Positions 1 through 64,000 of a stretch of 64,000 bases of DNA are shown piece by piece (the first letter of the stretch is position 1; each line of letters opens with the position of its first letter). The notes under the pieces were generated by a model. That model was not told where the DNA came from. It did not search any database and saw nothing but the letters and a program-made list of their open reading frames with translations. The stretch is taken from positions 10,860,001 to 10,924,000 of the forward strand of contig NC_053046.1 in NCBI RefSeq assembly GCF_003473485.1, written 5' to 3'. The DNA comes from Medicago truncatula. Its lineage: Eukaryota > Streptophyta > Magnoliopsida > Fabales > Fabaceae. A program made the translations under genes and the position numbers.

Positions 1-67
1 TTGCAATATCTAGAGAATTTTACAGTATTATAGTGAAGTTGACTTAGCTTTGAATTTTATGTTTCAG

Positions 68-2103
68 GTTTTTTTTCTGTGTCTGTTAAGTGGCTGCAGT
101 ATCTGTTGGTTCAACACAGTATGTTTTGTTCTCTGCATCAAAAACTTCCCAGTTAACAGATCCTTAGCATTGTCGCTCACTGTGAGTTTCAATGGTGTAA
201 GTGCAGCACTCTACACTCTCGCCGCAAATTCCATAAACCCTTCATCAGATCAACTCTATCTTCTTCTGAATGCTCTTGTCCCTCTTCTCACTTCGATCGC
301 AGCATTACTTCCGATTCTTCGCCAACCGCCTTTATCAGACACTCATTCTCCACATGCCGCTCGTCAGAACTCGGTTATATTTCTAACATTGAACATTTTA
401 GCGGTTTTCACAGGAATTTATCTCCTTATCTTTGCCTCATCAACTTCTGATGAAGCAACGTCAAGGCTTTACTTTGGTGGAGCTCTTATACTTTTGATTT
501 CGCCGTTATGTATTCCTGGTGTTATATATGCTAGAGATTGGTTTCACCGCGCTGTTCATCCTAGCCTTCGAGTCGAAAACTCTAGCTTCATTCTTGTTCA
601 TGTTAATGATCTTGAGCTTCACAAAGAACTCCTTACGCGTCAAAACAGCGCTCGGAGCAATGGAGATGCTCAAGGCCTGCTTGGTGAAAACGGATATGGT
701 ACTCAGAGAGCAAAGAGTAGTGATGTGAATTGTGACAAGTTTTTTGGGCAGGATCAATTGGAAATGCTGGGAGAAGAGCATTCAGCCGCGGTTCTTGTGA
801 AAAGGTTGGATTTTTGGCTTTATTATATTGCATACTTCTGCGGAGGTACAATTGGTCTTGTTTACAGCAATAATCTTGGACAGATAGCTCAATCTTTAGG
901 CCACAGTTATAGAACGTCGACTCTTGTGACGCTATATTCATCGTTCTCCTTCTTTGGACGTTTGCTTTCAGCTATGCCTGACTACATTCGAAAGTAAGTT
1001 TTCGTTGAAATTATCTTCTGATTAAATCACTTATTTAACTGTTTGAAAGAACTTAAAATAACATGTCTTTTATGAAGAATTTGTTGTAATTTTAGACATA
1101 AGCTTTTGTATAATAAGTTTTTAATAAACATACGTGTTTGATTAGGTTGTTTATCAAAATGTCTTCTATACAATGTTTAAGAATTAAGACAATACTTTGA
1201 AGAAAGTATTTTTTTCCAGCTTTTTAGATTTGGAAAAATTGTTGTGTCATTATATTCATGACATAATATTTATGGTACAATTTGATTCGTGTAGCTAATC
1301 TGTTTAGTATGACTCGGGTAATCTTATAAACCGGACTGTAGTATTTAAACACAAATTGTAACATGTAACCCTAAGTCTGAATATAAGAAAGGCACTATGT
1401 AGTTAGAGACGTAGGTAAAATTGGCCAAACTCCGTGGTCAAATCATGTATGTTTTATGTTTGTGTTTTTCGTATCTGTTTTCTCTTGAACCAGGGTTGTT
1501 GTTCTATCATAATCTCATCTAACGAAAAAGACTGGTTGTTGATTTAGAAGCGAATCTTGTAAACTTAAAATTGTACATATATGATGAGACTAACAGTAAT
1601 TTTTCGGTATTTGCAGCAAGTTCTACTTTGCAAGAACAGGGTGGCTAACCATTGCACTTTTACCAACCCCAATTGCATTCATCTTGCTGGCTTCATCGGA
1701 AAGTGCTATGGCACTTAATACCGGGACTGCACTAATCGGTCTGAGCTCAGGTTTCATATTTGCAGCTGCAGTGGCCGTTACATCTGAGCTCTTTGGACCT
1801 GACAGTTTGAGTGTCAATCACAACATTCTCATAACAAACATTCCAATTGGATCCCTTCTCTATGGTTTTATGGCTGCAATAGTTTATGATGCTAATGCTA
1901 TCTCAGCACCTGGAAATGGAAACATAATAATGTCTGATTCATTGGTGTGCATGGGACGACAATGCTATTTCTGGACATTTGTATGGTGGGGATGTATATC
2001 TGTCATAGGATTAATTTCTAGTTTGCTACTATTCTTGAGAACCAGACATGCTTATGATTGTTTCGAGCGACACCGTATTTCAGCGCAACCGACAGTGTCT
2101 TAA
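68..2103 (+). CDS. Nodulin-like / NFD4-type major facilitator transporter, 3' part
   Basis: This is a membrane transporter of the plant nodulin-like (NFD4-type) branch of the major facilitator superfamily; its substrate is unknown. Two exons are visible: 68-993, preceded by a TTTCAG acceptor and ended by GTAAGT, and 1617-2103, after TTGCAG. They join inside a codon (AA|C) to give DYIRNKFYFARTGW, a conserved family stretch. The first exon opens with the motif SGCSICWFNTVCFVLCIKN typical of the nodulin-like domain. Several hydrophobic helices follow, then a hydrophilic loop (about 560-800), then the C-terminal helices with SELFGPDSLSVNHNI and PIGSLLYG. The stop is at 2101-2103. The N-terminal exon lies left of the window, so the gene is partial here. 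The 623-bp intron holds an LTR-derived fragment. Family assignment is firm; transport function is inferred. Confidence 0.85.
1310..1515 (+). mobile_element. LTR-retrotransposon fragment in intron
   Basis: A stretch inside the transporter intron matches, in inverted orientation, the segment at about 4757-5040. Shared pieces include GTAGTATTTAAACACAAATT and the CCAAACTCCGTG block. It looks like the end of a long terminal repeat, probably Ty1/copia. Only a fragment is present and no target duplication was seen. It appears old and broken. Confidence 0.4.
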
Positions 2104-2913
2104 CTTCTGACAATGCAAGGATGTGAATATCATACATAATCGTTGATAACTGAAAAGCTTAACATGTATAGAACAAGATTTTGGTGGCAGAGTTAAGCAA
2201 GGATGATTATTGATGAGAACAAATATATGATATAACACCCTAGCTTAATATGGTTGAGGAGAGATCTAGATTCAGAGGCAAAAAGAGTTGGAATTTTGCT
2301 TCTATTCATCATAATGGAACGAGCAATCAAAAAGTAGAAGCAAATAAGGATGGAAGCTTTGGATGGATCAGGTTTAGAGGAAATATGGATCCTTATGAAA
2401 TTTGAGACTGTGACTTTTGACAAAGTTAGTAGATAAATATACTCGACTTTGTAAGTTTTTTATGTTATCTGAAGTGACAGATCGTAAATTGAGTAACAAT
2501 TTGATTTTGTTATATAATATTCTTTTGAAAAATATATATTTGAAATGGAATCGAAGGGACAAGGGTTGTCAGTTGTCACTTACAACACCTTGTCGCATAT
2601 TTAAGTTGTCCTCAATGGATTCTATCCACCACTAAATGGTTATTGCGTTTCAAAAGATCCTGCAAGGATCATCTAGCATTCGAGTTTCACCATCGACACA
2701 TGCCTCTGGTGCCAAGGCCCCTACCGTTGGTCGTCAAGCGAATGACGGACACACAATCATCACAACCTCAACCTCTTTATTATATAAGAGAAAAGTATAT
2801 CAACATGATAAATTTTTAAAAATTATGATATAGTCATGTCATATTGAATTAAAAAAACAGAAAAAAGAAAATTACAGAAAGAAAAAGAACAGTATCAGTA
2901 GCCTAAATTAACC
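2104..2913. other. Convergent intergenic spacer
   Basis: This spacer lies between the 3' ends of two converging genes. It must hold both 3' UTRs and poly(A) sites. I see no supported gene, RNA or repeat in it; the short open frames here look like chance. Confidence 0.5.
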
Positions 2914-4374
2914 TCAAGGATAGGTACAAAATGTATCTCTTTTTATGCATAGGAATAGTCTCTCATATGCTAATGCCATCTTTTTTGCAGTAAACATAGA
3001 ATTTGCGTATTCACGGCAAGCATTTCCCCTCCTTTCTAGCCTCTCCTTACCATCTTTTACAACTTGTTCAAGTTCTTCCAGAAGTGAGTCCACATTTGGA
3101 GAAAACATGTAACCAAATTCATCATCAACAAGAATACTACCTTTAATGCTTGGAAACCTTGATGCCAAAAGTGGCTTTCCAATCATCATAGCCTCCATCA
3201 GTGTAAGATCAAGTCCTTGTGGTCTTAATGTAGGATTAACAAAAATATCAATAGCATTATAGAATGCTCTTAACATAGAAGGATTCATTGATCCAAGAAC
3301 AAGAACTTGGTTCCCGATATCCTTATACCTATTCTCCCATGGTCCAGAACCAGCTACAATCAAATACACATTGGTGTACTTTGTTATAAGCCTTGAAAAT
3401 GCTTCATGAAGTAATGGATGACCTTTATCCTTTACTAATCTTCCAGCTACTCCAAATACTAAACTAGCATTACTTGGAATCCCAATTTTGGTTCTAAACT
3501 CTTTTCCTAATTCAGCATCTTCTCTAAAATCTTCCTCGTCAACACCATTGAGAATCACATGAACTCTTCTACTTGGAATTTGGTAAACATCTCTTAACAT
3601 CTCACCACAACTATCACTAATAGCAACATGATGAGAATATTTGTTGAAGAATCTTATCTCATTTAGAACCTTAGGAACAACCCCTTGTAATCCTTTTTCA
3701 AAATCCTGTGATCTTGGCTCATCTGGTAGACGAGCCAAGTCTTGAAAAATGCTCGATTGCAAGCTTTCCAATGCTATGCCATGCCAGGATACAACAAGAT
3801 TTGGAAGATCTTTTGCAAGCCAATGAGGAAGTGCTACACTTTCTGAATGAACAACATCAAAAGGTTGATCTCTTTGGTTTTCTTCAAGAAAAAGTTCAAA
3901 TGCTTTGTTGTAACGCCATTTACCGGGCTCACCTTCATGAAAATGAATGTAAGGTGAAGAAGGTGAGCCTTTTGAAGAGATTGAAGTTGTTGTTGTTGTT
4001 TTATCTTCTGAAGGGGAAGTAAAGACATGAACTTGATGTCCACGGCGAGCTAAAGCGGTGTAAAGGGTGTGAGCATGGCGTTCCATGCCGCCTGGAACGG
4101 TTCCCATAGGCCATTTTCTAGAAAAGACTGCAATTTTGAGAATTACAGGTGAAGGGTTGCCATGTTGTGAAAATGAAAGGCTGTTCCATGAAAACTCGGC
4201 TGAACGAAGATCGCCTGAAAAAGTTTTGGTAAGGTTGGTGCATTTGGAGTTTGATGTGGAATTGTTGAGGAGGAAAAAAGTTGGTATAATGAAGAAGGAA
4301 ATGGAGAAAAGGGTGATGCAGAAATTGAAATGTGAAGGTGAATTAGTCTTCTTGGATTTGTTGTTGAAGGCCAT
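2914..4374 (-). CDS. GT4-family glycosyltransferase, type II membrane protein
   Basis: This single-exon gene encodes 486 residues. The fold is GT-B glycosyltransferase family 4 (glycosyl transferases group 1); donor and acceptor are unknown. Residues 1-17 are hydrophilic and 18-37 form one hydrophobic anchor, which suggests a Golgi or ER type II protein. The N-terminal domain has the glycine-rich loop GTVPGGMERHAHTL (about 91-104). The C-terminal domain has GVAGRLVKDKGHP (308-320), an AGSGPW turn (341-346) and the nucleotide-sugar region NPTLRPQGLDLTLMEAM (380-396). The usual E-x7-E pair reads Q386...E394, so the first Glu is replaced. The ATG at 4374 is the first in frame, and a TATATATG lies about 35 bases upstream. 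It converges on the transporter gene. The family is secure; the biochemical role is not. Confidence 0.85.
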   Translation of the reverse strand: MAFNNKSKKTNSPSHFNFCITLFSISFFIIPTFFLLNNSTSNSKCTNLTKTFSGDLRSAEFSWNSLSFSQHGNPSPVILKIAVFSRKWPMGTVPGGMERHAHTLYTALARRGHQVHVFTSPSEDKTTTTTSISSKGSPSSPYIHFHEGEPGKWRYNKAFELFLEENQRDQPFDVVHSESVALPHWLAKDLPNLVVSWHGIALESLQSSIFQDLARLPDEPRSQDFEKGLQGVVPKVLNEIRFFNKYSHHVAISDSCGEMLRDVYQIPSRRVHVILNGVDEEDFREDAELGKEFRTKIGIPSNASLVFGVAGRLVKDKGHPLLHEAFSRLITKYTNVYLIVAGSGPWENRYKDIGNQVLVLGSMNPSMLRAFYNAIDIFVNPTLRPQGLDLTLMEAMMIGKPLLASRFPSIKGSILVDDEFGYMFSPNVDSLLEELEQVVKDGKERLERRGNACREYANSMFTAKKMALAYERLFLCIKRDTFCTYP

Positions 4375-4756
4375 TAATTCTTTAAAGGGATTATGAATTT
4401 CTTGTCATATATAAGTTTAATGATATACAAGTAAGGGAGGCATGTATTGAACAAAGTGTGTTGGGTTGGATTTTTCTTTAAGGTGCATTTGTCACACCTC
4501 TTTTTTGAGAGAGAAAAGTGGATCCATGTGATAAAGGTTTCGTAACTTTGAGTCAGAAAATGTATTTAACATGCAGACCTTCAACATACACGCAGAATGC
4601 ATGGACTTAAAAAAAATTGAGAGTCATTATTATTATCCTGAATTCCTGGTTAAGTTATGCTAGAAAGAATTTAGAAATTTAAGTACAACATTTGCAAATT
4701 ATGAACTGGATTTTCTGATAATTTAGAACTTGTATGTTAGTGGTACTGTACAAACT

Positions 4757-5040
4757 TGTTAGAACAGCATCCCCGGTTCGAAAGAAAACAAATACGACAA
4801 TTGAAAACGGAAAGAAAGAAAACACGAGATTTGATCACGGAGTTTGGTGAATTGTGTCTACGTCTTTGACCGCAATAACTTTCTATTATTCAAGCTTAGG
4901 ATTTACATATTACAATTTGTGTTTAAATACTACGGTCCAATTTATAAGGTTACTCTTGTAGTTTTCCTCGAGTGACATGTCAACTTATCGGTAAACTATC
5001 AGTCATTCTTGATAAAAACTAAAGTCAAAGTAGCTAGCCT
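4757..5040 (-). mobile_element. LTR-retrotransposon LTR fragment
   Basis: This is related, in opposite orientation, to the fragment in the transporter intron. It starts TGTTAGAACA on the plus strand, which reads as an LTR end on the minus strand. The far boundary is unclear, somewhere between about 5040 and 5100. It is probably copia-type, without internal domains nearby. It looks like an old fragment. Confidence 0.4.
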
Positions 5041-5189
5041 AAAATATTGGTATTAGGCCCATTATTATTTTTTCTAAATGAAATCAACACTATCCAAAAA
5101 GTATAAATACTTATGTAGTTATGTTGCACCAAATTAACATGCAAGATGCAACTTGCCTTTTCTTTATTTGATCATTCCAATTTTCTTTA

Positions 5190-5558
5190 GGCTTTGTTTG
5201 CGAGTTTGGAGGAGAAGGCTTGAGAAAAAAGGAATAAGTAAGTGGAAGAAATAGAGGAAAATGGGAGAGGAGGGCTTTGGGGGTTAACTTTTCTTCATAA
5301 TACAAAACCCTCCTCATTTGGAGGAACTAAAAAATTGTATTGAAGGACGGTTTTGGGGGGTTAATAAGAATTCTTCAAATTTAATTTATGTTGTTATAAT
5401 GTTTTTAAAATTAAAAATAAAGTAATCATATGCATTAATTTATCATTCTCTAAAAAACTACTCTTTTAAATTTTTTGAAAGATTTCTCTATTTTTCCTCA
5501 TATTTTGCACCCCTCAAAGCCTTTCCTCTCCTTCCCCTCCAAACTCCCAAACAAAGCA
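5190..5558. mobile_element. Tourist-like MITE (PIF/Harbinger type)
   Basis: The ends form imperfect inverted repeats: GGCTTTGTTTGCGAGTTTGG at the left, and TGCTTTGTTTGGGAGTTTGG when the right end is reverse-complemented. Both sides carry a TTA trinucleotide (5187-5189 and 5559-5561), the target duplication typical of PIF/Harbinger elements. It is about 369 bp, has no coding capacity, and is foldback in character. Confidence 0.75.
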
Positions 5559-5561
5559 TTA

Positions 5562-6467
5562 GAGTCTCTTGTTTTTGTTTGATATAAGCAATGAAACATA
5601 GGCTTATCATTATTTTTTCAAAGAAATCGTTGTCAGCAGAAAGTAAAAGGTTAAACTAACTGTGTCACTCAATCAACTCCATTAAGAAGCCTATTTTTAA
5701 ATAAAAGTCAACGAGGAAGGTTGATTTGAAACAAATAAAATATTCACCTCTTCGAGAGAATTGCTCAGCAAGTTTAGGTGATTGCAATTTGCTTACATGA
5801 TCTGAAATCTTTACAACTCCATCTTCTCACCATTTTTGGAATGCATAATAGTAGTCAAACATGTGACGTAGTGGTAGGGCTTGCACAATCCAAAAGCAGT
5901 TGGAAAATTTACTCTTCTTCCTAGCTTTTTGACTAGACTAGATTAGCATATACTTGTGCCAATAAGAATGCCTTTGATTTGGAAATCACATGGAATAGCT
6001 TCAACTTGAAGAAATGAGCAATTTTCATGCTAAACCATGTTACAAATCATTTTTTCTTTGCTTAAATTCTTATAAGCTTACTTAAGCTGAAATGGTTAAC
6101 TCCGGTCGAAAGTAGTCCAAGGATTAAACTACTAAAGTCCTACTCAAAAAAAAAAAATTTGTCATTTGTTTTTATACGGCAAAAAACTACACAGATCGAC
6201 AAAAAAGACCTAACCTAAAATAAAACAAGTTTTCACAAAATTCATTTTTGATCACAATCACTCTTAGACAGACTCAAAGAAAACCTCAGAATCAGATGTC
6301 AAAAGGAAGATTTTATTATACAATATACAGTTTACACGGCATGCATGCATATATTATATATTTTATAGTTTGACACATATATAGGGTGGCTTAAGAGTCA
6401 CTCTAGCCATACCACATGTTACATTTTACACTTAATTAAAAACCACTCTTCTAATAATCCACATTAA
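5562..6467. other. Gene-free AT-rich spacer
   Basis: No gene or clear repeat is visible. It lies downstream of the kinase gene and its last part should contain that gene's 3' UTR. Confidence 0.5.
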
Positions 6468-8541
6468 TCAAGTCTTTATGCTCTTAACTGGAGCCTGTTT
6501 CTTCTGGTTTACACTAATTGCTCTAGCTTTCACCTTATTATTTGATGAAACATTTTTAGTAGATTTTGATGATATTGGCCAGTGTCCACTAGTAACAGCC
6601 ATATCTTTAAACTGTTCTAGGCTTTCAAGTGTTTCAACAATCATCGCCATTCTTGGTCTGTCTTTAGGATGCAGACTTATACATTGCAATGCCAAATGTG
6701 CAATCTCTTTTGCACCTTTGACAGAATATTGTCCCGCAAGCCTTGGATCCATAATGTACCTCAATCTTCTACTGCTACTCAAGTAAGGCTTTGTCCAATC
6801 CACAATGTTTTGTTCTGTCTTTGGTCTTGTTTTGTCTGTTGCTCTTCTTCCTGTGAGCAGTTCTAGCAGGACTACGCCGAAGCTATAGACATCACTTTTT
6901 GTAGTCAAGTGACCTGTAATGTAAACATTCATTGTTGCATTAGAGACATGTAAACTATTAGAGCTATCAATTGTGGTCTGGTTCAATGTGCCGGTCAGAT
7001 GAACCTGTACCGGTCAGATATGCACCTATTTTGTTTAAGCAATTATACCTGTTGAGATGTACTCTGGGGCTGCATATCCATAAGTTCCCATAACTCTGGT
7101 TGTAACATGTGACTTTGATCCTTCTGGTCCCATCTTTGCAAGTCCAAAATCTGATAATTTTGCTGTGAAGTCCTATTTCAAATAGAACCACATGATGCAT
7201 ACTATTTGAATCTTTAATTTGAGTAATAAAACAAAGATTAAATTACTACTTACTGAATCAAGTAAGACATTGGAAGTCTTGAAATCTCTGTAAATGACTG
7301 GTTTCTCAGCTCCATGCAAGAAAGAAAGGCCTTTAGCAGCACCTATTGCAATTTTTATTCTTGTTGCCCAAGGTAGTGATGTTAGTCCTGCAATAACATG
7401 TAATGATATGAGGATATGTGACATGCCTCATTTATTTATGTATTAAAATAAACATAAGTGATTATGATACATACTTCTAAACAAGTGATTCTCCAAGCTT
7501 CCTCTTGGCATGAATTCATAGACAAGTAGTCTTTCTTCATCTTCACAACAATATCCAATCAATTTTACCAAATTTGGATGTCTTAGCTGCCCAAGAAAAA
7601 TCACTTCTGCCTGTAAAGCAAGCAACTCAATATTGTTTAAACCACTTCACCAAATTATAAATTTATTTAAATCTTTTAATTTCTTCCATCAATTATTATA
7701 ATAACTTTATCCAAGATTCTTATAACAACTGTATGACAAATGTATAGTGACAAAAATTCAAAATTTACTAACTCTATAGTCTTCTTTTACAATCTTTCTT
7801 TCAATCTCTTGTTTCATTTTTTAATAATACTAAAAATACTATTCCATTAATGTGGCTTTCCTTCAATTTTTAATTATGCTACAAAAGTATCACAATTCAA
7901 TGATTCTTCAAGCAATAACCAAAATGTTACCACACATATACCATCATCATCATAAAAATAAAATAAAGAAATTCTAAGATAACTTTATAGACAATTTTCT
8001 TAATTTTGTGTCATAAATTATAACTAAGATAACCGAACCGTAGATAGTGTTGTTTGTGGTTCAACCGGTTTTTAAAACGTTAAAAAAATACATGTGTCAT
8101 AATCAATATAGTACTTACAAGCCATTCACGATGTCCTTGTAAACCTTCAATATCCAAAAGCTTAACAGCAACAGGTTGAGCCTTCAAACCTTGTCTAAAA
8201 TTATCATCAAAATAACCCTTATGAACAGTTCCAAAACCACCTTCACCAAGCAAGAAATTACTAGAAAAATTCTGAGTGATAGCACGAAGTTCACTCAGCT
8301 GAAAATCAAACAAATCAGAACCAAAAGACAGTGCAAGATCTTCATTGATTCGCGTTGAAGACGAACGACTAAGATCAGAAAAAGATAGTCTCCTAAAAGA
8401 TGGTAAAGGAGCAATGTTCTTAGAATAATCTGAACGTGAAGGCTTGCATTTACTAAAGTTTCTTAATATTGTTTGGTTTTCAGTTGTGCAACAATTTGAT
8501 GTGAATGGTCTCCATGGTTTTGAATTTGATGGTTCCTTCAT
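6468..8541 (-). CDS. Receptor-like cytoplasmic kinase, RIPK/PBL (RLCK-VII) type
   Basis: Five exons, all with GT..AG borders, keep one frame: 8541-8119, 7610-7475, 7387-7254, 7172-7049 and 6913-6468. They encode 420 residues. Kinases of this group act at the plasma membrane below immune and growth receptors and phosphorylate Ser/Thr. Visible motifs are the glycine loop GEGGFG (99-104), VAVK with Lys127, YRDFKTSN with Asp221 (an RD kinase), and DFG (239-241). [10 protein letters not shown] and SDVYSFG follow. The stretch [20 protein letters not shown] is close to Arabidopsis RIPK/PBL8. An upstream in-frame ATG at 8619 exists, but the start at 8541 gives [10 protein letters not shown], the family-like N-terminus. 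There is no Gly2 for myristoylation; Cys17-Cys18 could be acylated (inference). The tail after the kinase domain is short and basic. Confidence 0.9.
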
Positions 8542-10263
8542 TGCAAAAGCAAAGAAAAGAATTGTTATTGGTATTGGAAGTGAATCGAGTTGTGTTGTGG
8601 TGCCAAATAAATATACCAAAAGATTATATAATATACTTGAATATTTTCTTTATCTTTTTTCTTTTTGTTAGTGAAAGAGACAAAGGAATTAGGCAGAGAA
8701 AAAAATATATTTTTTTTTTCTTTCTTCACCTGCCCTCTAACCACTCTAGTATACCAATTTGAGGAAATTTATGGTGTCATGTTTTATTTTGTTATTTATT
8801 ATGTTATCATGTTGTTGTTTAATTTGATACCTATAGTGATATAGTGTAGTAGTGTATTCATGCAAAATATACCAAAATCTTTTTGACTTTTTGGAGGATT
8901 GACTACTCCACTTCTATTCTAGGTGGTCACGAGTGAGATGCTTATTGAATTGCCTTGGTTATTCTATGAAATGGAGACGATATGAGTGTGAACTGTTTGA
9001 TTGATCATTTTGACAAAGTATGTTGTAGTATATATGATTAATTGCTGTATTTGTTTTCTAATCAACTGATCTTTGACCTTAATAAATGTTAAAGTGTCAG
9101 TACAATGTGTTTATAAGTGACGGTAATCCCCACTTTATAAGTTGGATTTGTGGGTTGTGTTAGACCCAACCACAATTTCTAAGAATAGATATCACAAGGT
9201 ATCATCATAGCTATGTAGTTAATCTTCGAGTTGGCAACAAAATATTCGTTTATTTTATACTTTCTCAGCATCATCATGTCAAATATATTAGAATATTTTT
9301 CTTTTAAACTCGATATCCGGTTCAATAATCAACTATTATGAGAGACTAATCTCACCGTCCACTAACAGGGGATCCAACTAAAGCCGAAGCAGATTTTTGT
9401 ATGTATTATCCCACTAATATTGACATTGGTAGTCTTCGAACCTAAAATCTTAGGAGGAGTACGGTCTAAGGTCTCAAGCACAAATCGCTAGACCAACCTA
9501 TGCGGATTATACTTATTATAATATTAACTGTGGAATCTTTCCTCTTGTTTCTCTAAAATGTGCTTTGTCACTGTAGAGAAGTGAAATCCAAAAATATAAT
9601 GGTTATAATTATAAGTACAATAAATTATTTTAAATTGTCCAATTTGTGATTGGTTAGAACCTTATCTGATCCATTGATGTGCATTGTTCTAATAATATCG
9701 ATGATGCTATCCAAATTTCAACTCATAATAATTTTTTATTATTAAAAGAAAAAACTCATAATAACTTTTGTGAATGGATCATCATATTAGAAATCTTAAT
9801 TACTCCTCTTAGAATAAATATATTTTTGCTAATGATTTGGTAACCTAAGAACGTATAAACAACAACAGTGACGAAGGGAATGATAGCATCAATTTCTGTC
9901 TCTATTCAGAAATATAACAACTGACAAATAACAAATTGGTGCTAAACGAAGAGGAGCAGTTAGAAGTTGAAGTGCTGGATAACATATGGAACAGTTCTGT
10001 CCAAAAAATGTACTATATTATAATTATAAAAAGAAATTAAAGGACTTAAAAATTGAAGACAAGAAAAACAAAAGATGAATGAGGTATTCACACTAAGTTC
10101 TATGGTTCCAATTTCAAATTTTCAATTACAAAATAGAAATACATCGATCAATTTGATGTTATTTATAATCAAACTTTGAAAATGTTGGTCACGGGTGCAT
10201 CATTTGATCATTTGGATTCAACCTAAACTAGAGTGCTTTTCATACTATTTCGATCATTTGAAT
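8542..10263. other. Intergenic spacer upstream of the kinase gene
   Basis: This holds the 5' region of the kinase gene, with pyrimidine-rich DNA around 8640-8740, and AT-rich DNA with a SINE-like remnant at about 9306-9505. No coding region is supported. Confidence 0.5.
9306..9505 (-). mobile_element. SINE-like remnant
   Basis: On the minus strand the segment begins near 9505 with an A-box-like TGGTCTAGCGATT and, about 50 bases on, a B-box-like GGTTCGAAGAC. Its 3' half (GACTAATCTCACCGTCCAC on the plus strand) resembles the 3' half of the intact SINE at 31813-32020. It has no clear poly(A) tail or target duplication, so it is a diverged relative. Confidence 0.4.
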
Positions 10264-11532
10264 TGTGTTAGGTTTTTCTTCTTTTTCTCCTAACTGAAAA
10301 TGCAGTTCAGAAGCAGATAGAGTTCTACTTCTGAAAAGATGTTCATAACTAAATGCAGCGGATAAAACAGAGAGAGAAAGAGAGATGAAAGACACAAGCA
10401 ATTTATACAGGTTCCTTCCACAAACCGGAAGTCAGTCCTGTCCCCCTTGCACTTCCAAGGAGAGTTCACTATGTAATATCTGATTACAAATGCTCACTAC
10501 TAAACTTAGTAAGAGACTTCAAATTGCTCAAGCACAACTGCAAGAGACTTCCTATGCTCCTGAACACAATCAAGAGACTTTTATTGCTCAAGCACAACTG
10601 CAAGAGACTTCTAAATTCAAACAAAATTACAAAGAAAATTGTTTGAAGTTGAACACTTGATATACAATCAGTGGTGTTCACAATACAAATCAGATACAGA
10701 CTCTAAAGACTCTAGAATTCCTAAGATATAAGCTTTGTTAAGAAATCCTAAGAGAACTTTGAAGTGGAGAACAATTTCAACAGAGTTTTGGCTTAGCTGA
10801 TGCGTAGTATTGTTCTTATGAAACTCTGAGTCTTCACTCCTTTATATAGAGGTGTGAAAGAGACGTTGAAATGTCAGCACATTCAAAATAGAGTCGTTTG
10901 AAGCTTTTGATCAATCACAAATGATCCTTTGCCTGATATGGTTATTGTCCTATGAAGGATTAATTTCAAATGCGTTCCCAATGTGAATAAACATTGTTGC
11001 AGGCAGAGCTGTTTTTCTTGTCTTGTAGCAGAGACAAAAACAGAGTAGTGGAGATAGTGGTTGTACACTTTGTACAAACGTATTATGTCAACGCTCTTTG
11101 AAGAATAAGCATCTAATGCCTTTCAAAATAGCTGATGCCATACTTTTCCAGTTTTCTGCAATTTTTAGGCGAGTTTGAATCCTTGAAACAACTTTTGAAG
11201 CTTTAAGTTGCATCTCATGATGAACTGCAGCTTCTGGTGATACACAGCTTATGATGAACTTGCTTTTGATGATGTCATCACTTCAGGAGCACTTTGTCTT
11301 CAGGAGCACTTCAGACTTCAGGAGCAGTTTTCTTCAGACGCTTTAAGCTTCCCTTTTTGTTGATGTACTTGCTCTTTATTTGTTCTTCCAAGACCAATTT
11401 AAGATGTCAAATTTTTTGTCTATAGTCCTGCACACTTGAACAAATATTAGTATATCAAATTGATAATTTTTAATACTTTATTATCATCAAAACTCTTAGG
11501 ATTATTATTGCTAAACATATTTTGTTCCAACA
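10264..11532 (-). mobile_element. Solo-LTR-like element, probably Ty1/copia
   Basis: On the minus strand the segment starts TGTTGGAACAAAATATG and ends CCTAACACA, the TG...CA ends of a plant LTR of about 1.27 kb. No gag or pol sequence adjoins it, so it looks like a solo LTR. The five bases on the two sides do not match, so the insertion is probably not recent or the ends are imprecise. A short internal motif around CAAGAGACTTC recurs between 10500 and 10620. Confidence 0.5.
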
Positions 11533-12533
11533 TACCTGACCAAAAAAAAAAAAAAATTCAAAGCGTATGTGAACACAATAAACTTTAAATTTGATACGCT
11601 CATGTTAGTTTATGTAAACCAAATGCAAATGGGGTTAACAAGTTCCATTTAGGATATTTTGAAATCCTTGATATGAATTACACACTTATATCAATAAATG
11701 ACATGACATTTTATAGAATAAAGTTATATCAATCATTCTTGTGCACTAGAGAGAGAAATAATGAGTTAGAAATATTTTGTGGGATGACTTCCAAAATTTT
11801 CGTGAGTAGGTCTAACTCATACTTACAAATCCACGTGGAAGGGGTTGTCCACTATAAGCACTACACAAGTAATATCTCTATGGAGACTAAATCCACCCCA
11901 AAATGAAGGTGTTAGAGGCTTCAATGTAAGCAACACAAATGCCGCAATTAGACACTTAGGAAGGGACACAATGAAGATGGAATTAGACAGTTAGGAAGGG
12001 ACACAATGAAGATGGAATTTCCAGCACATTGTTATATTTTTCAATGTGCAATATTTAAAAAGAAAAGTTATAACTTCCAAGTTACAAGCATATGAAGGAG
12101 CTTATATAATATGCCAATAACATCATAAGTTAAGACAAATAATAATGAGTAAGGCCTTTTACTCATGGTAGTTCTTCTATTAGTATAAAAAACTGTAGTT
12201 CTAAAGCATGATAAGAAATGTAAAAAGATTAAGAAACTTTATGAATGATTGGATATTGATGTTATGGTTTGTTTTACATATCACCAAAAAATGACTTTAC
12301 CGTAAACAAATACTAGCATTGAAGCATATGCTTAATTTCATTTCTGTTTTCTTTCTTTCTAACTCTAGTACAAATAACAATATCTTGTATTCAACACTTA
12401 CTGAACCAGTAAATAATATTGCTTTCATGTTGATTTCTCTCGATGATTCATGTGAGTTCTTAGTTGATATCAACACATTATAATTTAATGTTTATAAAAC
12501 TTTGCAAATATTTCTTGTATGAGTTAAATCTAA
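11533..12533. other. Gene-free spacer with a 35-bp duplication
   Basis: I see no gene here. A 35-bp block starting AATTAGACA is present twice in tandem, at about 11946-11980 and 11981-12015, with one or two differences. The rest is AT-rich single-copy-looking DNA. Confidence 0.5.
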
Positions 12534-12866
12534 TTAAACCACTTCATCTTTCTCCTTGTTGTCGCTAAGAATTGATTTGATTGCAGAAACATCATCAATT
12601 CTAGATGATTCCTGTTTCACCCATTGGACAACCCTATCTGCTTCAATATTTACCTTCTTTTCCTCTTCCAAAGCTTTCTTCAGCCTCCTTTCTTGTTCTT
12701 TGACCGAGAAAGTGCTCATATCAGATAATATTTCGTCATTCTTTTTCCATTCAACCTGGTCTGACCTTGAAACTCCACTGCTTTTGTTAACCCTTGCAAC
12801 ATCCTTTTTGTTGGAGAAACAAAAACAACAAGAAGTTGATCCTTCTGAGTACTCTGGTTCCATCAT
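12534..12866 (-). CDS. Small uncharacterised plant protein, paralogue of the 14934 gene
   Basis: This open frame of 110 residues has no known function. It opens with MMEPEYSEG, has a cysteine-rich patch (CCFCFSNKK, about 13-21), and then a charged, probably helical stretch VKEQERRLKKALEEEKK followed by VVQWVKQESSRID. The same order (Cys patch, basic linker, then LNMIEKALKEEEKR and IVEWAKHVSGRM) occurs in the gene at 14934-15806. The two are therefore paralogues. This one lacks the roughly 190-residue Ser/Pro-rich N-terminal part, so it is either a short family member or an N-terminally truncated copy. The pair is divergently oriented about 2 kb apart. Confidence 0.65.
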   Translation of the reverse strand: MMEPEYSEGSTSCCFCFSNKKDVARVNKSSGVSRSDQVEWKKNDEILSDMSTFSVKEQERRLKKALEEEKKVNIEADRVVQWVKQESSRIDDVSAIKSILSDNKEKDEVV

Positions 12867-14933
12867 ATATATATATATGAATTAACTTTAGTTTTACTAT
12901 GACAGAGGTAAAACTAGCTCTTCTATGAAAACTTATTTATAGATCACTTTATTTATATTCTTTTATCTCTATATAAGATAATATATAATATTGGGACCAA
13001 TTTTAGGCAATTTCGTTGAAATTTTTATCATTTAAAGAGTTTGTATCAAAGCTGACATGTTCATCACACGCAATTTTCATTTTGGGCGGCTGCTAGTTGA
13101 TGTATTTTTCTTTCATTTCATTTCATTTTGATATGGATCAAGATTATCTCACATTGAAGAGATTTTAAAATTCTACATTATATTTAGATACAAATTTTTT
13201 ACATCATATACACAAAGGTGGAAAGCGTATTAGAATTTCAAGGCTACTTCTAATGGCTAAAAAAAACATTTCTCAAAATTCTAATATCCAAATAGTGATT
13301 CTTTTCTTTATTTTTGTACAAATTGGTGATTATTTTCTTTATAAGTAATGCAATTAATGAAATATTAGAGAACAAAATGGGATATTTTAGCCGAAAAACA
13401 TTTACTACTGTGTTCATCATTCTTTCTAATCGAATTTTTATTATACCCTTATTTATTGATTTTCATAAAATTTAACTACTTCATTAACTAGTGTGTTTTA
13501 ACAAATGATACTAATTTTTTTTATTAAAAGCAACAATTCATCACTTTTTTCCACTTCCCAATGCAATATTTATATTTTTATCCTCTTAATCGATGTTAAA
13601 GAAAAAAACAAAAAGAAATCTTCTTAATGAATGTCGAAATGAAAAAATATTCTTAATCAATGTTGTAAGAACATTTTTTCTAAATTTTTTATTCCTTAAA
13701 AAAAAAACATTTTTCTAATATCGTTAAATTAAATTCATTTTTATTCAAATCAATTTTACAAAATAAATTCGTTTAAAATAATTTTGTTAATCCAAAACTA
13801 AAGAGACACTTATGTTTGAGTGCTGATAGGTATACAACCCCAGCTGGCAACACACTCCATACACCCCCATGCGGCAAGGCATTTTTGATATTTCAACATT
13901 AAATGGAGGACAGTTTTGTAAAAATGCTTATAAACCTACCATCTTCCTCTGCTCTCCCCTACGTGCTCACTATTCACTACCGGAAGAAACAAAATCATAG
14001 CACCTCACTGTTCACCACCATCACAATCGCCGACACGGTCCTCGCCGTCCTTTGCCTCCGTTACCGGATATAACGTCGTCCTCTATCTTTTCCATTTTCG
14101 ACGATGACGTTCTTTGCCTCTTTCGTTTCCGGCAACAACTCGCCGACGAATCTCCCGTTCTCCGGTGCTAGATCTTCTATTCCTTCTCTATTTCATTCTG
14201 TCTGCCGACTGCACCACCACCGACTACACGATCCACCCTCCCTCACCACTACCACCGCGGTTGGTCCACCGATCACACCCTCTTCCCTCCCTCAACACCA
14301 TTGTAATCTTCATCATTATCCTCCGTCGTTCATCCTTCCAACACAACAACAACATCTCTGCCGTTGAATCTTTTCAGATCTACTGTTTTACGATGGTGGG
14401 AGGATATGGAGGCCACTGGCTGCGACGGTTTTCTCCAGATCTGAACAGGGGTTGAGCGACTGTGGTGGTGGTGACCGCTGTAAGGAAGAGAGAATTGGAA
14501 GTTGATGGGAAGCAAATGACAGAGAGTTTCCGACGGAAGGTGGAGGTCTGAGGTGAGGAGAGAGAGAGAGAAGAGAGAGAAGATTTTTTTTATTAGATGA
14601 GACAAAAATTTAATGCCACGTAGGCAGTGGTACAAGGAGTGTGGTAAAAGGCAAGGGTGTCTGTATCATTTCTGCTTATGTTTTGTCGTTGAGCTTAAGA
14701 AGTCAAGCAGCAGTGGACCCTCTTGTAGTTGTCTATTATCTATATATATCCTCATACCTCCGCATAGGATGTCACAAGTAGACCCCACACACTTCAAGTG
14801 TGTTCCTTCCAATTAGCCGTTGTTCAACAATTGAACTATCACATTCTTCATTTTTCCATTTTCACACACTCTCTCTCTCTCTCTCTCACACACACACTCA
14901 TTCATCATTCTTTCTTCTAACAACAACGAAGGT
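12867..14933. other. Shared upstream region of the paralogue pair
   Basis: This region separates the two divergent paralogues. From 12867 to about 13970 it is AT-rich with no gene. From about 13980 to 14590 it turns into a C/T-rich block with repeated CCACCACC, CCGAC and GATCTGAA motifs. The open frames there (14104-14455) have low-complexity His/Pro/Ser translations and look non-coding, possibly transposon-derived. A (CT)n/(CA)n tract at about 14868-14898 falls in the likely 5' UTR of the right-hand gene. Confidence 0.5.
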
Positions 14934-15806
14934 ATGGGATTTTCTTCTCCATCTGACACTGAAGAAGAAGAAGATTCAACAATCTCAGAAATCATCTCTC
15001 AAGCAAAAGACTCAATCCTCCTTCAACAAATCTCTGCCATCAACTGTTCATCATTCACCCATTCAGATCTTCCCCCTAACCTCGAATCACGCTTCAACAA
15101 GCTCAAATCTTTCCCTGCTAATCACACCCCCCCACCACCTTACCTCTCCAAAAATCCCACCTTTTCAACCCCAAAAAATCCAAATTCTGATTCTCAGTCT
15201 GTCTCTTCTCCCTCTAAACATGCCACCTTTTCAAACCCTAGTTCAACAAAAATCCAAAAAAATCTCAACTTTTCACCTCCTAAAGACAACAATTCCACAA
15301 AAAACCCACTTTCTGATTCTGGGTCTGTCTCTTCTCACTCAAATTCTTCACATAGGGAAAAGGGTCTGAACCCAAAACCAAAAAATGGGTCTTTTTCACC
15401 TTCAGATTCTTCTCATACCTCTGAAGAAAGTCCAATCTCTTCATTGCAAATGAAGAGAGAAGAAAACAAGTGTTCTAAGGTGAAGTCTATGTCTCTGAGT
15501 CCGGAATCATCGCCTCCTCGAAAATGGGGTTGTTTTTGGTGTTCTCCTAAGAAGGAACAGAACAAGAAGAAAAGTAGGGACAAGGAGAATGCTGGTGTTG
15601 TTGGGTGGGAAGAATGTACAAGTGATGAGTTGTTGTCTGGTATTGGAAGTTTGTCAAGCAAGAAACGGCTGAATATGATTGAAAAGGCATTGAAGGAAGA
15701 AGAGAAGAGGATTAACCGCGAGGCGGAGAAGATTGTTGAATGGGCTAAACATGTGTCTGGTAGGATGAATGTTCCTGATATTGAGGACGAGCTTAGTGAT
15801 GATTAG
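14934..15806 (+). CDS. Uncharacterised plant Ser/Pro-rich protein with C-terminal helical domain
   Basis: This single-exon gene encodes 290 residues; the biochemical role is unknown. The N-terminus is acidic (SDTEEEEDSTISEIISQAKD). Residues of about 40-190 are rich in Ser, Pro, Asn and Lys and look disordered. A short conserved patch KWGCFWCSPKK sits near residue 200. The last 80 residues are a charged, probably coiled helical region (LNMIEKALKEEEKRINREA, then IVEWAKHVSGRMNV) ending in acidic IEDELSDD. I recognise this C-terminal pattern as a conserved plant family of unknown function. The ATG at 14934 follows a CT/CA-rich leader typical of a plant 5' UTR. The second family member lies upstream on the other strand. 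Confidence 0.75.
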   Translation: MGFSSPSDTEEEEDSTISEIISQAKDSILLQQISAINCSSFTHSDLPPNLESRFNKLKSFPANHTPPPPYLSKNPTFSTPKNPNSDSQSVSSPSKHATFSNPSSTKIQKNLNFSPPKDNNSTKNPLSDSGSVSSHSNSSHREKGLNPKPKNGSFSPSDSSHTSEESPISSLQMKREENKCSKVKSMSLSPESSPPRKWGCFWCSPKKEQNKKKSRDKENAGVVGWEECTSDELLSGIGSLSSKKRLNMIEKALKEEEKRINREAEKIVEWAKHVSGRMNVPDIEDELSDD

Positions 15807-16617
15807 GGTATCGATTCAGCATTACATGTTGGATGTCTTTCTAGTTCTAAGTTGCCTTATTAGTTCTTACATAAGTGTTGCTAGCCAAATTTGTCTTGTA
15901 TTTCTATACATGTTCCTGTTTACATATATACAAATATTCTGTTTTCTCTGTTAAACAATAAATTGATTGAAGAGTTTATTTTGATTTGATGATCTTCTTA
16001 ATGTTTTCACCTTTAGTGTATTTATTCAAAGGCAATGCAAAGTACTTGTTGTAGCATTACATTGTCTTGTAGAATTGCAATTTGTTGCAGAATTACAACC
16101 CTGCTATGCTTTATTCAAATTTAGAAATTAGAGCTTGTTTTGGAGTTTTATCTGATTCATGTGTTGTGTTGTGTCATAGTTGAAATTTAGGGCAGGCTTA
16201 AGTCACTGACCTGTTTGTTTTGTTTGTTTTGTGTTGTGTCATATTGAAGATTTCGTTCTTCAATCTGTCTTTTTCTTTTGGGGGGCACATTCTTCAATCC
16301 AATGTTTAGATATGTTGTTTCTAGTAATTATGATTTTGACACATCAAGCATTTTTGGGAGATGCTTGTTAAATGAAAATAAGGAAGTTATTTAACTTATA
16401 TGCTTGTTTAACATGGTGGATTAGATTGGAATTTAACATAACGAAATAGGAAACAATTTAATTAATGCATAAGCCTCATAAGGCATTGTTTTCTAAGTGG
16501 ATTACCTGACTGGTATCAGTCTCAATTCAAGACCTCACTTTCCATGGAAGCAATTAAATAAATGTATCAGCTTTAAGGCCTACTTTCCATTATTGACTCT
16601 TGCAATTTATGAAACTG

Positions 16618-16672
<55 letters not shown>

Positions 16673-18132
16673 TCTTTCCTCTTATGTAAATGGTATTGCT
16701 TCATAGAACTTTGACAGATTTGGATTTCGAGCAGTAACTGCATCAGCCAGTTTAAAATCTCAACTGTCCGATATCAAATGTGCCAAGATGGTTTATATCT
16801 GATTTTGTTATTGTGTAATTTGAGCCGTTCATTGTCAAATTAACTGCTGAGACTGATTATCGCGTCAAAATTTGTACTTTTTCTACGGCAAAGAACCTGG
16901 ATCAAACTCTGACATGAATCACTCGAAACATATTGCATACAAGTCAAATGTAAAAAGCCAAATGGAAGTATGTAAATATCAAGCAGAACTGCAAAGGAAA
17001 CTGTTTATAGGCTGAATCTGATCCTTAAAGTGCATGCGGTTATTTGTTTATGTTCATAAGCAAGAAAGTTTATACTTTTCTTTGCCTTTATCTGGCACTC
17101 AACTTTGTAGATACATCATACATTAATTTGCATGCATGTGAAAAGCATAGAAGGGAGAATCTGATACACATTTTCAGCAGGTAGAAGACCTTTAGAATTT
17201 GATATATATCCTTGGTTTACAAATACAGCTTGAGAATCTAAGCAAAAAAAAAAAAAAAGTAAAAACGACTATATAGCATCAATATACAGCTTTAGAATTT
17301 GATATATATATCCCTGAGCTGTTTAGTATAACATCAATATCCTGCTTGGTTGTAGCATTTGATCAAGCAAGAAAAAAGATTATATAGCTGTATCAAATTG
17401 TAAAGTAGTTGTCTTTTCACCATATTATTATTTTATCACCATATTATTTTATGTTTAGTTTCTTGAGTGACAAGTCAATGTCTTTTCCCTTTTCTGCTAC
17501 ATTATTTTTTTAAGACTAAAATGAAAATGTTTAAATAGACTAGTAGTTGAGGTTGGTATAAGAGGGAAGAGCGTTTGTTACAAAAGACTGCCTGGCAGGC
17601 TGGTATGCAATTGTGCATTGTTTATGACCTGAGTCTTATTTGAATATTCATTTTGTTTTCAGTAATCTACTTAAACCATTCAAATCCCTGGACCCAACAA
17701 GTAAACAGAAGCTATATTTTATTTGTTAGTTTAGCAACACGTCATTCCAATTAAAAATGAAGATATAAATTACTTTATACATAATGATACATTGAAAATT
17801 TTGTTAATGCAATATTTCTCACCATGTTTTCATTTAGAATTACAGACCATTCTATATAATATGGACATTTATCCATCTCAAAAACTAAGTTCCTTAGATG
17901 ACCCTAAGGGCTTAAGCAAATCAAATCATATATCAAACTACATATTTGAATAGCTATATACTGTTACAATTTATGCTTACATGTATAACATACTGCACAG
18001 ATCACAGAACCACCCAAAAAAAATTGCAATCACATGATATTGTGGCTTTCAAATGCGCCTAATCCGTGATTATGAGAATATACAGTTATTGCTGCACCTA
18101 ATCAAAAGACCAATGTTGGCATAACTTTGGTG
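15807..18132. other. Gene-free convergent spacer
   Basis: This is the 3' side of both neighbouring genes. It holds a long (TA)n microsatellite at 16620-16669. The phrase TTTAGAATTTGATATATAT recurs near 17190 and 17292. No gene is supported. Confidence 0.5.
16620..16669. repeat. (TA)n microsatellite
   Basis: About 25 uninterrupted TA units. This is likely to vary in length between accessions. Confidence 0.95.
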
Positions 18133-18362
18133 TTATTCCGGTATCTTGTTCGCTGGTACTACGTCCTGTCTCAGCACATAAGCAGAGGGAAACCATCCAG
18201 CATTGCCATTGAATTCTCCTTCAGACCATCCATTGGCAGCAACCTGGTGATTCAATCACCAAAAGGAAAATAAAAATGCAAGTCAAATCAGCTAGGCTGG
18301 TTTCATTGTCAATAAATATTGCTACCTACTTCTGCAAATATTAATAATGATATTATCATCAT

Positions 18363-18405
<43 letters not shown>

Positions 18406-21400
18406 TCATTCTGATAACTTATTTTTGTAATGACTAAATCAGCAGTAACTCTATTAGGTGGAAAATGGTAAACTATATGAATGTGTTTATGGCTAATTAT
18501 ATTTTTCTCCAAAATTACTTAAGAAGTTCAACCATATACTGACTCGAAAATCTTCAAAATACCTGACGGACTACAACATAATCGTCAACTGATAAACTTA
18601 ACTCCCCTTCAGCTTGAGCATCAAATGGATGTATGACCTACAAGGAAAATCAAGATGAGCATGAATCAATTTCAGAATGTAGACAAAATATTGCACTGGA
18701 TAAATTTTGAATGATTATAAAACAACAAATTCTTATTCTTTTTCTTTTTTGCACCAAGATTTGTCTTATTTTATGAGTTTGTTTGTGAATAAAATGAACT
18801 TCTCATGGCATTCACTGTGTCACACATTCTGCGTCCCATGTAAAAGAGGTAGCTGGATTAAGATTCATATATTTTATTGCTTAAATAAATTGGAAATATA
18901 TAATAATATATCAAACATACAGAAATTCAAATATGCAAGTAGAATAAAGATCAACATTAAAAAGAAATGAAAAAAAAGAAGAAGATCAAGATGTGATGTT
19001 AGTTGCAGCAAAACCAAAGCTAAATTATCTCTATAGGCTTTGTCTTGAGCAACAGTCAACTGCAGGAATGTGGCTGTAATGTAGGATCTCCAAAGACAAT
19101 TTTGTTATTTCTTTATATGTGACTTACCTTTGCAAAAAAGTATGTGCCCGTTTGGGTGTTGTGTTTATAACCAATGCCATTTGAATTAGCTTTCTGATTT
19201 GCAGGTTGATTATGTTCCTCTTTTGGCAGTGGAAATGATGTAGAGTCTTGTGGTTGTCTCTCATCAATCATGATCATCTAACTCCAAGAACATCCGATGA
19301 AAGGTACAGGTTACAAATTTGATCAGAATATTAAATATAGTTTAGAATATTATGCCAGAAGCCAACATGTACAATAGATACAAGAACAAGGAATTATTGT
19401 TCCATTTTGAAAGAACTATTGGTGGCGTAGAAGCTAACCTCAGCATGTAGTTTATCTAGAATAACAAGGGCATGCCGGTGAAAAGCTCTCTCAGCGTCCA
19501 CCTACCAAAAAGAGGAACAAATGGAAAGGTGAAAAATAAGTTTTTTTTGTTTGTCCGGGGGAGGGAGGAGATAAATCAGAAGGATTTGCTTAAAGATTGA
19601 AAACTATACAAAATATAATTAGAAAATAGTACAACCAATGCACAATCACATGAGTGAAACAAACATTCGATAACTCATTAAAAAAAATTATGAACTCTCT
19701 TATAAAAAAGTATAAATAAATTATGAATAGATTCTCAAAAATATTGTGAGACCATGGCTACAGAAAATTGATCACTACAGTGTGAAGAAATCTAATTACT
19801 ACCTACAGTCTATCATTTCAAGTAACTGAACCCTGCATTTAGTGTGAAGATTTCACTTTAATACACTCGAGTTCTACACCCTAATGGACAGATTGACTGT
19901 GGAAAGTATGTATGTAAAAGCATGTAGAATTTGTTTATCTCTTCTTGAATCATCATTAGGAAGAAACCTTGCCAATGACAAACAAGAAAATAAAATAACT
20001 TGACCAACAAATATTTACATCTTCAAAATTTTAACAATTGGCATCAATTCAGCTGTTAAAAATATATTAACAAAGTAAAATGGCACATAAAAGTCAAATC
20101 AGCAACCAACGAGGTGTTGGTAAAGTGGAAGTAACTTCCCCCTACAAGGAGGAAAACCCGGGGAATCTGGGCTCGAATCCCTATCAAGTAATACCCATTA
20201 GGAGGTTGAGAACCATAGGTAAAACTCCACTCAAACAGTTGAACGAAGATTAGTCTCATAGGTGAGTGTCAAAAGCTTTTGGTGGGTTTCAAATAAAATG
20301 AAAAGTCAAATCAGCAATCTTACAGCAAGAAACAACTTCCATAAAGAGTTTAGCAATACCATTGTAGAAAGGCTCTGGAGAGTTATATGTTGCTGTTGTT
20401 CCTCAACTGAAGACATAGCAGCAGTTGCTTCTCTACCAAGTGCCACCAAGGCAGATTTATGCTCTTTCAACTTTTTTTCTGCATTCTGAAGCCTCATGGA
20501 ACTCTCTGCAGAAAGAGAAGAATCCCTCAACTTTGATCGACGCCTCAAAACTTCAGCAGCCTGATGAGAAGACATCTAAGATAAATATCACGCAATGCAC
20601 ACCACCATATGCATGCCACTGTGGCAGTAAATTAATACCTGGCCTTCTACTTCTTGACGAAGTTTGTCGTAGTTGTGGGTGAGGTGGCGTGCATCTTCCA
20701 AAGGAGCTCCTGTTATTTGTGCTCGCAGTGGCTCAGAGATCTATACAAAACCTAAAGCATAATTAGAAGCACTATTTTTGTTTGGAACAAGATGAAAAAC
20801 TCAATATGACATGCAAATTACTCTAAAAGACAAAATAACCTTTTACAAAATCAATGGTATATTACTAATAGTTCTGAAGAACTGAGACTTCCATTAAAGT
20901 AGCACTAACAGTAACAAGTGAATAGTTCCAGAAAACTAGGGCTTCTTATTTCCTATCAATCAAAAGGAAATAATTTAAAGACATATGAAGCATCATGTGA
21001 ATGTTTTTGTTGAAATGTACTTCTCTTAAGTTGATCTGTTCATGAAATCTTCAAAACTACTGAGTATGTGATAGTCCAAAATTATAGCAGCAAGATTACA
21101 GGTAAATCAGATTAGGCATAATGTTACACTAAACATTAATTTGTACATTGATAACATCATATTTTTACGGTAATGTAAGGCAATATTTCACAAGATGAAC
21201 TTTTAAAAACTAAAGAGTATCAAAGAAATATCCCAAAAGATTACCTGATCACCTAAGATCCCAAGCAAAGTCTCCCTTTCATTTTCCAATATTTCGTATG
21301 AGTTACCGAATTGAAGAGAAGCCCTTGCAAGGGGGTAAGTACTACCTTGATTCTCATTCTCATTCCCATACTTACAACAGTCCTTGGCCAACTTCCTCAC

Positions 21401-22987
21401 TGAAGTATACAAAACAAAACATCAATTAATTATTGGCCTTGAGACATAAACAATATTAATCATAGTTCCTTCAAAAATATAAAAATAATCATAGGCAAAA
21501 GATCAAAATTAAAGTCACCTATCTCCATCTGCTTAGAACTAACAGAAATTAATCCTTCAACGCCCCGAACTATATGCCGCTGAAAATGCTGTAAACATCA
21601 TATTGGTTAAAAACTTCACCAAACAACTCTCTAAACTTAACAAATGTCAGTCCCCAACTGATAAATGGACTGATAGTACAAACACACCTTAGCAGTCTTT
21701 GTAGAAGTGTATAACTTTTGAAGTTTATGAAAACATTCAAGTTCAAATTCATCAGCCATGAGTGGTTCATTGCTAAGTTGGCCCAACTGTCTAAGTATAG
21801 ACTGCAAAACAACAACAACATCAACAACAACATAAGACAAACAAAGTTCAATCATGTTTACAAACAGAATCTACATTATAATGTAAACAAACATTTCTAC
21901 AACGATTAACACAATCTACACTTCCTGTTTAAGGATTTCACACCAACACCATAAGCTCAATCATGAAGGACAAGCCTTAGCGTGTGTTTGGTTCTGCGGT
22001 ACAAAAATTGATATTGAATATATTTATTCAGTAAAATTGATTATAACTAAAAGTAAGTTGAATGCAAAGTGATTTATGTTTAGATACGTCATACGTTCAT
22101 GTAAGAAAGGGTCAAACAATAAATTTGAGGTTAAAAATCAAATGTTGAGGCAAAAGCTCCAAATTCTAGCTTCAAGTTAGAATCAATTCTACCCGAGAAC
22201 ATTCAAACAGGTCAAAATCATTTCTACACCTCTATAATGAATTTTGCCTCTTCCAAAAGTGGAACCAAACATACATGTCTTTTTGGTTGTGCGGCGATAA
22301 AAATTGATTTTGAATATATTGATTCTATAAAACTGATTTTGGCTAAATGTGAGTTGAATGTAAAAGTGAGTTGAACAATAAAGTTGAGGCTAAAAATCAA
22401 TTAAAATTTTTAGCTTCAACTTAAAATTAATTCTACTAGAGTATGTCCAAATTCAAACAAATCAAAATCAATTCTACATCTCTAAAATCAATTTTGCCTC
22501 TTACAAAATGGAACCAAAAAACACTAAGCAAAAGAGTTTGCTTCTCCGGTGAAGCAAATTGATTTTGGGTACAAGTCAGTATCAGGTGAAAGTGATTTAT
22601 GTTCGGATACATTCATGTGAAAGTGAGTTAAATGATAAATCCAAAGCTAAAAATCAACTCTAGAGGCAAAAGCTACAAATTCTAGCTTCAAGTCAGAATC
22701 ACTTCTAGACACAAAATCAATTATATTCAATAAAAACCAAACATGTCAAAATCAATTCTTCTACACCTCTAAGATCAATTTTGCCTCTTCATAAAAAGTG
22801 GAACCAAACATACAATAAGCTTGTTTAAACAGAAGTTCAAGTCAAATTAATGATACTACAGAAGCAATTTAAACCTAAATAGTACTAGTGCAAAATTGAG
22901 AAACAACCCATATAAAATGATCACTACCTGTTGTTGCTTGGCAACTTGTTCCCTCAATCTACTAGCTTGCTTCCTTATAGCATCCAT
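18133..22987 (-). CDS. BAR + SH3 domain protein, plant SH3P family
   Basis: Ten exons with consistent GT..AG borders give 366 residues: 22987-22928, 21801-21688, 21588-21519, 21399-21245, 20740-20639, 20560-20360, 19501-19439, 19277-19128, 18637-18563 and 18243-18133. Plant SH3P proteins bind membranes and act in clathrin-mediated trafficking, cell-plate formation and autophagy (family knowledge). The start MDAIRKQASRLREQVAKQQQ is the family's N-terminal amphipathic helix. The BAR-like helical domain runs to about residue 250, with APLEDARHL and coiled KLKEHKSALVALGREA. A Gln/Asn-rich linker follows. The SH3 domain (about 304-360) shows ELSLSVDDYVVV, NGWSEGE and AGWFPSAYV. Length matches the Arabidopsis members. 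Intron 1 is crowded with foldback repeats and intron 6 holds a SINE. Confidence 0.93.
18366..18405. repeat. (AAT)n microsatellite
   Basis: About 13 AAT units inside the last part of the SH3P gene, in an intron. Confidence 0.9.
20106..20300 (+). mobile_element. SINE with 17-bp target duplication, in SH3P intron 6
   Basis: An insert of about 195 bp lies between two perfect copies of AAAAGTCAAATCAGCAA (20089-20105 and 20301-20317). Near its left end are an A-box-like TGTTGGTAAAGTGG and, about 55 bases on, a B-box-like GGCTCGAATCCC. This is the arrangement of a tRNA-derived RNA polymerase III promoter. The right end is A/T-rich. The perfect duplication points to a fairly recent insertion. It lies inside the intron on the strand opposite the host gene. 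Confidence 0.85.
21982..22817. repeat. Three tandem diverged foldback repeats in SH3P intron 1
   Basis: Three related units of 250-300 bp follow one another at about 21982-22276, 22277-22524 and 22528-22817. Each begins near GTTTGGTTCTGCGG or a variant, ends near GTGGAACCAAACATACA, and contains AAAATCAATTCTAC and CTAAAATCAATTTTGCCTC blocks. The complementary ends suggest a non-autonomous DNA element. The superfamily is not clear. Confidence 0.6.
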
Positions 22988-23585
22988 TTTTGTTTTTACA
23001 GTTTTACAGTAAAAACAGTAACTTTCTTTGAAGTAGAGAAAGAAAATGATCAGAAAAAGACTGGGGTGTGTTTTGAATTGGTTGAAAGAGAAAAGTAAGA
23101 AAACAAATGAAGGATTGATTAAAGTATGAATACCTGGGACTTTCCAGAGAGAGAGAAGTTTCTAACAGAAGAAAAAGGTATAATAATGGAATGAATGAGT
23201 GTGAAAGTGAAAACAACAGTGTTAGAGAGAGAGAGAGAGAAGAAAAAGTGTCTTTTGAGAGTAGCACCAGACACGGACACGAGCTTGACTTACGGTCATC
23301 ATTGTCACCAATACGATGTTGTTTTCCTTTTCTTTTTTTTACATAATATACCCTCTTTTTCTCAAATAATTTAGAGGTTTACGAACCATTTTTAAGAAAA
23401 TGATTAATTATATTACGTAAAAATTGCTATATTTGATATTCTAAAGTACAATTATTTTGAGATAGAGATAAAATATTAAAGAGACAATTATTTTGAAACA
23501 AAGAGTATAAGATTGATTTTAGCTAAAAAAAATGAGTTGAATTTAGCTTCAACTTGAATTAATTAGGTCTTGATTATAGTTTAAA
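22988..23585. other. 5' region of the SH3P gene
   Basis: This is the upstream region of the minus-strand SH3P gene, with a (GA)n/(CT)n tract at about 23222-23242 in the probable leader. A splice-like CTG|GTATTC pattern near 23132 could mark a 5' UTR intron. No coding sequence is supported. Confidence 0.4.
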
Positions 23586-24306
23586 GGGCTTAAATATAGT
23601 TTTACCCATCTATTTTGATTAATTCTGATTATTAACCATTTTTAAAAAATAATCATAATTCTAACTCTTTTTTTTTTTTTTTGTATTTGTCAAAATTTTA
23701 CACTTTCAATCATATTTGGACTCATTTTTGTTGACGTGGCAATGTTTATATGGAATATATAATTTTTATATTTCTACCATATTAGACTCATTTTTGCTGA
23801 CGTGGCAAATGTGGATTACATAATTTGATGTTATTACCCACCTATTTCATTAACATTAAATATTATTTTATTTTGAATAAAAAAGTATATGAAAATTTGA
23901 AAAATATAATAATAAAAATTAGTAAAAAAACCAGAAAGATGTATAAAAAATACCAGAAAAATCCCAACAAAATTACATGGAAAACTAGTATTATTATTGG
24001 GATTTTCTAGTATTTGTATAATATTTTTATTTACTAATTTTCTAGTATTTTATTGATTTTTTAAAAAATTTACATGTCCTTTTTGTAATCAAAATATTTT
24101 ATTTGGAAAAAAAATTAATAATATAATATTTAATGTTAATTAATTAGGTGGGTGTTAAAATGATATTTCTAGTGGATAATTACAAAATGGGGTGGGGCAA
24201 AATCTTGAAAATTAGACAAAATAAGGTGGATAAAATTTCTAGTTTTAAAGTAAGAGAGTTAAAATCTAAAATTAGATAAAATATGGATAAAATTGCATTT
24301 AAGCCT
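23586..24306. mobile_element. Non-autonomous element with terminal inverted repeats, about 0.72 kb
   Basis: The left end GGGCTTAAATATAGTTTTA and the reverse complement of the right end (AGGCTTAAATGCAATTTTA) match with a few differences. The interior is AT-rich without coding capacity and holds further self-complementary pieces (ATTTTCTAGTATTT and its complement). Superfamily and target duplication are unclear. Confidence 0.55.
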
Positions 24307-24440
24307 AATTTAAAATACCTATATTTATATTTAATTTTATGTTTATTAATAAAAAATTATTAAAATATGTTTATTAATAATTTTGTAAAAAAAGCTTCTT
24401 GTAAGCAAAATATAATTTTAGTTAAAGGTAATTAACTTTA

Positions 24441-24727
24441 AGGGTTAATTAAGTTTTTAGTCCCTATAAATATTCACAGTTTTGTTTTTAGTCCCTTCAA
24501 AATAAAATCACGCTTTTTAGTCCCTATAAAATTTTCCATCAGCATTTTTAGTCCCTATAAAATTTTCCATCAGCACTTTTAGTCCCTGTCAAAAATTTCC
24601 ATCAAAAATTTTGGTCCTTAAAATGCTTAAGGAAAATGTCACAGGGACTAAAAAATGTGATTTTATTTTGTAGGGACTAAAAACAAAACTGTGAATATTT
24701 ATAGGGACTAAAAACTTAATTAACCCT
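24441..24727. mobile_element. Long-hairpin MITE with 7-bp target duplication
   Basis: The two ends are near-perfect inverted repeats of about 85-90 bp, starting AGGGTTAATTAAGTTTTTAG. They carry repeated TTTTTAGTCCCTATA blocks. AACTTTA occurs immediately outside both ends (24434-24440 and 24728-24734). Inside the left arm a piece of about 33 bp (TTTTAGTCCC...CATCAGCA) is repeated in tandem. It has no coding capacity. A transcript would fold into a long hairpin. Confidence 0.85.
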
Positions 24728-24892
24728 AACTTTAATGGTAAATAATTATATTTTTTATGACGAATTGTTCAATGAATATAAAGAACTCCAAGTGCATTAG
24801 ATGCATCTGCCATGAAGCTAGCGATCTTCATATTTGTTGAAATAATATCATCCATGTTTTTACTCAACTTTTTCAAGATCTAAAGCGACGTA

Positions 24893-25267
24893 CCTTTTTT
24901 TTTTTTTGATAAGTATTTTAATGTGGAGTGTCCGAGGTTCGAACCCCAACCCTGCATATAATTAATACTCCCTCCGGTCTCAAATGTAGGGAAAAAAAAA
25001 CACACCAATTAAGAAAATGAATTGATTACATTGAAATCATGATAAAAAATGTACAACTTTCCAATTTTGCCCTTGTCATGTTTTAGTAATAATTAATGAA
25101 AGTGACTTTTGAACTCATGGAGATAGGATAACATTGGAATAGTAGCATTTATTAGGTTGCTTTTACTATACTTTTTCTTACATTTGAGACCACAATTTTT
25201 TTTGTTTTTTCCACTACATTTGAGACCGGAGGGAGTATGCAATATCCGCCAAGTGAGTTAAGCTCAC
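24893..25267 (-). mobile_element. SINE split by a Stowaway-like MITE
   Basis: On the minus strand a tRNA-type head starts near 25267 (GTGAGCTTAACTCACTTGG, an A-box-like element). It is interrupted, then resumes at 24967 with GGTTCGAACCTCGG (B box) and ends in an A-rich tail near 24893. The interruption is exactly the MITE at 24968-25235. Removing it in thought leaves a SINE of about 107 bp of a type common in Medicago-like genomes (recognised by pattern, not by search). Confidence 0.7.
24968..25235. mobile_element. Stowaway-like MITE (Tc1/mariner type)
   Basis: The ends are inverted repeats: CTCCCTCCGGTCTCAAATGT at the left and its complement, ACATTTGAGACCGGAGGGAG, at the right. Both are flanked by the dinucleotide TA (24966-24967 and 25236-25237), the Stowaway target duplication. 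It is 268 bp, non-coding, and inserted into a SINE. Confidence 0.88.
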
Positions 25268-25415
25268 ATAAATATATATATGATTGCTTTACCATCCACA
25301 TAGACTCGTCTAATATTGTCATCGCTATAAGTTTTGGTGAAGAAGGGCTTCAGATATGGTATCATATCTTGAGTGGGTTTCTCAAAAGACATACCTTTAG
25401 TTTCCATATCATCGG

Positions 25416-27380
25416 CTAAGGTGCAAAGACACCCTCTTCAAGTTCCCTTAGCTGAAAATCACTTCCCCATAACTCAAGAGGAAATAGGTTAATGGTATCT
25501 ATGGTTGTCATGATGTTATCATTGAACAATATATCCAACATTGAATCTTCTTTAAATTTTGGATAGCTGTCACTTTCTTCATCACCCATCTCTGAGAAAT
25601 CAGTTGATACAACCATATTTTCATACTTTGTTGCATCACATTCTGATTTTCCGAATATCATGGGCCAAAAACTTTGTCGTATCCCTTTGTAGTATCGTCT
25701 AATGGAATTTCCTTATCAAGCATTTCCCGCACCTCATGCAATGAGGTCTTGTTCTCACCTTGACTTTGGACTTCGGTAATCAGTTGTAGAGTTTGTTTCA
25801 TCTAATGTAAAGATTGATTCTTATGTTTCCTTCTCTTCTGAATCCTGGTGAGGGTCATAACTTGTGTTGCTCTCTCCTTGGCCTTCCAATTTACGACCAA
25901 TTATCCCTCATGAAAATTGGTTAGGGATTTAATCATATGTTGGGACATGAACTCCTCATTGTACTTGACAGTGATCTCTAGGGATGGCATCCCTTCTTCC
26001 ACGGTGGCCTTGTCCACCTTATTTTTACCAGTTGTTTGAAACAAATGTTTGATCTTGCCCCCCAATTTTTCTATGAGAACCTTGAGACATTTTAGGACTT
26101 TACATGGAGATTTACCATTGCACTAAGTCTAGGGTAAGCCGTCCCACCTTAGGAGGTTTACTATTACCAAAATCACTAAAATTTGGATGTTTGTGGTGGC
26201 TAGTCTGCCAAACATTGCAGTTTTATCTATATGATTGACTTTTTGTATGAACTCGTTTGATCTAAACTTTGGCCTTCAAACCTTATTAATCACCTTATTC
26301 TATTTCCCACACGTTCTGAACAAAGTAGGCTAAGAGAATGATACCATTACCATCTTCATAACTTGGAAAGGATTGTTATTAATGGCTATCTCTTCCATCC
26401 TTTTGTGGGATAGTTCAAACTTTTCTTCCTTAATAAGATTTTGAATGGCCTTATGAGACAAAATGTAATTGTTCGTTGAGTGATTTTAAGAGTTGTGCTA
26501 TTTGCAGAACATTTTGCCTTTGATCTCCTCGGCTGGAGGGTTTTGTGATCATTTAAAACCTTTGAGCAGATAATCAAAGATTTCGTTAGCTTTTGTGTTA
26601 TAAAAGGCATATTCCGATGTATCTCCAGATGAATGAATGTCTTTCCTTTTGGCAGACCTCAAGGAAGGATAAAAATAGTTTTCCTCTTTCCAGTGTTGAC
26701 CTCTCCTTCAGCTAGCACCTTCTCTTTTTCTTTTGTTCTATATGTGCCCCTCATGAAGTCAATTCGTTCAGATTATGGCAAGTTTGTTGGACCAATTTCT
26801 CCTCTAGCTTTGAATGCATGAAATTAATGGCCATCGATTCATATTCAATGTCAAGAAATTGGATTGAACACTTTCCAGTTGCCTTTCTAAACTTTCAATA
26901 AATTGAACAAGCGATTCATTTAATTGTTGTTTCAAATTCATTAAATCCGTTGTCGAAACTTCAGGCTGAGGCCAACAAAAATCTATCTTGGAAACATATT
27001 TTCATTTTTGTCCAGGTTTGTATTGAGTTTAGTGGGATAGAGGAATATCACATAAGCGATTTTCCTATCAACGATAAGGGGAAATATGAAGCTTGTGGAA
27101 TTTGTTCTAATATTCCTCTCTGTAGTGCGCAGTAAACCTTCAGATATGCTCCATAGTCGATATGATACCTTCCCCGGAAAAGGTAGCAAAATCACAAGCT
27201 TATCGATGGGCAGATGCACCAATCTATGTCCTGATTATATCACCTATGAGTTGGGGGATCCAAAAACCGATGTCCGAAAGGCCTTGCCTCTGCTGCAGCT
27301 GGCTGGGGCCACATTGTTTTAGAAACCTAGTTGAACCTTTATTTGAGGTGGAGGGAATTTCCCATGACTGCTTTTAATCA
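25416..27380 (-). mobile_element. Decayed LTR-retroelement-like relic (possibly Ty3/gypsy gag region)
   Basis: Several short minus-strand reading pieces across this interval have a composition and phrases reminiscent of plant gypsy gag/pol spacer polyproteins. It is clearly broken, with many breaks, and appears old. Flanking LTRs were not found, so family and limits are tentative. No host gene is supported here. Confidence 0.3.
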
Positions 27381-28402
27381 GCCCTAACATTGTTTCTCAA
27401 GTGAGCTCATGGAATGGAACCACAAAGTACTATACGTGTAAAGTGGATTATTAATCCATATGATGTTCCCTAACATAATTGATGGCTATTCTAGGTGTCT
27501 TCAAACCCATCAGAACGAGAACTCGTACATCATATTGAGGTATGTATGTTGTGGGATTAGCCAGTAAAAATGGATAGAGAAATGATATTTGAACAAACAT
27601 TTTGTGAGAACTTTTGTGACAATTTTTTATCTCATACTTACATTATGTTTTCATTTTATCTCTCTATTACTTTGATTTTCGTGTCAATACTTACTTTTTC
27701 TTTGTAAATCTATGGTTGTCAAATAAGTTGTTCAAATAACATATCTCAAATGAATAATATCCATATGGGTGGTGAATTGAATAATCCAAAATTGATTGTG
27801 TTGTTCCTACTAAAGACTTATATCATCAAGCGTAAGACATATTGTATGATATACAAGTTGTACTATAAAATATGTTTTCTAATATTCTAACAAGTGATAT
27901 ACTATAAACACGTTGAGTCAAAAACAATCAAACATGTTTTTATTCAGCACACTTCATATACTATAAAACTACTAATTAGTTTCTATGAACAGCAGAAAAA
28001 ATATATAGTTTAATTAGTATTATTGTTTAGTCAAATAAAGGCTTCTAGTGATGATGTAATGTTAGCATCTCTCCACAAAATATGTTGTTATTTTGGAGTA
28101 GACAGACATTACAATATTCACTCGTTGTTCACGAGTTCATTGCTACTTGCTTTTTTGTTGACTCATTTTACGCTCTTGCTATGAAACTTCTGTTATTTTG
28201 CAGTTCCCTCACTCTCTGACTCTTGAACATTTGTATATAAATAATATTCAAAATGAATCTTGGCATATTCATTTTCAAGCTAAGTTTCAATCATCAATCA
28301 TCCCAAAAACTGAACTCCTTTCTCTATTTTCTTTTTCCTTTTATCCATTTTCCATTATTGGATTTCAAATCCTTCACTTAATAACCAAACAGAGAGACAG
28401 AA
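27381..28402. promoter_or_regulatory. Upstream region of HMGR copy 1
   Basis: The TATA box TATATAAATA is at 28234-28243, 160 bases before the ATG. From about 27960 the sequence is recognisably related to the upstream DNA of the other six HMGR genes (blocks TTAGTTTCTATGAACA, TTACAATATTC, TTCACGAGTTCATT). Just before the ATG the leader matches copy 7 (TTGGATTTCAAATCCTTCAC) rather than copies 2-6. Left of 27960 nothing is recognised. Confidence 0.6.
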
Positions 28403-30140
28403 ATGGGCGTTCAGCAGAAAATAAGCAAAAATGAGAAGAAGAACCAAAAGAAGCAGGAGGATTCACAGTCAATACTGTACTTAACAAATGTTGTTTTCTT
28501 TGGTCTCTTCTTCTCCGTCGCCTACTTTCTTCTCAACAGGTGGCGTGAAAAGATCCGAACCTCTACACCTCTCCACGTCCTCACAATCTCTGAGATTCTC
28601 GCTCTTGTTTCCCTCATCGCTTCCTTTGTCTACCTTATCACTTTCTTCGGCATTGCCTTCATCCTTCATTACGATGAAGAAGAAGAAGACATTGCTGCAA
28701 AAACCACTCAAGGAGTCTTGCCGAAGAAGCTACCTACGTTACCTCCACCCAAAATCTCCGACCAAAAAGTTATGTCCATGGAAGACGAGGAGGTTGTCAG
28801 TGCAGTGGTGTCAGGATCAATTCCATCTTACTCGCTTGAATCCAAGCTTGGAGATTGCCGACGTGCAGCAAATATTAGGAACCAAGCGGTGGAGAGAGTT
28901 ACCGGAAGGTCACTTGAAGGTTTACCGATGGAAGGTTTTGACTACAATTCTATATTAGGACAGTGTTGCGAGATGCCGATAGGGTTTGTTCAGATTCCGG
29001 TGGGTGTTGCCGGTCCTTTGTTGCTCGACGGGAATGAGTACACGGTGCCCATGGCAACAACCGAAGGTTGTTTGGTTGCAAGCACCAATAGAGGCTGTAA
29101 AGCTATTTATGTTTCCGGTGGGGCTTCCGCGGTTGTGCTCCGCGACGGAATGACCAGAGCCCCCGTTGTAAGATTCAACTCTGCCAAAAGAGCTTCCCAG
29201 TTGAAATTCTTTTTAGAAGATCCTCAAAATTTTGATTCCCTCTCTCACACTTTCAACAAGTAAGTAATTTTCAATTTTGAACTTTCTTCTGTTTCACTTT
29301 AAATTTTATTTGTTGAAATTACTAGTCATTTGAATAATTGTTTGATTTTCTCTGCGATATTTATTTAGGTCAAGTAGATTTGCAAGATTACAGAGTATTA
29401 AAGCTACTATGGCAGGAAAGAATTTGTACACTAGATTCACTTGTTCAACGGGTGATGCAATGGGGATGAACATGGTATCGAAAGGTGTACAAAACGTACT
29501 TGATTTTCTTCAAACCGATTTTCCCGATATGGATGTTATTGGTATATCTGGAAATTTTTGTTCGGACAAGAAAGCTGCGGCAGTGAATTGGATTGAAGGG
29601 AGAGGGAAATCAGTGGTGTGTGAGGCTGTAATTAAGGAAGAGGTGGTGAAGAAAGTGCTGAAGACTAGTGTGGAGTCTTTGGTTGAGCTTAACATGCTAA
29701 AAAACCTTACCGGTTCAGCCATGGCTGGTGCTCTTGGCGGCTTTAATGCACATGCTAGTAATATTGTTTCTGCAATTTACTTGGCTACAGGACAAGATCC
29801 TGCTCAGAATGTTGAAAGTTCTCACTGTATGACCATGATGGAAGCCGTGAATGACGGAAAGGACCTTCATATCTCAGTCACTATGCCTTCCATTGAGGTG
29901 GGCACAGTAGGAGGGGGCACACAACTTGCGTCGCAATCAGCTTGTCTAAATTTACTTGGTGTTAAAGGAGCTAGTAAAGAGACTCCAGGAGCAAATTCCA
30001 GGCAACTGGCAACTATAGTAGCTGGTTCAGTCCTTGCAGGAGAGCTCTCACTCATGTCTGCAATTGCAGCCGGGCAACTTGTTAAAAGCCACATGAAATA
30101 CAACAGATCAAATAAAGATGTCACCAAAGTTGCTTCATGA
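28403..30140 (+). CDS. HMGR: HMG-CoA reductase, copy 1 (mosaic gene)
   Basis: HMGR reduces HMG-CoA to mevalonate with two NADPH; it is the rate-setting step of the cytosolic isoprenoid pathway and is anchored in the ER. Exons 28403-29259 and 29369-30140 encode 542 residues. Two membrane spans lie at about 25-46 and 63-88, then an acidic and Pro-rich linker (about 91-118). The catalytic domain shows [12 protein letters not shown] (Glu221), DAMGMN (315-320), SDKK (351-354), TGQDPAQN (Asp429) and GTVGGGTQ (464-471). His527 lies in KSHMKYNRS, with Ser533 as the likely SnRK1 site. Plant HMGRs usually read DKKPAA; this one reads DKKAAA. It has a single 109-bp intron where the family usually has three. 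It differs from copies 2-6 at Asn182 (for Asp) and Glu377 (for Asp). The sequence is a mosaic of the copy 2-6 and copy 7 types. Confidence 0.95.
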
Positions 30141-31040
30141 GTTGTACATATGTTATATGTAGATACCACAAGTGCGAGATAAATAATCTTGTACTTATCA
30201 TCATGATCAATATTCATTGCTTGTATTTGTTAATTACTTTGTTAGTTTTAGTTGTCATTTTACGATTATTTATGCATGCAAGAAGATGAATAAGTTTTAC
30301 TATTGTAGAGTTATGTCTCTCTTTTTCTTTAACACTCTTGACAATTTATTTTCTTGTTTTATTTATTTCTCTCTGCAATAAATATCAAAAAGAGTTATTT
30401 TCAAAATAATAATTAATGTTCTATTTAAATTTGAAATGATACAATTATCTCGATGTTGAAATTGAAGTGTAGAAATTTTTCATAACCAAAGTGATTCTCA
30501 CGTGATACTACTCGTTTACCTACTTTTCTTCTTTACACTTTTTGCGTTCATTGTATCTATCATTTTAACTTGTTTCTCTGTTATTCTTGTTCAATTTTGG
30601 TATGTGTTTGATCAGGGTATATTCTTGATTTGTAATTTGGTGGATTATGTTTAAGAGCTTTCTGCATTGGTGAATTCTGTTTTGTGGGAGCTTTTTGTGC
30701 GGAAGATGTGATAGTCTCTTTTGTATGGTGAATTCTGCATGCATGAAAGTTTAATTTCTTTCATGAGATTACAAGTTATTATAGGCATTCCCATAGATTT
30801 CTAATGACTGATTTATTCTTAACCGAGTAAAAGATTATATGTGAACAGATTTGTCAACTAGTTAGAACTTAGAACATAGTTTGTCACCCTTCAACTTCAG
30901 CTGGCACCGTCAAATTTGAGGTATGGACACTTTCTTACTGTTAAGTTTCAATTTTCTATGCTCACATTACATGGTGCCGTGAAAGAGCGGTAATGTAATA
31001 TATGGCAGGGTGTAGGGCTGGTATATATGCAATATAATCC
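30141..31040. repeat. 3' flank of HMGR copy 1, inverted match to 58008-58883
   Basis: The DNA after the stop matches, in reverse complement, the 3' flank of copy 7 up to GGTATATATG at about 31030. Shared blocks include AAGTGCGAGATAAATAATC, TCACGTGA and GGTGTAGGGCTGG. The match is interrupted by small insertions and deletions. It differs from the 3' flank of copies 2-6. Poly(A) signals probably lie in the first 100-200 bases. Confidence 0.8.
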
Positions 31041-34000
31041 AGCTTCAGTTTTGTGAGTTATGTGATTAGAACTATAATTGTTTTAGATTCCCCTTATTCA
31101 AGGTAAATATTCTGATAAATTAAGTCCCTTAAATAATTTATGTTATTGATATTATTTATAATTTAAATAGGGGATGATTCTTTTTCAAAAAATGACGTTT
31201 GTTTTTAATATTTGAGCAGGGCTTCCAATTTATTCGGGTTGACCCTGTGGAGAAGGGCTAGAAATGTTAATGGAGGAACTACATATGAAAGGTAATCAAG
31301 TAATGAAACTAAATTGGATAATATATCCGCAATAGACTTATCCAAGGACCCTGTTTCACATGGTCGCAACAAACACATTGAGGTGAAGTTTCACTTTTTT
31401 AGAGATGATCAAAGTAAGCAAAACTTGAATTGGAGCACTGCAAGTTAGAATACCAACTTGCAGATATTCTTGCAAAGCTTTTGAAGGTACGAAAGTTTGT
31501 AGAAATGAGGAACAAGGTAAGAGTGCATAGCTTAACTAGTTTGAATTAAGAGGGTGTAATGTGATGTAATTCAAATAGCTTAGCTTTTATTGTTGAAAGT
31601 GGGAAACTAGCTACAATAAAGTTAGTTGATATGTGTTGAGTTAGTTAGGTAGTGATAATTAGTGATGTCCAGTCCTCACTACAACATAATTGAGATCTAG
31701 ATACAATTAAAAATTGTACTAAATCATGAAAATTGTTACTAATTAAATTTAGTAACATTTGAACAATTGTTAGGTATATCCCTCTTACTAAAGAGTTACG
31801 GTAACACTTTATGTTTTTTTTTTGAAAACTTGGTATCCGATCCAAGAACCGACTAATCCGAGGGGACCAATCCCACCGCCCACTTGCGGAGGCCCCATTT
31901 AAAGCCAGAGCAAGCTCAGTGTGGACTTAGCCCACCGAAATTGGAACCAGATGGAATCGAACCTGAGACCTTTGGAGGAGCAAACTCCAAGATCGCAAGT
32001 CAACCACCATGCCAACCCCAGTAACACTTTATAGTATTACCAGTAAGACACAAAAAAATGTTACTTATTTGTATTTTTGTAACACTTTTTGTATCACTAG
32101 TAACATAAAAAAAAATGTCACACATTTATAATTTTGAGAAGTTGTAAAAAGTGTCGCAAAGATGTAGACTAAAAAATTGTGAATCTACCAAAAAATTGTT
32201 ATTGATTGAAATTAGATTAGAGAAACGGATTATCTATAGGAGTTTTTGTAGTCTATCCACCACATTGAATCTAGAAATCACATAACAAGTATTTTTACAC
32301 AATCCAAGCAAATCACAATAGTACATTTGGATCAACAATTTTGGATAACAAGACTATTAAATAAGATACCCTAACAAGACAATTTTGGATAAATCCATAG
32401 GGGATCTAAGCAAGCTTGATTCCCAATGCCAATGGAAAAGGCATTAGCATTTGCTGTTCTTGCAAGTTTTAAAAAATGACGGTTATCACTTAGAAAGCAT
32501 TCAATTCACTCACAGACTTCACTACAAGGACCAATCTCTGTGTGCTAAAAAAACGCATAGCCTTAAGACAATTATCAACTACACAAAAGCAATACTAGTA
32601 GAGTTGCCATCGATAAAAAAAATTCAGACACAGTATTGCTTCAAAATCAGAATTAAGTATTCAACTCCTAATAATCAAAAATGTGTTTTAATTGGAGGCA
32701 AGTATAAATAAAACAATTGGGGAAACATGACCTTCACAATCTTGGAACTTTGTAAATCAGTCCCCTCCAATGCCTAATTTGATACTTCTATATACCTGAA
32801 GTCTATCATAGATCACAAAACAAATCATGCTCTGCATCCAATACCAAAGGATAAACTACTTATGCTTAAAATGTTATTGTCATCTAAACTCATAACTGAA
32901 GTGTTCAAATAAGGGTGTTAACCGGATTGCAACCACCATTTCTCTATATATTCATCATGGTGAAGTAATAATAGCATATCTATTCCTAATCCGCTTAATC
33001 CATTTTATCCAAACGACTCTTATCAAAATTCTAAATCTTTTTGTGATTTTAAGTGAAAGGGGAATCACCAACCAGGATCAGATACAAATCCTTCATAAGA
33101 AAAATCTTAAATGCAGTACAAAACAAAATCCTCAAAGACAGCACAAGTTATGAATTATACAGATAAAGTAGAAACAAACTGATAGATTAAAATTTTCAGA
33201 AAATCATAAAAAACGAAATCGAATTGAGTCTCCTCTAATCAAAAGGAAACAATCAATGTTACTTGCATAATAAGTCATAATAAATTTTTTTGATCCCAAT
33301 TAAGTCTCCCCTAATGAATCTTCACAAGTGTATGTGTGAGATAACGGTTATCTCCAACAAGAACTAACTATGATGGAAGTTGGTATAGCAACACTCTGAT
33401 TTAAACTAGTTGGAATTCACCAATTTATGTCAGTGCATCCTCTCCTTATCCAATTTGAGGTATGCTTCATTCAGTTTGCCATGACTAAAGCAATTATTTG
33501 AGAATGCAAGATTTCGCCATTTTTGGTATGAAGAAATAAAGTCATCCTAAAGTAGAAGAGCCATAGAAGTGTTCCCAATTTGTTAAAACGAATCACATAA
33601 TTGATAGTAAAAAAGTAGTATGTCGGTCTACATCGATCTTCCAGACTTTTACCTACGACTTAACATATTTAGTCATAAATTTTGTCTGTCCATATAAGCG
33701 TATTTTCTTGTAGTGTAGCCCTTATAATAAACATGGTTTATCCTTAATACAAGATTTAAGAAAAACTGAATCTTCACTGACCAGTGCGTTGCGTGGGGAA
33801 GTTGAAAAAAAAAATTAGTGAAAAACTATCATCCAATACTTAGAGCATAATTTATATTTAAGAAATTTAATAGATCCAAATCCTTATAAATTATAATTTC
33901 TATAGCGTGCTCCTATGTTTTTCTTCTAATCACTACACACATTTAGTTAGCATTGCCTCGCAGAAGTTAAAAAAAGACTATCTATTACTATAAGGCGTGC

Positions 34001-34083
34001 AAAGAAATTTAATGTACGTGATGAAAACTTATCATGTAGTGGATTGATTATTTTTCCTCTAATTTACAGAGACATGTATGTGA
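31041..34083. other. Spacer between HMGR copy 1 and the tandem array
   Basis: No gene is supported. Around 31200-31560 there are short phrases of broken retroelement character. A SINE lies at 31813-32020. Either side of it is DNA with repeated GTAACACTTT motifs. The rest is AT-rich. The left edge of the tandem array is at about 34084. Confidence 0.5.
31813..32020 (-). mobile_element. SINE with 12-bp target duplication
   Basis: An element of about 208 bp lies between two perfect copies of GTAACACTTTAT (31801-31812 and 32021-32032). On the minus strand it starts GGGGTTGGCATGGTGGTTG (A-box-like) and has GGTTCGATTCC (B box) about 50 bases on. It ends in an oligo(A) run. Related pieces occur at 9306-9505 and 61417-61520. 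Confidence 0.88.
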
Positions 34084-34691
34084 CAAATATGGCATGCCAT
34101 ATTATCGTTTTCCTTAATTTTGCATGATTTTTATCTTTTCTTTCTCCGTTGTTTTTTAGAGGGTTTTGGTTTGGTCCCCTCCTCTCTTGTACATACTTTC
34201 CCTTTTTTTCTAATAAATTTATATGAGTGAGTGGCCGAGGATGGGGGTTTCTTGGGGTGCCGACCTAGTCGGGATGTCTAAGCTTCTCCTTGGTGTCTTC
34301 CACACTCTTAGATCAAAACATAAAATGACAGCAAAAAATAAACGAAATAATTTGTCAACTATAAACAACAAAGCAACAACATAATTAAAAATATAATCAA
34401 AATCTCATACCAATACTATGATAATAGCACGACTTTGCTCTTTAGATGAGAACTGACACATACTAAAATACTAAAAATATTTTTTCTTTCTAAAATGAAA
34501 ATAAAAGAATCAAACTAAGTCCTCTATAATTTCTTCTGTACAAACTTTGGAAAGATATGATCCCGTCACATGGTGTTTACAAAAACAAAGTATAGTTTGC
34601 GGGCTATGTCTTCATCCTCCTACATTGAAGTTTCTTTTATTTTTCTTGATGATACATGCATGGTTATTTACCTCACAATTGTGGTATTGTC

Positions 34692-36422
34692 TCATGAAGC
34701 AACTTTGGTGACATCTTTATTCGATCTGTTGTATTTCATGTGGCTTTTAACAAGCTGCCCGGCTGCAATTGCAGACATGAGTGAGAGCTCTCCTGCAAGG
34801 ACTGAACCAGCTACTATAGTTGCCAGTTGCCTGGAATTTGCTCCTGGAGTCTCTTTACTAGCTCCTTTAACACCAAGTAAATTTAGACAAGCTGATTGCG
34901 ACGCAAGTTGTGTGCCCCCTCCTACTGTGCCCACCTCAATGGAAGGCATAGTGACTGAGATATGAAGGTCCTTTCCGTCATTCACGGCTTCCATCATGGT
35001 CATACAGTGAGAACTTTCAACATTCTGAGCAGGATCTTGTCCTGTAGCCAAGTAAATTGCAGAAACAATATTACTAGCATGTGCATTAAAGCCGCCAAGA
35101 GCACCAGCCATGGCTGAACCGGTAAGGTTTTTTAGCATGTTAAGCTCAACCAAAGACTCCACACTAGTCTTCAGCACTTTCTTCACCACATCTTCCTTAA
35201 TTACAGCCTCACACACCACTGATTTCCCTCTCCCTTCAATCCAGTTCACTGCCGCAGCTTTCTTGTCCGAACAAAAATTTCCAGATATACCAATAACATC
35301 CATATCGGGAAAATCGGTTTGAAGAAAATCAAGTACGTTTTGTACACCTTTCGATACCATGTTCATCCCCATTGCATCACCCGTTGAACAAGTGAACCTA
35401 GTGTATAAATTCTTTCCAGCCATAGTAGCTTTAATACTCTGTAGTCTTGCAAATCTACTTGACCTAAATAAATATCGCAGAGAAAATCAATCACTTATCC
35501 AAATGAGTAATTTCAACAAAATTTATAGTGAAACAGAAGAAAGTTCAAAATTGAAAATTACTTACTTGTTGAAAGTGTGAGAGAGGGAATCAAAATTTTG
35601 AGGATCTTCTAAAAAGAATTTCAACTGAGAAGCTCTTTTGGCGGAGTTGAATCTTACGACTGGGGCTCGGGTCATTCCGTCACGGAGGACAACGGCGGAA
35701 GCACCACCGGAAACATAAATAGCTTTACAGCCTCTATTGGTGCTTGCAACCAAACAACCTTCGGTTGTTGCCATGGGCACCGTGTACTCATTCCCGTCGA
35801 GCAACAAAGGACCGGCAACACCCACCGGAATCTGAACAAACCCTATGGGCATCTCGCAACACTGTCCTAATATAGAATCGTAATCAAAACCTTCCATCGG
35901 TAAACCTTCAAGTGACCTTCCGGTAACTCTCTCCACGGCTTGGTTCCTAATATTTGCTGCACGTCGGCAATCTCCAAGCTTGGATTCAAGCGAGTAAGAT
36001 GGAATTGATCCTGACACCACTGCACTGACAACCTCCTCGTCTTCCATGGACATAACTTTTTGGTCGGAGATTTTGGGTGGAGGTAACGTAGGTAGCTTCT
36101 TCGGCAAGACTCCTTGAGTGGTTTTTGCAGCAATGTCTTCTTCTTCTTCATCGTAATGAAGGATGAAGGCAATGCCGAAGAAAGTGATAAGGTAGACAAA
36201 GGAAGCGATGAGGGAAACAAGAGCGAGAATCTCAGAGATTGTGAGGACGTGGAGAGGTGTAGAGGTTCGGATCTTTTCACGCCACCTGTTGAGAAGAAAG
36301 TAGGCGACGGAGAAGAAGAGACCAAAGAAAACAACATTTGTTAAGTACAGTATTGACTGTGAATCCTCCTGCTTCTTTTGGTTCTTCTTCTCATTTTTGC
36401 TTATTTTCTGCTGAACGCCCAT
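34692..36422 (-). CDS. HMGR: HMG-CoA reductase, copy 2 (array unit 1)
   Basis: Exons 36422-35566 and 35463-34692 with a 102-bp intron give 542 residues. All active-site motifs listed for copy 1 are present at the same residues. It carries Asp182 and Asp377, the array type. The 3' flank (before 34692) is unlike that of copies 1 and 7 within a few tens of bases of the stop, so transcripts of the array can be told apart by their 3' UTR. The left 220 bases of this unit carry several changes not seen in the other four units, as expected for an array edge. Confidence 0.95.
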
Positions 36423-36528
36423 TTCTCTGATTTGAAAAAGAAAAGAAAGAAAGGAGTTCAGTTCAGTTTAGGGGATGATTGATGATGGGTAATACTAATT
36501 GCTTGAAAATGATTTTCAATGTTATTAT

Positions 36529-36536
36529 TATTTATA
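36529..36536 (-). promoter_or_regulatory. TATA box of HMGR copy 2
   Basis: TATAAATA on the minus strand, 107 bases before the ATG. About 20-50 bases further upstream is the block CCTCACTCACTCTCTGAGTA, shared in close form with copy 7. A TTGAC W-box core is on the plus strand near 36697 (regulatory role inferred). Confidence 0.65.
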
Positions 36537-37958
36537 GACAAATTAAGAGTACTCAGAGAGTGAGTGAGGAATTAGGTATATGCAATAATGTTATTTTTTT
36601 TGTTAACAGAAGTTTCGTAGCTAGATCGTAATGAACTCGTGCACAACCAGAAGGAATATTGTAATGTGTAGATAATAAACTAGCTAGAAGCCTTGTGTTG
36701 ACTAAACTAAATTATTTCCCTGCAGAAACTAATTAAACTATACTATATATTTTTGTTGTTCACTGAAACTAATTAGTTTAATATATCACTTGCGCTGCAA
36801 AAAAAAAAACGTGTTTATGATATAAAATTAAGACAATTAAAAAAGAGATAGAGAATATGAAAGTCTATTAATGTATCATTCTCTTTCTTTTAACGTGTGT
36901 TTTTACACCAATTAATATATGAGTTCAATTTATAGTATCCAATTATAGGTCTTAACTTTGTAGGATGCTCTCAAATAGGTCTATGAGTTTATGAATATTT
37001 TAAATAGGTCTCTGACTTAATCGAAATTTATTCTTATTGAAAAGTATAGGGATCAAACTGATAGTAAGTTGTTTAAAATATAAGGACTTAGTTGATAGTT
37101 TAATAGAGCCGGTGAGCTTTCTATAATATTCATAATCTCATAGGCTTATTTAATAGCGACGTAATACAAACTAAAAGACTAATTTGATTGTGTAAGCAAA
37201 CATGTGTTGATATTGTGTTTTTCTTTCCAATTTGTACAACTCATTATATCCATTTTAAAAAGTCAACAATAATTCAATCGAATTATAACATAATTAGACT
37301 TGTGCTGAAGTTGTTTGGAATAAGGTTAAGTTCACAGCAAAAGTAGGTTAATAATTCAATCACGAGTATGATCAAATGAAATGAACTGATTCTGAATGCA
37401 CGAACAATGATCAAAATGGTGCGGATACAAAGGTAGGACTTGAGGTTTAAAACTGCTTTACCCAGTACGAATCAAAACAACTGCTGATAAAATGCCAAAA
37501 CACAAAAACGAGGATACATAAAAACATCGGAATCTAAGTTCCTTCTCTAGGTATCTACATTGTCGGACTTCAAGTGAGCCGAACGCTGAATCCCAACCAT
37601 GGTTCTCTCTAGGCTCTAAAGCATATCTTCTATGTACTCACCCATGTAAGTGAGTTATAAACAATGTTTAGTTCACATTTTTGGTAGGAAAGATATAAAT
37701 TGATGTACTACTTGATTCATATTTAATAATAACTTATTTAAAAAATTTTTTTTTTTTTTTGTTACAACTTATTTAAAATATATGATTTATTAAATTTAAG
37801 TATTTGTATTATGAGGGAATCTTCTTTTTTTTTTCCGAAAAGTTTTCTTCGATTGCTTGGGTCCTTCTTGAGGCGTTATTAGGCACCAAATGTGTACATC
37901 TTCCCCAGTTGAGATTCGAACTTGGCGAAGTTAATTAAAGTCTACACATAATTCTTTT
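36537..37958. other. Upstream region of array unit 1
   Basis: The first 350 bases are related to the promoters of copies 1 and 7. Beyond that is AT-rich DNA present identically in the other units. It has no coding sequence. Homopolymer A/T runs near 37740-37760 differ in length between units. Confidence 0.5.
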
Positions 37959-38393
37959 CAGGGGCGGATCTGCTTAAGGCAGGGTGTGGCAATAGCCACA
38001 CCAGCCAGCCCAATTTGTTTTAAAAAATTATATTTCTTCATAAGAAACACACTCAGCCCAACCCAATACTACCAACAGCCTACCTTTTCCTTACCAATAC
38101 CAAAACACACACCAAACATATTTATTTCTTTCTTCCAAATTTCCTCTAAGATTTCTCTCACCCTTCTTTCCTCTCCTTATGACCTCACCCTCACCTCTCG
38201 TCTCAACCAAGTTTTAACATTTTCGTCTCTTGACGCACCGCCTCACTCTTTCTTTGTTATTAACATTTAGATTGAAATTGAAATTGAATGGTTTCTAATC
38301 TCATTTATTCGAAATTGAATGGTTTATGATGTCTCTTAGTTATTGGGCAAAAAAATTAGCCTCACTGATTTTTTATGTCCAGATCCGCCCCTG
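37959..38393. mobile_element. hAT-type MITE, array unit 1
   Basis: The ends CAGGGGCGGATCTG and CAGATCCGCCCCTG are inverted repeats of hAT style. The right flank is ATTCTTGT (38394-38401). The left flank here is ATTCTTTT (37951-37958); in the other three units it is ATTCTTGT, so the 8-bp duplication has changed in this unit only. The element is 435 bp. The 94-residue open frame inside it (37986-38270) looks like chance. Confidence 0.88.
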
Positions 38394-38895
38394 ATTCTTG
38401 TGGGTGCGAATGAATCAATTTATTAGTTATGAAAAATAATTTGGAAATATGATGAACTTTTACTTTCCTTTCAAAATAAAATGATGAACTTTTTCTACCT
38501 TTTTTTTTTGTTGAGAATATTGTTGTACTTTTACTTGTAGAATAATTTTAACCAGTTTATTTATTTCACTTGATATCACATTTAATTTCAATGCCCCATT
38601 AAAATATATGTTTGCCATTTTAATTTTACGAAACATAACTTAGCACGTACTCCCTCAAGTCTTTTTTATTCATCGTTTTTGTCGGTATTTTTTTTTTCTC
38701 TTACTTATTTATCTTTTTCAAAGTTAATGCAATATTAGTTATTATTTTATCAATAATACCCTTTAGTATTTATTGAAATATGGAAATAAGTAAAATGAGA
38801 TAATAGATACTCAAGAGTGATATTGAAAAAATATAAATAATTCTATCAGAAATAATAAAATATATTGTCTTTTTTCTTCTTCTTTTCTTCTTAAT

Positions 38896-39184
38896 TTGGA
38901 ACAAAAATTTATTGATCTTCTTGTTTGTGTAAATAAACCTAAAATGAAGTTGAATTGCTTGGATTCATTATCGCTTTGGATTGAGGGAGATTCTTCTAGC
39001 GCGCTTCTTGCGTTAAAAAAATCAGAATTGGTTCCTTGTATTTTGCGTAATAGATGGCATAATTATTTCACTTTGGATCTTCACGTTCTTTCTTCTCATA
39101 TTTTTGGTGGGATGCTATGCCTGATTTTACTAGGGAAGATATCTTTAGGGACAAATATGGCATGCCATATTATCATTTTCCTTA
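38896..39184 (+). pseudogene. LINE RNase H-like 3' fragment, unit 1/2 boundary
   Basis: The translation LWIEGDSSSALLALKKS followed by LRNRWHNYF resembles the RNase H-like end of plant L1-type retroelements. The frame changes near 39100, where the usual His-Ile-Phe-Arg-Glu-Gly-Asn segment is lost. It then continues as WWDAMPDFTREDIFRDKYG to a stop at 39184. The fragment runs without a break across the unit boundary at 39151. Confidence 0.65.
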
Positions 39185-39760
39185 ATTTTGCATGATTTTC
39201 ATCTTTTCTTTCTCCGTTGTTTTTTAGAGGGTTTTGGTTTGGTCCCCTCCTCTCTTGTACATATTTTCCCTTTTTTTCTAATAAATTTATATGAGTGAGT
39301 GGCAGAGGATGGGGGTTTCTTGGGGGTACCGACCTAGTCGGGATGTGTAAGCTTCTCTTTGGTGTCTTCCACACTCTTAGATCAAAACATAAAATGACAA
39401 CAAAAAATAAACGAAATAATTTGTCAACTATAAACAACAAAGCAACAACATAATTAAAAATATAATCAAAATCTCATACCAATACTATGATAATAGCACG
39501 ACTTTGCTCTTTAGATGAGAACTGACACATACTAAAATACTAAAAATATTTTTTCTTTCTAAAATGAAAATAAAAGAATCAAACTAAGTCCTCTATAATT
39601 TCTTCTGTACAAACTTTGGAAAGATATGATCCCGTCACATGGTGTTTACAAAAACAAAGTATAGTTTGCGGGCTATGTCTTCATCCTCCTACATTGAAGT
39701 TTCTTTTATTTTTCTTGATGATACATGCATGGTTATTTACCTCACAATTGTGGTATTGTC

Positions 39761-41491
39761 TCATGAAGCAACTTTGGTGACATCTTTATTCGATCTGTTG
39801 TATTTCATGTGGCTTTTAATAAGCTGCCCGGCTGCAATTGCAGACATGAGTGAGAGCTCTCCTGCAAGGACTGAACCAGCTACTATAGTTGCCAGTTGCC
39901 TGGAATTTGCTCCTGGAGTCTCTTTACTAGCTCCTTTAACACCAAGTAAATTTAGACAAGCTGATTGCGACGCAAGTTGTGTGCCCCCTCCTACTGTGCC
40001 CACCTCAATGGAAGGCATAGTGACTGAGATATGAAGGTCCTTTCCGTCATTCACGGCTTCCATCATGGTCATACAGTGAGAACTTTCAACATTCTGAGCA
40101 GGATCTTGTCCTGTAGCCAAGTAAATTGCAGAAACAATATTACTAGCATGTGCATTAAAGCCGCCAAGAGCACCAGCCATGGCTGAACCGGTAAGGTTTT
40201 TTAGCATGTTAAGCTCAACCAAAGACTCCACACTAGTCTTCAGCACTTTCTTCACCACATCTTCCTTAATTACAGCCTCACACACCACTGATTTCCCTCT
40301 CCCTTCAATCCAGTTCACTGCCGCAGCTTTCTTGTCCGAACAAAAATTTCCAGATATACCAATAACATCCATATCGGGAAAATCGGTTTGAAGAAAATCA
40401 AGTACGTTTTGTACACCTTTCGATACCATGTTCATCCCCATTGCATCACCCGTTGAACAAGTGAACCTAGTGTATAAATTCTTTCCAGCCATAGTAGCTT
40501 TAATACTCTGTAGTCTTGCAAATCTACTTGACCTAAATAAATATCGCAGAGAAAATCAATCACTTATCCAAATGAGTAATTTCAACAAAATTTATAGTGA
40601 AACAGAAGAAAGTTCAAAATTGAAAATTACTTACTTGTTGAAAGTGTGAGAGAGGGAATCAAAATTTTGAGGATCTTCTAAAAAGAATTTCAACTGAGAA
40701 GCTCTTTTGGCGGAGTTGAATCTTACGACTGGGGCTCGGGTCATTCCGTCACGGAGGACAACGGCGGAAGCACCACCGGAAACATAAATAGCTTTACAGC
40801 CTCTATTGGTGCTTGCAACCAAACAACCTTCGGTTGTTGCCATGGGCACCGTGTACTCATTCCCGTCGAGCAACAAAGGACCGGCAACACCCACCGGAAT
40901 CTGAACAAACCCTATGGGCATCTCGCAACACTGTCCTAATATAGAATCGTAATCAAAACCTTCCATCGGTAAACCTTCAAGTGACCTTCCGGTAACTCTC
41001 TCCACGGCTTGGTTCCTAATATTTGCTGCACGTCGGCAATCTCCAAGCTTGGATTCAAGCGAGTAAGATGGAATTGATCCTGACACCACTGCACTGACAA
41101 CCTCCTCGTCTTCCATGGACATAACTTTTTGGTCGGAGATTTTGGGTGGAGGTAACGTAGGTAGCTTCTTCGGCAAGACTCCTTGAGTGGTTTTTGCAGC
41201 AATGTCTTCTTCTTCTTCATCGTAATGAAGGATGAAGGCAATGCCGAAGAAAGTGATAAGGTAGACAAAGGAAGCGATGAGGGAAACAAGAGCGAGAATC
41301 TCAGAGATTGTGAGGACGTGGAGAGGTGTAGAGGTTCGGATCTTTTCACGCCACCTGTTGAGAAGAAAGTAGGCGACGGAGAAGAAGAGACCAAAGAAAA
41401 CAACATTTGTTAAGTACAGTATTGACTGTGAATCCTCCTGCTTCTTTTGGTTCTTCTTCTCATTTTTGCTTATTTTCTGCTGAACGCCCAT
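39761..41491 (-). CDS. HMGR: HMG-CoA reductase, copy 3 (array unit 2)
   Basis: Exons 41491-40635 and 40532-39761 give 542 residues. The protein is identical to copy 2 except for Ile in place of Val at residue 524, three residues before catalytic His527. This is the only amino-acid change seen among the five array copies. Intron, 5' leader and 3' flank match the array type. Confidence 0.95.
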
Positions 41492-41597
41492 TTCTCTGAT
41501 TTGAAAAAGAAAAGAAAGAAAGGAGTTCAGTTCAGTTTAGGGGATGATTGATGATGGGTAATACTAATTGCTTGAAAATGATTTTCAATGTTATTAT

Positions 41598-41605
41598 TAT
41601 TTATA
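41598..41605 (-). promoter_or_regulatory. TATA box of HMGR copy 3
   Basis: TATAAATA on the minus strand, 107 bases before the ATG. The surrounding promoter looks identical to that of copy 2. Confidence 0.65.
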
Positions 41606-43027
41606 GACAAATTAAGAGTACTCAGAGAGTGAGTGAGGAATTAGGTATATGCAATAATGTTATTTTTTTTGTTAACAGAAGTTTCGTAGCTAGATCGTAA
41701 TGAACTCGTGCACAACCAGAAGGAATATTGTAATGTGTAGATAATAAACTAGCTAGAAGCCTTGTGTTGACTAAACTAAATTATTTCCCTGCAGAAACTA
41801 ATTAAACTATACTATATATTTTTGTTGTTCACTGAAACTAATTAGTTTAATATATCACTTGCGCTGCAAAAAAAAAAACGTGTTTATGATATAAAATTAA
41901 GACAATTAAAAAAGAGATAGAGAATATGAAAGTCTATTAATGTATCATTCTCTTTCTTTTAACGTGTGTTTTTACACCAATTAATATATGAGTTCAATTT
42001 ATAGTATCCAATTATAGGTCTTAACTTTGTAGGATGCTCTCAAATAGGTCTATGAGTTTATGAATATTTTAAATAGGTCTCTGACTTAATCGAAATTTAT
42101 TCTTATTGAAAAGTATAGGGATCAAACTGATAGTAAGTTGTTTAAAATATAAGGACTTAGTTGATAGTTTAATAGAGCCGGTGAGCTTTCTATAATATTC
42201 ATAATCTCATAGGCTTATTTAATAGCGACGTAATACAAACTAAAAGACTAATTTGATTGTGTAAGCAAACATGTGTTGATATTGTGTTTTTCTTTCCAAT
42301 TTGTACAACTCATTATATCCATTTTAAAAAGTCAACAATAATTCAATCGAATTATAACATAATTAGACTTGTGCTGAAGTTGTTTGGAATAAGGTTAAGT
42401 TCACAGCAAAAGTAGGTTAATAATTCAATCACGAGTATGATCAAATGAAATGAACTGATTCTGAATGCACGAACAATGATCAAAATGGTGCGGATACAAA
42501 GGTAGGACTTGAGGTTTAAAACTGCTTTACCCAGTACGAATCAAAACAACTGCTGATAAAATGCCAAAACACAAAAACGAGGATACATAAAAACATCGGA
42601 ATCTAAGTTCCTTCTCTAGGTATCTACATTGTCGGACTTCAAGTGAGCCGAACGCTGAATCCCAACCATGGTTCTCTCTAGGCTCTAAAGCATATCTTCT
42701 ATGTACTCACCCATGTAAGTGAGTTATAAACAATGTTTAGTTCACATTTTTGGTAGGAAAGATATAAATTGATGTACTACTTGATTCATATTTAATAATA
42801 ACTTATTTAAAAAAAAAATTTTTTTTTTTGTTACAACTTATTTAAAATATATGATTTATTAAATTTAAGTATTTGTATTATGAGGGAATCTTCTTTTTTT
42901 TTTCCGAAAAGTTTTCTTCGATTGCTTGGGTCCTTCTTGAGGCGTTATTAGGCACCAAATGTGTACATCTTCCCCAGTTGAGATTCGAACTTGGCGAAGT
43001 TAATTAAAGTCTACACATAATTCTTGT

Positions 43028-43462
43028 CAGGGGCGGATCTGCTTAAGGCAGGGTGTGGCAATAGCCACACCAGCCAGCCCAATTTGTTTTAAAAAATTAT
43101 ATTTCTTCATAAGAAACACACTCAGCCCAACCCAATACTACCAACAGCCTACCTTTTCCTTACCAATACCAAAACACACACCAAACATATTTATTTCTTT
43201 CTTCCAAATTTCCTCTAAGATTTCTCTCACCCTTCTTTCCTCTCCTTATGACCTCACCCTCACCTCTCGTCTCAACCAAGTTTTAACATTTTCGTCTCTT
43301 GACGCACCGCCTCACTCTTTCTTTGTTATTAACATTTAGATTGAAATTGAAATTGAATGGTTTCTAATCTCATTTATTCGAAATTGAATGGTTTATGATG
43401 TCTCTTAGTTATTGGGCAAAAAAATTAGCCTCACTGATTTTTTATGTCCAGATCCGCCCCTG
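43028..43462. mobile_element. hAT-type MITE, array unit 2
   Basis: Same element as at 37959, here with a perfect ATTCTTGT duplication on both sides (43020-43027 and 43463-43470). Confidence 0.88.
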
Positions 43463-43963
43463 ATTCTTGTGGGTGCGAATGAATCAATTTATTAGTTATG
43501 AAAAATAATTTGGAAATATGATGAACTTTTACTTTCCTTTCAAAATAAAATGATGAACTTTTTCTACCTTTTTTTTTGTTGAGAATATTGTTGTACTTTT
43601 ACTTGTAGAATAATTTTAACCAGTTTATTTATTTCACTTGATATCACATTTAATTTCAATGCCCCATTAAAATATATGTTTGCCATTTTAATTTTACGAA
43701 ACATAACTTAGCACGTACTCCCTCAAGTCTTTTTTATTCATCGTTTTTGTCGGTATTTTTTTTTTCTCTTACTTATTTATCTTTTTCAAAGTTAATGCAA
43801 TATTAGTTATTATTTTATCAATAATACCCTTTAGTATTTATTGAAATATGGAAATAAGTAAAATGAGATAATAGATACTCAAGAGTGATATTGAAAAAAT
43901 ATAAATAATTCTATCAGAAATAATAAAATATATTGTCTTTTTTCTTCTTCTTTTCTTCTTAAT

Positions 43964-44252
43964 TTGGAACAAAAATTTATTGATCTTCTTGTTTGTGTAA
44001 ATAAACCTAAAATGAAGTTGAATTGCTTGGATTCATTATCGCTTTGGATTGAGGGAGATTCTTCTAGCGCGCTTCTTGCGTTAAAAAAATCAGAATTGGT
44101 TCCTTGTATTTTGCGTAATAGATGGCATAATTATTTCACTTTGGATCTTCACGTTCTTTCTTCTCATATTTTTGGTGGGATGCTATGCCTGATTTTACTA
44201 GGGAAGATATCTTTAGGGACAAATATGGCATGCCATATTATCATTTTCCTTA
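43964..44252 (+). pseudogene. LINE RNase H-like 3' fragment, unit 2/3 boundary
   Basis: Copy of the fragment at 38896 with the same internal frame change. It crosses the unit boundary at 44220 without interruption. Confidence 0.65.
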
Positions 44253-44828
44253 ATTTTGCATGATTTTCATCTTTTCTTTCTCCGTTGTTTTTTAGAGGGT
44301 TTTGGTTTGGTCCCCTCCTCTCTTGTACATATTTTCCCTTTTTTTCTAATAAATTTATATGAGTGAGTGGCAGAGGATGGGGGTTTCTTGGGGGTACCGA
44401 CCTAGTCGGGATGTGTAAGCTTCTCTTTGGTGTCTTCCACACTCTTAGATCAAAACATAAAATGACAACAAAAAATAAACGAAATAATTTGTCAACTATA
44501 AACAACAAAGCAACAACATAATTAAAAATATAATCAAAATCTCATACCAATACTATGATAATAGCACGACTTTGCTCTTTAGATGAGAACTGACACATAC
44601 TAAAATACTAAAAATATTTTTTCTTTCTAAAATGAAAATAAAAGAATCAAACTAAGTCCTCTATAATTTCTTATGTACAAACTTTGGAAAGATATGATCC
44701 CGTCACATGGTGTTTACAAAAACAAAGTATAGTTTGCGGGCTATGTCTTCATCCTCCTACATTGAAGTTTCTTTTATTTTTCTTGATGATACATGCATGG
44801 TTATTTACCTCACAATTGTGGTATTGTC

Positions 44829-46559
44829 TCATGAAGCAACTTTGGTGACATCTTTATTCGATCTGTTGTATTTCATGTGGCTTTTAACAAGCTGCCCGGC
44901 TGCAATTGCAGACATGAGTGAGAGCTCTCCTGCAAGGACTGAACCAGCTACTATAGTTGCCAGTTGCCTGGAATTTGCTCCTGGAGTCTCTTTACTAGCT
45001 CCTTTAACACCAAGTAAATTTAGACAAGCTGATTGCGACGCAAGTTGTGTGCCCCCTCCTACTGTGCCCACCTCAATGGAAGGCATAGTGACTGAGATAT
45101 GAAGGTCCTTTCCGTCATTCACGGCTTCCATCATGGTCATACAGTGAGAACTTTCAACATTCTGAGCAGGATCTTGTCCTGTAGCCAAGTAAATTGCAGA
45201 AACAATATTACTAGCATGTGCATTAAAGCCGCCAAGAGCACCAGCCATGGCTGAACCGGTAAGGTTTTTTAGCATGTTAAGCTCAACCAAAGACTCCACA
45301 CTAGTCTTCAGCACTTTCTTCACCACATCTTCCTTAATTACAGCCTCACACACCACTGATTTCCCTCTCCCTTCAATCCAGTTCACTGCCGCAGCTTTCT
45401 TGTCCGAACAAAAATTTCCAGATATACCAATAACATCCATATCGGGAAAATCGGTTTGAAGAAAATCAAGTACGTTTTGTACACCTTTCGATACCATGTT
45501 CATCCCCATTGCATCACCCGTTGAACAAGTGAACCTAGTGTATAAATTCTTTCCAGCCATAGTAGCTTTAATACTCTGTAGTCTTGCAAATCTACTTGAC
45601 CTAAATAAATATCGCAGAGAAAATCAATCACTTATCCAAATGAGTAATTTCAACAAAATTTATAGTGAAACAGAAGAAAGTTCAAAATTGAAAATTACTT
45701 ACTTGTTGAAAGTGTGAGAGAGGGAATCAAAATTTTGAGGATCTTCTAAAAAGAATTTCAACTGAGAAGCTCTTTTGGCGGAGTTGAATCTTACGACTGG
45801 GGCTCGGGTCATTCCGTCACGGAGGACAACGGCGGAAGCACCACCGGAAACATAAATAGCTTTACAGCCTCTATTGGTGCTTGCAACCAAACAACCTTCG
45901 GTTGTTGCCATGGGCACCGTGTACTCATTCCCGTCGAGCAACAAAGGACCGGCAACACCCACCGGAATCTGAACAAACCCTATGGGCATCTCGCAACACT
46001 GTCCTAATATAGAATCGTAATCAAAACCTTCCATCGGTAAACCTTCAAGTGACCTTCCGGTAACTCTCTCCACGGCTTGGTTCCTAATATTTGCTGCACG
46101 TCGGCAATCTCCAAGCTTGGATTCAAGCGAGTAAGATGGAATTGATCCTGACACCACTGCACTGACAACCTCCTCGTCTTCCATGGACATAACTTTTTGG
46201 TCGGAGATTTTGGGTGGAGGTAACGTAGGTAGCTTCTTCGGCAAGACTCCTTGAGTGGTTTTTGCAGCAATGTCTTCTTCTTCTTCATCGTAATGAAGGA
46301 TGAAGGCAATGCCGAAGAAAGTGATAAGGTAGACAAAGGAAGCGATGAGGGAAACAAGAGCGAGAATCTCAGAGATTGTGAGGACGTGGAGAGGTGTAGA
46401 GGTTCGGATCTTTTCACGCCACCTGTTGAGAAGAAAGTAGGCGACGGAGAAGAAGAGACCAAAGAAAACAACATTTGTTAAGTACAGTATTGACTGTGAA
46501 TCCTCCTGCTTCTTTTGGTTCTTCTTCTCATTTTTGCTTATTTTCTGCTGAACGCCCAT
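44829..46559 (-). CDS. HMGR: HMG-CoA reductase, copy 4 (array unit 3)
   Basis: Exons 46559-45703 and 45600-44829 give 542 residues with the same translation as copy 2. A base change in the 3' flank (TTCTTATGTAC near 44670, where other units read TTCTTCTGTAC) is a possible marker for this unit. Confidence 0.95.
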
Positions 46560-46665
46560 TTCTCTGATTTGAAAAAGAAAAGAAAGAAAGGAGTTCAGTT
46601 CAGTTTAGGGGATGATTGATGATGGGTAATACTAATTGCTTGAAAATGATTTTCAATGTTATTAT

Positions 46666-46673
46666 TATTTATA
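46666..46673 (-). promoter_or_regulatory. TATA box of HMGR copy 4
   Basis: TATAAATA on the minus strand, 107 bases before the ATG, in an array-type promoter. Confidence 0.65.
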
Positions 46674-48094
46674 GACAAATTAAGAGTACTCAGAGAGTGA
46701 GTGAGGAATTAGGTATATGCAATAATGTTATTTTTTTTGTTAACAGAAGTTTCGTAGCTAGATCGTAATGAACTCGTGCACAACCAGAAGGAATATTGTA
46801 ATGTGTAGATAATAAACTAGCTAGAAGCCTTGTGTTGACTAAACTAAATTATTTCCCTGCAGAAACTAATTAAACTATACTATATATTTTTGTTGTTCAC
46901 TGAAACTAATTAGTTTAATATATCACTTGCGCTGCAAAAAAAAAAACGTGTTTATGATATAAAATTAAGACAATTAAAAAAGAGATAGAGAATATGAAAG
47001 TCTATTAATGTATCATTCTCTTTCTTTTAACGTGTGTTTTTACACCAATTAATATATGAGTTCAATTTATAGTATCCAATTATAGGTCTTAACTTTGTAG
47101 GATGCTCTCAAATAGGTCTATGAGTTTATGAATATTTTAAATAGGTCTCTGACTTAATCGAAATTTATTCTTATTGAAAAGTATAGGGATCAAACTGATA
47201 GTAAGTTGTTTAAAATATAAGGACTTAGTTGATAGTTTAATAGAGCCGGTGAGCTTTCTATAATATTCATAATCTCATAGGCTTATTTAATAGTGACGTA
47301 ATACAAACTAAAAGACTAATTTGATTGTGTAAGCAAACATGTGTTGATATTGTGTTTTTCTTTCCAATTTGTACAACTCATTATATCCATTTTAAAAAGT
47401 CAACAATAATTCAATCGAATTATAACATAATTAGACTTGTGCTGAAGTTGTTTGGAATAAGGTTAAGTTCACAGCAAAAGTAGGTTAATAATTCAATCAC
47501 GAGTATGATCAAATGAAATGAACTGATTCTGAATGCACGAACAATGATCAAAATGGTGCGGATACAAAGGTAGGACTTGAGGTTTAAAACTGCTTTACCC
47601 AGTACGAATCAAAACAACTGCTGATAAAATGCCAAAACACAAAAACGAGGATACATAAAAACATCGGAATCTAAGTTCCTTCTCTAGGTATCTACATTGT
47701 CGGACTTCAAGTGAGCCGAACGCTGAATCCCAACCATGGTTCTCTCTAGGCTCTAAAGCATATCTTCTATGTACTCACCCATGTAAGTGAGTTATAAACA
47801 ATGTTTAGTTCACATTTTTGGTAGGAAAGATATAAATTGATGTACTACTTGATTCATATTTAATAATAACTTATTTAAAAAATTTTTTTTTTTTTTTGTT
47901 ACAACTTATTTAAAATATATGATTTATTAAATTTAAGTATTTGTATTATGAGGGAATCTTCTTTTTTTTTCCGAAAAGTTTTCTTCGATTGCTTGGGTCC
48001 TTCTTGAGGCGTTATTAGGCACCAAATGTGTACATCTTCCCCAGTTGAGATTCGAACTTGGCGAAGTTAATTAAAGTCTACACATAATTCTTGT

Positions 48095-48529
48095 CAGGGG
48101 CGGATCTGCTTAAGGCAGGGTGTGGCAATAGCCACACCAGCCAGCCCAATTTGTTTTAAAAAATTATATTTCTTCATAAGAAACACACTCAGCCCAACCC
48201 AATACTACCAACAGCCTACCTTTTCCTTACCAATACCAAAACACACACCAAACATATTTATTTCTTTCTTCCAAATTTCCTCTAAGATTTCTCTCACCCT
48301 TCTTTCCTCTCCTTATGACCTCACCCTCACCTCTCGTCTCAACCAAGTTTTAACATTTTCGTCTCTTGACGCACCGCCTCACTCTTTCTTTGTTATTAAC
48401 ATTTAGATTGAAATTGAAATTGAATGGTTTCTAATCTCATTTATTCGAAATTGAATGGTTTATGATGTCTCTTAGTTATTGGGCAAAAAAATTAGCCTCA
48501 CTGATTTTTTATGTCCAGATCCGCCCCTG
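48095..48529. mobile_element. hAT-type MITE, array unit 3
   Basis: Same 435-bp element, flanked on both sides by ATTCTTGT. Confidence 0.88.
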
Positions 48530-49031
48530 ATTCTTGTGGGTGCGAATGAATCAATTTATTAGTTATGAAAAATAATTTGGAAATATGATGAACTTTTACT
48601 TTCCTTTCAAAATAAAATGATGAACTTTTTCTACCTTTTTTTTTTGTTGAGAATATTGTTGTACTTTTACTTGTAGAATAATTTTAACCAGTTTACTTAT
48701 TTCACTTGATATCACATTTAATTTCAATGCCCCATTAAAATATATGTTTGCCATTTTAATTTTACGAAACATAACTTAGCACGTACTCCCTCAAGTCTTT
48801 TTTATTCATCGTTTTTGTCGGTATTTTTTTTTTCTCTTACTTATTTATCTTTTTCAAAGTTAATGCAATATTAGTTATTATTTTATCAATAATACCCTTT
48901 AGTATTTATTGAAATATGGAAATAAGTAAAATGAGATAATAGATACTCAAGAGTGATATTGAAAAAATATAAATAATTCTATCAGAAATAATAAAATATA
49001 TTGTCTTTTTTCTTCTTCTTTTCTTCTTAAT

Positions 49032-49320
49032 TTGGAACAAAAATTTATTGATCTTCTTGTTTGTGTAAATAAACCTAAAATGAAGTTGAATTGCTTGGAT
49101 TCATTATCGCTTTGGATTGAGGGAGATTCTTCTAGCGCGCTTCTTGCGTTAAAAAAATCAGAATTGGTTCCTTGTATTTTGCGTAATAGATGGCATAATT
49201 ATTTCACTTTGGATCTTCACGTTCTTTCTTCTCATATTTTTGGTGGGATGCTATGCCTGATTTTACTAGGGAAGATATCTTTAGGGACAAATATGGCATG
49301 CCATATTATCATTTTCCTTA
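49032..49320 (+). pseudogene. LINE RNase H-like 3' fragment, unit 3/4 boundary
   Basis: Same fragment and same defect as in the other units; it spans the unit boundary at 49288. Confidence 0.65.
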
Positions 49321-49896
49321 ATTTTGCATGATTTTCATCTTTTCTTTCTCCGTTGTTTTTTAGAGGGTTTTGGTTTGGTCCCCTCCTCTCTTGTACATAT
49401 TTTCCCTTTTTTTCTAATAAATTTATATGAGTGAGTGGCAGAGGATGGGGGTTTCTTGGGGGTACCGACCTAGTCGGGATGTGTAAGCTTCTCTTTGGTG
49501 TCTTCCACACTCTTAGATCAAAACATAAAATGACAACAAAAAATAAACGAAATAATTTGTCAACTATAAACAACAAAGCAACAACATAATTAAAAATATA
49601 ATCAAAATCTCATACCAATACTATGATAATAGCACGACTTTGCTCTTTAGATGAGAACTGACACATACTAAAATACTAAAAATATTTTTTCTTTCTAAAA
49701 TGAAAATAAAAGAATCAAACTAAGTCCTCTATAATTTCTTCTGTACAAACTTTGGAAAGATATGATCCCGTCACATGGTGTTTACAAAAACAAAGTATAG
49801 TTTGCGGGCTATGTCTTCATCCTCCTACATTGAAGTTTCTTTTATTTTTCTTGATGATACATGCATGGTTATTTACCTCACAATTGTGGTATTGTC

Positions 49897-51627
49897 TCAT
49901 GAAGCAACTTTGGTGACATCTTTATTCGATCTGTTGTATTTCATGTGGCTTTTAACAAGCTGCCCGGCTGCAATTGCAGACATGAGTGAGAGCTCTCCTG
50001 CAAGGACTGAACCAGCTACTATAGTTGCCAGTTGCCTGGAATTTGCTCCTGGAGTCTCTTTACTAGCTCCTTTAACACCAAGTAAATTTAGACAAGCTGA
50101 TTGCGACGCAAGTTGTGTGCCCCCTCCTACTGTGCCCACCTCAATGGAAGGCATAGTGACTGAGATATGAAGGTCCTTTCCGTCATTCACGGCTTCCATC
50201 ATGGTCATACAGTGAGAACTTTCAACATTCTGAGCAGGATCTTGTCCTGTAGCCAAGTAAATTGCAGAAACAATATTACTAGCATGTGCATTAAAGCCGC
50301 CAAGAGCACCAGCCATGGCTGAACCGGTAAGGTTTTTTAGCATGTTAAGCTCAACCAAAGACTCCACACTAGTCTTCAGCACTTTCTTCACCACATCTTC
50401 CTTAATTACAGCCTCACACACCACTGATTTCCCTCTCCCTTCAATCCAGTTCACTGCCGCAGCTTTCTTGTCCGAACAAAAATTTCCAGATATACCAATA
50501 ACATCCATATCGGGAAAATCGGTTTGAAGAAAATCAAGTACGTTTTGTACACCTTTCGATACCATGTTCATCCCCATTGCATCACCCGTTGAACAAGTGA
50601 ACCTAGTGTATAAATTCTTTCCAGCCATAGTAGCTTTAATACTCTGTAGTCTTGCAAATCTACTTGACCTAAATAAATATCGCAGAGAAAATCAATCACT
50701 TATCCAAATGAGTAATTTCAACAAAATTTATAGTGAAACAGAAGAAAGTTCAAAATTGAAAATTACTTACTTGTTGAAAGTGTGAGAGAGGGAATCAAAA
50801 TTTTGAGGATCTTCTAAAAAGAATTTCAACTGAGAAGCTCTTTTGGCGGAGTTGAATCTTACGACTGGGGCTCGGGTCATTCCGTCACGGAGGACAACGG
50901 CGGAAGCACCACCGGAAACATAAATAGCTTTACAGCCTCTATTGGTGCTTGCAACCAAACAACCTTCGGTTGTTGCCATGGGCACCGTGTACTCATTCCC
51001 GTCGAGCAACAAAGGACCGGCAACACCCACCGGAATCTGAACAAACCCTATGGGCATCTCGCAACACTGTCCTAATATAGAATCGTAATCAAAACCTTCC
51101 ATCGGTAAACCTTCAAGTGACCTTCCGGTAACTCTCTCCACGGCTTGGTTCCTAATATTTGCTGCACGTCGGCAATCTCCAAGCTTGGATTCAAGCGAGT
51201 AAGATGGAATTGATCCTGACACCACTGCACTGACAACCTCCTCGTCTTCCATGGACATAACTTTTTGGTCGGAGATTTTGGGTGGAGGTAACGTAGGTAG
51301 CTTCTTCGGCAAGACTCCTTGAGTGGTTTTTGCAGCAATGTCTTCTTCTTCTTCATCGTAATGAAGGATGAAGGCAATGCCGAAGAAAGTGATAAGGTAG
51401 ACAAAGGAAGCGATGAGGGAAACAAGAGCGAGAATCTCAGAGATTGTGAGGACGTGGAGAGGTGTAGAGGTTCGGATCTTTTCACGCCACCTGTTGAGAA
51501 GAAAGTAGGCGACGGAGAAGAAGAGACCAAAGAAAACAACATTTGTTAAGTACAGTATTGACTGTGAATCCTCCTGCTTCTTTTGGTTCTTCTTCTCATT
51601 TTTGCTTATTTTCTGCTGAACGCCCAT
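49897..51627 (-). CDS. HMGR: HMG-CoA reductase, copy 5 (array unit 4)
   Basis: Exons 51627-50771 and 50668-49897 give 542 residues with the copy 2 protein sequence. The gene itself shows no difference by eye, but its far upstream spacer (about 52620-53060) holds several base changes and longer A/T runs than the other units. Confidence 0.95.
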
Positions 51628-51733
51628 TTCTCTGATTTGAAAAAGAAAAGAAAGAAAGGAGTTCAGTTCAGTTTAGGGGATGATTGATGATGGGTAATAC
51701 TAATTGCTTGAAAATGATTTTCAATGTTATTAT

Positions 51734-51741
51734 TATTTATA
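51734..51741 (-). promoter_or_regulatory. TATA box of HMGR copy 5
   Basis: TATAAATA on the minus strand, 107 bases before the ATG, in an array-type promoter. Confidence 0.65.
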
Positions 51742-53166
51742 GACAAATTAAGAGTACTCAGAGAGTGAGTGAGGAATTAGGTATATGCAATAATGTTATT
51801 TTTTTTGTTAACAGAAGTTTCGTAGCTAGATCGTAATGAACTCGTGCACAACCAGAAGGAATATTGTAATGTGTAGATAATAAACTAGCTAGAAGCCTTG
51901 TGTTGACTAAACTAAATTATTTCCCTGCAGAAACTAATTAAACTATACTATATATTTTTGTTGTTCACTGAAACTAATTAGTTTAATATATCACTTGCGC
52001 TGCAAAAAAAAAAACGTGTTTATGATATAAAATTAAGACAATTAAAAAAGAGATAGAGAATATGAAAGTCTATTAATGTATCATTCTCTTTCTTTTAACG
52101 TGTGTTTTTACACCAATTAATATATGAGTTCAATTTATAGTATCCAATTATAGGTCTTAACTTTGTAGGATGCTCTCAAATAGGTCTATGAGTTTATGAA
52201 TATTTTAAATAGGTCTCTGACTTAATCGAAATTTATTCTTATTGAAAAGTATAGGGATCAAACTGATAGTAAGTTGTTTAAAATATAAGGACTTAGTTGA
52301 TAGTTTAATAGAGCCGGTGAGCTTTCTATAATATTCATAATCTCATAGGCTTATTTAATAGCGACGTAATACAAACTAAAAGACTAATTTGATTGTGTAA
52401 GCAAACATGTGTTGATATTGTGTTTTTCTTTCCAATTTGTACAACTCATTATATCCATTTTAAAAAGTCAACAATAATTCAATCGAATTATAACATAATT
52501 AGACTTGTGCTGAAGTTGTTTGGAATAAGGTTAAGTTCACAGCAAAAGTAGGTTAATAATTCAATCACGAGTATGATCAAATGAAATGAACTGATTCTGA
52601 ATGCACGAACAATGATCAAAATGGTGCAGATACAAAGGTAGGACTTGAGGTTTAAAACTGCTTTACCCAGTACGAATCAAAACAACTGCTGATAAAATGC
52701 CAAAACACAAAAACGAGGATACATAAAAACATCGGAATCTAAGTTCCTTCTCTAGGTATCTACATTGTCGGACTTCAAGTGAGCCGAACGCTGAATCCCA
52801 ACCATGGTTCTCTATAGGCTCAAAAGCATATCTTCTATGTACTCACCCATGTAAGTGAGTTATAAACAATGTTTAGTTCACATTTTTGGTAGGAAAGATA
52901 TCAATTGATGTACTACTTGATTCATATTTAATAATAACTTATTTAAAAAAAAAAAATTTTTTTTTTTGTTACAACTTATTTAAAATATATGATTTATTAA
53001 ATTTAAGTATTTGTATTATGAGGGAATCTTTTTTTTTTTTTTCCGAAAAGTTTTCTTCAATTGCTTGGGTCCTTCTTGAGGCGTTATTAGGCACCAAATG
53101 TGTACATCTTCCCCAGTTGAGATTCGAACTTGGCGAAGTTAATTAAAGTCTACACATAATTCTTGT

Positions 53167-53601
53167 CAGGGGCGGATCTGCTTAAGGCAGGGTGTGGCAA
53201 TAGCCACACCAGCCAGCCCAATTTGTTTTAAAAAATTATATTTTTTCATAAGAAACACACTCAGCCCAACCCAATACTACCAACAGCCTACCTTTTCCTT
53301 ACCAATACCAAAACACACACCAAACATATTTATTTCTTTCTTCCAAATTTCCTCTAAGATTTCTCTCACCCTTCTTTACTCTCCTTATGACCTCACCCTC
53401 ACCTCTCGTCTCAACCAAGTTTTAACATTTTCGTCTCTTGACGCACCGCCTCACTCTTTCTTTGTTATCAACATTTAGATTGAAATTGAAATTGAATGGT
53501 TTCTAATCTCATTTATTCGAAATTGAATGGTTTATGATGTCTCTTAGTTATTGGGCAAAAAAATTAGCCTCACTGATTTTTTATGTCCAGATCCGCCCCT
53601 G
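53167..53601. mobile_element. hAT-type MITE, array unit 4
   Basis: Same element with both ATTCTTGT flanks. It has a few private base changes (for example near 53245, 53377 and 53469). Confidence 0.88.
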
Positions 53602-54104
53602 ATTCTTGTGGGTGCGAATGAATCAATTTATTAGTTATGAAAAATAATTTGGAAATATGATGAACTTTTACTTTCCTTTCAAAATAAAATGATGAACTTT
53701 TTCTACCTTTTTTTTTTTGTTGAGAATATTGTTGTACTTTTACTTGTAGAATAATTTTAACCAGTTTATTTATTTCACTTGATATCACATTTATTTTCAA
53801 TGCCCCATTAAAATATATGTTTGCCATTTTAATTTTACGAAACATAACTTAGCACGTACTCCCTCAAGTCTTTTTTATTCATCGTTTTTGTCGGTATTTT
53901 TTTTTTCTCTTACTTATTTATCTTTTTCAAAGTTAATGCAATATTAGTTATTATTTTATCAATAATACCCTTTAGTATTTATTGAAATATGGAAATAAGT
54001 AAAATGAGATAATAGATACTCAAGAGTGATATTGAAAAAATATAAATAATTCTATCAGAAATAATAAAATATATTGTCTTTTTTCTTCTTCTTTTCTTCT
54101 TAAT

Positions 54105-54393
54105 TTGGAACAAAAATTTATTGATCTTCTTGTTTGTGTAAATAAACCTAAAATGAAGTTGAATTGCTTGGATTCATTATCGCTTTGGATTGAGGGAGAT
54201 TCTTCTAGCGCGCTTCTTGCGTTAAAAAAATCAGAATTGGTTCCTTGTATTTTGCGTAATAGATGGCATAATTATTTCACTTTGGATCTTCACGTTCTTT
54301 CTTCTCATATTTTTGGTGGGATGCTATGCCTGATTTTATTAGGGAAGATATCTTTAGGGACAAATATGGCATGCCATATTATCATTTTCCTTA
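54105..54393 (+). pseudogene. LINE RNase H-like 3' fragment, unit 4/5 boundary
   Basis: Same fragment, spanning the boundary at 54361. It has one private change near 54340 (TTTTATTAGG for TTTTACTAGG). Confidence 0.65.
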
Positions 54394-54969
54394 ATTTTGC
54401 ATGATTTTCATCTTTTCTTTCTCCGTTGTTTTTTAGAGGGTTTTGGTTTGGTCCCCTCCTCTCTTGTACATATTTTCCCTTTTTTTCTAATAAATTTATA
54501 TGAGTGAGTGGCAGAGGATGGGGGTTTCTTGGGGGTACCGACCTAGTCGGGATGTGTAAGCTTCTCTTTGGTGTCTTCCACACTCTTAGATCAAAACATA
54601 AAATGACAACAAAAAATAAACGAAATAATTTGTCAACTATAAACAACAAAGCAACAACATAATTAAAAATATAATCAAAATCTCATACCAATACTATGAT
54701 AATAGCACGACTTTGCTCTTTAGATGAGAACTGACACATACTAAAATACTAAAAATATTTTTTCTTTCTAAAATGAAAATAAAAGAATCAAACTAAGTCC
54801 TCTATAATTTCTTCTGTACAAACTTTGGAAAGATATGATCCCGTCACATGGTGTTTACAAAAACAAAGTATAGTTTGCGGGCTATGTCTTCATCCTCCTA
54901 CATTGAAGTTTCTTTTATTTTTCTTGATGATACATGCATGGTTATTTACCTCACAATTGTGGTATTGTC

Positions 54970-56700
54970 TCATGAAGCAACTTTGGTGACATCTTTATTC
55001 GATCTGTTGTATTTCATGTGGCTTTTAACAAGCTGCCCGGCTGCAATTGCAGACATGAGTGAGAGCTCTCCTGCAAGGACTGAACCAGCTACTATAGTTG
55101 CCAGTTGCCTGGAATTTGCTCCTGGAGTCTCTTTACTAGCTCCTTTAACACCAAGTAAATTTAGACAAGCTGATTGCGACGCAAGTTGTGTGCCCCCTCC
55201 TACTGTGCCCACCTCAATGGAAGGCATAGTGACTGAGATATGAAGGTCCTTTCCGTCATTCACGGCTTCCATCATGGTCATACAGTGAGAACTTTCAACA
55301 TTCTGAGCAGGATCTTGTCCTGTAGCCAAGTAAATTGCAGAAACAATATTACTAGCATGTGCATTAAAGCCGCCAAGAGCACCAGCCATGGCTGAACCGG
55401 TAAGGTTTTTTAGCATGTTAAGCTCAACCAAAGACTCCACACTAGTCTTCAGCACTTTCTTCACCACATCTTCCTTAATTACAGCCTCACACACCACTGA
55501 TTTCCCTCTCCCTTCAATCCAGTTCACTGCCGCAGCTTTCTTGTCCGAACAAAAATTTCCAGATATACCAATAACATCCATATCGGGAAAATCGGTTTGA
55601 AGAAAATCAAGTACGTTTTGTACACCTTTCGATACCATGTTCATCCCCATTGCATCACCCGTTGAACAAGTGAACCTAGTGTATAAATTCTTTCCAGCCA
55701 TAGTAGCTTTAATACTCTGTAGTCTTGCAAATCTACTTGACCTAAATAAATATCGCAGAGAAAATCAATCACTTATCCAAATGAGTAATTTCAACAAAAT
55801 TTATAGTGAAACAGAAGAAAGTTCAAAATTGAAAATTACTTACTTGTTGAAAGTGTGAGAGAGGGAATCAAAATTTTGAGGATCTTCTAAAAAGAATTTC
55901 AACTGAGAAGCTCTTTTGGCGGAGTTGAATCTTACGACTGGGGCTCGGGTCATTCCGTCACGGAGGACAACGGCGGAAGCACCACCGGAAACATAAATAG
56001 CTTTACAGCCTCTATTGGTGCTTGCAACCAAACAACCTTCGGTTGTTGCCATGGGCACCGTGTACTCATTCCCGTCGAGCAACAAAGGACCGGCAACACC
56101 CACCGGAATCTGAACAAACCCTATGGGCATCTCGCAACACTGTCCTAATATAGAATCGTAATCAAAACCTTCCATCGGTAAACCTTCAAGTGACCTTCCG
56201 GTAACTCTCTCCACGGCTTGGTTCCTAATATTTGCTGCACGTCGGCAATCTCCAAGCTTGGATTCAAGCGAGTAAGATGGAATTGATCCTGACACCACTG
56301 CACTGACAACCTCCTCGTCTTCCATGGACATAACTTTTTGGTCGGAGATTTTGGGTGGAGGTAACGTAGGTAGCTTCTTCGGCAAGACTCCTTGAGTGGT
56401 TTTTGCAGCAATGTCTTCTTCTTCTTCATCGTAATGAAGGATGAAGGCAATGCCGAAGAAAGTGATAAGGTAGACAAAGGAAGCGATGAGGGAAACAAGA
56501 GCGAGAATCTCAGAGATTGTGAGGACGTGGAGAGGTGTAGAGGTTCGGATCTTTTCACGCCACCTGTTGAGAAGAAAGTAGGCGACGGAGAAGAAGAGAC
56601 CAAAGAAAACAACATTTGTTAAGTACAGTATTGACTGTGAATCCTCCTGCTTCTTTTGGTTCTTCTTCTCATTTTTGCTTATTTTCTGCTGAACGCCCAT
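54970..56700 (-). CDS. HMGR: HMG-CoA reductase, copy 6 (array unit 5, partial unit)
   Basis: Exons 56700-55844 and 55741-54970 give 542 residues with the copy 2 protein sequence. The unit is truncated beyond its promoter: the DNA stays array-like to about 58008 and then turns into the 3' flank of copy 7. It therefore lacks the hAT MITE and LINE fragment upstream. The far end of this unit (57300-58008) carries more changes than any internal unit. Confidence 0.95.
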
Positions 56701-56806
56701 TTCTCTGATTTGAAAAAGAAAAGAAAGAAAGGAGTTCAGTTCAGTTTAGGGGATGATTGATGATGGGTAATACTAATTGCTTGAAAATGATTTTCAATGT
56801 TATTAT

Positions 56807-56814
56807 TATTTATA
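56807..56814 (-). promoter_or_regulatory. TATA box of HMGR copy 6
   Basis: TATAAATA on the minus strand, 107 bases before the ATG, in an array-type promoter. Confidence 0.65.
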
Positions 56815-58007
56815 GACAAATTAAGAGTACTCAGAGAGTGAGTGAGGAATTAGGTATATGCAATAATGTTATTTTTTTTGTTAACAGAAGTTTCGTAGCT
56901 AGATCGTAATGAACTCGTGCACAACCAGAAGGAATATTGTAATGTGTAGATAATAAACTAGCTAGAAGCCTTGTGTTGACTAAACTAAATTATTTCCCTG
57001 CAGAAACTAATTAAACTATACTATATATTTTTGTTGTTCACTGAAACTAATTAGTTTAATATATCACTTGCGCTGCAAAAAAAAAAACGTGTTTATGATA
57101 TAAAATTAAGACAATTAAAAAGAGATAGAGAATATGAAAGTCTATTAATGTATCATTCTCTTTCTTTTAACGTGTGTTTTTACACCAATTAATATATGAG
57201 TTCAATTTATAGTATCCAATTATAGGTCTTAACTTTGTAGGATGCTCTCAAATAGGTCTATGAGTTTATGAATATTTTAAATAGGTCTCTGACTTAATCG
57301 AAATTTATTCTTATTGACAAGTATAGGGATCAAACTGATAGTAAGTTGTTTAAAATATAAGGACTTAGTTGATAGTTTAATAGAGCCGGTGAGCTTTCTA
57401 TAATATTCATAATCTCATAGGCTTATTTAATAGTGACGTAATACAAACTAAAAGACTAATTTGATTGTGTAAGCAAACATGTGTTGATATTGTGTTTTTC
57501 TTTCCAATTTGTACAACTCATTATATCCATTTTAAAAAGTCAACAATAATTCAATCGAATTATAACATAATTAGACTTGTGCTGAAGTTGTTTGGAATAA
57601 GGTTAAGTTCACAGCAAAAGTAGGTTAATAATTCAATCACGAGTATGATCAAATGAAATGAACTGATTCTGAATGCACGAACAATGATCAAAATGGTGCG
57701 GATACAAAGGTAGGACTTGAGGTTTAAAACTGCTTTACCCAGTACGAATCAAAACAACTGCTGATAAAATGCCAAAACAAAAAAACGAGGATACATAAAA
57801 ACATCGGAATCTAAGTTCCTTCTCTAGCTATCTACGCTGTCGGACTTCAAGTGAGCCGGACGCTGAATCCCAACCATGGTTCTCTCTAGGCTCTAAAGCA
57901 TATCTTCTATGTACTACTCACCCATATAAGTGAGTTATACACAATGTTTACTTCACATTTTTGGAAGGAAAGATAAAAATTGTTGTATTACTACTTTCAT
58001 ATTTAAT

Positions 58008-58883
58008 AACATATATACCAGCCCTACACCCCTGCCATATATTACATTACTGCTTTTTCATGGCACCATGTAATTCGAGCATACAAAATTGAAACTTAAG
58101 AGTAAGAAAGTGTCCATACCTCAAATTTTACAGTGCCACTTGAAGTTGAAACCTGACGAACTATGTTCACCAGTCTGTTCACATATACATTTTCTACATG
58201 ATTATGCATAAATCAGTCACTAGAAATCTATGGGAATGCCTAATAACTTTTAATCTCATGACAGAAATTAAACTTTCAAGTATGCAGAATTCACCATACA
58301 AAAGAGACTATCACGTCTTCCACACAAAAAGCTCACCGCAAAACTGAATTCACCAGTGCAGAAAGCTCTTTAACATAATCCACCAATTTACAAAGCATGA
58401 CAGTAACCTAATCAAAGACACTACCAAAATGAAACAAGAATAACAGAGATACAAGTTACAATGATAGATACAATGAACGCAAAAAGTGTAACTAAGAAAA
58501 GTAGGTAAACGACTAGTATCACGTGAGAATCACTTTGGTTATGAAAAATTTCTACACTTCAATTTCTACATCGAGATAATTGTATCATTTCAAATTTAAA
58601 TAGAACGTTAATTATTATTTTGAAAATAACTCTTTTTGATATTTATTGCAGAGAGAAATAAATAAAACAAGATAATAAATTGTCAAGAGTGTTAAAGAAA
58701 AAGAGAGACATAACTCTACAATAGTAAAACTTATTCATCTTCTTGCATGCATAAATAATCGTAAAATGACAAATAAAACTAACAAAGTAATTAACAAATA
58801 CAAGCAATGAATATTGATCATGATGGTAAGTACAAGATTATTTATCTCGCACTTGTGGTATCTACATATAACCTATGTACAAC
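58008..58883. repeat. 3' flank of HMGR copy 7, inverted match to 30141-31040
   Basis: From the phrase ATATATACCAGCCCTACACC on, the sequence is the reverse complement of the DNA downstream of copy 1. The match continues to the stop codon of copy 7, with small gaps. It marks the junction between the tandem array and the copy 7 block. Confidence 0.8.
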
Positions 58884-60641
58884 TCATGAAGCAACTTTGG
58901 TGACATCTTTATTTGATCTGTTGTATTTCATGTGGCTTTTAACAAGTTGCCCGGCTGCAATTGCAGACATGAGTGAGAGCTCTCCTGCAAGGACTGAACC
59001 AGCTACTATAGTTGCCAGTTGCCTGGAATTTGCTCCTGGAGTCTCTTTACTAGCTCCTTTAACACCAAGTAAATTTAGACAAGCTGATTGCGACGCAAGT
59101 TGTGTGCCCCCTCCTACTGTACCCACCTCAATGGAAGGCATAGTGACTGAGATATGAAGGTCCTTTCCGTCATTCACGGCTTCCATCATGGTCATACAGT
59201 GAGAACTTTCAACATTCTGAGCAGGATCTTGTCCTGTAGCCAAGTAAATTGCAGAAACAATATTACTAGCATGTGCGTTAAAGCCGCCAAGTGCACCAGC
59301 CATGGCTGAACCGGTAAGGTTTTTTAGCATGTTAAGCTCAACCAAAGACTCCACACTAGTCTTCAGCACTTTCTTCACCACCTCTTCCTTAATTACAGCC
59401 TCACACACCACTGATTTCCCTCTCCCTTCAATCCAATTCACTGCCGCAGCTTTCTTGTCCGAACAAAAATTTCCAGATATACCAATAACATCCATATCGG
59501 GAAAATCGGTTTGAAGAAAATCAAGTACGTTTTGTACACCTTTCGATACCATGTTCATCCCCATTGCATCACCCGTTGAACAAGTGAATCTAGTGTATAA
59601 ATTCTTTCCTGCCATAGTAGCTTTAATACTCTGTAATCTTGCAAATCTACTTGACCTAAATAAATATTGCAGAGAAAATCAATCAGTTATCCAAATAAGT
59701 AGTAATTTCAACAAATAAAATTTAAAGTGAAACCGAAGAAAGTTCAAAATTGAAAATTACTTGTTGAAAGTGTGAGAGAGGGAATCAAAATTTTGAGGAT
59801 CTTCTAAAAAGAATTTCAACTGAGAAGCTCTTTTGGCGGAGTTGAATCTTACAACGGGGGCTCTGGTCATTCCGTCGCGGAGCACAACAGCGGAAGCACC
59901 TCCGGAAACATAAATAGCTTTACAGCCTCTGTTGGTGCTTGCAACCAAACAACCTTCGGTTGTTGCCATGGGCACCGTGTATTCATTCCCGTCGAGCAAC
60001 AAAGGACCGGCAACACCCACCGGAATTTGAACAAACCCTATCGGCATCTCGCAACACTGTCCTAATATAGAATCGTAGTCAAAACCTTTCATCGGTAAAC
60101 CTTCAAGTGACCTTCCGGTAACCCTCTCCACTGCTTGGTTCCTAATCTTTGCTGCACGACGGCAATCTCCGAGCTTCGACTCAAGGGAGTAAGAAGGAAT
60201 TGATCCCGATACCACTGCACCGACAACCTCTTCGTCTTCCATGGACATAACTTTTTGGTCAGATATTTTCGGTGGTGGTAACATAGGTAGCTTCTTCGGC
60301 ACAACTCCTCCGGTGGGTTTTGCAGAATTGTCGACTACTTCGTCTTCATCATCATCGTAATGAATGATGAAGGCAGTGCCGAAGAAAGCAATAAGGTAGA
60401 CGAAGGAAGCGATGAGGGAAACTACAGCAACAATCTCAGAGACTGTGAGGATGTGGAGAGGTGTAGAGGTTCGGATCTTTTCACGCCACCTGTTAAGAAG
60501 AAAGTACGCGGCGGAGAAGAAGAGACCAAAGAAAACAGCGTTTGTTAAATACAGTGAAGAAGAAGGTTGTTGTGACTGTGAATCCTGCTGCTGCCTTTGG
60601 TTCTTCTTCTCATTTTTGCTTATTTTCTGCTGAACGTCCAT
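58884..60641 (-). CDS. HMGR: HMG-CoA reductase, copy 7 (distinct N-terminus)
   Basis: Exons 60641-59761 and 59655-58884 with a 105-bp intron give 550 residues. The N-terminus starts [10 protein letters not shown] and has an 8-residue net insertion rich in Gln/Ser before the first membrane span. The linker after the second span also differs ([10 protein letters not shown]). The catalytic domain is close to the others and has the same DKKAAA. It carries Lys at the residue equal to Glu177 of copy 1, and Glu rather than Asp at the position of residue 377. The intron donor is GTAATT, where the other six have GTAAGT; four bases present in the others are missing here. This looks like the least homogenised member of the cluster. 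Confidence 0.95.
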
Positions 60642-60781
60642 CTCTCTCTCTCTCTTTCTCTTGGTTATTAAGTGAAGGATTTGAAATCCGAAAATGGAAA
60701 AAGAAAGGAGAAAAAGGAGTTCAGGTTAGGGGATGATTGAAACTTAACTTGAAAATGAATGCCAAGATTTATTTTGAATGT

Positions 60782-60789
60782 TATTTATA
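60782..60789 (-). promoter_or_regulatory. TATA box of HMGR copy 7
   Basis: TATAAATA on the minus strand, 141 bases before the ATG. A (GA)n-rich leader lies directly before the ATG (60642-60660). The block CCTCACTCACTCCCTGAGTA sits just upstream of the TATA box. Confidence 0.65.
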
Positions 60790-61416
60790 GATAAAGAGTA
60801 CTCAGGGAGTGAGTGAGGAATTAGGTATATGCCAATATTTTAAGAAGTCAAGTAACAGTAGCTTGATAGCTAGATCGTAAGGAACTCGTGAACAACGAGG
60901 GAAGAATATTGTAATCAGTACCTAACTTTTACTCCAAGATAACATATTTTATGGAGGAGAGATGCCAACATTACACATCACTAGAAGAAGCCTTTACTTG
61001 ACGTTTCTAAAATACTATATATATTTCTTATTTGCACAAACTAATCAAACTATAAGTACATTTTTTGTTGCTGAAATAAAAACTAATTAGTTTTATACAT
61101 CACTTGTGCTGCAAAAAAAACGTGTTTAATTTTGTTTTTGACTCAAATGTGTTTAATATGAATCGAATCTAAAGTCAAAAACGTGTTTAATTTTGTTTTC
61201 TTACTCAATGTTTGTAATTTTTATTTGAATAACTCAATGTTTGTAATTTAAGTGAACAAAATGAACAATTTAAGGGACTTGAAACATAGTTTAGCCATAA
61301 TTGCATTTTCTAAATTGTCCCTCATGAAAACTTGTTCATGATAATTTTTCGGAGATTTAATTTTTTTTTCTATGATAATAAAATGGTTATAGAAAAGTAA
61401 AATCTAAATTTTTGTT

Positions 61417-61520
61417 TGAAAATTTAGTATTTGATTCAAGAACCGACTAATCCAAAGGACCAATCCCACTATAAACAAATCAACAAAAATTGACACTCGG
61501 AGGATTCAAACATAAATAAT
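61417..61520 (-). mobile_element. SINE 3' remnant
   Basis: The phrase AAGAACCGACTAATCC, then GGACCAATCCCAC, matches the 3' half of the SINE at 31813-32020. The 5' half is missing or too diverged to see. Confidence 0.5.
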
Positions 61521-61564
61521 TGAAAACGAATTTAGAAGTAATAGCATTAAATATGATAGAAGTA

Positions 61565-61745
61565 CTACCTCCGTTTCTTTTTAATTGTCACATTTTAACA
61601 TTTTACATAAACCAAGACAATCAACAATTGATCCTACCAATATTGGTAAAACAACATTTAATGTTGCATTGAACTTTAAAAATGACAGTTAAATAGGAAC
61701 AAAAATTTTCTCCAAAAGTGACACTTAAAAAGGAACGGAGGGAGG
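61565..61745. mobile_element. Stowaway-like MITE
   Basis: The left end CTACCTCCGTTTCTTTTTAA and the right end TTAAAAAGGAACGGAGGGAG are inverted repeats of about 20 bp, with an internal TGTCAC/GTGACA pair. A TA lies before the left end. The right-hand TA is obscured by extra GGAGG sequence. About 181 bp, non-coding. Confidence 0.7.
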
Positions 61746-62432
61746 GAGGACTATTTAACAATCACTTATATATTAGATAACAAAACAACTTTTTTGTTGC
61801 TTATATTCAAGACTAAAAGTAGTATAATATGAGTGACAAAGTCGCTCCATTGGTGAACTTTCCTACGCCCAAACAGGTAAATATTGCACTAAAAGAAGGA
61901 ATCTCAGTAGAGAGGGACTGAGAGTGAGAACAGAGAACCACCATCATTAGATGGATTCTTTTTCTTTCTTTCTTTCTTTTTTTTTTTTTTGATAGAATTT
62001 AGATGGATTCTTTTATGGAAACATATATTACAAAATAAATAAGAATCACTTGCAAATGTGGACTTTCTGAAATTATACATATCATATACACTTAAATTGG
62101 AGTGAACAATGTGACTAAGATTACAAAATGCTAACAAAAGGAGTGGAAGCACAAGTGGAAGGGGGAACCACGACCAAATATAACATGCAACACAATCAGG
62201 AAGACAAAGAAATGCCTGAAATGTCGAATGATGATATCCGTGGAATAACAACACCTTCTGTTGTGAAGTGGTCTAATGAAGGACATCTTCCATCATAAAC
62301 TTTTAGAATGAATGCAATTCAGATGAAAAGTTGTACGCAGATTGTTAACCTGTTTCATCACTTCTGACTCAAGTAATTTGCGGCGACAAGGATGCAAACA
62401 CAACATACCATTGAATTGTCTTCGCAAGCTTT

Positions 62433-63542
62433 CTAGTCAGAGTTCGAATCATAGAAGTCACTTGGGCATGGAGTTACTACCTCCGATTCAAGCAACTGGA
62501 CCACTCGGTGCATAGTGGGTCGATCCTCTGGATTTGAGGAAACACACTGAATAGCCATCGAGAGCAAGGCATCAAGGCTCTCCACCTGCACCCCGTCGCA
62601 TAGTGGATCGACAATTTCCCTTGGCCTATTTTCAGTAATAAGGAAATTCAACTGCATGATGGCAAATTATGGCATTAGAATGGGGCCCATTCCCTTTTAA
62701 AGTAGCAACTAAGATTTCATCCGCTTTCTAATTGCATAAAAAGGAACATGTAATAGAAGATGATAACAAGTTTAGTTTATTTCACCTACTTAAATAATAT
62801 AATCAACACTCTCAACCACACCAGTTCATGCTAATTGTAGTGGTACGATAAAGAAGCCCATGTTATAACAATTCCTAAGGATTCAGCTCGTCTAAACTAA
62901 ACTATGAGATGCACTTTAAAGATTACCTCCAAGTTTATGTTCACCTGCTTAAATAATATAATCAACACTCTCACTCACGCTCAGTTCATGCTAATTGTAG
63001 TGGTAACCATAAAGAGGCCCAATTTATAACAGACTGGCGTAATCTTGCGGATTTATCTTCTCCAAACGAAATTATGAGATTTTATTTCAGTGAAGAAGCT
63101 ATATTTGAGATGCACTTAAAAGAATAAAATGTTTCATAACTGTTGATTAAGATTTTAATTAGATACATATATGCACTATCACAAATAAAACTATATATTG
63201 AAATTTGGATGAAAACTAAATATACATGCACATGTATCACAAATCAACAAAAGCTACTTCAGTGAGTATTTATGTTTAAAAACTAAATCTAAAAGTATAA
63301 AACTAAACAAAAATTTTGCTTTTAAAAGAAATAGAAAGGATTTAATAACATGCGCTAAAACTAATATTATCAAACAACAAAAAACTAATAGTAAGGTGCA
63401 TCACATACCCAACCAACAACATTTAGACCCTTTTCAATGAAGGATGCATCTGTTGGCCGCTTTCCACTAAGCACTTCAAGTGTCAACACCCCAAAACTAT
63501 AAACATCGGTCTTCTCAGTTGCTCTTCCACTTTGCATATACT
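62433..63542 (-). CDS. FEI: FEI-type LRR receptor kinase, 3' exons only
   Basis: Two exons are visible: 63542-63409, after a TTTGCAG acceptor, and 62651-62433, after CATGCAG. They join in frame at VVGW|LNFL. The peptide has [38 protein letters not shown] and, near the end, [16 protein letters not shown] with a [11 protein letters not shown] tail. This C-terminal pattern is that of FEI1/FEI2, leucine-rich-repeat receptor kinases linked to cell-wall synthesis. Only the end of the kinase domain (activation segment onward) is in the window. The upstream exons should lie beyond position 64000; I saw none in 63547-64000. The 757-bp intron contains a tandem duplication. Confidence 0.8.
62785..63085. 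repeat. Tandem duplication of about 155 bp in the FEI-type intron
   Basis: The phrase TTCATGCTAATTGTAGTGGT and its surroundings occur twice, near 62825 and 62985. TTAAATAATATAATCAACAC precedes each copy and AAACTATGAGA/AAATTATGAGA follows. The copies differ at many sites. Confidence 0.7.
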
Positions 63543-63546
63543 CTGC

Positions 63547-64000
63547 AAAGGAGTATGGAGGCTTGCTCAAATAATATGGAGTTAAAATGCAGAATTAATA
63601 GATCAACAAAAATCACATTTTTGTGCACCTCAAACATAATCAGCCCTATCAATGTCACGAAATTGTGAAGCAGCTTAACACATATATTGATGATTATTAG
63701 CAGCTACTTTACTTTAAGAAATAATATTAAAGGTTTTTATCATACTCGGTCATTTTCTTCATGTTATTTTGGTTGATTAGGCAACAGCAGTCCTATGTTT
63801 CTCTTTCTATATAAAGGCCAGAAGAAAAAGGACAACACTAGCATTTACTCTTTTTCAAAAGACGATCTTGTATAACTTCACAAGCACTTACCCCACAGAG
63901 ATATTTCGTTTAAACATGTCAAAACAAGAGACAGGCAGATAAATATCCATGCAGTATTAGACCACCTAGTAACTAGTTATAGATACCCTCGACAATAAGA
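63547..64000. other. Window end, probable intron of the FEI-type gene
   Basis: No exon, repeat or RNA gene is recognised. By position it should be intron sequence of the kinase gene, whose next upstream exon (the HRD/DFG part) is outside the window. Confidence 0.4.

What the first reader, a model, noticed from the sequence alone, without database searches (positions are those of the whole stretch)
28403..60641. Seven intact HMG-CoA reductase genes in 32 kb, five in near-identical 5.07-kb units
HMGR is a rate-setting enzyme usually present as a small dispersed family. Here all seven copies keep open frames and all catalytic motifs, and five encode the same protein apart from one Val/Ile change. 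This is a recent amplification of a flux-controlling gene and suggests selection on dosage. It also needs ruling out as an assembly effect.
Basis: partly seen in the sequence, partly recalled or inferred. Interest (0 to 1): 0.85.

Follow-up and report, generated by a model that had tools for sequence, protein, structure and literature searches.

The report
Tandem array of HMG-CoA reductase genes
A plant chromosome, very probably that of the model legume Medicago truncatula, carries seven intact copies of the gene for a flux-controlling enzyme of sterol and saponin synthesis close together, five of them practically identical because of recent unequal recombination; it is a real and unusually large case of a familiar kind of gene amplification.

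Summary
Confirmed: seven intact HMGR genes at 28403-60641, five (U1-U5) in a head-to-tail array at 34082-58009: four full units of about 5.07 kb and a partial 3.65-kb fifth. Four more lie elsewhere, 11 in all. The genome fits Medicago truncatula and the locus fits HMGR1 on chromosome 5 (both inferred). Variants show how the array grew: U1 alone differs at its left edge, U5 alone at its right edge, and inner units combine the other types, the footprint of unequal crossing over between two older tandem copies (edges 3-6% diverged). Gene conversion also reached the inverted copy A. All seven genes lack two of the three usual plant HMGR introns. All keep a proximal CACGAG N-box, a jasmonate/TSAR-type element, not found within 1.5 kb of the two most distant HMGR genes. 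An assembly effect is disfavoured (no Ns, unit-specific variants, longest exact repeat about 3.1 kb, no HMGR on unplaced contigs), but no reads were available. Selection on dosage is plausible and untested. The proposed 3'-UTR expression test cannot separate U1, U4 and U5. A large example of a known kind of event; a four-gene HMGR cluster is known in cotton.

The parts
28403..30140 (+). HMGR copy A (exons 28403-29259, 29369-30140; 542 aa), inverted relative to the array
   Evidence: Gene model; flanks pair with G (28236-31029 vs 60789-58010, 92.5%); 5' part of the CDS is of U type
28407..28873 (+). Gene-conversion tract: 50 consecutive polymorphic sites where A agrees with U and not G
   Evidence: 0 of 5000 shuffles reach a run of 50
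34082..39149 (-). Array unit 1 (HMGR U1: exons 36422-35566, 35463-34692)
39150..44217 (-). Array unit 2 (HMGR U2: exons 41491-40635, 40532-39761; the Val->Ile copy)
44218..49285 (-). Array unit 3 (HMGR U3: exons 46559-45703, 45600-44829)
49286..54358 (-). Array unit 4 (HMGR U4: exons 51627-50771, 50668-49897)
54359..58009 (-). Array unit 5, partial, 3651 bp (HMGR U5: exons 56700-55844, 55741-54970)
58884..60641 (-). HMGR copy G (exons 60641-59761, 59655-58884; 550 aa), most diverged of the cluster; nearest the kinase gene, so a candidate for the gene named HMGR1 (inferred)
   Evidence: kinase exon just beyond the window
34082..34331 (.). Left edge of the array: 8 substitutions and 1 indel specific to U1; mostly the tail of a dispersed repeat
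57700..58009 (.). Right edge of the array: U5 differs at 15-19 of 307 columns (equivalent of 37423-37729 in unit 1)
   Evidence: start coordinate approximate
38971..39394 (+). Dispersed repeat running across the unit 1/2 junction; perhaps LINE-derived (by eye; Pfam scan of its ORF found no family). Near-identical sequence at the other three junctions
   Evidence: copies elsewhere on C6, C4, C2, C7, C8; Pfam
37959..38393 (.). 435-bp hAT-like non-autonomous element, 14-bp terminal inverted repeats, 8-bp target duplication ATTCTTGT (also 43028-43462, 48095-48529, 53167-53601); superfamily assignment recalled
36636..36641 (-). Proximal N-box CACGAG of U1 (equivalents at 41705, 46773, 51841, 56914; in G at 60885; in A at 28130 on +)

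Best explanation
This is a genuine, recent tandem amplification of a plant HMG-CoA reductase gene at what is most likely the HMGR1 locus of Medicago truncatula chromosome 5. Shown by sequence: seven intact genes; layered duplications; variant edges that fit array growth by unequal crossing over between two older tandem copies, giving chimeric inner units; gene conversion between copies, including the inverted copy A; a proximal promoter with TATA-like and N-box sequences in all seven copies. Inferred: the copies are transcribed under the jasmonate-responsive TSAR bHLH factors and together raise inducible mevalonate flux for triterpene saponins and sterols (and possibly the HMGR1-dependent early symbiotic signal). 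The copy number is expected to change readily by further unequal exchange.
For: Seven intact models with all seven motif patterns tested; best matches among solved structures are chains named HMG-CoA reductase 1, and U1 aligns with 7uli over residues 24-538. U2-U5 share the left edge, U1-U4 share the right edge. Only one variable site among all five units between 34537 and 36838; largest variant-free gap among U1-U4 2406 bp, permutation P 0.0005. A/U conversion tract: 50 of 87 polymorphic sites in a row, 0 of 5000 shuffles. ML tree of full CDS: L011 with the cluster, (A,U,G), and (A,U), each support 100. N-box within 1.5 kb in 7 of 7 cluster genes plus L011 and L009, in 0 of 2 of L010 and L012; it lies in an aligned conserved block in A, U, G and L011. 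N-box CACGAG reported as necessary and sufficient for TSAR action on the CYP93E2 minimal promoter; an HMGR1 promoter construct is listed for the same kind of assay, its result not seen (PMC9562455, passages). Species and locus: 430 Mb, 42 contigs, at least 159 late-nodulin matches; MtHMGR1 is Medtr5g026500 (PMC4885319, one passage), the next number, Medtr5g026510, is an LRR receptor-like kinase on chromosome 5 at 10,889,054 (PMC8832151, one passage), and here a kinase exon lies beside G at C5:10,924 kb.
Against: No reads, expression or population data: copy number, transcription of each copy and any benefit are untested. The N-box in A, U, G and L011 is one inherited site, not seven independent ones, and the two N-boxes of L009 are not at the aligned place. 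In exon 2 alone the grouping of A with U has support of only 66. One variant (37157) is shared by U3 and U5 against the rest, so the edge model is not the whole story. Several single-base indels lie in homopolymers and may be sequence errors; polishing could also make repeated gene bodies look more uniform than they are. The organism is inferred, not named by any tool, and the published kinase coordinate differs from the one here by about 35 kb (another assembly, presumably; not explained).
Confidence: 0.75

Rival explanations
1. Assembly effect: one or two real units were written out several times, or the number is wrong.
For: Units are 99.3-99.8% alike by substitutions; some differences are indels in homopolymers. 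Nothing here measures depth.
Against: No N in the window. Each terminal unit has its own edge (8 substitutions in U1; 15-19 in U5) and U2, U3 and U4 have private substitutions. Longest exact repeat found in the array, at offsets near whole units, is 3091 bp, shorter than usual long reads (recalled). No HMGR match on contigs C9-C42.
Confidence: 0.12
2. Neutral amplification: unequal crossing over and conversion alone made and maintain the array, with no benefit from dosage.
For: Synonymous sites and intron are as invariant as the protein in U1-U5, so recency and homogenisation are enough. The older U, A and G copies show ordinary purifying constraint (Ka/Ks 0.03-0.22).
Against: 7 of 7 copies stayed intact, with promoter block and N-box, although A, G and the U lineage are older (Ks 0.05-0.14). 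This is weak evidence because conversion also repairs.
Confidence: 0.4
3. The copies are kept for different tasks (symbiosis, saponin, sterol) rather than for dosage.
For: A, U and G differ in distal promoter and flanks, and G differs from U by about 30 nonsynonymous changes, nearly all in exon 1 (Ka 0.045 in exon 1, 0.002 in exon 2).
Against: U1-U5 have no coding difference but one conservative change and no substitution in the promoter over 36423-37040, so they cannot be specialised by sequence there.
Confidence: 0.25

Closest known systems
MtHMGR1 (Medtr5g026500) of Medicago truncatula
   Same: Chromosome 5, kinase gene beside it, same enzyme; an HMGR1 promoter construct is listed for TSAR assays (PMC9562455, passages)
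   Different: The passages seen name HMGR1 as one gene; in this assembly the locus holds seven genes. Which one is HMGR1 is inferred (G) and not tested by sequence
HMGR expansions in plants (Gossypium raimondii nine genes with a four-gene cluster; soybean eight), PMC3983158
   Same: Species-specific HMGR expansion, partly tandem, under purifying selection
   Different: Here 11 genes and a seven-gene cluster with Ks = 0 among five; that survey of 20 species tops out at nine and its text does not contain the word Medicago (passages)
Tandem arrays under concerted evolution by unequal crossing over and gene conversion (general class, recalled)
   Same: Diverged terminal edges, homogenised middle, chimeric inner units, conversion between inverted copies
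   Different: Nothing in principle; the gene is a rate-controlling metabolic enzyme

Membership tests
Plant class I HMG-CoA reductase (PF00368) | HMG-CoA_red domain over cut-off | tested here: met
   PF00368 over cut-off at all seven window genes in the genome scan and for the U1 exon-2 ORF
Plant class I HMG-CoA reductase (PF00368) | HMG-CoA and NADPH motifs and catalytic Glu, Lys, Asp, His regions | tested here: met
   All seven patterns in 11 of 11 genes (patterns recalled); U1 aligned to the HMGR 1 chain 7uli (that 7uli is a plant protein is recalled)
Plant class I HMG-CoA reductase (PF00368) | Three introns (43 of 56 genes, PMC3983158 passage) | tested here: not met
   The seven window genes keep only intron 1; L011 has introns 1 and 3; L009, L010 and L012 have all three. 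Typical but not defining: that survey names three other one-intron members
Plant class I HMG-CoA reductase (PF00368) | Enzyme activity and ER membrane anchoring | not testable with these tools
   Needs expression and assay
Tandem array grown by unequal crossing over | Head-to-tail units with terminal-edge divergence and chimeric inner units | tested here: met
Tandem array grown by unequal crossing over | Homogenisation or conversion among copies | tested here: met
Tandem array grown by unequal crossing over | Copy number confirmed by reads or varying among individuals | not testable with these tools
   No reads or other accessions on hand
TSAR/jasmonate-regulated HMGR genes | N-box CACGAG in the proximal promoter | tested here: met
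   7 of 7 cluster genes
TSAR/jasmonate-regulated HMGR genes | Activation by TSAR1/2 of each copy | not testable with these tools
   Needs reporter assays
M. truncatula HMGR1 locus | Same chromosome region and LRR-kinase neighbour | tested here: inconclusive
   Kinase exon beside G and an LRR-like piece by pattern only; matches the published gene order, but the coordinate differs by about 35 kb and the species is inferred
M. truncatula HMGR1 locus | Sequence identity with the published HMGR1 gene | not tested
   The HMGR1 paper is not held and no plant sequence library is on hand

The most novel reading that the evidence does not exclude
The HMGR1 locus of Medicago is an actively rearranging dosage array: unequal exchange makes copy-number alleles that differ between accessions and tune jasmonate-inducible saponin output and early nodulation signalling, while conversion keeps every copy, even the inverted one, functional.
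Probability: 0.3. Interest if true: 0.65.

Novelty: new member of a known kind. Interest (0 to 1): 0.42.

Why it matters
If the locus is HMGR1, work that treats it as a single gene (probes, qPCR primers, RNAi, single-gene knockouts) is really addressing up to seven closely similar genes, so single mutants may show little and expression values are sums. It also offers a clean natural case for asking whether copy number of a flux-controlling mevalonate enzyme is selected.

Tried and rejected
Repeat-to-repeat recombination as the founding event: the unit junction lies inside a dispersed repeat, but the 3' flank of L011 is collinear with the 3' flank of U2 on both sides of that repeat. The repeat therefore seems to have been inserted after the split from L011 and before the U copies split: its two versions (U1 edge, inner units) are 97% alike over 350 bp, against 81-90% to five other genome copies in pieces of 100 bp or more (some short pieces score higher). 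Repeat-mediated founding is not needed, though not excluded. I read the repeat as LINE-derived by eye; the Pfam scan of its ORF found no family.

Biosynthetic gene cluster: of 56 ORFs of 110 aa or more in the window I scanned ten: a nodulin-like/NFD4 transporter in two pieces, a group 1/4 glycosyltransferase, two kinase pieces, one HMGR and four without a family. No triterpene scaffold or P450 domain among those ten, so no cluster claim is made.

U2 (Val/Ile SNP, 34751 in U1 coordinates) and U3 (SNP at 34536) can be told apart.

The labels per unit pair in the exact-repeat part are not restricted to that pair; only the overall maximum (3091 bp) is used, and only offsets within 12 bases of whole units were tried.

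Literature: all 10 searches used (12 of 17 papers listed, 24 of 25). None of the listed titles or abstract beginnings is about a tandem HMGR array in Medicago; this covers the held open-licence library only. Passages of PMC7940691, PMC12480905, PMC12504280, PMC8838541, PMC6405277 and PMC9995466 were also seen and gave no copy number for Medicago HMGR.
Full report
OBSERVATION. Self-comparison of the window shows a head-to-tail repeat at 34082-58009 and two further gene-sized copies, one inverted (28399-30141) and one at the right (58883-60647). Gene models give seven HMG-CoA reductase genes: A (+) and U1-U5 and G (-). Each has one intron with GT-AG ends, 542 aa (550 in G), a TGA stop, and all seven motif patterns tested. 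U1, U3, U4 and U5 encode the same protein; U2 has one Val->Ile. Unit starts are 34082, 39150, 44218, 49286 and 54359. Units 1-4 are complete (5068-5073 bp), unit 5 is 3651 bp and runs directly into the 3' flank of G. The best matches among solved structures are chains named HMG-CoA reductase 1 (7uli, 8ecg; that these are plant proteins is recalled).

GENOME CONTEXT. The window is C5:10860001-10924000 of a 429,922,655-base genome in 42 contigs. The HMGR domain search gave 23 exon matches, the exon-2 protein search 19. They resolve into the seven window genes, four dispersed genes (L009 C5:10.07 Mb, L010 C5:39.15 Mb, L011 C5:40.86 Mb, L012 C8:33.17 Mb; fetched) and one relic at C4:61.53 Mb. None lies on C9-C42. 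The late-nodulin family PF07127 has at least 159 matches (150 of 1198 candidates scored), which points to a Medicago-type legume. That such families are typical of those legumes, and that the A17 assembly has about this size and sequence number, is recalled. MtHMGR1 is Medtr5g026500 (PMC4885319, one passage), and Medtr5g026510 is an LRR receptor-like kinase on chromosome 5 at 10,889,054 (PMC8832151, one passage). Here a kinase exon (C5:10,924,081-10,924,524) and an LRR-like piece found by pattern only (about 10,929,062) lie next to G. The coordinates differ by about 35 kb, presumably because another assembly was used. I infer that this is the M. truncatula HMGR1 locus and that G, nearest the kinase, may be Medtr5g026500.

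HOW THE ARRAY GREW. The variant table is asymmetric. In the first 250 bp, U1 differs from all other units at 8 sites while U2-U5 are identical. In the last 307 bp that U5 shares, U5 differs from the others at 15-19 sites while U1-U3 are identical and U4 has 4 private changes. Inner units thus combine a U5-type left with a U1-type right, as expected if unequal crossing over between two older tandem copies, about 3-6% diverged, produced them. A second exchange or conversion must have made the body of U5 like the rest, and one variant shared by U3 and U5 (37157) also asks for conversion or recurrence. Between 34537 and 36838 there is one variable site among all five units. For U1-U4, the largest variant-free gap is 2406 bp (P 0.0005); outside density predicts about 7 changes at the roughly 1211 presumably neutral sites in it, and none is seen. 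Ks is 0 for all ten pairs of U1-U5.

GENE CONVERSION BEYOND THE ARRAY. A and G share flanks (28236-31029 against 60789-58010, 92.5%), yet A matches U at 50 consecutive polymorphic sites over 28407-28873 (87 sites among A, U and G; 0 of 5000 shuffles). The remaining sites are a patchwork, and exon 2 is much closer among A, U and G (Ks 0.02-0.05) than exon 1 of G is to A and U (Ks 0.20-0.23). Conversion therefore involved the inverted copy as well.

OLDER LAYERS. The ML tree of the full CDS (unrooted, read with L010 and L012 as outgroup) places L009, then L011, then (G,(A,U)), with support 100 at those nodes. Exon 1 alone agrees (98-100); in exon 2 alone the A-U grouping has 66 and the L009 node 78, as conversion would give. 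Ks to U1 is 0.36 (L011), 0.51 (L009), and above 1 for L012 and L010. Introns follow the tree: three in L009, L010 and L012; two in L011 (intron 2 lost); one in the seven window genes (introns 2 and 3 lost, exactly). A survey of 56 plant HMGR genes found three introns in 43 and inferred three as ancestral (PMC3983158, passages). Serial exact losses fit recombination with reverse-transcribed mRNA, which is inference. The 3' flanks of L011 and of U2 are collinear around a dispersed repeat that now spans the unit junctions. Units 1-4 also carry a 435-bp hAT-like element with an 8-bp target duplication.

REGULATION. The proximal promoter block around the N-box CACGAG aligns in A, U, G and L011, with a TATA-like sequence. 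The N-box lies at -273 (A), -219 (U1-U5), -249 (G) and -200 (L011); L009 has two, not at the aligned place; L010 and L012 have none within 1.5 kb. About 0.1-0.3 are expected per promoter. 12 of the 15 N-boxes in the window lie within 1.5 kb upstream of HMGR genes, but ten of these are copies of two. In M. truncatula, N-boxes are reported as necessary and sufficient for TSAR action on the CYP93E2 minimal promoter, and HMGR1 and HMGR4 promoter constructs are listed for such assays (PMC9562455, passages; the HMGR1 result was not in the passages). I take the array as inducible HMGR supply for triterpene saponins and sterols, with a possible role in early symbiotic signalling, where HMGR1 is placed downstream of SYMRK (PMC11348429, passage). 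Transcription of each copy is not shown.

ASSEMBLY. The window has no N. Every unit has private variants. The longest exact repeat found in the array is 3091 bp, which ordinary long reads exceed (recalled). Against this: no reads were seen, several indels sit in homopolymers, and polishing may hide real differences. I put an assembly cause for the array at about 0.12.

VERDICT. The amplification reading is right. The claim of selection on dosage is open. Compared with a survey of 20 species (maximum nine genes, one four-gene cluster in cotton; PMC3983158, passages), 11 genes with seven in 32 kb is large, but it is a known kind of event. The five units cannot all be told apart by 3' UTR: U1, U4 and U5 are identical over 34332-36838.

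Noticed in passing
window 37959-38393, 43028-43462, 48095-48529, 53167-53601: 435-bp hAT-like element with 14-bp terminal inverted repeats and 8-bp target duplication ATTCTTGT, perfect in U2-U4 and changed on the left in U1
   Followed up: yes
window genes versus L009-L012: Stepwise exact intron loss in one HMGR lineage: three introns, then two (L011), then one (all seven window genes)
   Followed up: partly
G000 C4:61528786-61528902 (L032:2290-2449): Short relic of an HMGR gene, two adjoining pieces of 76% and 53% protein identity
   Followed up: partly
window 14-2103, 2914-4404, 6468-8649: Nodulin-like/NFD4 transporter, a glycosyltransferase and kinase pieces left of the cluster
   Followed up: no
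L010 and L012 promoters: The two most distant HMGR genes have no CACGAG N-box within 1.5 kb, unlike the other nine
   Followed up: partly
G000 C4:6227805-6234719: Four late-nodulin (NCR-type) matches at exactly 2244-bp spacing, another recent-looking tandem array in this genome
   Followed up: no
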